A stretch of 64,000 nucleotides of DNA. It comes from Gigantopelta aegis (taxonomy: Eukaryota; Mollusca; Gastropoda; Neomphalida; Peltospiridae). The DNA lies in the NCBI RefSeq assembly GCF_016097555.1, contig NC_054704.1, forward strand, positions 260,331 to 324,330. Direction: 5' to 3'. Position 1 is the first letter of the stretch. Each line of letters opens with the position of its first letter. Under the pieces are notes generated by a model. It saw only the letters and a list, made by a program, of their open reading frames with translations, ran no database searches and was not told the DNA's origin. The translations under genes and the position numbers were made by a program. Positions 1 to 64,000 of the stretch are shown here, piece after piece.

Positions 1-116
1 CCTAGAGATAACCTACTAACCCGGCCTTGTGTTATTGCCCATGTCCTGTAAACATATCGACCTAGGGATAACCTACTAATCCGGCCTTGTGTTATTGCCC
101 ATGTCCTGTAAACAGA
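1..116. repeat. Two tandem copies of a 60-bp unit
   Basis: Bases 1-56 and 61-116 are nearly identical; each starts with CCTAG and ends with CATGTCCTGTAAACA. The array may extend left of the window. It lies upstream of the first visible exon, so it is probably intronic. Confidence 0.85.
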
Positions 117-878
117 AGATTATCCTGACCTATTTGTCATTCTATTGCAGAAAATCGTGAAACTCAATCAAATTGTTTGAGCGGTATATATTATCTTGAA
201 TATCTTGTGTATCGTTAATCATCAACTGTAACTTTCAATAACGCCACTGACTGATAAACAGAATGTCTAGCATGTCATTAATCGATTATTAAAGTTCAAT
301 TATTAAATAGTGTGTAAATCCAGATTAAAAAGAAGTATTACGTTAACAAAATATTTATAATAAACGTTTATATATAATCACATGCTATGTAGAAATTCTG
401 CTATCACGAGGTCAAAAATTGTATTTTATAAACAATTATCATTTTTATCTCGAATTATTTTGTTCTGTGCCCCCCCCCCCCCCCCCCCCCGAGATACCAA
501 AGTTTGTATGATGGATATGTAGGTATGAATGATTGAATAAATGGATATATATATGAATATATATATATCTGAATGAATTGATAAATGAACGAATGAATAT
601 GTATGTATGTGTGTATGCGTGCGTGCGTGCGTGCGTATGTATGTATGTATGCATATCGACTACATGTTGTCTATGTTGTATTTCACATATTAAGTGTGGT
701 CAATATGTTATATATTTAACACGTGGTTTGTATGTTATATATGTCTGTATCTAACATGATGCGTTGGGTCAGTATTCATATTTAACATAACATTTAGGGT
801 CAGTATGTAACACGTATAATGTTATTATATGTTTCTCTCGCTTTGCGTTTCTATGACGTGTTTTATTTTTCCGTCTAG
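117..878. other. Non-coding DNA before first visible exon
   Basis: AT-rich sequence with a run of about twenty C at 471-490 and a GT/AT-rich simple stretch at 600-655. No coding segment is supported. A pyrimidine-rich tract ending in TAG at 876-878 serves as the acceptor of the next exon. Confidence 0.6.
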
Positions 879-982
879 GTTATTCGAGAAGAAACTGCAA
901 GTGCGTCGGTGTGGCGTGTCAGTGGCAGAAACCAAACTTCGCTAAATGCCAGTCGGGTCTTATTGTCCACCTGTTTGATAAA
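879..982 (+). CDS. Receptor exon 1 (visible), Cys-rich extracellular segment
   Basis: Acceptor CCGTCTAG and donor AAA/GTAGGT bound 104 nt: 2 nt that finish a split codon, then 34 codons, leaving phase 0. The peptide has four closely spaced cysteines and two aromatic residues (CKCVGVACQW, then KCQSG) and looks extracellular. Further exons must lie to the left of the window. The last 14 bases are the start of a tandem array that runs into the intron. A second frame is also open here but does not join in frame with the next exon. Confidence 0.65.
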
Positions 983-1271
983 GTAGGTATCTCACTTAGT
1001 ACATCTGTTTGATAAAGTAGGTATCTCACTTTGTCCATCTGTTTGATAAAGTAGGTATCTCACTTTGTACAGCTGTTTGACAAAGAACGTATCTCACTTT
1101 GTACAGCTGTTTGATGAAGCACATATCTCACTCTGTACAGCTGTTTGATAAAGTAGGTATCTCACTTTGTACAGGTGTTTGATAAAGTAGGTATCTCACT
1201 TTGTACAGCTGTTTGATGAAGTAGGTATCTCACTTTGTACAGCTGTTTGATAAAGTAGGTATCTCACTTTG
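966..1271 (+). repeat. 34-bp array containing the exon 1 donor
   Basis: Nine units at exactly 34-bp spacing (motif TGTTTGATAAAGTAGGTATC near 973, 1007, 1041, 1075, 1109, 1143, 1177, 1211 and 1245). The first unit spans the exon 1 donor itself. Several downstream units keep the same AAA/GTAGGT donor; the fourth and fifth units have lost it. Reading through the true donor meets a TGA within the first unit, so use of a downstream donor would truncate the protein. Confidence 0.9.
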
Positions 1272-1349
1272 TTATGATGTGGTCTTTCGCTGGTGATAAC
1301 TTTATTTTACCGACGACAGTGTGGTAATCATTCATGGGTAATCGTAATC

Positions 1350-1925
1350 GCATTTCCTTGTTAGTAATGTCTATTATAGGATCATTTATTGTTCTCTATT
1401 GTAGATATGCATTTCCTTGTTAGTAATGTCTATTATAGGATCATTTATTGTTCTCTATTGTAGATATGCATTTCCTTGTTAGTAATGTCTATTATAGGAT
1501 CATTTATTGTTCTCTATTGTAGATATAATGTCTATTATAGGATCATTTATTGTTCTCTATTATAGATATGCATTTCCTTGTTCGTAATGTCTATTATATG
1601 ATCATTTATTGTTCTCTATTGTAGATATGCATTTCCTTGCTGGTAATGTCTATTATAGGATCATTTATTGTTCTCTATTGTAGATATGCATTTCCTTGTT
1701 AGTAATGTCTATTATAGGATCATTTATTGTTCTCTATTGTAGATATAATGTCTATTATAGGATCATTTATTGTTCTCTATTGTAGATATGCATTTCCTTG
1801 CTGGTAATGTCTATTATAGGATCATTTATTGTTCTCTATTGTAGATATGCATTTCCTTGCTGGTAATGTCTATTATAGGATCATTTATTGTTCTCTATTG
1901 TAGATATGCATTTCCTTGCTGGTAA
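1350..1925. repeat. Intronic 59-bp minisatellite
   Basis: Units begin GCATTTCCTTGTTAGTAATG and contain TCTATTATAGGATCATTTAT. About ten copies are present, some shortened by loss of the GCATTTCCTTG portion (around 1525 and 1745). Confidence 0.9.
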
Positions 1926-2343
1926 TGCATATTATATAATTATTGTACATGGGCATTTCATTACGCTCATGCACATGACTCAGCTGATTTGTGATGACAT
2001 TTTATTAATATTACGTATGTTGGTATTATTCTAACTCTGGAGTTTACAACATTAGTGATTCTGTCGTTTTGTTTTCAATTATATCTGCCCTATTTAATGT
2101 AGAATACAACTACCTCGAGTATCCTATGCCTCTGTCACTGTATGTATACCTGTGTGTCAATCTATTTTTCTCTGTGTGTTTCTCTGTGTTTCTTTGTATC
2201 TCTCTGCCTCTCGCTATCTGTTTTTGTCTCTCTCTTATGTCTCTCTCTCTCTTTCATCCCTCCCTCTGTCTGTCAGTATGTCTGTCTGCCCCCCTCCCCC
2301 CCCCCCCCCTCTCTTTCTCTTATGACACTATAATTGGTTTCAG
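1926..2343 (+). promoter_or_regulatory. Intron end with very long pyrimidine tract
   Basis: From about 2150 to 2330 the + strand is almost all C and T, including runs of TCTCTC and about fifteen C near 2295. It ends at the TTTCAG acceptor of exon 2. The tract is much longer than an ordinary polypyrimidine tract. It is low-complexity sequence and its reading frames are not taken as coding. Confidence 0.55.
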
Positions 2344-2541
2344 CTCAAGACGATACGGCTGGGTTACCAAGTGGACACGATGACGTCAGTCTGGGACGAC
2401 TTGTACAGCCTCGTTCTGAGGGCTCGTGACAAGTTCTACGGCGGCGACATCGACATGGCGTCGTCTATATTCCAGAACTACCTCGCCACCCTGCTGGACT
2501 TCAGCGTTCTGTATCGGACAAATGGCAACTTTACACTGGAG
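2344..2541 (+). CDS. Receptor exon 2, GAIN-like helical region
   Basis: 198 nt, 66 codons, phase 0 at both ends (TTTCAG before, GAG/GTAGGC after). The peptide includes YQVDTMTSVWDDLYSLVLRA and MASSIFQNYLATLLDF. It is amphipathic and predicted helical, as in GAIN subdomain A of adhesion GPCRs. GC content is higher than in the flanking introns, as expected for coding sequence. The assignment to GAIN comes from its position upstream of the GPS and its character, not from an alignment. Confidence 0.75.
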
Positions 2542-3129
2542 GTAGGCTTTGATTACGGGCCTCACAACAACAGTACAAGTGGGCCTATATTTGAAATCTA
2601 CACACATTCATTGTAGGTATACTGGAATTATAGAGGAAAACGCTGGGTTTATTTTAATAAACATCTGTAACATGGTTACAGTTACAGATGTGTTGCTAAG
2701 GACACCACATCACTATTCCTCGTGTTCTGCACTTAAGTCTGGTTTAGAAAAACACTCGAATTAAACATTAATAATAAATACAAATCTGAAATATGCGAAT
2801 ACTTTTCCACATGATATTATTGATTAGATGTAAGTTGACCTTTGTATTATGTTTACGAGTTATTTTATTTTTTTATTGCTGACAGTTTGAAAACCCTCAG
2901 CTGGTAGTACGCTGTCACCCTGCGGTGCAGTGGCTGTGTGGACAACTCCGTACATTACGCTCAGCCTGAATTGATGTGTACATGTTTCGCATGTCGGTTC
3001 AAAGGCAATAACAGTACATATTTCTTCCACTATTGTGAATGTTTGCACACAGTTAATGTGAAATAGTGACTGGAATGAAATGCATTTAACTGAACATGGT
3101 TTTGTTCAACCTTTTAACTTATACATATA
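2542..3129. other. Intron, nothing recognised
   Basis: AT-rich unique intron sequence. Short open frames occur on both strands without codon bias or splice support. Confidence 0.5.
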
Positions 3130-3235
3130 ATAATTAAATTCCTCTTGCTTTATTGCAATATAATTAAATTCCTCTTGCTTTATTGCAATATAATTAAATT
3201 CCTCTTGCTTTATTGCAATATAATTAAATTTCCGT
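3130..3235. repeat. 30-bp tandem repeat, 3.5 copies
   Basis: The unit TAATTAAATTCCTCTTGCTT plus TATTGCAATA starts near 3131, 3161, 3191 and 3221. The last copy is cut off. Confidence 0.85.
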
Positions 3236-3237
3236 TA

Positions 3238-4360
3238 CATTCATTACAACATAACGTCATCCCATTGGTCCAGACGTAGCAACGGGAATTTATTCAGTTC
3301 TCGATGAAGGTAAAAATTACGTCATCAAGAAACGTAATATCTGATGACGTCATTTTATATAGACAAATTGTCTTATTGAACGTTATTGTTTATGGACCAA
3401 ACATAATTCAAAATAAAGTATGAAGTTTTAGCGTTGTGTTAGCAAGTATGATTCATATTTAATTGTCTGTTATTTCTCTTACGTTTATCTGGATATGACT
3501 GTTATTTCTCTTACGTTTATCTGGATATGACTGTTATTTCTCTTACGTTTATCTGGATATGACTGTTATTTCTCTTACGTTTATCTGGATATGACTGTTG
3601 TTTCTCTTACGTTTATCTGGATATGACTGTTGTTTCTCTTACGTTTATCTGGATATGACTGTTGTTTCTCTTACGTTTATCTGGATATGACTGTTGTTTC
3701 TCTTACGTTTATCTGGATATGACTGTTGTTTCTCTTACGTTTATCTGGATATGACTGTTATTTCTCTTACGTTTATCTGGATATGACTGTTATTTCTCTT
3801 ACGTTTATCTGGATATGACAGTTATTTCTCTTACGTTTATCTGGATATGACTGTTATTTCTCTTACGTTTATCTGGATATGACTGTTATTTCTCTTACGT
3901 TTATCTGGATATGACTGTTATTTCTTTTACGTTTATCTGGATATGACTGTTATTTCTCTTACGTTTATCTGTGTATGAACAAAACAAACAATCATCCCCA
4001 AACTTATCTGAGAACGTCTTGGCCGATTCACACAGTTTGCGGGTGATTTATTTTGTTCATACTCCAATGAATGTAAAGTAAATAATAGACAATCCTTAAA
4101 TAACGTCATCTGATTGGTTCAGATCTCGATGAACGTAAATATTACGTCGTCGGGAAACTTCATATCTAATGACGTCACTTTATATTGGTAGTTTTGTCTT
4201 ACTGATCGTTATTGTTTTAGAACCCGAAAATATATCAAAATAAAATATGAACTGTTAGTGCTATCATTAGCAAGTATGATTCAGATTTAATTGTAAGTAT
4301 TTGGGTTTTTTTTTTATACCCCCAATGAAGGTAAAAGAAATAACAGACAATACTTAAATC
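3238..4360. mobile_element. Foldback element family, with one arm amplified
   Basis: Segments 3238-3470 and about 3980-4360 belong to one dispersed family; a third copy in inverted orientation lies at 40150-40500. Shared features are a CATTGGTCCAGACGTAGCAA-like block, repeated TGACGTCA-like motifs, and the arm GTAAAAGAAATAACAGACAA with its inverse. No coding capacity is seen. The inverted arms suggest a MITE or foldback element. The 32-bp array between the two parts (3469-3975) is built from one arm. Confidence 0.6.
3469..3975. repeat. 32-bp array derived from a foldback arm
   Basis: About sixteen units of 32 bp (GTTATTTCTCTTACGTTTAT followed by CTGGATATGACT), almost free of substitutions. 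The unit matches the arm sequence of the surrounding foldback family. Confidence 0.9.
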
Positions 4361-4390
4361 TATAGTTGTGCAACAAGCATTATTAACATA

Positions 4391-4795
4391 GACCGGCCTC
4401 GGTGGCGTCGTGGTTAGGCCATCGGTGTACAACCTGGTAGGTACTGGGTTCGGATCCCAGTCGAGGCATCTGGATTTTTAATCCAGATATCGACTCCAAA
4501 CCCAGAGTGAGCGCTCCGCAAGGCTCAATGGGTAGGTGTATACCACTTACATCGACCAGTGATCCATAACTGGTTCAACAAAGGCCATGGTTTGTGCTAT
4601 CCTACCTGTGGGAAGCGCATAAAAAAGATCCCTTGCTGCCTGTCGTACAAGAGTAGCCTATGTGGCGACAGCGGGTTTCCTCTAAAAAAACCTGTCAGAA
4701 TGACCATATGTTTGACGTCCAATAGCCGACGATAAGATAAAAAATCAATGTGCTCTAGTGGCGTCGTTAAATAATACAAACTTTACTTTATTAAA
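4391..4795 (+). mobile_element. tRNA-derived SINE, full length
   Basis: The head has a pol III A-box-like block (GGCGTCGTGGTTAGG) and a B box (GGTTCGGATCC), as in tRNA-derived SINEs. A conserved body follows (AAAGATCCCTTGCTG, GGCGACAGCGGGTTTCCTCT, CATATGTTTGACGTCCAATA), then a T-rich tail. Related copies occur at 15891-16262 (+) and, in reverse, at 45725-45990, 52345-52610 and 53545-53862. It sits in intron 2 of the receptor gene. Confidence 0.85.
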
Positions 4796-4846
4796 ATTAT
4801 GATTTAATTAGTTATTCAAATACAGTAAAGTATACGTAGAACGAAC

Positions 4847-5063
4847 ATCAGTGGCGAATCTAAGGGCCCCAGGGACCCCCCCCCCCCCCCCCTCCCTCCC
4901 CTAAATGTTACTCCTTTGATCATTTGTTACGCTGGAGAATCCGAGGTATCCCTTTGGGAACGTTTGTGGCCTTTGGCCACATATCAATGACCCCTCCCCT
5001 CCCCCCCCAAAAAAAAAAAAGAGAAAAAAAAAAGAAAGAAGGATTTTCTGGATCCGCTACTGA
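4847..5063. mobile_element. Short TIR element (MITE) with poly-C core
   Basis: The ends are inverted: CAGTGGCGAATCTAAGG at the left and the complement of CAGTAGCGGATCCAG at the right. The interior holds two poly-C runs and a poly-A run. The CAGTGGCGGATCCAG-type end is common in non-autonomous hAT-like elements; that placement is from memory. Confidence 0.5.
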
Positions 5064-5357
5064 ACATGCTTAGAACAAACTGCTGCATATAACGAACTAA
5101 TATTAAGGTCCCGTTTTTCCCACTATATAGTATCAATACATTTTAATGTATAAAATGAACTTTATATATAACGAATTATCTTATAAACCGAACCAAATAT
5201 TTTGTCCAAATATGTGTATACAACGAGCTGAATACAATACAATGTCACGTGATTTAAAGCAATAACAGCAATGCCGAAAACACGCACACACCGAACAGAT
5301 TTGTCAAGGAATATCTCTTTATTTTTCAGTCTGTTGAAATGTTTTATGTGATATATT

Positions 5358-5470
5358 CGTTATGTTTCAATCTGTGTTGAAATGCTTTATGCGATATATT
5401 CGTTATGTTTCAGTCTGTGTTGAAATGTTTTATGCGATATATTCGTTATGTTTCAGTCTGTGTTGAATCT
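5358..5470 (+). repeat. 43-bp repeat containing the exon 3 acceptor
   Basis: Three units at 43-bp spacing, starting CGTTATGTTTCAGTCTGTGT near 5358, 5401 and 5444. The third spans the real acceptor of exon 3 and its first coding bases. The second copy keeps an intact TTTCAG, while the first reads TTTCAA. Use of the second acceptor would add 43 nt and shift the frame. Confidence 0.9.
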
Positions 5471-5522
5471 CTTTGACATCCTGATGGAGGAGGCGCTGCA
5501 AACCACCGATGAAGAGAAGAAG
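5457..5522 (+). CDS. Receptor exon 3
   Basis: 66 nt, 22 codons, phase 0 to phase 0 (TTTCAG before, AAG/GTAAGA after). The peptide SVLNLFDILMEEALQTTDEE is helical and acidic, consistent with continued GAIN subdomain A. Its first bases belong to the 43-bp repeat just upstream. Confidence 0.75.
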
Positions 5523-6044
5523 GTAAGACATAGAAGAGTTTGTCATATTTAATTTATTCATATTAAATATTAAATCCGAATGTTAAACGTTCGCTTAGAT
5601 ATATGTAACATACATTAACATAAATATGAACAACAATACCGTATTCCAATATCAAAATCGTATATCTGCACAAGACAGTCGAAAGGATGTTAGACAAGTT
5701 GTGCTCGTCTTTAGGACTGCCACTCCCCTAGGATATTAGAAACACGATGTTATTTGTTATAGTAATTGGGGTAATTGCAGGTACTGTCACGTGCAGTGTG
5801 TATTACAGAAACAATGGATGACTGCAGTTTGTTAGTAACGGATATTGCTCGTGAGACTAGTCATGGTTGTAATGTGTTGTATGGTTCCGGTTTTGTCATT
5901 CCGAGTTAACGTATGTACGTGGAATACACGAGGGACCAGTGAACTAATATGTCTGGTATATACACGAACTACCGAATAGTTTCATTTGAACGGATATGTC
6001 GTTGTTACGATACACTTAATGAGATAATGTGTGTGTTTTACTAG
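5523..6044. other. Intron, nothing recognised
   Basis: Unique AT-rich intron sequence without repeats or coding signals that I can support. Confidence 0.5.
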
Positions 6045-6153
6045 GAGCTGTTCGTGGGACCGAAACTGTTGCGTGTTGTGGAAATGATGGCCTCGTTGAC
6101 GTTTCCTGGTTTCAACTTCGTCGATGGTCTCACAATAAAACGGAATTTTTTTG
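6045..6153 (+). CDS. Receptor exon 4
   Basis: 109 nt: 36 codons plus 1 nt, phase 0 in and phase 1 out (acceptor TTTTACTAG, donor TTTG/GTAACT). The peptide contains KLLRVVEMMASLTFPGFNF and then a hydrophilic stretch. It fits the helix-to-strand transition of a GAIN domain, although no alignment was possible. Confidence 0.75.
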
Positions 6154-6994
6154 GTAACTGTTTTATTTCTACATGAATTTAGTTTTCTAGTCTTGGTAAC
6201 ACAGTAAAATCCAAACTCCTCCTGCTCAATGCCGGGAATCTCCAGCGCTGGATTGTCAGTTTTATTCTCCAGGCGTTGGCGTTATTGAACACCGTCTTGC
6301 GTTCTGTCTTTTATGGAGGTATAGTTTGAATGTAATAATTATTTTTCTCCATAAATAAAGTACTCCAATTTGCTTGCTTTTTTCACAACAATAAATACAC
6401 AAAGACCATTTTACTTGGACAAATATTTTCAACGTTTGTGTCTGGATCGCCCATCATTGTGCAATGCATAGCACAATTATGTTACTGTGACATAGTTATC
6501 CCAAGTTAACTGAATTATTATAGCAGCAACCAAACTTTAAAAATGAAGTTACGGGTCACTTATTATACAAATAAGTATTTTTTTTATTTTAAGCCCGATA
6601 ACATGGCAAACAGAATATGGTATTTAACTGACTTCTTCTATCAATTACTAGTAGTCTATCTAAAAACGAAAATCAGGTTTATTTTGTGTTCTATTGGACA
6701 CTTGTTAAACATGTTGTGTTCTATTGGACATTGTTAAACGTGTTCTATTGGACAGTTAAACATGTTGTGTTATATTGGACACTGTTGTTAAATATGTTGT
6801 GTTCTATTGGACACTTGTTGAACATGTTTTCTATTGGACACTGTTGTTAAACATGAGTTCTAATGGACACTTGTTAAACTTGTTGTGTTCTATTGGACAC
6901 TGATGTTTACACAATACTTGTTTCTCTGTACTGAGTTTACGACTATATAATTACCACATGCTGTCTATGTCTACAATGTCTCTATGATTAACAG
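6154..6994. other. Intron with a degenerate about 30-bp repeat
   Basis: From about 6685 to 6905 there are roughly seven irregular copies of a unit around TGTTCTATTGGACACTTGTT followed by AAACATGT. The rest is unique AT-rich intron. Confidence 0.6.
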
Positions 6995-7135
6995 TTGCCA
7001 CAGTTCGAAGCCTGCGACTTGCCCGGCCCAGTCTGAGCGTCGTGGAGTATGACGACGACGACGCTAACGAGGACGTCACCTTCGTCAGATCACGTCGACG
7101 ACAACATTCACACACTGAGGCAGCCCACAGCAGCA
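6995..7135 (+). CDS. Receptor exon 5, acidic linker with basic cluster
   Basis: 141 nt (2 + 46 codons + 1): phase 1 in and phase 1 out (ACAG before, GCA/GTAAGA after). The peptide has an acidic stretch (VEYDDDDANEDV), then a basic cluster (VRSRRRQHS) and a Ser/His-rich end. The R-S-R-R pattern resembles a proprotein convertase (furin-type) site. It probably forms a disordered loop within the GAIN region. Confidence 0.75.
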
Positions 7136-7469
7136 GTAAGACGTCCATAGAGTTAGCCATAGTGGTATCAACAGTGACATAGTCAACGGCTTTATTAGCT
7201 TCAGTAACATCAGTACATCGTACACTTACTCAATAATCAAGAGTAATGATATAAATAACAATTTAACTGTAACATGCATTACGTTACTCATTGTAATATG
7301 ACATTTATTACCAAAGCGTAATTACAATTATGATGTTTTATTCTGGACCATGTTTATATACAGAAATCGAGTAGGAATATAATAAAACGTGTACCACTAA
7401 TTATCAACAACATTATGTGCAGTCTGGGTATTTATACATATTTGAATGTTATTCTTTCTCATGAAATCC
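7136..7469. other. Intron, nothing recognised
   Basis: AT-rich unique sequence between exon 5 and the large 38-bp array. Confidence 0.5.
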
Positions 7470-10140
7470 CGTGTTTTATATGAGATGTTATCTCAATGCT
7501 GAATCCTCGTGTTTTATATCAGACGATATCACAGTGCTGAATCCTCGTGTTTTATATGAGATGTATCACAATGCTGAATCCTCGTGTTTTATATCAGACG
7601 ATATCACAGTGCTGAAACCTCGTGTTTTATATCAGACGTTATCACAGTGCTGAATTCCCGTGTTTTATATCAGACGTTATCACAGTGCTGAAACTTCGTG
7701 TTTTATATCAGACGTTATCACAGTGCTGAATTTCCGTGTTTTATATCAGACGTTATCACAGTGCTGAATTCCCGTGTTTTATATCAGACGTTATCACAAT
7801 GCTGAACCCTCGTGTTTTATATCAGACGTTATCACAATGCTGAATTCCCGTGTTTTATATCAGACGTTATCACAATGCTGAATTCCGGTGTTTATATCAG
7901 ACGTTATCACAGTGCTGAATTCCCGTGTTTTATATCAGACGTTATCACAGTGCTGAAACTTCGTGTTTTATATCAGACGTTATCACAGTGCTGAATTTCT
8001 GTGTTTTATATCAGACGTTATCACAGTGCTGAATTCCCGTGTTTTATATCAGACGTTATCACAATGCTGAACCCTCGTGTTTTATATCAGACGTTATCAC
8101 AATGCTGAATTCCCGTGTTTTATATCAGACGTTATCACAATGCTGAATTCCGGTGTTTATATCAGACGTTATCACAGTGCTGAATTCCCGTGTTTTATAT
8201 CAGATGTTATCACAATGCTGAATTCCGGTGTTTATATCAGACGTTATCACAGTGCTGAATTCCCGTGTTTTATATCAGACGTTATCACAATGCTGAAACC
8301 TCGTGTTTTATATCAGACGTTATCACAATGCTGAATCCTCGTGTTTTATATCAGACGTTATCACAGTCCTGAATTCCCGTGTTTTATATCAGACGTTATC
8401 ACAGTGCTGAATTCCCGTGTTTTGTATCAGACTGCTGAATTCCCGTGTTTTATATCAGACTGCTGAATTCCCGTGTTTTATATCAGACATTATCACAGTG
8501 CTGAATTCCCGTGTTATATAATAGACGTTATCATAATGCTGAAACCTCGTGTTTTATATCAGACGTTATAACAGTACTGAATCCTCGTGTTTTATATCAG
8601 ACGATATCACAATGCTGAATCCTCGTGTTTTATATCAGACGTTATCACAGTGCTGAATCCACGTGTTTTATATCAGACTTTATCACAGTGCTGAATTCCC
8701 ATGTTTTATATCAGACGTTATCACAGTGCTGAATCCTCGTGTTTTATATCAGACGTTATCACAGTGCTGAAATCCTCGTGTTTTATATCAGACGTTATCA
8801 CAGTGCTGAATTCCCGTCTTTTATATCAGACGTCATCACAATGCTGAATTCCCGTGTTTTATATCAGACGTTATCACAATGCTGAATTCCCGTCGTTATC
8901 ACAATGCTGAATTCCCGTGTTTTATATCAGACGTTATCACAATGCTGAATCCTCGTGTTTTATATCAGACGATATCACAATGCTGAATCCTCGTGTTTTA
9001 TATCAGATGTTATCACAGTTCTGAATTCCCGTGTTTTATATCAGACGTTATCACAGTGCTGAATTCCCGTGTTTTATATCAGACGTTATCACAAAGTTGA
9101 ATTCCCGTGTTTTATATCAGACGATATCACAGTGCTGAATTCCCGTGTTTTATATCAGACGTTATCACAGTGCTGAATTCCAGTGTTATATAATAGACGT
9201 TATCACAATGCTGAAACCTCGTGTTTTATATCAGACGTTATAACAGTACTGAATCCTCGTGTTTTATATTAGACGATATCACAATGCTGAATCCTCGTGT
9301 TTTATATCAGACGTTATCACAGTGCTGAATCCACGTGTTTTATATCAGACTTTATCACAGTGCTGAATTCCCATGTTTTATATCAGACGTTATCACAGTG
9401 CTGAAACCTCGTGTTTTATATCAGACGTTATCACAGTGCTGAATTCTCGTGTTTTATATCAGACGTTATCACAGTGCTGAATTCCCGTCTTTTATATCAG
9501 ACGTCATCACAATGCTGAATTCCCGTGTTTTATATCAGACGTTATCACAATGCTAAATCCTCGTGTTTTATATCAGACAATATCACAATGCTGAACACTC
9601 GTGTTTTATATCAGATGTTATCACAGTTCTGAATTCCCGTGTTTTATATCAGACGTTATCACAATGCTGAATTCCCGTGTTTTATATCAGACGTTATCAC
9701 AGTGCTGAATTCCCGTGTTTTATATCAGACGTTATCACAATGCTGAATTCCCGTGTTTTATATCAGACGTTATCACAATGCTGAATCCTCGTGTTTTATA
9801 TCAGACGATATCACAGTGCTGAATCCTCGTGTTTTATATCAGATGTTATCACAGTTCTGAATTCCCGTGTTTTATATCAGACGTTATCACAGTGCTGAAT
9901 TCCCGTGTTTTATATCAGACGTTATCACAATGTTGAATTCCCGTGTTTTATATCAGACGTTATCACAGTGCTGAATCCTCGTGTTTTATATCAGACGATA
10001 TCACAGTGCTGAATTCCCGTGTTTTATATCAGACGTTATCACAGTGCTGAATTCCCGTGTTTTATATCAGACGTTATCACAATGCTGAATTCCCGTGTTT
10101 TATATCAGACGTTATCACAGTGCTGAATTCCCGTGTTTTA
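7470..10140 (+). repeat. 38-bp minisatellite ending at exon 6 acceptor
   Basis: About seventy units of roughly 38 bp, core TGCTGAATTCCCGTGTTTTA then TATCAGACGTTATCACAG. The last unit merges directly into the exon 6 acceptor (GTTTTAATTCTGTAG). Each unit carries TTTTATATCAG, itself acceptor-like on the gene's sense strand. A larger duplication is visible: a rare variant containing GTTATATAATAGACG occurs near 8512 and 9183. Confidence 0.9.
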
Positions 10141-10149
10141 ATTCTGTAG

Positions 10150-10276
10150 ACTCTGTCAACAGCAGCGAGTCCCAGAACGATGACGGCGATGACGTGTACA
10201 GCACAGAGACGATGTTGGTGTTTGAACTGAACACAGTCTTCACGCAGCTCCTGTTGGATCAGGAAACAGAAGGATT
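10150..10276 (+). CDS. Receptor exon 6, Ser/Asp-rich loop then helix
   Basis: 127 nt (2 + 41 codons + 2): phase 1 in, phase 2 out (TCTGTAG before, GGATT/GTAAGT after). The peptide starts with a Ser/Asn/Asp-rich stretch (NSSESQNDDGDDVYS) and continues as MLVFELNTVFTQLLLDQETE. Together with exon 5 it forms an acidic, probably disordered insertion of about 60 residues before the GPS. Confidence 0.75.
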
Positions 10277-10480
10277 GTAAGTACATCACCATCACCATTA
10301 TCATCATCATCACCATCATTATCATCATCGTTATCGTCATCATCATCACCATCACATCATCATCATCATCATCACTACCACCACCATCATCATCATTATC
10401 ATTATCGTCATCGTCATCACCATCATCATTATCGTCATTATCATCATCATCATCGTTGTCAACATTATCATCATCATTAT
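10277..10480. repeat. Imperfect ATC/CAT trinucleotide repeat
   Basis: About 200 bp of CATCATCAC-type microsatellite directly after the exon 6 donor. It is broken by GTC and TTA variants. Confidence 0.9.
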
Positions 10481-10608
10481 TTTACTACTACTACTATTTT
10501 AATAAAGGGGGCCCAAAACTTTTGAAAATAGAATTTAAATGTTTTGACAGGTGCATGGGATAACTGCATTTTTGTGTATTCTGTAATATATATTGTTTCA
10601 CCAAAACT

Positions 10609-10644
10609 GCTACTACTACTACTACTAGTAGTAGTAGTAGTAAC

Positions 10645-10730
<86 letters not shown>

Positions 10731-10735
10731 TTACT
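10609..10735. repeat. CTA/TAG trinucleotide repeat with inverted start
   Basis: Six CTA units switch to about thirty-five TAG units, which makes a local palindrome. Poly-Leu and poly-Ser reading frames here are simple-repeat artefacts. Confidence 0.95.
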
Positions 10736-10794
10736 ACGAGCTGAAAGAGCATTAGTTCATATTTCATAAACATGATAAGAAAATTTAAAGTGTA

Positions 10795-11060
10795 TTATTT
10801 TATAATACACACACGTCATAACAGTCTATTGTTTTATAATACACACACGTCATAACAGTCTATTGTTTTATAATACACACACGTCATAACAGTCTATTGT
10901 TTTATAATACACACACGTCATAACAGTCTATTGTTTTATAATACACACACGTCATAACAGTCTATTGTTTTATAATACACAGCTATAACAAAGTACATGT
11001 ATATTGTTTCGTAATAGACAGACATTAAAATGTGTTGTTCTATAATACACAGCTATAACA
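10795..11060. repeat. 34-bp minisatellite, about five copies
   Basis: The unit GTTTTATAATACACACACGT plus CATAACAGTCTATT is repeated at 34-bp spacing to about 10980, then decays. A few more degenerate units recur near 12990-13070, beyond the inserted sequence. Confidence 0.85.
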
Positions 11061-11498
11061 AAGTGTATTATCTCGCCTTCATGTAAAATTCTTTAATCTC
11101 ATTGGTTGTTTGCCGTTGGACAAATCCCTTATATCCCTGTGGGCGGAGCCAAATTCTCTTATACCCCGTCTGTAATTTCCAACAGTTTCCAGCCACCCCA
11201 GTTAATGCTAAAGCAATAATTAGATTATAAATAACATTGATAATCAATCAAGTATACATAATTAATTATATTTTTACTATAAAATACACTATTTCAATAG
11301 TTTTAAAAGCTACAATGTTGAACTGGGCCACCTAATTACGGTCGTGGTGTTATTGTATTAATGCGCGATTAGCAACAGTTGTTTTTTGTTTTTTATTTTT
11401 AATATTTTTATTTTATTACTTCATACATTTCTGATAAAAAAAAGAGGTTTTTTGTTTGTTTTGTTTTTATTAATATCTGTTTCAGACAATTTCGTATT

Positions 11499-12648
11499 TG
11501 TGACGGAACATGTTCTTATCTTTTCGCGACGGTGGTAGTCTTGTGTCCCAATATGCACTTACACCAGGTGGGCACTTGGTTACATAATACCTCCGCGCGA
11601 CCGTACCCCCTAATACACACCCAGACAAGGTGTGGAGGCCATGTGGCCAGTAGTTACGTAATAACTCCGGTAGTGCGTTTTATGACCGGGGTATTGCTGG
11701 CGAACTCGCGACAGTAAGTCTGGCCATCTAAGAAAATATACCGACTCTGGGAGTTGTGGAAATATCACATGATAGGTGAGGTACCGCGTTGTGCCCCCAG
11801 GCGATATTCGCTGTCTCTGAGATTTTTGAATAAATAGATAGGATTTTAGATATATCGAGGAGAAACATTGGAAGTATCCAGGGGAAACGGACGTCGTCCA
11901 CTGAACGATCTATATAAGTTCAGTCCGGACGTGGTAAATATATTTTTCTGCTCTGTTGTATAACCTGTGATTGATGTGACTTTAAATATTTTAATACTGT
12001 ATTGTACCAATATTCTTTAGACAGTGTCTCCGGTAATCTGACGAAGTAAATTGTAGGCTTCACTGTTCTAATATATTTATACGAGTATTTGGTAAGATAA
12101 AGCTTAGCCGGTTATCCTAGAGGACCTAGGTAAACTGTAGGTTATTGTCTTTATTGTGATAGGTACCAGTATTAATTCTGTATTACAAGGTTACTGAATG
12201 AGTATTTAAGGGTTAATTAAAAATTAACCAGTTAGGAATAGAGTTGTAATTCCTTTATTAATTAAGTTCCCCTGGAAGCGTTTCTCAATTATCACACGTG
12301 TGTGTGTGTATCACGGTGAAGTGATTAGAATATTGTGTAAACTAGACACCTAGTAATTAACTAATTAAGTGATTAGTTCTGGATTGTTATTATATTGTTG
12401 TTGTAAATTAACTACTGCGGCAAGTACATTTGTCAGCGTAGTGTTAATACAGATTCCAAAGTGTATTGTGTTTTGTTATGTTTTCTAGTGAACTAAACGT
12501 GCTATATATAATTATATTTATATAAGATCTTATCTCTGATTATACCTAGAGCCGAGCCACTCGGGTATTGGACTGCCCGATACAGAGAGATCTAATAGAT
12601 ATACCGTTAGAAGAGATATTTGGATAATCGTGTTTTATTCAGTTACGG
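11499..12648. mobile_element. Possible solo LTR fossil
   Basis: The block of about 1.15 kb starts TGTGACGG and interrupts the degenerate 34-bp repeat region. It has a TATATAAG-type box near 11911 and an AATAAA near 11830. The 5-bp GTATT lies just left of the start and again at 12649-12653, as a target-site duplication might. No internal coding region is present. The right end does not show the usual CA, so the call is weak; it could be another kind of non-coding insertion. Confidence 0.3.
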
Positions 12649-12832
12649 GTATTACAAACATTTGAAGTTAAAAACTCGTTTATCGATGGAACTATTTTTC
12701 GTCACTGGCAAGTGTTTTCGTTCGCGTCCGCGTGGTACGGCTCCGTTAATAAATTGTTAACAATTATTGTCTGGCGTTATTTTGATTATTTGGCTATATG
12801 CCTATGGTTTAACATGTCGGCAAGATAAATTC

Positions 12833-12973
12833 GTTGTAGAAGCATCTCTCGGGGTATATGGCTTTTTATGTACCCTCTGTGTGCTCTGTTACCCCCTCGC
12901 CTTCGGCTCGGGGTAAAAGAACACACAAAGGGTACATAAAAAGCCATATACCCCTCGTGATGCTTCTACAACT
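12833..12973. repeat. Long palindrome (hairpin of about 60-bp arms)
   Basis: The left arm runs TTGTAGAAGCATCTCTCGGG and GTATATGGCTTTTTATGTAC. The right arm is its near-complete inverse, ending GATGCTTCTACAAC. The loop is CCTCGCCTTCGGCTCGG. It is probably a foldback element. Confidence 0.85.
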
Positions 12974-13118
12974 TATACTGTTTTATATTACACAGACGTC
13001 ATAACAATTATGTTGATGTATAATACACAGCCATGACAAAGTATATTGATTTATAATACAAGGTGTATTGTCGTGTTCTTGTTTAATTCACTAATGTGCT
13101 TGTAATTGTTAATTGCAG

Positions 13119-13224
13119 CTTTAAACAGGACCTGATTTCTCACCTGCAATCTGTTTCGCTGTTAGACAATTTTGACAGCATGGAAACAAGAGACGTTGAG
13201 ATAACATTTCACCATGAAGAGAAG
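13119..13224 (+). CDS. Receptor exon 7
   Basis: 106 nt (1 + 35 codons): phase 2 in, phase 0 out (TTGCAG before, AAG/GTAACT after). The peptide includes SHLQSVSLLDNFDSMETRDV and EITFHHEEK. It continues into exon 8 without a stop and would be the last strands of GAIN subdomain B before the GPS. Confidence 0.75.
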
Positions 13225-13700
13225 GTAACTCTCCTAATGTCACAGTGTGTCTGTTTACCACCCGTCCTGTGAAATGGCTTTGTAACGTAGATGAGCTCAA
13301 TAACATGTAATACCAGGACGCCTAAAATAAATATAACTTATATAAGTTGATCATAGATAATTAGACGGAAATTATTTTCTCGTGATTTGGGAGTAGCTCC
13401 CATAGGTGGCGCTTTGGTATGGTTAATGCTGCACGTGCAGTTTGTAGCACGTGTCATTCAGCCTAGGACACCGACAGGGCAAGTGGTGTTTTCGTTATTT
13501 TGAATTATGGTGAAGTATTAGTATGTGTTATTATGTTACTTAATGTATAATCGGTCAGTCGGTCCGGCCTAGTGTGTTTACAATAAATGAGTTGATATGT
13601 ATTGGTGTTTTGTGTTTTCTATGGGAGGGCTCTGGAGTTGAGGGAAATTACTTAAGCATGGTTGAATTTTTAAGATGTTTTTGTTTCAAGTGTGTCACGA
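13225..13700. other. Intron, nothing recognised
   Basis: Unique AT-rich intron sequence without coding or repeat structure that I can support. Confidence 0.45.
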
Positions 13701-13705
13701 GATCA

Positions 13706-14130
13706 GATGTAGCTTAGTGGGTAGAATGCTCAACTGAGGTGCATGGGTACTAGGATTGAACCCCCTCAGCGGATCAACTGGATTGTGTTCTGTCATAGCC
13801 ATTGTCCCAAGATTGGTACATCAACGTTTGTCCTGTGTGGAAAGTGTTTATAATCTGAATAACAAAACCGTTATTCTAATAAAATCGTATCTCCACACAA
13901 GACGGAGTTGAAAGGGTATTAGCCAGGTTCTGGTTGTACCCTGGGACTGCTGCCAGGTGCCTCCTCTACAGGAGGACTGCCACTCTTCACGACATCCTCA
14001 ACGATAACTTGCTGCTAATGGAAACATGTAGCGGGTTGGTATTGTGCATGTACGTGTTTGACTATGGATAACGGTTTTGTCGTTCAGATTTGACATCCGG
14101 TAGGCGATGTTTAATTAATCAATGTGTTCT
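13706..14130 (+). mobile_element. Diverged tRNA-derived SINE
   Basis: The head has a TAGCTTAGTGGGTAGAATG A-box-like stretch and a GGATTGAACCC B-box-like stretch about 40 bp later. The body lacks the clear AAAGATCCCTTGCTG block of the other SINEs, so it may be a different family. The right end is uncertain. Confidence 0.5.
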
Positions 14131-14272
14131 GGGGGTGTTCTTAATGAAAACAAACTTTTATTCAGTGTGTCTAATTGGGCTTTTTTAGTTGACTTGTAAA
14201 TATTTAGAAACTGTTGTTGGTTACAACTCGTTGATGTGTATACTAGTAGTTAGAGATTGTTGTTATTTTCAG

Positions 14273-14328
14273 GAGAAATCTCCAATACAGTTTAACACTA
14301 TCTGCGTGTCTTGGCAGACAAATGAAAC
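14273..14328 (+). CDS. Receptor exon 8 copy 1, first half of GPS
   Basis: 56 nt, phase 0 in and phase 2 out (ATTTTCAG before, GAAAC/GTAAGT after). It encodes EKSPIQFNTICVSWQTNE plus a split Thr codon. CVSW supplies the first GPS cysteine and tryptophan; the rest of the GPS is in the exon at 15557. This copy has the best pyrimidine tract and is adopted in the model, but copies 2-4 are equally compatible with the reading frame. Confidence 0.75.
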
Positions 14329-14346
14329 GTAAGTCATTGCTTTTAG

Positions 14347-14402
14347 GAGAAATCTCCAATACAGCTTAACACTGTCTGCGTGTCTTGGCAGACAAATGAA
14401 AC
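14347..14402 (+). CDS. Exon 8 copy 2 (alternative)
   Basis: Acceptor TTTTAG, donor AAC/GTAAGT. Same frame as copy 1, with Phe to Leu and Ile to Val changes just before the GPS cysteine (QLNTVCVSW). It could replace copy 1 in a message without changing length. Confidence 0.5.
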
Positions 14403-14420
14403 GTAAGTCATTGCTTTCAG

Positions 14421-14476
14421 GAGAAATCTCCAATACAGTTTAACACTGTCTGCGTGTCTTGGCAGACAAATGAAAC
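14421..14476 (+). CDS. Exon 8 copy 3 (alternative)
   Basis: Acceptor TTTCAG, donor AAC/GTAAGT. It encodes QFNTVCVSW and differs from copy 1 only by Ile to Val. Confidence 0.5.
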
Positions 14477-14494
14477 GTAAGTCATTGCTTTTAG

Positions 14495-14550
14495 GAGAAA
14501 TCTCCAATACAGCTTAACACTGTCTGCGTGTCTTGGCAGACAAATGAAAC
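14495..14550 (+). CDS. Exon 8 copy 4 (alternative)
   Basis: Identical to copy 2 in the exon and both splice sites (TTTTAG acceptor, GTAAGT donor). Confidence 0.5.
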
Positions 14551-14568
14551 GTAAGTCATTGCTTTCAG

Positions 14569-14624
14569 GAGAAATCTCCAATACAGTTTAACACTGTCTG
14601 CGTGTCTTGGCAGACAAATGAAAC
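14569..14624 (+). pseudogene. Exon 8 copy 5, donor lost
   Basis: The coding part equals copy 3 and the TTTCAG acceptor is intact, but the donor reads TTAAGT instead of GTAAGT. It should therefore not be usable as an internal exon. Confidence 0.8.
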
Positions 14625-14654
14625 TTAAGTCATTGCTTTTTTACTTCATTGGGG

Positions 14655-14955
14655 TGCGAGACGTAGCCCAGTTGGAAAGCGCTTTTCTGATTTGTGGTTG
14701 GTCAAGGATCGATCCATGTCAGTGGCCTACTGGTCACTATGTGCACCACGACTGATATATCAAAGGCCATGGTATGTGCTCTCATGCTTGTGAGGTAGTT
14801 CATATAAAACATTCCTTGCTACTAATGAAACAATGTAGCGGGTTTCCTCTCTAAAAGTATATGTCAGAATTACCATATGTTTGACATCCAATAGCCGATG
14901 AGTAATAGGCCAGTATTCTCTAGTGGTGTTGTTAAACAAAAATTAACTTTAAACT
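14655..14955 (+). mobile_element. tRNA-derived SINE, related body
   Basis: The head GTAGCCCAGTTGGAAAGCGC is A-box-like and GGATCGATCC is B-box-like. The body matches the other SINEs (GCGGGTTTCCTCT, CATATGTTTGACATCCAATA, CTAGTGGTGTTGTTAAACA). It starts a few bases after the exon 8 array. Confidence 0.75.
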
Positions 14956-15280
14956 CTTTAATTCATCATTAATTGACGTCCTTTCTATGTTTTGTTTTTG
15001 TGAACTACCATCAGTGGTCGTATGTAAATCTTACAAATGTAAATATTAATATTATTCATTAAGGTATTTAACATAATTAAAATGAAACCAGAATGTTCAG
15101 TTTGACTGTGAAACTGGTTGAAACATGGATAACATGTCAATACATGTTAAATGTGCACAACTGTTAAAATTTAAAAACTAAAAACGCAATATAATTGTTT
15201 TTTATATCTTTAAATACTAATATGGTAGTAACATTACATTTTAATAACTTTTACTGACATAGTATATAATGATTTAGTCC
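14956..15280. other. Intron, nothing recognised
   Basis: AT-rich unique sequence leading into the acceptor-bearing array. Confidence 0.45.
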
Positions 15281-15284
15281 GTGT

Positions 15285-15562
15285 GTAATTCAGGAATTAA
15301 ACCTTTCTGATATAGTATATGACGATTTAGTCGGTTTGTTATTCAGGAATTAACTTTTACTGACATAATATATAACAATTTATTCCGTTTGTTATTCAGG
15401 AATTAACTTTTACTGACAGTATATAACGATTTATTCCGTTTGTTATTCAGGAATTTACGTTTACTGACATAGTATATAACGATTTATTCCGTTTGTTATT
15501 CAGGAATTTAAATTTTCTGACATAGTATATGACTATTTATTCCGTTTGTTATTCAGGAATTT
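15285..15562 (+). repeat. About 53-bp array containing the exon 9 acceptor
   Basis: Six copies of a unit ending in GTTTGTTATTCAGGAATT, with acceptors near 15290, 15345, 15399, 15450, 15502 and 15556. The last is the acceptor used in the model. The repeat thus includes the first coding bases of exon 9. Unit spacing varies between about 51 and 55 bp. Confidence 0.9.
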
Positions 15563-15683
15563 ACTACACGGGTATTGGTCAGTGAAAAACTGTGTTGTTC
15601 TCAGCGCCAGCGCCGCCTCCACCAGATGTCTGTGTACGGTGCCCGGCCACTTCGGAGTGATTGCCCGCCAGGTGAACGAGACT
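15557..15683 (+). CDS. Receptor exon 9, second half of GPS
   Basis: 127 nt (1 + 42 codons): phase 2 in, phase 0 out (ATTCAG before, GAGACT/GTGAGT after). It supplies the second GPS tryptophan and cysteine (GYWSVKNC) and the final pair (CLC), giving the C-W-W-C-C-C GPS layout with exon 8. At the cleavage position, where the family has HLT or HLS after C-x-C-N, this protein has V-P-G (CLCTVPGHFGVI). Autoproteolysis is therefore unlikely. The residues after it would be the tethered-agonist strand leading to TM1. Confidence 0.8.
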
Positions 15684-15890
15684 GTGAGTAGTCTCACACT
15701 AGCAGTGTTTCGTTGTTGTCACGTGGGACAGATGTGTTGATGAGACGGTCACCAAGCAACTCACTGTAACCATTCAAACCACATAGCTTTGTTGCGAATC
15801 ACAGTAATACAAAACATTGTTGAATAAATTTATAGGTAACACTTTGTTCATAGTCTGGGTAAGATTACTATCTTCATATTATTGTTATTA
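15684..15890. other. Intron, nothing recognised
   Basis: Short unique AT-rich intron sequence. Confidence 0.4.
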
Positions 15891-16262
15891 GGCCATCGGT
15901 CTACAGGGTAGTAGGTACTGGGTTCGGATCCCAGTCGAGGCATGGGATTTTTAATCCAGATACCGACTCCAAACCCTGAGTGAGTGCTCCGCAAAGCTCA
16001 GTGGGTAGGTGTAAACCACTTGCACCGACCAGTGATCCATAACTGGTTCAACAAAGGTCATGGTTTGTGCTATCCTGCCTGTGGGAAGCGCAAATAAAAG
16101 ATCCCTTGCTGCTAATCGGAAAGAGTTGCCCATGTAGTGGCGACAGCGGGTTTCCTCTCAAAATCTGTGTGGTCCTTAACCATATGTCTGACGCCATATA
16201 ACCGTAAATAAAATGTGTTGAGTGCGTCATTAAATAAAACATTTCTTTCTTTTTTTCTTTCA
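15891..16262 (+). mobile_element. tRNA-derived SINE, 5'-truncated
   Basis: It begins within the tRNA head (TAGGCCATCGGTCTACAGGG), keeps the B box GGTTCGGATCC, and then the full body and a TTTCTTTC tail. It is close in sequence to the copy at 4391-4795, missing about 30 bp of the head. Confidence 0.85.
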
Positions 16263-16289
16263 TATTATTGTTAAGACATTGCTTTGTTT

Positions 16290-17100
16290 ACAGTAAGAGA
16301 AATGCATTGCGTTGTGTGGTTGGTCAGTACATTATTTTGTTCACACTATGGGCAATGCATTGTTTTGTTCACATTATGGGTGAGATATTATTTTGTTAAC
16401 ACAGGATAATACATTATTTTGTTTATATTGTGGGTAATACATTATTTTATTCACACTATGGCCAGTACATTATTTTTTCACACTATGGCCAACACATTGT
16501 TTTGATCACACTGTGGGTAATACATTGTGTTGTTAACGCTATGGGTAATACATTGTGTTGTTAACGCTATGGGTAATACATTGTGTTGTTAACGCTATGG
16601 GTAATACATTGTGTTGTTAACGCTATGGGTAATACATTGTGTTGTTAACGCTATGGGTAATACATCATTTTTTTCATAAACATTCATTTATTTATTTATT
16701 ATTCTTTTTTTTCACACTATGGCCAATACATTGTTTTGTTCACACTATGGGTAATAAATTGTTTTGATCATACTGTGGGTAATATATTGTTTTGTTAACG
16801 CTATGGGTAATACATACTTTTTTTCACACTATGGCCAATATATTGTTTTGTTCATACTATGGATAATACATTGTTTTGATTATACTGTGGGTAATACATT
16901 GTTTTGTTAACGCTATGGGTAATACATAAAAAAAAATCACACTATGGCCAATACATTGTTTTGTTCACACTATGGATAATAAATTGTTTTCATCATACTG
17001 TGGGTAATACATTGTTTTCATAACACTATGCGTAATACATTATTTTATTCACACGGAAAGAAATATATTGTTTTGTTCACATTATGGGTAATACATAAGA
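16290..17100 (+). repeat. About 28-bp array, left part
   Basis: Many units of TACATTGTTTTGTTCACACT plus ATGGGTAA with substitutions, deletions and a GTTAACGC variant repeated five times (16515-16665). The array is interrupted by a 1.25-kb insertion and resumes at about 18345. Confidence 0.85.
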
Positions 17101-18344
17101 GATTATTATACGAGCTTGTGTGTCGTACTTATTTTAGGAAACGAGTTTCAGGATTATTGTATTACCCAAGCGAGAGCGAGTGTAATACATTAATTCTGAC
17201 ACGAGTTTCGTAAAATCAGTACGACTCACACGCTAGTGTAATAAAGAGACGACGACATGACGTCATATTTCAAATGCACAGTCTGAGCTAGGACTGGAAG
17301 AAGCAACGTCATGTTATGACGTCGCTTCCCAAAATTACGTCATTACACTTGTTATTACACGTGTGCTTCGCATGATTGTTATTAACTGGGTTATGTTGAA
17401 CCATATGGATAATAAATAGAGGATATTATATGAGTGTCCCTGACACGAGTGCCGTAAACATCGTCTGTCATGGACACGAATGTAAGATTCTGTTTATTAC
17501 CGTAGATCTGTCTTGCTAAATGAACATTCCAGTCATTCTTTACAAACTAACGTTTCCTTAACGGCGGAGTAATATTTGTTCATTGATGTCTTGAAAACCA
17601 AATCACAACCTGTTCTAAAGTTACGTGATATTTATACGCCCATAAGTAAAGAGTACACATGTATCAACAGCTGTAAATTGTAAAACAAGAGTATACTAAA
17701 AAGCAAACAAATACACAGTAATTGAAATAATTAGTTTTTAATTTGAATGACGTCAGTATTCCAATGACGTCACTTTGCATCTCCTTACAATAACTATAAA
17801 TAGGGTACATGACGTTTCCGTTTTAAGAATGCTGGAAAAATTCCAGTTCAAAATTGCTATTGAATTTTTTTTTTTTTGAACATTATTAACGCACCTGAAT
17901 GTGTTTGTAGAAAATCCTTTTACTAAATATGGCTTTCAAGTGAAATTACGGTAAGATATGCTAGATTTATTATGTACGAAGCCAAAACAAGGGTGCGAAA
18001 AGTGACTCGTCGACCTTAGTATAGATTTCTAACAGTTGTGAACGTTATATTCATAATTAAGTGTTTGATGTGTCACAACTACATCGTAATATAATACAAG
18101 TTATCATAAATAATCAATTAAAAACACATATTTGTCATTACAGCATGTGATCAGCTTACACTCGAAATAAAAATGTATTAATGAAGAAAGTAATATCTGT
18201 GGAATGTCGTGTCAGCCAATCAGAAAGAAATGTACTCTTACAACAGCCAATCGTTAAACGACAATGTCAGGAGGGCATACGATTTAGTTATGACATACGA
18301 GGGAAATCGTACGATAAATATGACTCGTTATGCTGTACCTCGTA
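17097..18344. mobile_element. Foldback-rich insertion in the 28-bp array
   Basis: The insertion splits the array. At 17097-17243 it has inverted arms around ACGAGTTTC and GTGTGTCGTACT. A second palindromic portion runs to 17480. At 17742-18020 it shares a block (with ATGACGTTTCCGTTTTAAGA and GTGAAATTACGGTAAGATAT) with 44355-44640. No coding region is seen. It is probably a composite of non-autonomous foldback elements. Confidence 0.55.
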
Positions 18345-18690
18345 GGTAATAAATTGTTTTCTTCAATCTATGGGTAATGCATTATTTTGTTCACACTGGG
18401 TATTACATTGTTTTGTTCACACTGGGTAATGCATTATTTTGTTCACACTGGGTATTACATTGTTTTGTTCACACTGGGTATTACATTGTTTTGTTCACAC
18501 TGGGTATTACATTGTTTTGTTCATACTGGGTATTACATTGTTTTGTTCACACTGGGTATTACATTGTTTTGTTCACACTGGGTATTACATTGTTTTGTTC
18601 ACACTGGGTATTACATTGTTTTGTTCACACTGGGTATTACATTGTTTTGTTCACACTATGGGTAATATATTGTTTTAAACACTAAGAGAA
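18345..18690 (+). repeat. 26 to 28-bp array, right part, up to exon 10
   Basis: About a dozen units of ACATTGTTTTGTTCACACTG plus GGTATT, ending 25 bp before the exon 10 acceptor. It is the same family as 16290-17100 but more homogeneous. Open frames through it are artefacts of the repeat. Confidence 0.9.
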
Positions 18691-18713
18691 ATACATTGTT
18701 TTCATTGTTTAAG

Positions 18714-18817
18714 GTTATTGTTGAGGAGGGAACACTTGGAGAACTGATCATTATTGGCTGCGTAATTGCTACCTGTGGTCTCCTAGCAACCTTGGTTATT
18801 TACCTGTTCGTGTGGAG
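18714..18817 (+). CDS. Receptor exon 10, TM1
   Basis: 104 nt (34 codons + 2): phase 0 in, phase 2 out (acceptor GTTTAAG, donor TGGAG/GTTTGT). It encodes VIVEEGTLGE followed by a hydrophobic helix (LIIIGCVIATCGLLATLVIY) ending LFVWR. The order GPS, short stalk, TM1 is that of adhesion GPCRs. Confidence 0.8.
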
Positions 18818-19324
18818 GTTTGTATTAATAAATAGTTTTATTGTCCGTGTTTTGTCCTGTCTTAATCAATTTTTGCATACCACTAGCGCCAGTTTGTTAA
18901 AGTCTCAATCCGACATTCTGCACTGGTTTGTGATTGAACAAAGGGTAAAACATTAATCCGAATGCTTTAGACAGAATGTTTGAAAGTTTTTACCAAGATT
19001 GTTTTCCTACTGAAATAAAGGGCAGAGTATAGCTAAGACGTTTAAGTGTTGATCGTCGTTAATTGCTTGTTATTTTCGCATTCCAACTAGTGCCCATTGG
19101 TATGTAGTTTATGGAAAAATACGTATAACAGATCCTTTGCAGCCTTTTATTGTAAGAGTAGCCTGTGTGGTAGCAGCGAGTTTCCTCTCGTTCTTTGTTC
19201 GACCGCGTGTCGAAATACTCATGTGTGAGACACCAAACAGCTGTAACTTTTAAACTGTGCTGAGATGACATTAAACAAACATCCCTTTCCTTTCCTGTTG
19301 CATGTTACTGTTTGTTTTTTCCAG
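18818..19324 (+). mobile_element. Intron with decayed SINE body
   Basis: From about 19085 to 19290 there are degenerate matches to the SINE body (AACAGATCCTTTGCAGCC, GTAGCCTGTGTGG, GCGAGTTTCCTCT, ACATTAAACAAACATCC). The tRNA head is not recognisable. The rest of the intron is unique. Confidence 0.55.
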
Positions 19325-19433
19325 ACGTCTGGTTGGCGACGCCCACGTGATTCACATCAACTTCGTGCTCAGTCTGACGTCCATCAACATCATCCACCTC
19401 GTCTACTTCGGCCAAGACTCAGCTCACAGTCCA
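19325..19433 (+). CDS. Receptor exon 11, TM2
   Basis: 109 nt (1 + 36 codons): phase 2 in, phase 0 out (TTTCCAG before, CCA/GTAAGT after). It encodes RRLVGDAHVIHINFVLSLTS and then INIIHLVYFGQDS. The pattern I-H-x-N-x-x-x-S-L in TM2 is typical of adhesion GPCRs. The final nine coding bases are part of the array that follows. Confidence 0.8.
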
Positions 19434-19828
19434 GTAAGTTAACAGTCCAATACATTGATAGATTTACAAGCCAGGACACCGTCCAATAAGTTGACAGTCC
19501 AATACATTGATAGAGTTACAGTCCAAGTCACAGTCCAGTAAGCTGACAGTCCATTAAGTTGATAGAGTTACAGGCTAGGTCACAGTCCAGTAAGTTAACG
19601 GTCCAATGAGTTGATAGTTACAGGTCAGGTTACAGTCCAGTATGTTAACGGTCCAATGAGTTGATAGTTACAAGCCAGGTCACAGTCCAGTAAGTTAACG
19701 GTCCAATGAGTTGATAGAGTTACAGGCCAGGTCACAGTCCAGTAAGTTAACGGTCCAATGAGTTGATAGAGTTACAGGCCAGGTCACAGTCCAGTAAGTT
19801 AACGGTCCAATGAGTTGATAGAGTTACA
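19421..19828 (+). repeat. About 60-bp array containing the exon 11 donor
   Basis: Units of CACAGTCCAGTAAGTTAACG plus GTCCAATGAGTTGATAGAG and a TTACAGGCCAGGT block. The first unit spans the exon 11 donor CAGTCCA/GTAAGTTAA. The same donor recurs in most units up to the assembly gap, which lies inside this array. Confidence 0.9.
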
Positions 19829-20028
19829 NNNNNNNNNNNNNNNNNNNNNNNNNNNNNNNNNNNNNNNNNNNNNNNNNNNNNNNNNNNNNNNNNNNNNNNN
19901 NNNNNNNNNNNNNNNNNNNNNNNNNNNNNNNNNNNNNNNNNNNNNNNNNNNNNNNNNNNNNNNNNNNNNNNNNNNNNNNNNNNNNNNNNNNNNNNNNNNN
20001 NNNNNNNNNNNNNNNNNNNNNNNNNNNN
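19829..20028. other. Assembly gap, 200 N
   Basis: Exactly 200 N, so the true size is unknown. The gap sits between TM2 and a short hydrophobic exon. The missing exons for TM3 onward could be here, because none is visible elsewhere in the gene. Confidence 0.95.
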
Positions 20029-20191
20029 TGTGTAATGTGACTGTAACCACTACAGTACTGATAATATAGTTAATGATATAGAAAGTTGGGTAGGCGGTGA
20101 TAGACGGGTAGCGTTCAAGTGTACAACATAAATCTTTGCTTTCATTTAACGATTACAAATATGAGATCATTAATATTTATTTCACTTGCAG

Positions 20192-20233
20192 ACTCTCGTC
20201 ATCATACTGACGTTTCTGGTCTTCGAGCAGCAG
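20192..20233 (+). CDS. Receptor exon 12, short hydrophobic segment
   Basis: 42 nt, 14 codons, phase 0 at both ends (CACTTGCAG before, CAGCAG/GTGAGA after). It encodes TLVIILTFLVFEQQ. This could be the end of a late transmembrane helix if TM3-TM6 lie in the gap. It is too short to be a whole helix on its own. Confidence 0.6.
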
Positions 20234-20990
20234 GTGAGAATTGTAAACACACCAGCATGCTGTACTGTTTGTTGTGAGAAATGTAAACACACCAGCATGC
20301 TGTACGGTGTTGTGAGAAATGTAAACACACCATCATGCTGTACTGTTGTTGTGAGAAATGTAAACACACCAGCATGCTGTACGGTGTTGTGAGAAATGTA
20401 AACACACCAGCATGCTGAACTGTTTGTTGTGAGAAATGTAAACACACCATCATGCTGTACGGTGTTGTGAGAAATGTAAACACACCATCATGCTGTACTG
20501 TTGTTGTGAAAAATGTAAACACACCATCATGCTGTACTGTTGTTGTGAGAACTGTAAACACACCAGCATGCTGTACGGAGTTGTGAAAAATGTAAACACA
20601 CCATCATGCTGTACGGTGTTGTGAGAAATGTAAACACACCAGCATGCTGTACTGTTTGTTGTGAGAACTGTAAACACACCAGCATGCTGTACTGTTGTTG
20701 TGAGAAATGTAAGCACACCAGCATGCTGTACTGTTTTGTGAGAAATGTAAACACACCAGCATGCTGTACTGTTTTGTGAGAAATGTAAACACACCAGCAT
20801 GCTGTACTGTTTGTTGTGAGAATTGTAAACACACCAGCATGCTGTACTGTTTGTTGTGAGAACTGTAAACACACCAGCATGCTGTACTGTTTGTTGTGAG
20901 AAATGTAAAGATTCTAGCATGCTGTACTGTTTGTTGTGAGAATTGTAAAGATTCTAGCATGCTGTACTGTTTGTTGTGACAAATGTAGAC
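20234..20990 (+). repeat. About 40-bp array starting at the exon 12 donor
   Basis: About nineteen units of GTGAGAAATGTAAACACACC plus AGCATGCTGTACTGTTTGTT. The first unit begins exactly at the intron 12 donor, and every unit repeats GTGAGAA. Minus-strand open frames across it are repeat artefacts. Confidence 0.9.
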
Positions 20991-21059
20991 AGAATATCGT
21001 AACATATAATACTGAAATAAAATACATGCAGTAAATATTAAAATGAACTAATTACACAA

Positions 21060-24000
21060 ATAGTTACTCCCCGTTACATAAACACACTACCATGCTGTAC
21101 TGGTTGTTGTGAGAAATATATACACACTAACATGATGTAGTGTCTATTATGAGAACTGTAAACACTAACATGATGTAGTGTCTATTGTGAGAACTGTAAA
21201 CACTAACATGATGTAGTGTCTATTGTGAGAACTGTAAACACTAACATGATGTTGTGTCTGTTGAGAGAACTGTAAACACTAACATGATGTTGTGTCTATT
21301 ATGAGAACTGTAAACACTAACATGATGTCGTGTCTATTGAGAGAACTGTAAACACTAACATGATGTAGTGTCTATTATGAGAACTGTACACACTAACATG
21401 ATGTAGTGTCTATTGAGAGAACTGTAAACACTAACATGATGTAGTGTCTCTTGTGAGAACTGTAAACACTAACATGATGTAGTGTCTGTTGTGAGAACTG
21501 TAAACACTAACATGATGTAGTGTCTGTTGTGAGAACTGTAAACACTAACATGATGTAGTGTCTATTGTGAGAACTGTAAACACTAACATGATGTAGTGTC
21601 TATTGTGAGAACTGTAAACAGTAACATGATGTAGTGTCTATTGTGAGAACTGTAAACAACTAACATGATGTAGTGTCCATTGTGAGAACTGTAAACGCTA
21701 ACATGATGTAGTGTGTATTGTGAGAACTGTAAACGCTAACATGATGTAGTGTCTATTATGAGAACTGTAAACACTAACCTGATGTCGTGTCTGTTGAGAG
21801 AACTGTAAACACTAACATGATGTGTCTATTATGAGAACTGTACACACTAACATGATGTCGTGTCTGTTGAGAGAACTGTAAACACTAACATGATGTCGTG
21901 TCTATTATGAGAACTGTACACACTAACATGATGTAGTGTCTATTGAGATAACTGTAAACACTAACATGATGTAGTGTCTATTGAGAGAACTGTAAACACT
22001 AACATGATGTGTCTGTTATGAGAACTGTAAACACTAACATGATGTAGTGTCTGTTGTGAGAACTGTAAACAGTAACATGATGTAGTGTCTATTGTGAGAA
22101 CTGTAAACAACTAACATGATGTAGTGTCTATTGTGAGAACTGTAAACGCTAACATGATGTAGTGTCTATTGTGAGAACTAAACGCTAACATGATGTAGTG
22201 TCTATTATGAGAACTGTAAACACTAACATGATGTCATGGCTGTTGAGAGAACTGTAAACACTAACATGATGTAGTGTCTATTATGAGAACTGTACACACT
22301 AACATGATGTAGTGTCTATTATGAGAACTGTACACACTAACATGAGGTAGTGTCTATTGAGAGAACTGTAAACACTAACATGATGTCGTGTCTATTGAGA
22401 GAACTGTAAACACTAACATGATGTCGTGTCTATTATGAGAACTGTACACACTAACATGATGTAGTGTCTATTGAGATAACTGTAAACACTAACATGATGT
22501 AATGTCTATTGAGATAACTGTAAACACTAACATGATGTAGTGTCTATTGAGATAACTGTAAACACTAACATGATGTAGTGTCTGTTGTGAGAACTGTAAA
22601 CACTAACATGATGTAGTGTCTGTTGTGAGAACTGTAAACACTAACATGATGTAGTGTCTATTGTGAGAACTGTAAACACTAACATGATGTAGTTGCTATT
22701 GTGAGAACTGTAAACGCTAACATGATGTAGTGTCTATTGTGAGAACTGTAAACGCTAACATGATGTCATGTCTATTGAGAGAACTGTAAACACTGATGTC
22801 GTGTCTATTATGAGAACTGTACACACTAACATGATGTAGTGTCTATTGAGATAACTTTAAACACTAACATGAGGTAGTGTCTGTTGTGAGAACTGTAAAC
22901 ACTAACATGATGTAGTGTCTATTATGAGAACTGTACACACTAACATGATGTAGTGTCTGTTGTGAGAACTGTAAACACTAACATGATGTAGTGTCTATTG
23001 TGAGAACTGTAAACACTAACATGATGTAGTGTCTATTGTGAGAACTGTAAACAGTAACATGATGTAGTGTCTATTGTGAGAACTGTAAACAACTAACATG
23101 ATGTAGTGTCCATTGTGAGAACTGTAAACGCTAACATGATGTAGTGTGTATTGTGAGAACTGTAAACGCTAACATGATGTAGTGTCTATTATGAGAACTG
23201 TAAACACTAACCGGATGTCGTGTCTGTTGAGAGAACTGTAAACACTAACATGATGTGTCTATTATGAGAACTGTACACACTAACATGATGTCGTGTCTGT
23301 TGAGAGAACTGTAAACACTAACATGATGTCGTGTCTATTATGAGAACTGTACACACTAACATGATGTAGTGTCTATTGAGATAACTGTAAACACTAACAT
23401 GATGTAGTGTCTATTGAGAGAACTGTAAACACTAACATGATGTGTCTGTTATGAGAACTGTAAACACTAACATGATGTAGTGTCTGTTGTGAGAACTGTA
23501 AACACTAACATGATGTAGTGTCTATTGTAAGAACTGTAAACACTAACATGATGTAGTGTCTGTTGTGAGAACTGTAAACAGTAACATGATGTAGTGTCTA
23601 TTGTGAGAACTGTAAACAACTAACATGATGTAGTGTCTATTGTGAGAACTGTAAACGCTAACATGATGTAGTGTCTATTGTGAGAACTAAACGCTAACAT
23701 GATGTAGTGTCTATTATGAGAACTGTAAACACTAACATGATGTCATGGCTGTTGAGAGAACTGTAAACACTAACATGATGTAGTGTCTATTATGAGAACT
23801 GTACACACTAACATGATGTAGTGTCTATTGAGAGAACTGTAAACACTAACATGATGTAGTGTCTATTGAGAGAACTGTAAACACTAACATGATGTAGTGT
23901 CTATTGAGAGAACTGTAAACACTAACATGATGTAGTGTCTATTGTGAGAACTGTAAACACTAACATGATGTAGTGTCTATTGAGATAACTGTAAACACTA

Positions 24001-26225
24001 ACATGATGTAGTGTCTATTGAGATAACTGTAAACACTAACATGATGTAGTGTCTATTGTGAGAACTGTAAACACTAACATGATGTAGTGTCTATTGTGAG
24101 AACTGTAAACACTAACATGATGTATGTCTATTGTGAGAACTGTAAACACTAACATGATGTAGTGTCTATTGTGAGAACTGTAAACACTAACATGATGTAG
24201 TGTCTATTGTGATAACTTTAAACACTAACATGAGGTAGTGTCTGTTGTGAGAACTGTAAACACTAACATGATGTAGTGTCTATTATGAGAACTGTACACA
24301 CTAACATGATGTAGTGTCTATTGAGAGAACTGTAAACACTAACATGATGTAGTGTCTCTTGTGAGAACTGTAAACACTAACATGATGTAGTGTCTGTTGT
24401 GAGAACTGTAAACACTAACATGATGTAGTGTCTGTTGTGAGAACTGTAAACACTAACATGATGTAGTGTCTATTGTGAGAACTGTAAACACTAACATGAT
24501 GTAGTGTCTATTGTGAGAACTGTAAAGAGTAACATGATGTAGTGTCTATTGTGAGAACTGTAAACAACTAACATGATGTAGTGTCCATTGTGAGAACTGT
24601 AAACGCTAACATGATGTAGTGTGCATTGTGAGAACTGTAAACGCTAACATGATGTAGTGTCTATTATGAGAACTGTAAACACTAACCTGATGTCGTGTCT
24701 GTTGAGAGAACTGTAAACACTAACATGATGTAGTGTCTATTATGAGAACTGTACACACTAACATGATGTCGTGTCTGTTGAGAGAACTGTAAACACTAAC
24801 ATGATGTCGTGTCTATTATGAGAACTGTACACAGTAACATGATGTAGTGTCTATTGAGATAACTGTAAACACTAACATGATGTAGTGTCTATTGAGAGAA
24901 CTGTAAACACTAACATGATGTGTCTGTTATGAGAACTGTAAACACTAACATGATGTAGTGTCTGTTGTGAGAACTGTAAACACTAACATGATGTAGTGTC
25001 TATTGAGATAACTGTAAACACTAATATGATGTAGTGTCTATTGTGAGAACTGTAAACGCTAACATGATGTAGTGTCTATTGAGATAACTGTAAACACTAA
25101 CATGATGTAGTGTCTATTGTTAGAACTGTAAACAGTAACATGATGTAGTGTCTATTTACAGTTCTCACAACAGACACTACATCATGTTAGTGTTTACAGT
25201 TATCTCAATAGACACTAACTGTAAACACTAACATGATGTAGTGTCTGTTGTGAGAACTGTAAACACTAACATGATGTATTGTCTATTGTGAGAACTGTAA
25301 ACACTAACATGATGTAGTGTCTGTTGTGAGAACTGTAAACAGTAACATGATGTAGTGTCTATTGTGAGAACTGTAAACAACTAACATGATGTAGTGTCTA
25401 TTGTGAGAACTGTAAACGCTAACATGATGTAGTGTCTATTGTGAGAACTAAACGCTAACATGATGTAGTGTCTATTATGAGAACTGTAAACACTAACATG
25501 ATGTCATGTCTGTTGAGAGAACTGTAAACACTAACATGATGTAGTGTCTATTATGAGAACTGTACATACTAACATGATGTAGTGTCTATTGAGAGAACTG
25601 TAAACACTAACATGATGTAGTGTCTATTATGAGAACTGTAAACACTAACATGATGTCGTGTCTATTGAGATAACTGTAAACACTAACATGATGTAGTGTC
25701 TATTGTGAGAACTGTAAACGGTAACATGATGTAGTGTCTATTGTGAGAACTGTAAACAACTAACATGATGTAGTGTCTATTGTGAGAACTGTAAACGCTA
25801 ACATGATGTAGTGTCTATTGAGAGAACTGTAAACACTAACATGATGTAGTGTCTATTGTGAGAACTGTAAACACTAACATGATGTAGTGTCTATTGTGAG
25901 AACTGTAAACACTAACATGATGTAGTGTGTTGAGAGAACTGTAAGCACTAACATGATGTAGTGTCTATTGTGAGAACTGTAAACACTAACATGATGTAGT
26001 GTCTCTTGTGAGAACTGTAAACACTAACATGATGTAGTGTCTGTTGTGAGAACTGTAAACACTAACATGATGTAGTGTGTTGTGAGAACTGTAAACACTA
26101 ACATGATGTAGTGTCTGTTATGAGAACTGTAAACACTAACATGATGTAGTGTCTGTTGTGAAAACTGTAAACACTAACATGATGTAGTGTCTGTTGTGAG
26201 AACTGTAAACACTAACATGATGTAG
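21060..26225 (+). repeat. About 37-bp array with higher-order structure
   Basis: Around 140 units of GTGAGAACTGTAAACACTAA plus CATGATGTAGTGTCTATT, related to the preceding array (same GTGAGAA start). Rare variants recur in order: CTAACCTGATG or CTAACCGGATG near 21775, 23208 and 24681, which gives a higher-order period of about 1.45 kb. One short piece at about 25155-25215 is inverted. Confidence 0.9.
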
Positions 26226-26905
26226 TGTCTGTTGTGTGACATTTAAATACACTAGCATGATGTAGTGTCTGTTGTGTGACATTTAAATACACTAGCATGA
26301 TGTAGTGTCTGTTGTGAGAAATGTAAATACACTAGCATGATGTAGTGTCTGTTGTGTGACATTTAAATACACTAGCATGATGTAGTGTCTGTTGTGTGAC
26401 ATTATAATACACTAGCATGATGTAGTGTCTGTTGTGTGACATTTAAATACACTAGCATGATGTAGTGTCTGTTGTGAGAAATGTAAATACACTAGCATGC
26501 TGTGTTGTCTGTTGTGTAACATTTAAATACACTAGCGTGATGTAGTGTCTGTTGTGTGACATTTAAATACACTAGCATGATGTAGTGTCTGTTGTGTGAC
26601 ATTTAAATACAGTAGCATGATGTAGTGTCTGTTGTGAGAAATGTAAATACACTAGCATGCTGTGTTGTCTGTTGTGTAACATTTAAATACACTAGCATGA
26701 TGTAGTGTCTGTTGTGTGACATTTAAATAAACTAGCATGATGTAGTGTCTGTTGTGTAACATTTAAATACACTAGCATGATGTAGTGTCTGTTGTGTAAC
26801 ATTTAAATACACTAGCATGATGTAGTGTCTGTTGTGTAACATTTAAATACACTAGCATGATGTAGTGTCTGTTGTGTGACTTTAAATACACTAGCATGAT
26901 GTACA
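26225..26905 (+). repeat. 40-bp variant array
   Basis: Seventeen or so units of TGTTGTGTGACATTTAAATA plus CACTAGCATGATGTAGTGTC, a sub-family of the preceding array. It ends about 30 bp before the exon 13 acceptor. Confidence 0.9.
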
Positions 26906-26938
26906 ATGTATTTTAATATTACGATCTGTATTTTGCAG

Positions 26939-26998
26939 ATGAAGCTGACGTTAGTTAACACCTGTCGAAGTTTCAACAAACGGTCAAGCGTGACATGG
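26939..26998 (+). CDS. Receptor exon 13, start of cytoplasmic tail
   Basis: 60 nt, 20 codons, phase 0 at both ends (TTTTGCAG before, ACATGG/GTATGT after). It encodes KLTLVNTCRSFNKRSSVTW, basic and Ser-rich, as expected just inside the membrane after the last helix. Confidence 0.65.
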
Positions 26999-27261
26999 GT
27001 ATGTGTAATACTTTAATATCATTTTATTTATCTTAATTTTAAGTACTTGTTCATTAATTTTAATATTAATAAAATATATTATGATGAAAAATACAAATTA
27101 AATCAAAATTAATATTTTATACTTTCCTAAACTGAAGTTCAGTGACACATAGTTTTATTAAAAGAAGTGATTTTCAGTTATCCCTTGTGTTTTCTCTTGT
27201 ACACACATCGTTTTTCAGCTACGATTATATTTTTTTTATGATAACTCTTTTTATTTTACAG
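26999..27261. other. Short intron
   Basis: AT-rich unique intron; nothing recognised. Confidence 0.5.
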
Positions 27262-27286
27262 AATTTCCCGACAGATTCTTTCAAAG
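27262..27286 (+). CDS. Receptor exon 14, 25-nt micro-exon
   Basis: Acceptor TTTTACAG, donor AAAG/GTATGT. It encodes NFPTDSFK plus one base, which pairs with the CG that starts exon 15 to give Ala. It is accepted because both splice sites and both phases fit. Confidence 0.6.
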
Positions 27287-27339
27287 GTATGTAACACCAA
27301 CCGTGCTAGAATTATAATATTACTGAATATCATCAATAA

Positions 27340-28640
27340 TGTAGCGTCCGTTACTGAGTATCAGCCGTGATGTCGAGTCGTAGTTCCACTGTCTTGTATA
27401 ATGTAGCGTCAGTATCTGCCATGATGTCGAGTCGTAGTTTCACCGTCTTGTATAATGTAGCGTCAGTATCTGCCATGATGTCGAGTCGTAGTTTCATCGT
27501 TTTGTATAATATAGCGTCAGTATCTGCCGAGATGTAGTTTCACTGTCTTGTATAATGTAGCATCAGTATCTGCCGAGATGACGAGTTGTAGTTTTAACCT
27601 CTTGTATAATGTAGTGTCAGCATCTGCCGTGATGTCGAGTTCTAGTTTCGTCTTGTATAATGTAGCATCAGTGTCTGTCATGATGACGAGTTGTCATTTC
27701 ATCGTCTTGTAAAATGTAGCGTCAGTGGCTGCCATGATGTCGAGTTGTAGTTCCATCGTCTTGTATAATGTAGTGTCAGTATATTGTGATGTCAAGTTGT
27801 TGTTACGTCTTGTCTAATGTAGCGTCAGTATCTGTCGTGATTGTGATGTTGAGTTGTATTTTCATCGTCTTGTATAATGTAGCGTCAGTATCTGCAATGG
27901 TGTCGAGTTTTAGTTTCACTGTCTTGTATAATGTAGTGTCAGTATCTGTCGTGACGTCGAGTCGTCATTTCACCATCTTGTATAATGTAGCGTCAGTGTC
28001 TGCCGTGATGTCGAGTTGTAGTTTCATCGTCTTGTATAATGTAGTGTCAGTATATTGTGATGTCAAGTTGTTGTTACGTCTTGTCTAATGTAGCGTCAGT
28101 ATCTGTCGTGATTGTGATGTTGAGTTGTATTTTCATCGTCTTGTATAATGTAGCGTCAGTATCTGCAATGGTGTCGAGTTTTAGTTTCACTGTCTTGTAT
28201 AATGTAGTGTCAGTATCTGTCGTGACGTCGAGTCGTCATTTCACCATCTTGTATAATGTAGCGTCAGTGTCTGCCGTGATGTCGAGTTGTAGTTTCATCG
28301 TCTTGCATAAATTAGCGTCAGTATCTGTTGTGATGTCGAGTTGTCGTTACGTCTTGTATAATGTAGCGTCAGTATCTGTTGTGATATCGCGTCATTATCT
28401 GCTGTGATGTCGAGTTGTTGTTACATCTTGTATAATGTAGCGTCAGTATCTGTTGTGATGTTGCGTCATTATCTGCTGTGATGTCGAGTTGTCCTTTCGT
28501 CTTGTATAATGTAGCGTCATTATCTGCTGTGATGTAGAGTTGTTGTTACGTCTTGTATAATGTAGCGTCAGTATCTGCCGTGATGTCGAGTTGTAGTTTC
28601 ATCGTATTGTATAATGTAGTGTTAGTATCTTTCATCGTCT
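27340..28640 (+). repeat. About 54-bp minisatellite
   Basis: Units of TGTATAATGTAGCGTCAGTA plus TCTGCCGTGATGTCGAGTTG and TAGTTTCATCGTCT, heavily substituted. A 271-bp multi-unit block (about 27775-28045) is repeated next to itself (28046-28316) almost without change. Long open frames here come from that block. Confidence 0.9.
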
Positions 28641-28724
28641 TTGATATTTGTGTCAAATCAATGATATATTTATTAAGAACATGAATATTGATCTTGATGA
28701 ACCATATAACTTGTAAATAGTTAA

Positions 28725-28727
<3 letters not shown>

Positions 28728-28785
<58 letters not shown>

Positions 28786-29036
28786 GTATTACATACATAC
28801 ACACAGGCACGGTGGGGGCTGGGGGTCTTTAGCCCCTCCAATAATAAATCAAAACTATTATTGGTACTAAATCTTAGATATGCGTGTTACTTAAATTTTG
28901 CTTTGCGTTCTCGATCTGTCACCCCCCCCCCCCCCCCACACACACACACACAAAATGTCGACTTGCTTACGCCATGCCTGAAACACACACACACGCACGC
29001 ACGCGCGCACGCGCACACACACACACACACACACAC
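28728..29036. repeat. CA microsatellites and poly-C
   Basis: (AC)n at 28728-28776, a C run of about sixteen at 28922-28937 followed by (AC)n, and a mixed AC/GC stretch at 28983-29036. The last ends shortly before the exon 15 acceptor. Confidence 0.95.
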
Positions 29037-29073
29037 GAGTTTTAACGTTATGGTGTATGTTGCTCCTCTACAG

Positions 29074-29822
29074 CGTACATGATGCCGGAGACGACAGCGA
29101 CGACGACCATCGAGGCGAGCATCCAGCACCATTGCGACGAGGTGAACCGCACGAAGTTCACGCGCGAACGCAAGTTGCAGCTACAGCAGCTTCTCGGCAG
29201 CTCGGCGGAACACACGTTCGACTCGCCCACCGACTACAGCGACGAGGCCCACTTGAACGCCACGCCGCGTCTCCAGCAGGACGGCGTTAAAGACGACAGT
29301 GGCATGGACAGCGACGAGGGCTCGTACCGGACGATGGCCACACTTCACAGCACTCATGACGACGGTGTACTGACGGACAGCGAGTGGGACAAAGACGAGG
29401 CTGTATATAGTGTGTCGTTAACGACAGCGAGTACGACTACAACGACCATGACGACGGGGTACCGGAAGCCGATACAAGACATGGTTGAGAAGTGGTACAC
29501 GAGCAAGGTGAGATGCGCGCAGCCCGACGACAGCGACTACATGACGGCAGACCCGCTCTTGCTGGGGGACACCGTCAGTGTGTTGCCGGGCCTGCGTCAG
29601 ACTCACACTGCAGACAGGATGACGCCTCCCGCCAAACAGCACGTACCGAGAGGCCAGGAGGCGCTGCAGCTGTTTGATCCGGTCAAAGTTAAGAAACTCC
29701 TGGACACCAACGATCAGAAGTACTCACACACGGACAAGCCAGACCATCTAGAAACAAGCATATTGCTGCTAACAAGAGAACACGTTCCCATGACGCACTC
29801 TACAAGAGAGTACAGTTTTTAA
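29074..29822 (+). CDS. Receptor exon 15, long acidic C-terminal tail
   Basis: Acceptor CTCTACAG; 2 nt finish a split Ala codon, then 248 codons and TAA at 29820-29822. The tail is hydrophilic and rich in Asp, Ser and Thr (DDSGMDSDEGSYR, TDSEWDKDEAVYS), with a Thr run (TTASTTTTTMTT) and some GYRKP-like basic turns. The GC content is far above the flanking DNA and there is one long open frame, both strong coding signs. No enzymatic domain is recognised. The end, REYSF, has hydrophobic residues at positions 0 and -2 and could be a class II PDZ ligand. The last 13 or so codons are the first unit of the downstream array. Confidence 0.85.
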
Positions 29823-30310
29823 TAATCGAGTGCATTTCCATGATGCACCGTACAACAGAGTATAGTTATTAATAATTGAGTGCATTTGCATGATGCACCG
29901 TACAACAGAGTATAGTTTTTAATAATCGAGTGCATTTCCATGACGCACTGTACAACAGAGTATAGTTTTTAATAATCGAGTGCATTTCCATGATGCACCG
30001 TACAACAGTATAGTTTTTAATAATCGAGTGCATTTCCATGACGCACTGTACAACAGAGTATAGTTTTTAATAATCAAGTGCATTTCCATGACGCATCGTT
30101 AAAGAGAGTACAGTTTTTAATAATCAAGTGCATTTCCATGACACATCGTTAAAGAGAGTACAGTTTTTAATAATCGAGTGCATTTCCATGACGCACTGTA
30201 CAACAGAGTATAATTTTTAATAATCAAGTGCATTTCCATGACGCATTGTACAAGAGAGTACAGTTTTTAACAATCGAGTGCATTTCCGTGACGCACCGTA
30301 CCGTATTATA
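29781..30310 (+). repeat. 50-bp array seeded from the receptor C-terminus
   Basis: Units of GAGTGCATTTCCATGATGCA plus CCGTACAACAGAGTATAGTT and TTTAATAATC at 50-bp spacing (29831, 29881, 29931 and so on). The first unit contains the final coding bases and the stop of the receptor gene. The array is therefore in the 3' UTR or just beyond it. Confidence 0.9.
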
Positions 30311-31675
30311 GCATTTAGCAATCCTGTACATACCTGTGACATTCCACTGGCGGAGCCAGGGTATTATAATGAGTGGAGCACCTGCAACCCCCTCCCCACT
30401 CCACGTTGGGACCCGTTTTTAACGAGCATGTACATATGTGTGACGCACAGTATCAATATAGCTTTAACGATCATGTGTACATACCCGTGACGCACGGTAG
30501 CAGAGTATAGTTTTTACAATCATGTACATACCCGTGACGCACGGTAGCAGAGTATAGTTTTTACAATCATGTACATACCCGTGACGCACGGTAGCAGAGT
30601 ATAGTTTTTACAATCATGTACATACCCGTGACGCACGGTAGCAGTATATTTTTAACGATCATGCACATACCATGGCCTTAGCTAGGATTTTATTTTTATT
30701 ATTTTTTTTTTTTTTTTTTTTTTTTGGGGGGGGGGGGGGGGGCAACTGAGTAGTTAATAGTCTAAAACTCCTTAAAGGGTTAAGAACAGAATTTTCTTTA
30801 AGTTTCTTTAAAAAATTTCCGGATTTTTTTTGCCTCGCTAGCTACGGCCCTACATACCCGTGACGCACGGCATCGTTTCTAGCGATCATGAACATACCTC
30901 TGTTGCGCGGTATTAGATTATAATTGTTAACAATCATGTACATACCCGTGACGCACAGTATCAGTATAATTTTAACAATTATGTACATACCTGTATCAAA
31001 CAGTACTAGAGTTATAAATAGTTTTTAATAATTATGTACATATATGTGACGCACGGTAGCAGAGTATAATTTTAACGATCATGTACATACCCGTGACGCT
31101 CGGTATCAGTATAGTTTTAACGACCATGCACATACCCGTGACGCACGGTATCGTTTCTAGTGATCATGTACATAACTCGGATGTGCGGTTTTAGAGAAAC
31201 GATCATATACATATCTGTGACGGGCCTTATCAGAGTATAATTTTAACAACCATGTACACGCTTGTTACGCACAGTATCAGTATAGTTTTAACAATGATGT
31301 ACATACCTGTGTCGAATAGTATTGAAGTTATCAATACTTTTTAACAATTATGTACATGTCTGTGACGTACGGTATCAGAGTATAATTTTAACGACCATGT
31401 ACATACCTGTGACACACAGGTATCAATTATGTACATAACTGTCACGCAAGGTGTCAATTATGTACATACCTGTGACGCAAGGTGTCAATTATGTACATAC
31501 CTGTGAAGCACGGTATCAATTATGTACATACCTGTGACGCAAGGTATCAATTATGTACATACCAGTGACGAACAGTATCAGTTATGTACCTACCTGTGAC
31601 ACAAAGTATCAGAGTATAACTTTTAACGACGCACGGCATCGGAAGGTTGTATAGTTTTTAAAAAAGTGTGTACAT
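30311..31675. repeat. Degenerate continuation of the 3' array
   Basis: Decayed units sharing CATGTACATACCCGTGACGC plus ACGGTATCAG with GTATAGTTTTTAACAATC. Spacing is variable. Two short foreign inserts interrupt it, near 30345-30410 and at 30671-30853. Confidence 0.8.
30671..30853. mobile_element. Small TIR element with poly-T/poly-G core
   Basis: The left end is GGCCTTAGCTAGGAT, and the right end CTCGCTAGCTACGGCCC is its near inverse. The interior has about thirty T followed by seventeen G. Looks like a MITE inserted in the array. Confidence 0.55.
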
Positions 31676-32195
31676 ACTTGTGACATACAGCAGCAGAGTT
31701 TAGTTTAAAACAAACATGTAAATTAATACAACTGATGCTCGGTATCAGAACGTAGTTTTTAACAAACATAAATTATAACAATTAATGATTGGTATCAGAA
31801 CGTAGTTTTTAACAACCATGTAAATTAATACAACTGATTCTCGGTATCAGAATGTAGTTTTTAACAACCATGTAAATTAATACAACTGATTCTCGGTATC
31901 AGAATGTAGTTTTTAACAACCATGTAAATTAATACAACTTATTCTCGGTATCAGAATGTAGTTTTTAACAACCATGTAAATTAATACAACTGATGCTCGG
32001 TATCAGAATGTAGTTTTTAACAATCATGTAAATTAACACAACTGATTCTCTGTATCAGAATGTAGTTTTTAACAACCATGTAAATTAATACAACTGATGC
32101 TCGGTATCAGAACGTAGTTTTTAACAACCATGTAAATTAATACAACTGATTCTCGGTATCAGAATGTAGTTTTTAACAATCATGTACCGACTTAT
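31676..32195. repeat. About 60-bp array
   Basis: About nine units of AACCATGTAAATTAATACAA plus CTGATTCTCGGTATCAGAAT and GTAGTTTTTAAC. It is related to the preceding arrays by the GTAGTTTTTAAC motif. Confidence 0.9.
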
Positions 32196-32204
32196 TTCGC
32201 ATGT

Positions 32205-32677
32205 AGTGCTGCCACTGCATTTTCAAAAACAAAAGTATCAAAATGGTCTAAAAAAAAGTATTAAAAAGTATGATGTTTCATCAACTTACCCCGATAGGTT
32301 ACCATATGACATTCGCTACCTTTGTCCTACTAATTTTTGCTGCTTATGACCAATCTCAAGGAATGGTGTGTACCATGTTGTGAGGATTTGTGATTGTTGA
32401 ACATTCTGTTCTGCATATTTCAGTACCCTATCACTTGGTCACTGGGAGCAGCAGGATCAGAAAGCTCACAAACACTCCACTCAACAATGAACAAACCACT
32501 CCTGAAAAAAAAAAGACTAGCAAAGCACAAATCTTACGATGGTCAAATTTGAAATTGGATTTCTTAAGTTATTTTTTGCAGAAAAAGTATTAAAAAGTAT
32601 TTTCATATGAAAAAAAGAAGTATTTATAAAGTATAAAAAATAGTATTTCAACGAAAAAAGTATAAAGTGGCAGCGCT
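32205..32677. mobile_element. hAT-like non-autonomous element
   Basis: Terminal inverted repeats AGTGCTGCCACT (left) and AGTGGCAGCGCT (right), with A-rich subterminal AAAAAGTATTAAAAAGTAT on both sides. The flanks CGCATG and CGTATG may be remnants of an 8-bp target duplication. The TIR type resembles hAT elements. No transposase is present. Confidence 0.6.
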
Positions 32678-32682
32678 GCGTA

Positions 32683-32900
32683 TGAGAAAGTGTAAGTTTT
32701 AACAGTCGCGTGCATTCACTGCCTATGATAAAGTGTAAGTTTTAACAGTCGCGTGCATTCACTGCCTATGAGAAAGTGTAAGTTTTAACAGTCGCGTGCA
32801 TTCACTGCCTATGATAAAGTGTAAGTTTTAACAGTCGCGTGCATTCACTGCGTATGAGAAAGTGTAAGTTTTAACAGTCGTGTGCATTCACTGCAGTAAT
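32683..32900. repeat. About 60-bp array, four copies
   Basis: Units of GAGAAAGTGTAAGTTTTAAC plus AGTCGCGTGCATTCACTGCC. The unit shares GTGCATTCACTG and TTTTAACAGTC-type motifs with the arrays on the other side of the hAT-like insert. Confidence 0.9.
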
Positions 32901-34091
32901 CACATTTTCACAGTGCATAGTATTTGGCTGTTTAATGACTTTTAAGTCTGTTCGTTTATTTGTGTTTAATAAGTTATTGATTTTTAATGAGTTGTCGGTA
33001 GTGTTGATTTGTTCATGTTTAATTAGTTTTAACACTACTATTTTGTGTTTAACGAGGTACTAACAGTATTTATTTGTCATTGAAAGCACTGATTTCAGTT
33101 TTTAATGGGTTATTGTCAGTACTGATTTGTCCGTTTAGTGAGATATTGACAGTACTTATGTTTTAACGAGTTATTGAAAGTACTGATTTGTAAGCTTCAC
33201 GAGTTATTGAAACAGTGCCGGTTTGTCAAGTCGGGTATCCAGTTATTGAAAGTATTTATTTACAAAATATAGTGGCATAGGTTGTTGATAGTGCTATGGT
33301 CAAAGTATATAGGTTGTTGATAGTGCTATGGTCAAAGTATATTACTCTTATGAATGGTGATATTTATCTTGTATAGTAATCTGTTATTAACAGTGTCAGT
33401 TGGCATAGTACTGTCATAATAATAGTACATGTAATTATAATATTATTTGTCTATGTTATAATAATTGTTGCAAGTGCTAATTAATAGACATATATGTCTA
33501 TATGTAACAATATTTTCTTGACAATATTATTGTCAGGTTTTAACAAGAATTGTAGTTGTTTATAACGAGTTATTAACATTAATTATGTCAAAATATAGTA
33601 ATACAATACTGTAGTACTGATACGTCAGAGTAGCTAGTGAGTTACCCAGTACCGGCTTAGCAGATACGTGTCTTAACATGAGTGCATTTTATTTTACTGG
33701 CTAGGTACAGTATATTCGTAACATTGTAAGTCTACATGAGGCGTTAATGTGCGCCTGTCCGTGCGTGTGTACATGTAGTCATATAAAGACAACAGGTTAT
33801 GGACTATCCCGGTGTATAGGATCACTGCTACTGACAGTGCATCCTCAATATGTTAAATTATATTATTTTAGATCTTTATTCAACACCTGTAACCTGTATA
33901 AAAGACTGTTTGATGAAAACAATGGTTAAACAGATCCATTAAAAATAATCATACATTCACATTTTGATTCGAAAATCATATCTGGTGCACAAATAGACCA
34001 ATTGGATTGTGAGTAAGAGAAGTATTGGTGCCTTAATATATTCTTAATTGGTTGATATTGCTCGGTTGATATTGCTCATAGTCGCCGGTGT
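32901..34091. other. Intergenic, weakly repetitive AT-rich DNA
   Basis: Loose repeats of CGAGTTATTGAAAGTACTGA-like sequence between 32930 and 33290, then unique AT-rich DNA. No gene is supported; short open frames lack codon bias. Confidence 0.45.
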
Positions 34092-34117
34092 CCCCCCCCC
34101 CCCCCCCCCCCCCCCCC
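34092..34117. repeat. Poly-C run of about 26
   Basis: Uninterrupted C tract; its exact length in an assembly is unreliable. Confidence 0.9.
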
Positions 34118-34424
34118 GCACACTTCCATTTGTTTAGCCGCGTTTGTTTGTGTGTGCAAGATCTCACTTGTCTTTCACCTTGTAACAAATTTAAAATGAA
34201 GTCCATAAAAGCCATATATTTGTAACAGTATTGACAAAATCATCCTTCGACACTTGCGGTCCAAATGATAATGGGGATACAAGCATTATGATCATTTTCA
34301 TATACAGAAAATCATCTTTTAACAATGGAATACTATACATAAGGAAAGAGTTTTATAGAATGGTGACTTGCAACTACAATTTAAGTTTTGAAGTTTTTAC
34401 TGCTCACTATTATTCGGCCATGAG

Positions 34425-37400
34425 ATGGTCTTCACATGTATACCAACAGTGTTAGTGGCGATGGTCTTCACGTGTATACCAACAGCGTTAGTGACGATGG
34501 TCTTCACGTGTATACCAACAGGGTTAGTGGCGATGGTCTTCACATGTATACCAACAGCGTTAGTGGCGATGGTCTTCGCGTGTATACCAACAGCGTTAGT
34601 GACGATGGTCTTCGCGTGTATACTAACAGGGTTAGTGGCGATGGTCTTCACATGTATACCAACAGCGTTAGTGGCGATGGTCTTCGCGTGTATACCAACA
34701 GGGTTAGTGGCGATGGTCTTCACATGTATACCAACAGCGTTAGTGGCGATGGTCTTCGCGTGTATACCAACAGCGTTAGTGACGATGGTCTTCGCGTGTA
34801 TACCAACAGCGTTAGTGACGATGGTCTTCACATGTATACCAACAGGGTTAGTGGCGATGGTCTTCACATGTATACCAACAGCGTTAGTGGCGATGGTCTT
34901 CGCGTGTATACCAACAGGGTTAGTGGCGATGGTCTTCACATGTATACCAACAGGGTTAGTGACGATGGTCTTCACATGTACACCAACAGCGTTAGTGACG
35001 ATGGTCTTCACGTGTACACCAACAGCGTTAGTGACGATGGTCTTCACGTGTACACCAACAGCGTTAGTGACGATGGTCTTCGCGTGTACACCAACAGCGT
35101 TAGTGGCGATGGTCTTCGCGTGTACACCAACAGCGTTAGTGGCGATGGTCTTCACGTGTACACCAACAGCGTTAGTGGCGATGGTCTTCACGTGTATACC
35201 AACAGCGTTAGTGACGATGGTCTTCACGTGTATACCAACAGCGTTAGTGACGATGGTCTTCGCGTGTATACCAACAGCGTTAGTGACGATGGTCTTCGCG
35301 TGTATACCAACAGCGTTAGTGACGATGGTCTTCACATGTATACCAACAGCGTTAGTGACCACCAACAGCGTTAGTGACGATGGTCTTCACGTGTATACCA
35401 ACAGCGTTAGTGACGATGGTCTTCGCGTGTATACCAACAGCGTTAGTGACGGTGGTCTTGACATGTATACCAACAGCGTTAGTGACGATGGTCTTCACAT
35501 GTATACCAACAGCGTTAGTGACGATGGTCTTCACGTGTATACCAACAGCGTTAGTGACGATGGTCTTCGCGTGTATACCAACAGCGTTAGTGACGATGGT
35601 CTTCACATGTATACCAACAGTGACGATGGTCTTCACATGTATACCAACAGCGTTAGTGACGATGGTCTTCACGTGTATACCAACAGTGTTAGTGGCGATG
35701 GTCTTCACATGTATACCAACAGCGTTAGTGACGATGGTCTTCACGTGTATACCAACAGCGTTAGTGACGATGGTCTTCACATGTATACCAACAGCGTTAG
35801 TGACGATGGTCTTCACGTGTATACCAACAGCGTTAGTGACGATGGTCTTCGCGTGTATACCAACAGCGTTAGTGACGATGGTCTTCACGTGTATACCAAC
35901 AGCGTTAGTGACGATGGTCTTCACGTGTATACCAACAGTGTTAGTGGCGATGGTCTTGACATGTATACCAACAGCGTTAGTGACGATGGTCTTCACGTGT
36001 ATACCAACAGCGTTAGTGACGATGGTCTTCACGTGTATACCAACAGCGTTAGTGACGATGGTCTTCGCGTGTATACCAACAGCGTTAGTGACGATGGTCT
36101 TCACATGTATACCAACAGTGACGATGGTCTTCACATGTATACCAACAGCGTTAGTGACGATGGTCTTCACATGTATACCAACAGCGTTAGTGACGATGGT
36201 CTTCACATGTATACCAACAGCGTTAGTGACGATGGTCTTCACGTGTATACCAACAGCGTTAGTGACGATGGTCTTCGCGTGTATACCAACAGCGTTAGTG
36301 ACGATGGTCTTCACGTGTATACCAACAGCGTTAGTGACGATGGTCTTCACGTGTATACCAACAGTGTTAGTGGCGATGGTCTTCACATGTATACCAACAG
36401 CGTTAGTGACGATGGTCTTCACATGTATACCAACAGCGTTAGTGACGATGGTCTTCACATGTATACCAACAGTGACGATGGTCTTCACATGTATACCAAC
36501 AGCGTTAGTGATGATGGTCTTCACATGTATACCAACAGTGACGATGGTCTTCACATGTATACCAACAGCGTTAGTGACGATGGTCTTCACATGTATACCA
36601 ACAGTGACGATGGTCTTCACATGTATACCAACAGCGTTAGTGACGATGGTCTTCACATGTATACCAACAGTGGCGATGGTCTTCACATGTATACCAACAG
36701 CGTTAGTGACGATGGTCTTCACATGTATACCAACAGTGTTAGTGACGATGGTCTTCACATGTATACCAACAGCGTTAGTGACGATGGTCTTCACATGTAT
36801 ACCAACAGCGTTAGTGACGATGGTCTTCACATGTATACCAACAGTGACGATGGTCTTCACATGTATACCAACAGCGTTAGTGACGATGGTCTTCACATGT
36901 ATACCAACAGTGACGATGGTCTTCACATGTATACCAACAGCGTTAGTGACGATGGTCTTCACGTGTATACCAACAGCGTTAGTGACGATAGTCTTCACGT
37001 GTATACCAACAGCGTTAGTGATGATGGTCTTCACATGTATACCAACAGTGACGATGGTCTTCACATGTATACCAACAGTGACGATGGTCTTCACATGTAT
37101 ACCAACAGCGTTAGTGACGATGGTCTTCACATGTATACCAACAGTGACGATGGTCTTCACATGTATACCAACAGCGTTAGTGACGATGGTCTTCACATGT
37201 ATACCAACAGTGTTAGTGACGATGGTCTTCACATGTATACCAACAGCGTTAGTGACGATGGTCTTCACATGTATACCAACAGCGTTAGTGACGATGGTCT
37301 TCACATGTATACCAACAGTGACGATGGTCTTCACATGTATACCAACAGCGTTAGTGATGATGGTCTTCACATGTATACCAACAGTGACGATGGTCTTCAC

Positions 37401-38705
37401 ATGTATACCAACAGCGTTAGTGACGATGGTCTTCACATGTATACCAACAGTGACGATGGTCTTCACATGTATACCAACAGCGTTAGTGACGATGGTCTTC
37501 ACATGTATACCAACAGTGACGATGGTCTTCACATGTATACCAACAGCGTTAGTGACGATGGTCTTCACATGTATACCAACAGTGACGATGGTCTTCACGT
37601 GTATACCAACAGCGTTAGTGACGATAGTCTTCACGTGTATACCAACAGCGTTAGTGACGATGGTCTTTACGTGTATACCAACAGCGTTAGTGACGATGGT
37701 CTTCACATGTATACAAACAGCGTTAGTGACGATGGTCTTCACATGTATACCAACAGTGATGATGGTCTTCACGTGTATACCAACAGCGTTAGTGATGATG
37801 GTCTTGGTTTTCACATATATACCAACAGCGTTAGTGAGGTCTTCACATGTATACCAACAGCGTTAGTGAGGTCTTCACATGTATACCAACAGTGATGATG
37901 GTCTTCACGTGTATACCAACAGCGTTAGTGACGATGGTCTTTACGTGTATACCAACAGCGTTAGTGACGATGGTCTTCGCGTGTATACCAACAGCGTTAG
38001 TGACGATGGTCTTCGCGTGTATACCAACAGCGTTAGTGGCGATGGTCTTCACGTGTATACCAACAGCGTTAGTGGCGATGGTCTTCACGTGTATACCAAC
38101 AGCGTTAGTGACGATGGTCTTCACGTGTATACCAACAGCGTTAGTGACGATGGTCTTCACGTGTATACCAACAGTGATGATGGTCTTTACGTGTTTACCA
38201 ACAGTGTTAGTGACGATGGTATTTACGTGTATACCAACATCGTTAGTGACGATGGTCTTCACGTGTATACCAACAGCGTTAGTGACGATGGTCTTCACGT
38301 GTATACCAACAGTGACGATGGTCTTTACGTGTATACCAACAGTGTTAGTGACGATGGTATTTACGTGTATACCAACAGTGTTAGTGACGATGGTATTTAC
38401 GTGTATACCAACATCGTTAGTGACGATGGTCTTCACGTGTATACCAACAGCGTTAGTGACGATGGTCTTCACGTGTATACAACAGCGTTAGTGACGATGG
38501 TCTTCACGTGTATACAACAGCGTTAGTGACGATGGTCTTCACGTGTATACCAACAGTGACGATGGTCTTTACGTGTATACCAACAGTGTTAGTGACGATG
38601 GTATTTACGTGTATACCAACAGCGTTAGTGACGATGGTCTTTACGTGTATACCAACAGCGTTAGTGACGATGGTCTTCACATGTATACCAACAGTGTTAG
38701 TCATA
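34425..38705. repeat. 4.3-kb array of 36-bp and 30-bp units
   Basis: About 120 units of GTTAGTGACGATGGTCTTCA plus CGTGTATACCAACAGC (36 bp). A common variant lacks CGTTAG (30 bp). Because both lengths are multiples of three, several frames stay open on both strands, up to 1156 codons. The possible 12-residue repeats read for example DGLHVYTNSVSD or MVFTCIPTALVT. I see no splice sites, codon bias or family match that would favour a protein, so it is annotated as satellite. Confidence 0.9.
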
Positions 38706-38744
38706 TGTTTTTTTTTTTTGCGATTCTGTTGACATTCCATCATC

Positions 38745-39180
38745 AGTCATTCGTCACATTAATGTGTATTACCGTTATTACTTCACATTGTAATTATTGC
38801 TTGGTTGGTACCATTGTAACTGGTAATTATTGTCACACTGTAATTATAGTTTGGTTGGTACCATTGTAACTGGTAATTATTGTCACATTGTAATTATAGT
38901 TTGGTTGGTACCATTGTAACTGGTAATTATTGTCACACTGTAATTATTGCTTGGTTGGGTCCATAGCAACTGTTATCAGTAATTCTTGTGACTTATTACT
39001 TCACATTGTAATTATAGGTTGGTTGGTTTCATTGGATCTGGTAATTATTGTGAGTTATTACGTCACATTGTAATTATAGGTTGGTTGGTTTCATTGGATC
39101 TGGTAATTATTGTGAGTTATTACGTCACACTGTAAGTATTGCTTAGTTGGTTCTATAGCTACTGTTATCAGTAATTCTAA
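38745..39180. repeat. About 58-bp array
   Basis: Units of CACATTGTAATTATAGTTTG plus GTTGGTACCATTGTAACTGG and TAATTATTGT, about seven copies. Two more decayed units occur near 40078-40155, beyond an inserted element. Confidence 0.85.
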
Positions 39181-39189
39181 GACGTGAAT

Positions 39190-40070
39190 TATTATTAGTC
39201 CTCTACCGGTCTAACCGGAGGGGACTATAGGTTTCATCTTCGTCCTTCTGTCCGTCCGTCCGTCTGTCTCACATATATTTTTCCGGACATAAGTTTTTAG
39301 CTGAAATTGATTGAGCTGAAATTTTGTGTATAGCTTTATCATGTACTGTTACAGATCACGTTTGACTTTCATCGCAGTTTACCATTTTTTACGGAGTTAT
39401 GGCCCTTGAAGTTAGGAGATATGAAAATATGTTTTCAGAAGATGTTGAAATTACATTTTGTATATGGCTTTATAATGTACTGTTACAGACCACGTTTAAC
39501 TCTCATGGCGATTCACTCACATCTCACCGGTATGGCCCTTGAATTTAGAATAGACGAACAATTGGTGGGCCCAGTAGGGAACATGTATTGCTTTAGGTTG
39601 TAATAGACCAAATCAATGTCTATTGCCGATAATGTTAACGTTTACTAATAAAACTGATATAAGAAGCATATCAACACACCCAGGAAGTACAGCAATAAAA
39701 GGTGTGGCACCTCACATCTAATCTACCTGCACGAAAATGGTGTGTGTGTGTGGTGGGGGTCACATACCATTTAAGATATTTAATTAATATTTTTATTAGT
39801 AACCGTCAATTTTGCTGAAATTTGCAGTTCCATTTATATGGGGGTACCCCACATTAGTTTCAACCTCTGGTATATACTGCATAACAAATACAAGTGTATT
39901 TATTTGTTGTCAATGGATAATAGTATTTGCACAAATAATTAATGTCACATATCACTACCAATGATACCCACGGCTGTTTTTACTCCGTAAATATTTGACG
40001 GTACACCTCGAACTCTGACACGGAACTCTCTTCTTTGGTACCATGCAACCTATAGCGGTACTCGCATAAC
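39190..40070. mobile_element. Dispersed repeat with hairpin head, insert in array
   Basis: It starts TTAGTCCTCTACCGGTCTAA, a small palindrome, followed by GGGGACTATAGGTTTCATC and (TCCG)n. A matching end in the opposite orientation lies at about 55285-55345. The interior has two internal copies of a TGTACTGTTACAGAT-containing block. No coding. The boundary on the right is uncertain. Confidence 0.5.
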
Positions 40071-40149
40071 GCTCGTTTCACATTGTAATTATTAGTCGCT
40101 TGGTATCATTAGAATTATCAGTAATTCTTGTCAATTACTACTTCACATT

Positions 40150-40500
40150 GTAATTAAGGATTGTCTATTATTTCTTTTACCTTCATCGGGATACGAAAAA
40201 AAAAAAAATCATCGGTAAACTGTGTGAATCGGCGAAGCCGTTCTCACATAAGTTTGCGGATGATTTGTTTTCGTTCATACCCAGATGAACGTAAAAGAAA
40301 TAACAGACAATACTTATAATTAAATTTGAATCATACATGCTAATAATAACACTAAAACGTCATACTTTATTTTGAATTATTTTTTATCCATAAACAACAA
40401 CGCTCATTAAGACAACTTGCCCATATAAAACTCCCGTTGCTACGTCTGGACCAATGGGATTACGTTACGTTGTAATGAATGTAACAGAAAGTTAATTATT
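40150..40500 (-). mobile_element. Foldback element, inverted copy of the 3.2-4.3 kb family
   Basis: Arms TTGTCTATTATTTCTTTTAC and GTAAAAGAAATAACAGACAA flank a loop with CTGTGTGAATCGGCG. The right portion (GCTACGTCTGGACCAATGGG, TTGTAATGAATGTAACAG) is the inverse of 3238-3300. Confidence 0.65.
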
Positions 40501-40639
40501 TATTCTTGTGAGGTGTCACATAGTGCTTTCATTTTTATTGAAAACGTGTTATTAATGACGGATCTAGAGAGCTGGTTTAGTCCTCTGTTTACACATGGCT
40601 GTAAATATAGCCTACCAGTACACGTATTTTCAATTCCAT

Positions 40640-41205
40640 TTACAGCATCTCACCTTTTTGCACCATTATAATTCCCGGTGAAGTATACTGACAAACGAAA
40701 GAGAATCTCACCTTTCTGCACCATTAGAAATCCTGGTGAAGTATACTACACCATTACAATTCCTGGTGAAGTGTACTACACCATTAGAAATCTTGGTGAA
40801 CTGTACTACACCATTACAATTCCTGGTGAAGTGTACTACACCATTAGAAATCCTGGTGAACTGTACTACACCATTAGAAATCCTGGTGAACTGTACTACA
40901 CCATTAGATTTCCTGGTTAACTGTACTACACCATTAGAAATCCTGGTGAAGTGTACTACACCATTAGAAATCCCGGTGAAGTGTACTACACCATTAGAAT
41001 TCCCGGTGAAGTGTACTACACCATTAGAAATCCTGTTGAAGTGTACTACACCATTAGAATTCCTGGTGAAGTGTACTACACCATTAGAATTCCCGGTGAA
41101 GTGTACTACACCATTAGAAATCCTGGTGAAGTGTACTACACCATTAGAAATCCTAGTGAAGTGTACTACACCATTGGAATTCCTGGTGAAGTATACTTCA
41201 TTTAA
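40640..41205. repeat. 30-bp array without indels
   Basis: About seventeen units of GTGTACTACACCATTAGAAA plus TCCTGGTGAA at exactly 30-bp spacing from about 40730 to 41195, with a more diverged start. Frames stay open because 30 is a multiple of three. Confidence 0.95.
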
Positions 41206-41294
41206 GGCCCATTTTGACAGTTTACCAAATTAATTATTTTATCATCAAAACAAAAAATGTGTTTGTCTTTTGTTGTTCAGTATACGTTTACATT

Positions 41295-41455
41295 TGATGA
41301 TAAATGAAGATCGGAGGTTGATGATAAATGATGAAGATCGGAGGTTGATGATAAATGATCTCAACGGAGATTGATGATAAATGATCTCAATGGAGGAAGA
41401 TCAGAGGTTGATGATAAATGATCTCAATGGAGGAAGATCGGAGGTTGATGAAATC
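41295..41455. repeat. Irregular about 37-bp repeat
   Basis: Four or five units of GGTTGATGATAAATGATCTC plus AATGGAGGAAGATCGGA with indels. Confidence 0.8.
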
Positions 41456-42294
41456 GTCGCACACCTCTGTCGATCCGTGTTTTAGTTCAAACAGTAGCTA
41501 GACTGTCTTCATAGGTGTTTTACAAAGTGGCGTCGGCATGGTCAGCTACTTATAGTAGTAACTGTGTATACCACAGCCGGAATTCGGTAAAACTCTAGTA
41601 AAATAATTTGCAACATATACTCCACTGAATTAATCAGGAACTAGTAGACTTTTGGCTAAGTCTTTGCTAGTGTCATATATGTTAAACATTTTTTTACACA
41701 AATGACTTCTAGTAATTGTTTCAGTAAAATCTGATACAGGCAAACATCTTGCACACTGTGGTTTTACGTACATTCAGGAAAAGTACGACAATTTCATACA
41801 TGTTGGTTCGTAATGATACACATTTTGTTTCTTTTAATTTGAAGACATTTACCCAACATATATACTGGCATTTCCTTTATTACATCTTAAATACAGAGGC
41901 TCATCTGTTATTGTTTTCTGAATTGCCTTCACAATTCGAATGAACTACCCATTGTTATTGTTATTATTGTCTGCAATACATCGTAATTTATGTCTCCATT
42001 ACTTCACAAGTGAAATCCAAAGTTTATCTGTTCTGTAACTTAACTGTAATTATACAAATGTTGAAGCAATGTATTGCAACTGACATACTAATTTATTTTA
42101 TCTTTCTTCATTGCTCAATCTACGTTATGTGCCGGTTTTTTCTTACTGTCCATAATAAACACCCGGTAAAAAATGTTTTACTTATCTTTCTGTGTTTCAG
42201 TGTTATATTTATTCGACACTGTGTCCCAAAATCTCTACTAATGTTTTTTTATTTTTTATTAGAAATGGATTATTCTGTATTTTCTTGCTGTACC
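41456..42294. other. Intergenic, nothing recognised
   Basis: AT-rich unique DNA. An open frame starting near 42010 runs into the next array and has a hydrophobic start, but there is no support beyond openness. Confidence 0.4.
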
Positions 42295-43245
42295 AGTTCA
42301 TTAGCGAGTTCTAGAGGTTGCTTCTCAAGAGAACACAATGCACGACTACTCGACACATTATGGCTGCACGTGTATAGTTCTAGAGGTTTCTTATCAAGAG
42401 AACACAATGCACGACTACTCGACACATTATGGACGCACATGTATAGTTCTAGAGGTCGCTTCTCAAGAGAACACAATGCACGACTACTCGACACATGGCC
42501 GCACGTGTATAGTTCTAGAGGTCGCTTCTCAAGAGAACACAATACACGACTACTCGACACATGGCCGCACGTGTATTGTTCTAGAGGTCGCTTCTCAAGA
42601 GAACACAATGTACGACTACTCGACACATGGCCGCACGTGTATAGTTCTAGAGGTCGCTTCTCAAGAGAACACAATGCACGACTACTCGACACATTATGGC
42701 CGCACGTGTATAGTTCTAGAGGTCGCTTCTCAAGAGAACACAATGCACGACTACTCGACACATTATGGCCGCACGTGTATAGTTCTAGAGGTCGCTTCTC
42801 AAGAGAACACAATGCACGACTACTCGACACATGGCCGCACGTGTATAGTTCTAGAGGTCGAGAACACAATGTACGACTACTCGACACATGGCCGCACGTG
42901 TATAGTTCTAGAGGTCGCTTCTCAAGAGAACACAATGCACGACTACTCGACACATTATGGCCGCACGTGTATAGTTCTAGAGGTCGCTTCTCAAGAGAAC
43001 ACAATGCACGACTACTCGACACATGGCCGCACGTGTATAGTTCTAGAGGTTTCTTCTCAAGAGAACACAATGTACGACTACTCGACACATTATGGCCGCA
43101 CGTGTATAGTTCTAGAGGTCGCTTCTCAAGAGAACACAATGCACGACTACTTGACACATGGCCGCACGTGTATAGTTCTAGAGGTCGCTTCTCAAGAGAA
43201 CACAATGCACGACTACTCGACACATGGCCGCACGTGTATAGTTCT
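42295..43245. repeat. 69/66-bp array
   Basis: About fourteen units of TTCTAGAGGTCGCTTCTCAA plus GAGAACACAATGCACGACTA and CTCGACACATTATGGCCGCA, then CGTGTATAG. Shorter units lack TTA (66 bp), and one lacks 12 bp of CGCTTCTCAA-type sequence. All lengths are multiples of three, so frames stay open on both strands. The same unit recurs at 45325-45665. Confidence 0.95.
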
Positions 43246-44079
43246 TTATTACCTTCCTGGTGAAGATATAGCGGTGTCGTACAAATTTCATACGCACCAC
43301 CAGGTGCGTATGGCCTCAGACCACAATTAATTTCGCTATATGTTTCTATATAGCCTTAGTGGCTATAACATTTTTATTAATATCAGCAGGCCCGTGAAGT
43401 TTTGTATGTACCTTTGCCTGCATGGGGGACACATACCCTGAAAAGGACAACCCCTGTTGTCCAGCTCTTTCTCCCAGCATATTGGTTTAAACAGACACAC
43501 CCTCTAAACCAGGCCGGAGTACACCCATTTTACACAAAAAGCACTACTTTTGCATGGGCCGGAATTACCACAAACAAGTCTTCAATGTCAACAAGTTACA
43601 CATGTTTACAAACTACATGCTATCCCCTGTCACTTCAGTCAAACAGTTGCCACTTCATAGCCGTCTGCCATGAAATAATCACAGTCAAACAGCAGACTAC
43701 TTGCGCGGTCAAACTTCCGGATTTTTGGACAACCAAATGGGAAGATAACTGTAATCTGAGGCCGTATTACAAACTGTATTTTGATTTGTCAACAGGGAAC
43801 AGAGTCAATTTCGATTGGTTGGACAGCGACCGTATTAGCATAACGGGACTATTTTTTTTTCATTCATAATTAATGTCAAGGTCAGTAACATCCACAACTT
43901 TTACTACAAATGTCATTCATTAAAAGTTGATGTAAACTGGACTGCGCGAGAAATATTTTTAAATAAAAAATAAAAATAAAAGAATGAATAGAACAATAGA
44001 ACATATTCAGTTTATTTATTATGTGGATTTTTGGTCTATAAATTATTATTGTCAGTTGTGATTTGTGAATTCATCATTA
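43246..44079. other. Unclassified sequence splitting two related arrays
   Basis: It begins with a hairpin around CATACGCACCACCAGGTGCG (about 43290). A 155-codon open frame from 43402 shows no domain I recognise. GC content is a little above the surroundings, as in a dispersed element, but no termini are clear. Confidence 0.35.
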
Positions 44080-44645
44080 TTAAGGTCTACGACATTCACT
44101 TTTTGGACCCTTGTTTTGGCTTCGTACACAATAAATGAAACATATCCAACGTTATTTTTTTCATATGATATATTTGACAAAAGGTAGTTTTTTATTTTTT
44201 TAAACTTAAACTTAATATTTTTTTGTAGAATTATGAAAAAGTAAAATATACCGACCTGTAAACAGCGTTGTTTGCTTGTAGAAATTTAACAGGGGTCAAG
44301 GTTAGTAGACCAGTTTTTATTTTAATGTGGCGATGCATTGTAATAATATAGCTAATTTTGAATTTGAATGACGTCACTTTGCACCTCCTTACAATAACCA
44401 CAAACTGGGTACATGACGTTTCCGTTTTAAGAATGCTGGAAAAAATCCAATGCAAATTAAAAAAAAAAAAAATCGAACATTACTGAAGCACCTGAATGTG
44501 TTTGAAGAAAATTCTGTGATTGAAAAATTGTACCTTTTACGAAATATGGATTTCAAGTGAAATTACGGTAAGATATGCTATATTTATTGTGTACAAAGAA
44601 AGCCAAAACAAGGGCGCGAAAAGTGACTGTCGTCGACCTTAAAGT
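44080..44645. mobile_element. Foldback element shared with 17.7-18.0 kb
   Basis: The left end (AAGGTCTACGACATTCACTT, then CCCTTGTTTTGGCTTCGTAC) is the inverse of the right end (AAAACAAGGGCGCGAAAAGT, then CGTCGACCTT). The interior block 44355-44640 matches 17742-18020. It has no coding capacity. Confidence 0.65.
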
Positions 44646-45182
44646 TATAACTTTAGTTTTCCCGTGAACTCGGCTGCTTTTGCAAGCTACACTTTTTTAA
44701 CTGCAAAAACACTTGCTATTCTCTTATTGGTTGGATTTTTGGTCAACAAATTGTTATTGTCAGTTGTGATTTGTGAATTCATCATTATTAGCATAACCAG
44801 TGGGGTAACGGGAACATTTGTTTCTTGGGGGCGTTTTGTTAAAATATGGAATTATGCATTAGTTTTACCCATTTTTCACCCAATATGAAAATAAACATAT
44901 ATTGATGCATGTACCTTACAGCTTTCTTTAAATAAAAAAATGAAACCCGATGGAAATTTATGGGGAAGTACGTCTACACCACTCCCCTGAAAACGTCACT
45001 GAGAAGTAGCGGAAGTACAACGAACGATTTCTCAATGCGGCGGTACGTAGTCGTGCACCGCTAGTTATGCAAATCAACATCCGGTCTTGAAATAATCTAC
45101 AAAATTTATTTATTTATTTTTCATAATTTGCGTTTATGATTATTATTTGTGATTTAAAGGAGGGTAATAAATAAAATACCAC
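44646..45182. other. Intergenic, nothing recognised
   Basis: AT-rich DNA. It contains a second copy of a short segment (TTGGTCAACAAATTGTTATT, GTGATTTGTGAATTCATCAT) that is also near 44040-44080. Confidence 0.4.
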
Positions 45183-45318
45183 ACTCGTTTTCGCTAGATA
45201 TCATTTTTACGAAATTCGTCGTGAACTTCCCAAACGTATTTGACCTCACTTTCGTTCGGTCAGATACGTTTGGGAAGTTCACTCGTTTCGTAAAAATGAT
45301 ATCTAGCTAAAACTCGTA
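45183..45318. repeat. Palindrome with about 55-bp arms
   Basis: Left arm CTAGATATCATTTTTACGAA and AACTTCCCAAACGTAT; right arm is the inverse, ending AAAAATGATATCTAG. Loop CCTCACTTTCGTTCGG. Foldback type. Confidence 0.85.
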
Positions 45319-45324
45319 TAGTAT

Positions 45325-45665
45325 TCTATATAGAGGTTGCTTCTCATGAGGACACAATGCATGACTACTCGACACATTATGGCCGCACGTGTATAGTTCT
45401 AGATGTTTCTTATCAAGAGAACACAATGCATGACTACTCGACACATGGCCGCACGTGTATAGTTCTAGAGGTTGCTTATCAAGAGAACACAATGCACGAC
45501 ACATTATGGCCGCACGTGTATAGTTCTAGAGGTTGCTTCGCAAGAGAACACAATGCACGACTACTCGACACATTATGGCCGCACGTGTATAGTTCTAAAG
45601 GTCGCTTCTCAAGAGAACACAATGCACGACTACTCGACACATTATGGCCACGTGTATAGTCTGAT
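45325..45665. repeat. Second locus of the 69/66-bp array
   Basis: Five units with the same consensus and orientation as 42295-43245, some shortened (one lacks CGACTACT). The two loci are about 2.1 kb apart. Confidence 0.9.
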
Positions 45666-45724
45666 GTTCCATGGCTGTTTTACCTTGCATCCAAATTCGT
45701 TCTTTATATAATACATTTAAAAGA

Positions 45725-45990
45725 AAGAAAGAAGACATGTTTTATTTAACAACGCACTCAAAACATTTTATTTACGGATATATGGCATCAGGCATATGGT
45801 TAAGGACCACACAGATATTGAGAGAGAAAACCCACTGTCGCCACTTCATGGGCTACTCTTTCCGATTAGTAGAAAGGGATCTTTTATATGCACCATCCCA
45901 CAGACAGGGTAGTACATACCACAACCTTTGATACACCAGTCGCGGTGCACTGGCTGGAACGAGAAATAGCCCAATGGGCTCACCGACAGG
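45725..45990 (-). mobile_element. tRNA-derived SINE, reverse, head truncated
   Basis: Inverse of the SINE body (AAAGGGATCTTTTATATGCA, CCCACTGTCGCC, GGACCACACAGATATT). The tail at left is TTTAACAACGCACTC. The tRNA head at right is mostly lost. Confidence 0.8.
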
Positions 45991-46904
45991 GATCGACACG
46001 GACACATTTAAAAGAACCAAAAGGAATATTAAATTCAATTACTTTTGATTAATAACATTTCTGGAACCTTTTTTTTTTTTCATACGAGCATGGGGAAAAA
46101 AGGGTCTACATATTCCTAGTTATAAACCTTACTGGAGTTATTGAATAGTTGTTCATTTTATGTATGGTGTGTTTCTGTAGAATCAGTCGGTGTGTTACTG
46201 TGTTGTCAATGTAACAAGTTGGCACTGAATAATAATAAAAATAGTTAATAATGGAGTACCAGTGATACTCCTAGAATTTTATTTCTTTTCTTGTCAACTG
46301 AAGCCTGGTGATGTGTGATTGGTACAACAGTTTGTAAACATTGTTACGATCTACTGTCAGTCTTTTATTTATTGTTATGTATGTCAAAATAAAGTAAATT
46401 ATACATATTCTTTGTGTTGTTCATCAATACAGTTTTGACCGTTGGAATATTTCATGTATTTACCACCAACAAGGACGCGGGTGCTAATCAGTGCGACTCC
46501 CTCTGGGTCAGGGTAGTCTCTGTTCAACAATCATACAGCCAAATATGGTTCACGCACGCCTGTCACGGGTCCAACTTCTGACATTGCCAGTAATTGGATC
46601 CAGGGTGGAGACTTGTATCTGTCAATTTAGTTTCAAACTCATGCAGTAATCAAGTTAAGAATACTGTCACTGGCACAGATATTGGAGTGAATCAGGTGGT
46701 TTTACACCTCCACGAAGAGAGCAGACCCTCACTCTGGCTTGTCGTGGTATTCAAGCCCAGCTTATAGCGCAGCTTTACACCTCCTAGACTGATCACTACA
46801 CTACCAAGGCCAGTGAAAAATTAATACATATCAACGGGTCTACTTCATAGAATGATCAATTTCTTTATCCTTATCACATCTAAATATGCTGGAATCCATT
46901 GCAG
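45991..46904. other. Intergenic / POLR1A 3' flank
   Basis: Mixed AT-rich DNA. From about 46440 to 46820 there is a GC-richer block that resembles a dispersed element (ACGCCTGTCACGGGTCCAAC, TACACCTCCTAGACTGATCA), but I cannot place it. No clear poly(A) signal for either gene could be assigned. Confidence 0.35.
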
Positions 46905-47250
46905 TTACCAGGGCTGCAGTATCTCAAAACAGTTTACAACTGACAGTGACAGTCTAGTTCACAACTACACGAGGGGCTGCAGTATCTCAAAACAGTTACA
47001 ACTGACAGTGACACAGTCTAGTTCACAACTACACGAGGGGCTGCAGTATCTCAAAACAGTTACAACTGACAGTGACACAGTCTAGTTCACAACTACACGA
47101 GGGGCTGCAGTATCTCAAAACAGTTACAACTGACAGTGACACAGTCTAGTTCACAACTACACGAGGGGCTGCAGTATCTCAAAACAGTTACAACTGACAG
47201 TCACACAGTCTAGTTCACAACTACACGAGGGGCTGCAGTATCTCAAAACA
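46905..47250 (-). repeat. 64-bp array containing the POLR1A stop region
   Basis: CTGCAGTATCTCAAAACAG recurs at 46911, 46977, 47041, 47105, 47169 and 47233. The spacing is 64 bp for the last five. The last unit is the true C-terminal coding end (read on the minus strand). Most of the others also carry the Leu-Gln-Pro-Leu-Val-stop sequence. Confidence 0.95.
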
Positions 47251-47514
47251 GCCCGTCCCACAGGCTACCACCCGCCCTGTCACTATTCTTGATGAAGGCG
47301 ACTTCAGAAAATCAACCCCGTCATGCAGACACGCTTTTGCAAGAAAATTCATTGTGGTTTCAAATGTCATTTTCTGGAATGGTGACGCATTTGACTCAAT
47401 GGCATTCCGATTGAGTGGTTTGTAGCTTCCTTCAAATGTCATGTAGTCTGCGAGCAGTGAAAGGTGTCTGTAGTCCACCTGGATTCCATACGCACCAAAC
47501 ACGTTCTTGATCTC
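47221..47514 (-). CDS. POLR1A: POLR1A last exon
   Basis: 294 nt: 97 codons plus TAG, phase 0 (acceptor CTACTTGCAG on the minus strand). It encodes [13 protein letters not shown], then [36 protein letters not shown] and a final [12 protein letters not shown]. These are the most conserved C-terminal motifs of the RNA polymerase I large subunit. The length of the terminal region matches the family. Confidence 0.97.
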
Positions 47515-47846
47515 CTGCAAGTAGAAATAACTCACACAGTTTTACACCAGCTGCTGATGTAGTCACACACTCAACAACTGTATGAATCACAATAAATGAA
47601 GAACACCTGTTTTGGTTTCCACATGACAAGTATTCTCTATATCTGTTAAGCCATCCAAATATTACCTAACTCTATAAAATTAGACACCCTCCCCCCTGCA
47701 ATCCATTATTTTTTGGGCCACCATATTTTTTGCTGAGTTTCGAGCCCTACATATGCAAACTTTTTAAGTCATGAGAAAGTGATAAAACTTGTACCCTGTT
47801 CGAAGGATTATGTGAAAATGATTCTAGAACAGAGACTACGAAATAC

Positions 47847-47957
47847 CTTGATGAGAACTTTAGCTGCAGCCTCTATTCCATATATCCTAGCAAACGCATG
47901 AACATCGTTTGTGTAGAGCTGGTTAACATCGAGTATATCTGCATATTTGTACATCTC
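47847..47957 (-). CDS. POLR1A: POLR1A exon with YGIEAA motif
   Basis: 111 nt, 37 codons, phase 0 at both ends (TTTTCAG acceptor, AAG/GTATTT donor). It encodes MYKYADILDVNQLYTNDVHA and FARIYGIEAAAKVLIK, matching the LYSNDIHA and YGIEAA region of animal POLR1A. A partial copy of this exon lies just upstream in the gene (47990-48125). Confidence 0.95.
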
Positions 47958-47984
47958 CTGAAAACAAACAAAGGCTTCAACAAC

Positions 47985-48125
47985 AGGTGAAATATTACCA
48001 ATGAACGCCGTTTGTGAAGAGCTGGTTAACATCGAGTATATCTGCATATTTGTACATCTGAAAACAAACAAAGGCTTCAACAACAGGTGAAATATTACCA
48101 ATGAACGCCGTTTGTGAAGAGCAGT
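47985..48125 (-). pseudogene. Partial tandem copies of the POLR1A YGIEAA exon start
   Basis: On the minus strand, bases 48058 down to about 48002 repeat the start of the 47847-47957 exon (CAG acceptor, ATGTACAAATATGCAGATAT, through ACAAACGGCGTTCAT), then break off before YGIEAA. A third, shorter copy keeps only the CTTCACAAACGGCGTTCAT part near 48105-48120. The intron bases beside them (AAACAAACAAAGGCTTCAAC) are repeated too. They look like failed duplications; the copies lack the exon end and donor. Confidence 0.8.
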
Positions 48126-48303
48126 TAACCTCACATTTCAAGACAATTAGCAGCCATTTTAAACAGATAGAGTTATGTTTCCTGATTCTTTCTGGTTTGT
48201 AGTCTGAATTCAGTATTAGACCAAAATGCTGATTATGAGAGGGGCTATGTTCTTGGAACAAATTAAATATATACATTTCTTGGCAACATTTTGTTCAATC
48301 ATT

Positions 48304-48345
48304 TTCAATGTTACTTGAATATTTACACCTTCTGTGTTGAGCTTG
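48304..48345 (-). pseudogene. Duplicate of the end of the preceding POLR1A exon
   Basis: The minus strand reads CTCAACACAGAAGGTGTAAA and TATTCAA, then GTAACA. This copies the last coding bases and donor of the 48498-48662 exon, with substitutions. The frame would give LNTEGVNIQ. An AG lies upstream (ACAAATAG), so a small alternative exon cannot be excluded, but it is not needed for the reading frame. Confidence 0.6.
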
Positions 48346-48497
48346 AGCTTCAACTATTTGTACATGCCCCTATACCACTAAGGTTTCAGGCATGTCTCTC
48401 CCGGGTCTGGTCTCTGGCATGGAAACACATCTTGAAAGACATCTTGAAAGACATCTGAATGAACAACAAAAAGTGAAAGATCTGAACTCAGTCTTAC

Positions 48498-48662
48498 TTG
48501 TATATTTACACCTTCTGTCTTGAGATGCCAGACACATTGCATGTTTCGTTTCTCCTCCACCAAAAAGGCGCGTGTGATTCCCCGGACCTGGTGGATCACG
48601 GCTTTCTTCGCAAACTCTTCGATGAGCGACGTGATGTCAATCTTACTGTCAGTGAGTCCATA
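48498..48662 (-). CDS. POLR1A: POLR1A exon with GITR motif
   Basis: 165 nt, 55 codons, phase 0 at both ends (GATGTTTCAG acceptor, CAA/GTAAGA donor). It encodes LTDSKIDITSLIEEFAKKAV, IHQVRGITRAFLVEEKRN and WHLKTEGVNIQ. The GITR and TEG-x-N motifs match animal POLR1A. Confidence 0.93.
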
Positions 48663-48679
48663 CTGAAACATCAACCATT

Positions 48680-48915
48680 CATGTCTCACATCAGTACAAC
48701 CTCACGAAAACATCTCACAAACCTCAAATCAGTACCTTGCAAAAACATATCACAAACCTCACATCAGTACAACCTCGTGAAAACATCTCACAAACCTCAC
48801 ATCAGTACAACCTCGTGAAAACATCTCGCAAACCTCACATCAGTACAACCTCACAAAAACATCTCACAAACCTCACAACAGTACAACCTTGCGAAAACAT
48901 CTCACAAACACATCA
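48680..48915 (-). repeat. About 37-bp array next to an exon acceptor
   Basis: About seven units of ACCTCACATCAGTACAACCT plus CGTGAAAACATCTCACAA. It begins within 20 bp of the exon 48498-48662 acceptor. Confidence 0.9.
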
Positions 48916-49895
48916 GCATACACTGTTCTCATAATTATAGGACAAACACATCAGCATACACTGTTCTCATAATTCTAGGACAAACGCATCAGCATATACT
49001 ACTGTTCTCATAATTCTAGGACAAAAACATCAGAATACACTGTTGTTCTCATAATTCTAGGACAAACACATCAGCATATACTGTTGTTCTCATAATTCTA
49101 GGACAAACACATCAGCATACACTGTTCTCATAATTCTAGGACAAACACATCATACACTGTTCTCATAATTCTAGGACAAACACATCAGCATACACTGTTC
49201 TCATAATTCTAGGACAAACGCATCAGCATATACTGTTGTTCTCATAATTCTAGGACAAACGCATCAGCATACACTGTTCTCATAATTCTAGGACAAACAC
49301 ATCAGCATACACTGTTGTTCTCATAATTCTAGGACAAATGCATCAGCATACACTGTTCTCATAATTCTAGGACAAACACATCAGCATACACGGTTGTAAT
49401 CATAATTCTAGGACAAACGCATCAGCATATACACTGTTCTCATACTTCTAGGACAAACACATCAGCATACACTGTTCTCATAATTCTAGGACAAACACAT
49501 CAGCATACACTGTTGTCATAATTCTAGGACAAACACATCAGCATACACTGTTCTCATAATTCTAGGACAAATACATCATACACTGTTGTCATAATTCTAG
49601 GACAAACACATCAGCATACACTGTTCTCATAATTCTATGACAAATACATCATACACTGTTGTCATAATTCTAGGACAAACACATCAGCATACACTGTTCT
49701 CATAATTCTAGGACAAACACATCAGCATACACTGTTCTCATAATTCTAGGACAAACACATCAGCATATACTTCTCATAATTCTAGGACAAACACATCAGC
49801 ATATAATTCTAGGACAAACACATCAGCATACACCGTTGTTCTCATAATTCTAGGACAAACACATCAGCATACACGTTCTCATAATTCTAGATATG
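48905..49895. repeat. About 38-bp array
   Basis: About twenty-six units of CACATCAGCATACACTGTTC plus TCATAATTCTAGGACAAA with small indels. The same unit occurs three times in the opposite orientation at 57175-57275. Confidence 0.95.
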
Positions 49896-50818
49896 TAGCC
49901 CCATCAATCTACGTTTTATTTTTTCACAAAGACTCATTGTTATTGGGCCTACTCACTACAATTAGAGGCTGTTATTTTGTCACGTGTAAGCCTGAAGGTA
50001 GTATGGGTGTGACCGTTATGTCTGCCACTATGTAAGACTATGGTAGTTTGGGGGGCAGGTATGAATGATATGCTACCGGTTTGATACAAGCCTAGCAGCT
50101 GCTTAATCCAGGACTGCCAAAATTATATATGTTTGTTTTTTGTTTTTTTCTTGTTTTATAAGAATAATTAGTGCTCAATTTTTAAAGGTTGCATTTAGTC
50201 CATTTCACTAGGTATTGCAATTGGTTTTGCACAAAAAATTTGGATGTCATTATACACAGATAATACACAGATAATAATACAATAATGACTCTTTCATCAG
50301 TATTATTACAAGATTTTAAATGTGACAAATTGCATGCTTTTTTTTAAAAAGAAAGTGGTGACATTTTTTGAAAAAAAGTTACATTTTTCACAAATAATTA
50401 GTCAAAGTGTAGACAAAAACCACATTGACGTTATTAAAGACACAGCAAAGACAGAAGGTTTTAACCTTAATATTTGCAATGTATACTGTTGGATGTCAGT
50501 TGATTTCACATGCACTGTTAATAATTAGTCAACTTATACAGAGGATGTACCAGTTTTCGTTAACGATACCATCTCATGCATGGCATAATTTGGCCACAGT
50601 GAGTAGCTAATCTTCTCCGAGACACGTTGGGTGGTGGATACTAAACTACTTGAAATGCTACTGTCTACACACAGAGCTCTTGCACACTGTGATCTTTCTA
50701 AATATATATATATTAATAAATAAATAATAATAATAATAAATTAAAAAGAAGAATATGTTAGTTTTTTTCACACAATGAATATGTGATGAATCGTTGCAGC
50801 TCTACTAATACACATTAC
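49896..50818. other. POLR1A intron, nothing recognised
   Basis: AT-rich unique intron. It includes poly-A/T stretches near 50340-50380 and a TAA-rich microsatellite near 50720. Confidence 0.5.
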
Positions 50819-50899
50819 CTGCAAAGTAAGTTGACACCACATGGAGTTTTTTGTGTCATACTTGTAGTCACAGATAGACTGAGATATCTGCTTCACGTT
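50819..50899 (-). CDS. POLR1A: POLR1A exon with DYKYDT motif
   Basis: 81 nt, 27 codons, phase 0 at both ends (TTTCAG acceptor, TTGCAG/GTAATG donor). It encodes VKQISQSICDYKYDTKNSMW and CQLTLQ. The YDT-x-NS-xWCQ pattern is the segment that follows the acidic insert in POLR1A. Confidence 0.92.
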
Positions 50900-51100
50900 C
50901 TGAAACATAAAACACACATCTAAATAACAACAGGTTATGACAAATAATGCATCTTTTCTTACTGCATAACTTTATATTTGCTTATAATATAATTTAAGTA
51001 AATGTTAACATAACAGAATACATGCGTTATTGTGTGCCAATCTATTTGCTCCAATATATGCAAGATATACAAGTATGATAAATAAATACCATTTATCTTA
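50900..51100. other. Intron, nothing recognised
   Basis: AT-rich unique sequence. Confidence 0.4.
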
Positions 51101-51104
51101 CAAT

Positions 51105-51310
51105 GAGTTGTTTTAAAATGTATCTAATGAGCGAAAGAGAGTTGGATGTGTTTTCAAACCATGAGTTGAAAGATAAATCGTATCTAATGAGCGAAAGAGA
51201 GTTGGATGTGTTTTTAAACCATGAGTTGAAAGATAAATCGTATCTAACGAGTGAAAGAAAGATGGATGTGTTTTCAAACCATGAGTTGAAAGATAAATCG
51301 TATATAACAG
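51105..51310. repeat. 60-bp repeat, three copies
   Basis: Units of CGTATCTAATGAGCGAAAGA plus GAGTTGGATGTGTTTTCAAA and CCATGAGTTGAAAGATAAAT at 60-bp spacing. Confidence 0.95.
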
Positions 51311-52344
51311 ACATAAATGTAGTATTCTATTTATAACATATCCTCGAAATACAAACATATAAAATTTTATAAAATCATATATACATACATAGTGTGGGTT
51401 CAAAAAGTGGTTTTCGGCAAGTATTTTCGCTTGACAAGAATGGCGGCACGTCGCGGTCATTTTCAGGGATCGATAGCTGATTGTGACAGCTAATTTGATA
51501 ATAAATTTGATCGTTTTCCCAACAACGAAAATTACCAAATATTGCAATATGAATCTTAGTTCGGGTTTAAAAAACCCATTCTGGTCAGAAAACCACTGTT
51601 ATCGGGAATAATGGACATAAATACTGGACAGCTGGCCACAAATGCCCGTAAGTAAATGCAACTTTTTCGATTTTTGGCCTAATTTTAATCACCATTAGCC
51701 GATCTAAAATAATAAAAATTACAAAAAAAAAGACACGAAAATAATACTTACCGATTCATATATGAACTTTATTTCATGTATTTATAAAACATTTAAGTGA
51801 ATATATGTGAGTAAAAATTATAAACTTGTACCCACTCAACGTGGTTTTTGTCTAAAGGTTAAACTGTTACCAAAAATATATGAATTATTAGCATATGTTA
51901 TCAAAAATAACAAATGATGCTCTCACCAAGGGGTGGGTAAGAAATTTGCATATTTAATACCTATTTTCTGGAGTGTCATCACATATTTATTCCACACATG
52001 TGCATACCATGTTAGACATTTGTTTCAGAATACTAGCCTCATTGGTATCACAATGGTTGAGCCATCTGTGTCATGTTTGACAGGTGCAGGGTTCAAATCA
52101 TGGTACTGGTTCCATCCGAGAGTGGGACAAAGGAATATTTGGTCTGTCAGATACCAATTACTTTACAACTCGCTTTCGCTCATAAGATACATTTGAAAAC
52201 AACTCATTGTAAGCTAAATGGTATCTCTTTATCATATATGGCCATTACACCAAATTGCATCTCACTAAGCACTCATCAGTAACCGGCTATATCAGACAGC
52301 TGATGTGTGTGTTCACAATCATGTGTTTGAACCTTGAGAATAAA
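51311..52344. other. POLR1A intron, possible tRNA-like SINE head
   Basis: Mostly unique AT-rich intron. Near 52055-52100 the sequence AATGGTTGAGCCATCTGTG and GCAGGGTTCAAATCATGG resembles a pol III A and B box pair, but no recognised SINE body follows. Confidence 0.35.
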
Positions 52345-52610
52345 GAAGGAAGGAATTGGTTTATTTAATGACACACTCAAACATTTTTATTTACAGTTAT
52401 ATGGCATCGGACATATGGTTAAGGACCATACAGATATTGAGGGAGGAAACCCGCTGTCGCCACTTCATAGGCTACTCTTTTCGATTAGTAGTAAGGGATA
52501 TTTTATATTCACTATCCCATAGACAGGATAGCACATACCACGGCCTTTGATATATCAGTCGTGATGCACTGGCTGTGACGGGAAATAGCCCAATGGGCCC
52601 ACTGACGCCT
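52345..52610 (-). mobile_element. tRNA-derived SINE, reverse, head truncated
   Basis: The body is inverse to the SINE at 4391 (AGTAAGGGATATTTTATATT, CCCGCTGTCGCCACTTCATA). The tail TTTATTTAATGACACACTC is at the left. It is close in sequence to the copy at 45725-45990. Confidence 0.8.
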
Positions 52611-52629
52611 CGCCCCTTACAAGAATAAT

Positions 52630-53475
52630 ACGAGGAAACTAAAGTAAAGTATCTTACGTGTATTATGTACACATTGAAAGCATACAAAAAGTATCTTGCG
52701 TGTAGTATGTGCACATTGAAAGCATACAAAAAGTATCTTGCGTGTATTATGTGCACATTGAAAGCATACAAAAAGTATATTGCGTGTATTATGTGCACAT
52801 TGAAAGCATACAAAAAGTATCTTGCGTGTAATATGTGCACATTGAAAGCATACAAAAAGTATCTTGCATGTAGTATGTGCACATTGAAAGCATACAAAAA
52901 GTATCTTGCGTGTAGTATGTGCACATTGAAAGCATACAAAAAGTATCTTGCGTGTATTATGTGCACATTGAAAGCATACAAAAAGTATCTTGCGTGTATT
53001 ATGTGCACATTGAAAGCATACAAAAAGTATCTTGCGTGTAATATGTGCACATTGAAAGCATACAAAAAGTATCTTGCATGTAGTATGTGCACATTGAAAG
53101 CATACAAAAAGTATCTTGCGTGTATTATGTGCACATTGAAAGCATACAAAAAGTATATTGCGTGTATTATGTGCACATTGAAAGCATAGATAAAATATAT
53201 TATGTGCACATTGAAAGCATACAAAAAGTATATTGCGTGTATTATGTGCACATTGAAAGCATACAAAAAGTATCTTACGTGTATTATGTGCACATTGAAA
53301 GCATACAAAAAGTATCTTACGTGTATTATGTGCACATTGAAAGCATACAAAAAGTATCTTACGTGTATTATGTGCACATTGAAAGCATACAAAAAGTATA
53401 TTGCGTGTATTATGTGCACACTGAAAGCATAGATAAAATATATTATGTGTATTATGTGCACATTGAAAGCATAGC
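52630..53475. repeat. 42-bp array with a five-unit higher-order repeat
   Basis: About twenty units of TTGCGTGTATTATGTGCACA plus TTGAAAGCATACAAAAAGTA at 42-bp spacing. A rare GTAATATG variant, followed by a CATGTAGTATG variant, appears near 52828 and again near 53038, 210 bp apart. Two shortened units with GATAAAATATAT occur near the right end. Open frames follow from the 42-bp period. Confidence 0.95.
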
Positions 53476-53544
53476 TCAAACTGGCTGATGTGTTCAGTGT
53501 ATAGTTAGCACTAACAGAGTATTCCACACATAAACTATGGGGAA

Positions 53545-53862
53545 AAGTTAAAGTTTGTTTTGTTTAATGACACCACTAGAGCACATTTATTTATTAATCA
53601 TCAGCTATTGGATGTCAAACATTTGGTAATTCGGACTCATAGGCATCAGAGGAAAGCCGCTACATTTTTCCTAATGCAGTATGGGATCTTTTATATGAAC
53701 TTTCACAGACAGGAAAGCACATATCATAGCCTTTCACCAGTTGTGGTGCACTGGTTGGAATGAAAAAAACCCAATCAATTGAATGGATCTACCAAGGTGC
53801 TTCGATCCTGCGATGCAAGCACCTCAAGCGAGTACTCAACCGACTGAGTTAAATCCCAGCCA
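53545..53862 (-). mobile_element. tRNA-derived SINE, reverse, full length
   Basis: On the minus strand the head reads ATTTAACTCAGTCGGTTGAG, with a B-box-like GGATCGAAGC. Then the body (AAGATCCCATACTGC, CAAATGTTTGACATCCAATA) and an A-rich tail follow. The head differs from the 4391 copy, so at least two SINE families share this body. Confidence 0.8.
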
Positions 53863-54499
53863 TCTATGGGAAAAACCACCACCAGAACAAGAGGAAGCTG
53901 TGCTATTACCTCTATGGTCAGTTTTCTAGGAATTTTGAGTTAAGAATTTAATTTTTCAGTAAATATTTTATTTTGACAACAATGGTGGAAAGTCTGGTCA
54001 ATTTGAGAAACTGATAACTGATTGCAACAACTAATCTGGCATTTTTATACACAAAATATTTAACATAATCTTTGATGTTTGTGAAAGTATGAACCATAGA
54101 ACATCTTTACTCACTGTACGAAAGGCTGGAATGATTTACTGCTGAAAGTAGTGCAACCCGGATGTTCATGAAGTTATGTATGACGGCTTTTTAAATCACA
54201 TGATAACATTTGGACTTATCCAAACACTTATAACATAGGAAATTCTGAATTCTGAATGTTGTTCGGTTTTCAGTACTAACTGTGGTCACTAAGACCCACT
54301 GACTGAGAATACTGGACACCTAATTGTAACCTGAAAGAAAGCCTTATTGACATTTATTGATACTTAATACCATTTCATCCTCAAAAACCTATTATAAGAA
54401 TTGGTAAACATCAAGCCCTTAAAAGTTCCACTTCTACAGAATACAAAATCATCTGAGAATGAATCAAGTGAATGAATGACAAACAGAAATACAGTTTAC
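53863..54499. other. Intron, nothing recognised
   Basis: Unique AT-rich POLR1A intron. Confidence 0.45.
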
Positions 54500-54624
54500 C
54501 TGAATTCTGTTATCTGATGCCATTTTCGCCTTCTTCGTTCTTTCATCTATCAGCAATTCATCTTGGAATTCCTCCTCAAACTGCGCTTCATTTGTATCTT
54601 CTCCTACCATCAAGTCATTGTCAT
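54500..54624 (-). CDS. POLR1A: POLR1A exon, acidic insert (second part)
   Basis: 125 nt (2 + 41 codons): phase 1 in, phase 0 out (ATTGCAG acceptor, TTCAG/GTAAAC donor). It encodes DNDLMVGEDTNEAQFEEEFQ and DELLIDERTKKAKMASDNRI. It is acidic and low in hydrophobic residues, like the variable insert in the jaw region of POLR1A. Confidence 0.88.
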
Positions 54625-54699
54625 CTGCAATATCAAACATCACACAACAAAATAACATGACTTTACAATATCGGAAATACAGATAGTTTACGGTCATAA

Positions 54700-54977
54700 A
54701 CTAAAAGATGTATTTATGAGACGACAAACTAAAGTAAGTGTTTACAAGATCACAAACTAAAGTAAAATATTACAAGATCACAAACTAAAGTGAATGTTTA
54801 CAAGATCAAAAACTAAAGCAAGTGTTTAGAAATTACAAATTAAAGTGAGTTTTTACAAGATCACTAACTGAAGTGAGTGTTTACGAGATCACAAACTAAA
54901 GTTGTTTACAAGATCATAACCTAAAGTGAGTGTTTACGGGATCACAAACTACACTAAGTGTTTACAAGATCACAAAC
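54700..54977 (-). repeat. Array containing the donor of the 54978 exon
   Basis: About eight irregular units of AAGTGAGTGTTTACAAGATC plus ACAAACTA. Read on the minus strand, each unit carries GTTTGTGATCTTGTAAAC, which is exactly the donor region of the exon at 54978-55180. Confidence 0.85.
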
Positions 54978-55180
54978 CGTTATCTTCAACCATCTCTTTC
55001 TCCTGCTCCTCCCCATCATACTCCTGTGATTCCTGCTGACGTCGCTGGTCGCGCACTGCCGACGATGATCCCTCCTCTGGTTCTGCATCAGAAAGTTCTT
55101 CGTCATCGCCTCCATCAGCTCCTCCAGTTGTCTCCTGCTCGGTTGGCGCCTTACTGCGCACGGCTCCCGTGTTGAGATGT
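54978..55180 (-). CDS. POLR1A: POLR1A exon, acidic insert (first part)
   Basis: 203 nt (1 + 67 codons + 1): phase 2 in, phase 1 out (ATGTTACAG acceptor, AACG/GTTTGT donor). It encodes HLNTGAVRSKAPTEQETT, then a strongly acidic stretch (GGDDEELSDAEPEEG, YDGEEQEKEMVEDN). The matching human region is also an acidic, poorly conserved insert, so length and charge are the evidence rather than sequence. Confidence 0.88.
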
Positions 55181-57109
55181 CTGTAACATTAAACACAGTA
55201 CTAAACTGACACAACATGGGATATACATATATAACAAATTCACACAGGAAACCTACAACTTGGCAACTAACCCACACTAACAGATGGACGGACAGATGGA
55301 CCTAAAACCTATAGTCCCCTTCTGTTGGACTGGTAGAGGACTAATAATGTTCAGATCGTTTACTCCAAATACTACTTCCCTGATCCTGGGTTAATTATAG
55401 GAACAATATACACAAGTCCAGGCCTTGACCTTAAGTTTTTTCAGTGGTAGTCCACCAGGCTACCAAGTTATAAAATCTAGTAGCCCTTAGTAAAAATTGG
55501 TAGCCCCACAAAGTTCTTTAAAAGAAAAGAAAAAAGAAAAATAATTTATTTTTATTTAAACATTTTAGGGTGGGTTTTTGTAAATCATGAGCAAATGGAC
55601 AAAACAAAACAACCGACTTGTTTGGTACGATTCCAAAAATACACAATAGTATTTATTATTATTGTTATTTATTGTTTTAGGCCTAATCTCGTAATGAAGG
55701 CTTACAAAATATTATTGAAACACTTCATACGGTTATCACGAGTAGAACTCAGCTGTCTGCTAATTGTACCATCTTCAGATGTCATGTCATGTCATAGGGT
55801 TTTACGTGCACATTCAGAACAAGCTGTAGTAGCGCACGCCCGTCCATGACAGGAAAGGTGGGGGGAGGGGAGAGGAGGGACCGCCTGCACTGGCAGGTGC
55901 AAGGGAGCACCAGCAGCCCGATCAAATCGGTAGCAGGCGGGTGGTGGTGGTGGTGGTGCTATGGAATTTGAATGGAGCAGTTCAATGCCAAAGAGAAAAG
56001 GGTGCGCAATTTTGATTGAGGGAATTTGGCGCAATTTTGAACGGTCAGTCGAAAGGTAAATGGCCGAGCTAATATAGGTTTTGATATCAGTGAATCGAGA
56101 GTAGCTCGTTAAATTTAGACCTTTACGATGCTGTGGTGTCTCCCTAGGTTACCCATAGGGCCCTTATAAAGGGCCTGACCACTTCTGGTCGAGGCATCAC
56201 CAAGTACCAAGTTATTACCAGCAGCAAGTATTGGGGGTTTGGGTGGGGGAGGCCGATATTTTTTGTTCAGCTTCCCCCGGGTGCATTGCAATTGTGTACT
56301 CGGAACCGGTATTCTTTTGTCCGGTTCCTTATTAGAGTACGTGCTGGGCCATTAAATGAGGGCGGGTGCATTGTTATCATTAGTCAATGCAGTGAGCGTG
56401 TAGTCTGTGTGTGAATCCTAGTTTTGTGTTACGGTTGTACCTATTGTCTTAAGTCCCTATTCTAGTGAGTTCAACGGTCATTCATGACCACCCATCCCCC
56501 TCCGTCCTTGTATAGCATCGATATTGCATATTTTAATACTTAAAATTGCTGCAACTATGTTCAACAGGTGTAATTTTGAAGAATCTTAACAAAACTTGCC
56601 TTTATTCCAAAACAATAGCGGTTTTTATTGATGACAATAAATTTGTAAATGCTGAAAGCCAATTATCCCAGATAGGGGATCGCCATGTGTTTGTGTTATC
56701 ACGTGACAAGGTCAGATGTCATTTTTAGCGAAGTTATCGCACAAAGTGATAGCAAACAACAAGAGAGATTTTATTAAAATTAATTTGTAAGAAAGATTAA
56801 TATTTTTAACATTGAAAATATCCGTTAATTTATAAATTTATTAAACATAGTGATAGATATTAATTTTGTAAACAATAATTTGACAATTTACATAGGTAGC
56901 CTAGAAGAAAATAAACCGCGATTGAATTATCTTTTAGTTTAGACTTCAGCTGCAGCAAATAGTCTTGATCATACAAAGCGTTTGTTATAAGTAGGCGTAA
57001 AAACAACGGGCCATGTTGTTGATTGTCATAAATGACTACGAATAGTTAACCCATGAACCAAATGAAAATTCCATGACCCGTACGAACCAGGTATATCTAA
57101 CCGCTGGAT
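55181..57109. other. POLR1A intron with element fragments
   Basis: At 55285-55345 there is an inverted piece of the 39190 element (CTATAGTCCCCTTCTG, GGTAGAGGACTAATAATG). From about 55790 to 56500 the sequence becomes GC-richer, with a G-run, GGTGGTGGT and a 14-bp C/G palindrome, and looks like a dispersed element that I cannot classify. No exon is supported. Confidence 0.4.
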
Positions 57110-57355
57110 TACATCAAATTATTTGTTTTGGTCCGTTATGTTAAAAAAAAATCCTACCACTGGCAAATATATGCTGATGCGTTTGTCCTGGAATTATGAG
57201 AACAGTATATGCTGATGTGTTTGTCCTAGAATTATGAGAACAGTGTATGCTGATATGTTTGTCCTAGAATTATGAGAAGTATATCTGGCCGCTGGATTAC
57301 ATCAAATTATTTGTTTTGGTCCGCTATGTTAAACAAAAATCCTACCACTGGCAAA
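57110..57355. repeat. Duplicated segment carrying three stray 38-bp units
   Basis: CCGCTGGATTACATCAAATT plus ATTTGTTTTGGTCCG occurs at about 57110 and again at 57290. Between them are about three units of TGCTGATGTGTTTGTCCTAG plus AATTATGAGAACAGTATA, the inverse of the 48905-49895 array unit. Confidence 0.85.
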
Positions 57356-57466
57356 ACAGCCCGGGCTAACGCTAAGGTCGAGCCCTGCAAGTCTACAATT
57401 TGCACACAAGTAAATGTCATGTCCTGACCTTTGACCTACTAGTGTGTTTATAAGTGAGCTTCTTAC

Positions 57467-57634
57467 TTGGCCTGCTGGATGGCCTTCATCTTGAGTTTGA
57501 TGTGATCGATGAGCTGCGCAACGACCGACTCCTCCATCTGGTGGAGGACCTGCCTTGGTCGCAGACACACATTCTCCTTGTACACCGCATGCGGCAGGAA
57601 CACAAACCGCACGCTGAATTTACGGTACCGGTCG
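57467..57634 (-). CDS. POLR1A: POLR1A exon with LRPRQVLHQME motif
   Basis: 168 nt (1 + 55 codons + 2): phase 2 in, phase 2 out (GTCTTGCAG acceptor, CCAA/GTAAGA donor). It encodes DRYRKFSVRFVFLPHAVYKE, NVCLRPRQVLHQMEE and HIKLKMKAIQQA. It matches the remembered human RF-x-FLPH and CLRP-x-x-xL-x-x-ME segment. It is the most upstream POLR1A exon in the window. Its acceptor is copied in the adjoining array. Confidence 0.93.
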
Positions 57635-58807
57635 CTGCAAGACACAACATTACCAAATATCTGTATCAACAGCTGCAAGACACAACATTACCAAATATCT
57701 GTATTAACAGTTACAAGAGACAACATTACCAAATATCTACATCAACAACTACAAGAGAAAATTACCTACAAAACCAATCATTACCTAATCTCTATACCAA
57801 CAGCTACAAGAGACAACATTACTGAATATCTATGTCAACAGCTACAATAGACAACATTACCTAATCTCTATGTCAACAGCTACAATAGACAACATTACCT
57901 GATCTCTATACCAACAGCTACAATAGACAACATTACTTAATCTCTATATCAACAGCTACAATAGACAACATTACCTGATTTCTATATCAACAGCTACAAT
58001 AGACAACATTACCTAATCTCTATACCAACAGCTACAATAGACAACATTACCTGATCTCTATATCAACAGCTACAATAGACAACATTACCTAATCTCTATA
58101 CCAACAGCTACAAGAGACAACATTACTGAATATCTATGTCAACAGCTACAATAGACAACATTACCTAATCTCTATGTCAACAGCTACAATAGACAACATT
58201 ACTTAATCTCTATATCAACAGCTACAATAGACAACATTACCTGATTTCTATATCAACAGCTACAATAGACAACATTACCTGATCTCTATATCAACAGCTA
58301 CAAGAGACAAGATTACTGAATATCTACGTCAACAGCTACAAGAGACAACATTATCTAATCTCTATATCAACAGCTACAATAGACAACATTACTGAATATC
58401 TATGTCAACAGCTACAATAGACAACATTACCTAATCTCTATGTCAACAGCTACACAAGACAACATTACCTAATTTCTATATCAACAGCTACAATAGACAA
58501 CATTACCTGATTTCTATATCAACAGCTACAATAGACAACATTACCTGATTTCTATATCAACAGCTACAAGAGACAACATTACTGAATATATATGTCAACA
58601 GCTACAAGAGACAACATTACCTACTCTCTATACCAACAGCTACAAGAGACAACATTACCAAATATCTATATCAACAGCTACAATAGACAACATTACTGAA
58701 TATCTGTCAACAGCTACAATAGACAACATTACCTGATCTCTATATCAACAGCTACAAGAGACAACATTACTGAATATCTTTGTCAACAGCTACAAGAGAC
58801 AACATTA
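57635..58807 (-). repeat. 38-bp array carrying an acceptor and a donor in every unit (part 1)
   Basis: About thirty units of CTGATCTCTATATCAACAGC plus TACAAGAGACAACATTAC. On the minus strand each reads TCTCTTGTAG, then a 19-nt CTGTTGATATAGAGATCAG, then GTAATG: a micro-exon-like unit. The unit next to the exon supplies its real acceptor (GTGTCTTGCAG). Confidence 0.95.
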
Positions 58808-59640
58808 CCTACAATCTAATTAAAATTAGCTCTACTAGGACTAGCCAGTAGATCTAACAGCATTGTGTGGACTCCCATGTCCAGGTGACATTTCATCTAT
58901 AAATAACAATTTAAATATCGACCAATTACACTTCGCCTTTTATAGCGTTATTCAGGAACATACAAATGCAATAGGCGAACTTGTTGGTCTATTTCAACAT
59001 TGAAAAAACAGGGGGAAAAGTGCAGTAATACACTTTGAATTGTATACTAGTATAAACAGATTTTATGGCTATACCATCACAGTTTATTTTTTCGTCTTGA
59101 AACAAATTTTATATAAAATTTTATATTGCAATTAGTTTCCGGCATACTTCGTAATTCATCCGAATTATTTCGTATACCCTCGGCANNNNNNNNNNNNNNN
59201 NNNNNNNNNNNNNNNNNNNNNNNNNNNNNNNNNNNNNNNNNNNNNNNNNNNNNNNNNNNNNNNNNNNNNNNNNNNNNNNNNNNNNNNNNNNNNNNNNNNN
59301 NNNNNNNNNNNNNNNNNNNNNNNNNNNNNNNNNNNNNNNNNNNNNNNNNNNNNNNNNNNNNNNNNNNNNNNNNNNNNNNNNNNNNGTCCGATGGTCGGCG
59401 ATGTGTCCCCATTCATCAGTGTCCGAGAGAGCCTCGCGTCCCAAATACTTCGTAATTCATCCGAATTATTTCGTATACCCTCGGCATAATCCCGAATGTT
59501 TTCAAATTCTTTTCAAATCACTGGCATGATTTTGCAAGTAAGGTTTTGATTGGTCGAATAAAAGGTCAACTGGACATGAGCTCCAACGGGCTGCTGTTAG
59601 ATCCACATGTAATAGTGGAGCTAATTTTAATTAGATTGCA
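58808..59640. mobile_element. TIR element, first copy, with assembly gap
   Basis: Left end CTAATTAAAATTAGCTCTAC and TCTAACAGCATTGTG; right end is the near inverse (CTGTTAGATCCACATG, GAGCTAATTTTAATTAG). It is the same element as at 62825-63385 but broken by the gap. The segment TACTTCGTAATTCATCCGAA with the following TTATTTCGTATACCCTCGGC occurs on both sides of the gap, whereas the other copy has it once. No coding is seen. Confidence 0.75.
59186..59385. other. Assembly gap, 200 N
   Basis: Exactly 200 N followed by about 60 bp (GTCCGATGGTCGGCGATGTG and on) not present in the other copy of this element. Confidence 0.95.
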
Positions 59641-62600
59641 TTACCTAATCTCTATATCAACAGCTACAAGAGACAATATTACCTGATCTCTATACCAACA
59701 GCTACAAGAGACAACATTACCTGATCTCTATATCAACAGCTACAAGAGACAATATTACCTGATCTCTATATCAACAGCTACAAGAGACAATATTACCTGA
59801 TCTCTATATCAACAGCTACAAGAGACAACATTACCTGATCTCTATATCAACAGCTACAAGAGACAACATTACCTGATCTCTATATCAACAGCTACAAGAG
59901 ACAACATTACCTGATCTCTATATCAACAGCTACAAGAGACAACATTACCTGATCATCAACAGCTACAATAGACAACATTACCTGATCTCTATATCAACAG
60001 CTACAATAGACAACATTACCTGATCTCTATATCAACAGCTACAATAGACAACATTACCTGATCTCTATATCAACAGCTACAAGAGACAACATTACTGAAT
60101 ATCTATGTCAACAGCTACAATAGACAACATTACCTGATCTCTATATCAACAGCTACAAGAGACAACATTACCTGAATATCTATATCAACAGCTACAAGAG
60201 ACAACATTACCTGATCTCTATATCAACAGCTACAAGAGACAACATTACCTGATCTCTATATCAACAGCTACAAGAGACAACATTACCTGATCTCTATATC
60301 AACAGCTACAAGAGACAACATTACTGAATATCTATGTCAACAGCTACAAGCAACATTACCTACAATAGCTACAACATTACTGAATATCTATGTCAACAGC
60401 TACAATAGACAACATTACCTGATCTCTATATCAACAGCTACAAGAGACAACATTACCTGATCTCTATATCAACAGCTACAAGATACAACATTACCTGATC
60501 TCTATATCAACAGCTACAAGAGACAACATTACCTGATCTCTATATCAACAGCTACAAGAGACAACATTACTGAATATCTATGTCAACAGCTACAATAGAC
60601 AACATTACTGAATATCTATGTCAACAGCTACAATAGACAACATTACTGAATATCTATGTCAACAGCTACAATAGACAACATTACTGAATATCTATGTCAA
60701 CAGCTACAATAGACAACATTACTGAATATCTATGTCAACAGCTACAAGAGACAACATTACCTGATCTCTATATCAACAGCTACAAGAGACAACATTACCT
60801 GATCTCTATACCAACAGCTACAAGAGACAACATTACCTGATCTCTACATCAACAGCTACAATAGACAACATTACTGAATATCTATATCAACAGCTACAAT
60901 AGACAACATTACCTGAATCTCTATGTCAACAGCTACAAGAGACAACATTACCTGATCTCTATATCAACAGCTACAAGAGACAATATTACCTGATCTCTAC
61001 ATCAACAGCTACAAGAGACAACATTACCTGATCTCTATACCAACAGCTACAAGAGACAACATTACTGAATATCTATGTCAACAGCTACAATAGACAACAT
61101 TACTGAATATCTATGTCAACAGCTACAATAGACAACATTACTGAATATCTATGTCAACAGCTACAAGAGACAACATTACCTGATCTCTATACCAACAGCT
61201 ACAAGAGACAACATTACCTGATCTCTATACCAACAGCTACAAGAGACAACATTACCTGATCTCTATGTCAACAGCTACAATAGACAACATTACTGAATAT
61301 CTATATCAACAGCTACAATAGACAACATTACTGAATATCTATGTCAACAGCTACAAGAGACAACATTACCTGATCTCTATATCAACAGCTACAAGAGACA
61401 ATATTACCTGATCTCTACATCAACAGCTACAAGAGACAACATTGACTGCAGTAATACACTTTGGATTACCTATACTAGTCAACAGCTACAAGATGTAGTT
61501 ATGTCAACATTTACAATAGACAATAGACAACATTACTGAATATCTATGTCAACAGCTACAATAGACAACATTACTGAATATCTATGTCAACAGCTACAAT
61601 AGACAACATTACTGAATATCTATGTCAACAGCTACAATAGACAACATTACTGAATATCTATGTCAACAGCTACAATAGACAACATTACTGAATATCTATG
61701 TCAACAGCTACAATAGACAACATTACTGAATATCTATACCAACAGCTACAATAGACAACATTACCTGATCTCTATACCAACAGCTACAATAGACAACATT
61801 ACCTAATCTCTATACCAACAGCTACAATAGACAACATTACCTGATTTCTATACCAACAGCTACAATAGACAACATTACCTGATCTCTATATCAACAGCTA
61901 CAATAGACAACATTACCTGATCTCTATATCAACAGCTACAATAGACAACATTACCTGATCTCTATATCAACAGCTACAATAGACAACATTACCTGATCTC
62001 TATACCAACAGCTACAAGAGACAACATTACCTGATATCTATACCAACAGCTACAATAGACAACATTACCTGATTTCTATACCAACAGCTACAATAGACAA
62101 CATTACCTGATCTCTATATCAACAGCTACAATAGACAACATTACTTGATCTCTATATCAACAGCTACAATAGACAACATTACCTGATTTCTATATCAACA
62201 GCTACAATAGACAACATTACCTGATCTCTATATCAACAGCTACAAGAGACAACATTACCAAATATCTATATCAACAGCTACAATAGACAACATTACTTAA
62301 TCTCTATATCAACAGCTACAATAGACAACATTACCTGATTTCTATATCAACAGCTACAATAGACAACATTACCTGATCTCTATATCAACAGCTACAAGAG
62401 ACAAGATTACTGAATATCTACGTCAACAGCTACAAGAGACAACATTACCTAATCTCTATATCAACAGCTACAATAGACAACATTACTGAATATCTATGTC
62501 AACAGCTACAATAGACAACATTACCTAATCTCTATGTCAACAGCTACACAAGACAACATTACCTAATCTCTATATCAACAGCTACAATAGACATTACCTG

Positions 62601-62824
62601 ATTTCTATATCAACAGCTACAATAGACAACATTACCTGATCTCTATATCAACAGCTACAAGAGACAAGATTACTGAATATCTACGTCAACAGCTACAAGA
62701 GACAACATTACCTAATCTCTACATCAACAGCTACAATAGACAACATTACCTGATCTCTATATCAACAGCTACAAGAGACAACATTACTGAATATCTTTGT
62801 CAACAGCTACAAGAGACAACATTA
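59641..62824 (-). repeat. 38-bp array, part 2
   Basis: About eighty units as at 57635-58807, with variants (GATCTC or AATATC; AGAGAC or ATAGAC; ATATCAAC, ATACCAAC or ATGTCAAC) in patchy blocks. The whole stretch from about 58806 to 62824 acts as a higher-order unit of about 4.02 kb that also contains the TIR element. Confidence 0.95.
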
Positions 62825-63385
62825 CCTACAATCTAATTAAAATTAGCTCTACTAGGACTAGCCAGTAGATCTAACAGCATTGTGTGGACTCCCATGTCCA
62901 GGTGACATTTCATCTATAAATAACAATTTAAATATCGACCAATTACACTTCGCCTTTTATAGCGTTATTCAGGAACATACAAATTCTAAAAATATCAGGC
63001 GAGACTTTTATGCAATAGGCGAACTTGTTGGTCTATTTCAACATTGAAAAAACAGGGGAAAAAGTGCAGTAATACACTTTGGATTGTATACTAGTATAAA
63101 CAGATTTTATGGCTATACCATCACAGTTTATTTTTTCGTCTTGAAACAAATTTTATATAAAATTTTATATTGCAATTAGTTTCCGGCATACTTCGTAATT
63201 CATCCGAATTATTTCGTATACCCTCGGCATAATCCCGAATGTTTTCAAATTCTTTTCAAATCACTGGCATGATTTTGCAAGTAAGGTTTTGATTGGTCGA
63301 ATAAAAGGTCAACTGGACATGAGCTCCAACGGGCTGCTGTTAGATCCACATGTAATAGTGGAGCTAATTTTAATTAGATTGCATT
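62825..63385. mobile_element. TIR element, second copy, whole
   Basis: About 560 bp with inverted ends of about 65 bp (CTAATTAAAATTAGCTCTAC at left; inverse at right). It sits in the 38-bp array between ACATTACCTACAAT and ATTGCATTACC. It has no open frame. The flanking array units are the same as around the first copy, so the second arose by array duplication rather than by fresh insertion. Confidence 0.8.
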
Positions 63386-64000
63386 ACCTAATCTCTATAT
63401 CAACAGCTACAAGAGACAATATTACCTGATCTCTATACCAACAGCTACAAGAGACAATATTACCTGATCTCTATATCAACAGCTACAAGAGACAATATTA
63501 CCTGATCTCTATATCAACAGCTACAAGAGACAATATTACCTGATCTCTTTATCAACAGCTACAAGATACAACATTACCTGATCTCTATATCAACAGCTAC
63601 AAGAGACAACATTACCTGATCTCTATATCAATACAAGAAACAGCTATCTCTATATCAACAAGACAAGAGACACATTACCTGACTCTATATCAACAGCTAC
63701 AAGAGACAACATTCTTACGAATATCGTATGTCAACAGCTATTACCTCAACAACAGCTACAAGAGACAACATTCTATACAACAGCTACAAGATCAACATTA
63801 CTATATCAACAGCTACAAGAGACAACATTACCTGATCTCTATATCAACAGCTACAAGAGACAACATTACCTGATCTCTATATCAACAGCTACAAGAGACA
63901 ACATTACCTGATCTCTATATCAACAGCTACAAGATACAACATTACTGAATATCTATGTCAACAGCTACAAGAGACAACATTACCTGATCTCTACACATCA
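63386..64000 (-). repeat. 38-bp array, part 3, running off the window
   Basis: Same unit as parts 1 and 2. Between 63610 and 63800 the units are scrambled and truncated, unlike anywhere else in the array. The array continues past the right edge. Confidence 0.9.

Follow-up and report, generated by a model that had tools for sequence, protein, structure and literature searches.

Segments of 28-100 bp are tandemly duplicated at exon edges in the window, the 64-kb stretch of DNA analysed here. Eleven arrays and one displaced copy include or abut an exon edge or a stop codon (Table 1). These structures belong to an already described kind, the mirages, reportedly first described by Canestro (2002). 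We put at about 0.57 the probability that they are mirage-type minisatellites which arose by site-neutral duplication, were tolerated at junctions and later expanded into the introns.

The window contains an adhesion-GPCR gene on the forward strand and the 3' part of POLR1A on the reverse strand. Twenty exons were mapped, giving 40 edges (38 splice edges and two stop ends), which were set by splice consensus, frame continuity and homology. Using exon-proximal sites (the first copy for E8), 16 of the 18 exon junctions join in frame; the E5-E7 junction gives no frame join, and the E11-E12 junction is masked by a gap. The joined receptor exons E1-E5 match BAI3 (4dlo), and the receptor also matches ADGRL3 (8jmt) and the Pfam families GPS and 7tm_2, the first half of the GPS motif being encoded by E8. 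The POLR1A exons match human RPA1, and when joined they hit Pfam Rpb1 domain 5 (E=3e-27); taken singly, exons pB and pC match nothing significantly and were assigned from frame and position. The introns that contain under 20 bp of array measure 522, 1048, 507, 263 and 332 bp. No tRNA was found in the window using the bacterial code, and a search of the window against Rfam gave no match at gathering scores. A weak match to PRDM9 lies inside a 42-bp array at 52.6-53.5 kb and is spurious. The window also harbours a SINE-like repeat family, presumably similar to a SINE associated with molluscs; comparison of its sequence with papers, viral contigs and prokaryote contigs found nothing.

Table 1. 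Exon-edge repeats and the first receptor exon, in window coordinates
Feature	Coordinates	Strand	Remarks
Adhesion-GPCR exon E1	879..982	+	donor GT at 983; splice consensus, frame, BAI3 4dlo match of joined E1-E5
E1 donor array, 34-bp unit	963..1272	+	donor crossed, ~20 exonic bp; GT in 7/9 copies
E3 acceptor array, 43-bp unit	5311..5467	+	repeat includes 11 bp of exon 5457-5522; AG in 3/4 copies
E8 whole-exon array, 74-bp unit	14267..14639	+	56-nt exon E8 (14273-14328) five times
E9 acceptor array, 53-bp unit	15245..15565	+	repeat includes 9 bp of exon 15557-15671; AG in 6/6 copies
E11 donor array, 52-bp unit	19420..19828	+	exon 19325-19433, 14 exonic bp; truncated by 200-N gap
E12 donor array, ~38-bp unit	20234..26904	+	starts exactly at donor GT; exon 20192-20233
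Receptor stop array, 50-bp unit	29788..30301	+	38 exonic bp, covering final codons and stop; TAA in 10/10 copies
POLR1A stop array, 64-bp unit	46911..47251	-	31 exonic bp, covering final codons and TAG stop; stop kept in 5/5 copies
POLR1A pE acceptor duplication, 100-103 bp, 2.3 copies	47898..48129	-	exon 47957-47847; 65 intronic and 59 exonic bp
Displaced single copy of pD donor end	48304..48345	-	POLR1A exon 48662-48498
POLR1A pB donor array, 28-bp unit	54698..54977	-	ends exactly at donor of exon 55180-54978
POLR1A pA acceptor family, 38-bp unit, four arrays	57635..63993	-	starts at acceptor of exon 57634-57467

An ungapped self-match test placed a repeat across or exactly against 13 of the 40 edges and none at the other 27. 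Ten edges are crossed, with 9-59 exonic bp inside the repeat. Three are exactly abutted, with 0-1 exonic bp repeated: the E12 donor, the POLR1A donor at 54978 and the POLR1A acceptor at 57634. Among the 38 splice edges, eight are crossed (seven by arrays, one by the displaced copy) in addition to the three abutted ones, and both kinds of boundary are affected (donors of E1, E8, E11 and pD; acceptors of E3, E8, E9 and pE). The extra copies lie on the intron or 3' side of the exon edge. The E12 array fills all but 34 bp of its intron (6,671 of 6,705 bp), and the family of the receptor stop array includes three more arrays, reaching position 32186. The repeat at the POLR1A acceptor 47957 consists of two segments with a 3-bp indel at their junction.

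All 12 exon-edge sites of the original prediction were recovered, with an array reported by Tandem Repeats Finder at each of them except 48304-48345; there the repeat is genuine, but instead of an array it consists of a single copy displaced by 183 bp from its donor. The exon boundary lies inside the repeated unit at most sites, as had been claimed, whereas at the three abutted edges the array merely touches it. The claim of independent events agrees with our observation that no two of the 11 edge arrays share a sequence family. The unit lengths had been given as 34 to 74 bp, and the measured range is the 28-100 bp stated above.

The splice dinucleotide or stop codon is kept in most copies found. 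GT was observed in 19/19 copies of the E12 array (a scan of its first 0.9 kb only), in 8/9 copies found in the array at the POLR1A donor 54978, and in 7/8 in-register copies of the E11 array (counted by eye, with eight off-register matches excluded). AG is present in 30/31 copies found in the family at the POLR1A acceptor 57634 (scan limited to 57.62-58.85 kb). The exon copies of the E8 array are separated by 18 bp and have the acceptor AG in 5/5 and the donor GT in 4/5 cases. AG or GT is kept in both copies of each of the pE acceptor and pD donor repeats, as judged by eye in a gapped or shifted register. Column conservation was considered in four arrays (E1, 8/9 copies; E8 acceptor, 5/5; E9, 6/6; E11, 7/8), and the mean column identity in these alignments is 91-98%. 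In the E1 and E11 arrays the splice dinucleotides are kept no better than the rest of the unit; in the E8 (acceptor only) and E9 arrays they are invariant, tied with many other columns. Nothing in these columns marks out the dinucleotides, and so retention of the extra copies for use is not clearly indicated. None of the 11 edge arrays has a period divisible by 3, compared with 11/31 of the others (Fisher P=0.041, a post hoc contrast that depends on the period assigned by Tandem Repeats Finder). This contrast is contradicted by PGBD5 mirages of 60 and 108 bp in the available text of PMC3902484, and we regard it as a mere curiosity.

Statistics were computed on 42 arrays with periods of at least 20, hand-merged from the output of Tandem Repeats Finder; all of them come from one window, which was picked because the pattern was seen there. 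Tandem arrays make up about 50% of the window, and for this reason pure chance overlap with exon edges was suspected. At the level of single bases chance fits: array coverage of noncoding positions beside exons is 0.30, against 0.52 for average noncoding DNA, and arrays cover or come within 20 bp of 12-13 of the 40 edges, where circular shift predicts approximately 21. For arrays shorter than 1 kb there is a mild excess beside exons (0.28 vs 0.19). From 0.30 just outside the exon edge, coverage falls to 0.22, 0.15 and 0.08 at approximately 1, 20 and 40 bp inside. The number of arrays touching an edge (11-12, with 8.8-9.0 expected; circular shift, P 0.19 and 0.06) is not clearly in excess. On the other hand, 8-9 array ends lie within 20 bp of an edge, with about 2 expected (2/1,729 and 0/1,729 circular shifts), and arrays come within 20 bp of 12 exon-edge sides, compared with 2.8 expected when arrays are placed within the same introns (0/20,000). 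The start of the pA array was tried as 57635 (self-match) and as 57638 and 57644 (Tandem Repeats Finder). With all three starts and an added weak row at 553-608 (score 52), there are still 12 edge sides against 2.8 (0/20,000), and only the edge count within 1 bp changes, being 11 or 10. Because chance fails for array ends and intron placement, the pattern is not dismissed as chance. Whether edges hold more arrays than chance predicts thus depends on the measure: in this window an excess appears for array ends, for intron placement and for seed units in array-collapsed DNA (see below), disappears per base, and is unclear for touching arrays.

The reading that we prefer assumes no special site. 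In a genome prone to minisatellites, ordinary slippage or repair would make duplications all over its short introns and UTRs. A duplication whose unit spans a splice junction would be nearly neutral, because a copy joined to the full exon still gives a normal mRNA; the remaining copies would become intron, or 3' UTR in the case of stop arrays. Unequal exchange or slippage could later grow the array into the intron, up to kilobases, while the seed stays where the exon ends. The edge excess would then mainly reflect short ancestral introns and the survival of old sequence beside exons. The existence of 11 separate families, the largely spared exon interiors, the frame joins made through exon-proximal sites and the near-filling of the E12-E13 intron by its array speak for this reading.

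However, at the present noncoding length with arrays collapsed (30.7 kb), only 2.6 edge matches are expected from seed units, compared with the 11 observed (Poisson P ~9e-5); counted by families (30-31), the expectation is 1.9 (P ~4-5e-6). Uniform seeding at this length fails, and therefore the short-intron step, which is an assumption, carries the argument. If seeding occurred in introns of approximately 0.4-0.5 kb, the length of most introns here that lack an array, and these were later lengthened, the edge excess becomes unremarkable: 42 seeds placed uniformly in 9.2 kb of noncoding DNA give 8.7 expected matches (P=0.26). The family count makes this argument tighter, and it is not conclusive: by families, noncoding DNA would have to be below approximately 9 kb (9.2 kb gives 6.3 expected, P=0.056; 7.7 kb gives 7.5, P=0.14). 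Two further observations speak against site-neutral seeding: three arrays start exactly at a junction, more than random unit phase suggests, and the contrast in periods modulo 3 is not predicted by it.

One alternative is a mutational process that preferentially starts tandem duplication at exon-intron junctions, for example through AG-GT microhomology or through breaks promoted by transcription or by steps in GC or chromatin. The excesses of edge sides, array ends and family seeds point towards it. However, enrichment per base at intron edges is lacking, a surplus of edge-touching arrays is not clear, two edge arrays out of 11 lie at stop codons with no splice junction, the number of repeated exonic bp varies from 0 to 59, so that the start point is not fixed, and the evidence comes from a single window chosen after the fact. 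We consider such a process possible but rather doubtful. The original prediction offered it side by side with tolerance of copies hidden by splicing; the latter fits the anatomy of the arrays, while the former is compatible with the array-level excess and not required by it. A broader proposal, that array birth is systematically concentrated at the edges of constrained sequence (junctions and stops), outside cephalochordates, and drives the lengthening of introns and 3' UTRs, seems unlikely. If it were true, mainly units not divisible by 3 would be expected to persist at these edges, because nonsense-mediated decay would then remove slips to decoy copies.

The three junctions that coincide with exact array ends might instead have been captured, if arrays existed first inside introns and array-exon deletions made an array copy the functional site. 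Capture does not produce exonic sequence within the unit, which is seen in eight arrays and the displaced copy, and it is thus quite improbable. Selection for redundant splice sites or stop codons, or use of the copies in alternative splicing, would agree with the retention of these signals in most copies found (the E12 and pA arrays being scanned in part). However, this level of retention is what the mean column identity in the four aligned arrays would lead one to expect; moreover, none of the edge arrays has a period that is a multiple of 3, and using another copy would therefore shift the frame, and the E8 copies are too close to each other to be spliced as separate introns. We regard selection as very improbable. 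Finally, the arrays could result from false duplication or haplotype joining during assembly. Indeed, a 200-N gap adjoins the E11 array, where receptor segments TM3-TM6 are missing, and sequence from both contig ends at a second N gap recurs at 62.8-63.4 kb. Nevertheless, edge arrays span both genes, and only E11, E12 and the intron arrays at 57.6-64 kb are near a gap; copies differ by scattered substitutions, and the E8 array has a two-copy higher-order pattern. In amphioxus, the accessible portion of PMC3902484 describes two assemblies differing in PGBD5 copy number, and new sequence data that upheld the case. An artefact is therefore extremely unlikely.

Should the host be an animal other than amphioxus, these arrays would broaden the range in which mirages are known. 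If their density here holds genome-wide, they would provide many natural trials of spliceosome choice between tandem sites that are nearly identical, as well as a concrete route for the lengthening of introns and 3' UTRs, and could be studied beyond the single-gene amphioxus reports, as far as the available parts of those reports go.

The original prediction knew of no described system of this kind, and in this it was mistaken. Tandem duplications of exon-intron boundaries are described in amphioxus Adh3, globins BflGb6 and BflGb9, troponin C and PGBD5, and reportedly leave splicing undisturbed (PMC3087553, PMC3902484, in the sections available). No boundary-spanning minisatellite in a mollusc was seen among the matches listed in literature word searches, which is not proof of absence; the abalone paper, in its available part, reports an intronic minisatellite and nothing at a boundary (PMC6905558). 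As in the published amphioxus excerpts, the units here span exon-intron boundaries, both 5' and 3', at several loci, AG or GT is kept in many copies, and the unit length of 28-100 bp is comparable with 10-160 bp there (PMC3087553). Intron gain by tandem duplication in potato RdRp, from what is available of PMC4974935, likewise involves a duplicated segment carrying exon-intron signals; unlike that case, the duplications here occupy introns or 3' UTRs and leave the adjacent exon intact. Internal tandem repeats of human segmental-duplication genes, in the accessible text of PMC2812944, are also boundary minisatellites, with units of approximately 30 bp, and alter gene structure; those are recent paralogues whose altered structure is seen in transcripts, whereas the arrays here were observed in genomic DNA. 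Unlike the amphioxus mirages, as far as the available reports describe them, here a 64-kb stretch has 11 arrays and one displaced copy in two adjacent genes, one array holds a whole exon five times, and two span stop codons.

Repeats are found at about one third of the mapped exon edges in the window. Merged minisatellites with a period of at least 20 form 42-44 arrays covering 49-50% of the window. When all 40 exon edges were examined for shifted self-matches crossing or touching the edge, such matches were present at 13/40. The repeat crosses ten of these edges, taking in 9-59 exonic bases, and merely touches the junction at the other three (the E12 and pB donors and the pA acceptor). All exon-edge repeat places listed in the original prediction were borne out by this test, with the qualification that 48304-48345 is a displaced single copy of the pD donor end and no array. 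The 11 edge arrays, whose units include or abut an exon edge or stop codon, belong to 11 different families out of 30 in the window (1350-1936 is linked only weakly to 59639-62827), and three of the edge families extend for kilobases. Some minisatellite families are common to separated regions: 48685-49890 and 57168-57278, 16328-17096 and 18371-18702, 42307-43245 and 45331-45660. One of these pairs is in inverted orientation and 95% identical. Thus arrays or array units can move within the locus.

Genes, edges with self-matches, kilobase-long edge families and dispersed repeats (E, receptor exons; p, POLR1A exons)
Feature	Exons, extent or coordinates	Strand
Adhesion G-protein-coupled receptor	window	+
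POLR1A, 3' part only	window	-
Donors with self-match	E1, E8, E11, E12, pD (48498), pB (54978)	
Acceptors with self-match	E3, E8, E9, pE (47957), pA (57634)	
Stop codons with self-match	receptor and POLR1A, both	
Kilobase edge family	fills whole E12-E13 intron	
Kilobase edge family	receptor stop family, reaches 32.2 kb	
Kilobase edge family	pA family, reaches window end	
SINE-like dispersed repeat copies	4414-4790, 14640-14955, 15888-16290, 45700-45987, 52320-52606, 53540-53800	

The exon map comprises 20 exons and hence 40 edges (38 splice edges and two stop ends). Joined receptor exons E1-E5 match the BAI3 extracellular region (4dlo, E=3e-5), and the GPS motif and TM1-TM2 are recognised in E8-E11 (Pfam GPS, 7tm_2; ADGRL3 8jmt). 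A Pfam search of E12-E14 with a C-tail piece produced no match. The POLR1A exons match residues 1309-1358 and 1585-1719 of human RPA1, and the joined protein contains Rpb1 domain 5 (Pfam, E=3e-27); compared with RPA1 singly, pD scores weakly and pB and pC give nothing significant. The reading frame is open across 16/18 exon junctions; the E5 acceptor and the E9 donor can each be placed in two equally open ways. The E5-E7 junction (7136-13118, a 6-kb intron, half array) is out of frame, and therefore an exon was probably missed or hidden at 7.1-13.1 kb. E11-E12 is broken by a 200-N assembly gap (19829-20028) immediately after the E11 array. As TM3-TM6 of the receptor are absent between these exons, the gap probably hides several exons. 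The flanks (58812-59638) of a second 200-N gap, 59186-59385, match 62829-63381 (93% and 100%) and have 42 bp in common; thus a false duplication or a misjoin may be present here. Some of the SINE-like copies have TTTC-rich tails, and the family may resemble a SINE of molluscs; searches of papers and of viral and prokaryote contigs with its sequence gave no hit.

Most of the extra copies, which are situated on the intron or the 3' side, retain the signal. GT is kept in 7/9 (E1), 4/5 (E8), 7/8 (E11), 19/19 (E12, first 0.9 kb of the array) and 8/9 (pB) copies; AG is kept in 3/4 (E3), 5/5 (E8), 6/6 (E9) and 30/31 (pA, first 1.2 kb) copies; the stop codon is kept in 10/10 and 5/5 copies of the two stop arrays. 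These rates are those expected at a copy identity of 91-98%, and column conservation in the E1 and E11 arrays did not single out the splice dinucleotide. The entire E8 exon, 56 nt long and coding for the first half of the GPS cleavage motif, is present five times in its array (14267-14639), with 18-bp spacers between copies. The exon copies differ from each other at one or two residues, the array has a two-copy higher-order pattern, and its final donor is TT, not GT. An mRNA should take in at most one E8 copy, since the spacers are too short to be separate introns. Open frames rely on the exon-proximal copies (the first one in E8). These are probably the copies used in splicing, a reading supported by reports from amphioxus in which such repeats leave splicing undisturbed. 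On the minus strand of 57635-58811, many 38-bp units hold an acceptor-like CTTGTAG together with a donor-like AGGTAATG, so that each copy is a potential mini-exon of approximately 19 nt.

Whether array positions are in excess at exon edges depends on what is counted. Per base, 30% of exon-adjacent noncoding positions are in arrays, compared to 52% of all noncoding bases (28% and 19%, respectively, for arrays under 1 kb only). Sliding the gene structure along the arrays gives approximately 21 edges inside an array or at most 20 bp from one, where 12-13/40 are observed; for arrays that touch an edge it gives 8.8-9.0, where 11-12 are observed (P 0.19 and 0.06 with the two array sets). Thus neither the per-base count nor edge-touching under sliding shows clear enrichment. 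On the other hand, array ends are in excess near edges in this window: 8-9 arrays end at most 20 bp from an edge, compared to approximately 2 under sliding, the observed value being reached in 2/1,729 and 0/1,729 shifts. Random placement sparing exon cores yields 1.0-3.8 edge-touching arrays instead of 11-12, the observed value being reached by none of 300 placements at each of eight settings. Shuffling arrays inside their own introns gives 2.8 edge sides at most 20 bp from an array, compared to 12 (0/20,000). With one seed unit per array in 30.7 kb of array-collapsed noncoding DNA, 2.6 edge crossings or abutments are expected and 11 are seen (P ~9e-5); for 31 families 1.9 are expected (P ~5e-6). 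Array positions thus favour edges within a window that was picked after the pattern had been noticed.

This excess need not imply a process that seeks junctions. Arrays lengthen introns, and the introns in which arrays take up fewer than 20 bp are 522, 1048, 507, 263 and 332 bp long (the 1048-bp intron runs into the E8 array). If 42 arrays were seeded uniformly in 12.3, 9.2 or 7.7 kb of noncoding DNA, 6.5, 8.7 or 10.4 edge hits would be expected, and at least 11 would occur with P 0.07, 0.26 or 0.47. Seeding in short noncoding DNA is a tighter account by families (4.7, 6.3 or 7.5 expected; P 0.009, 0.056 or 0.14) than by arrays. Exon-flanking sequence is protected from large deletions, so, by general reasoning, old arrays may survive there. 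Two edge arrays are at stop codons, where there is no splice junction, which points to the edges of constrained sequence generally. The array coverage falls smoothly over the exon edge (0.30, 0.22, 0.15 and 0.08 at approximately +1, -1, -20 and -40 bp), as expected if duplications may harmlessly overlap the exon end and not its interior. Three arrays start exactly at the junction; at these places an array may have supplied the splice site now in use. Post hoc, the period is divisible by three in 0/11 edge arrays and 11/31 others; however, this contrast is contradicted by the PGBD5 units of 60 and 108 bp in amphioxus (PMC3902484).

The original prediction knew of no described system of this kind, but one exists: the amphioxus mirages, minisatellites with units spanning an exon-intron boundary. 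In PMC3902484 the PGBD5 mirage is upheld by new sequence data, and troponin C is mentioned. Related ideas are intron gain via tandem duplication (PMC4974935) and the internal tandem repeats that human genes carry at exon-intron boundaries (PMC2812944). The density may be new, with 11 arrays and one displaced copy spread over two neighbouring genes, as may the whole-exon and stop-codon arrays; the lineage is perhaps new for mirages. In amphioxus this would be one more example of a feature already described; in any other animal, the known range of mirages widens.
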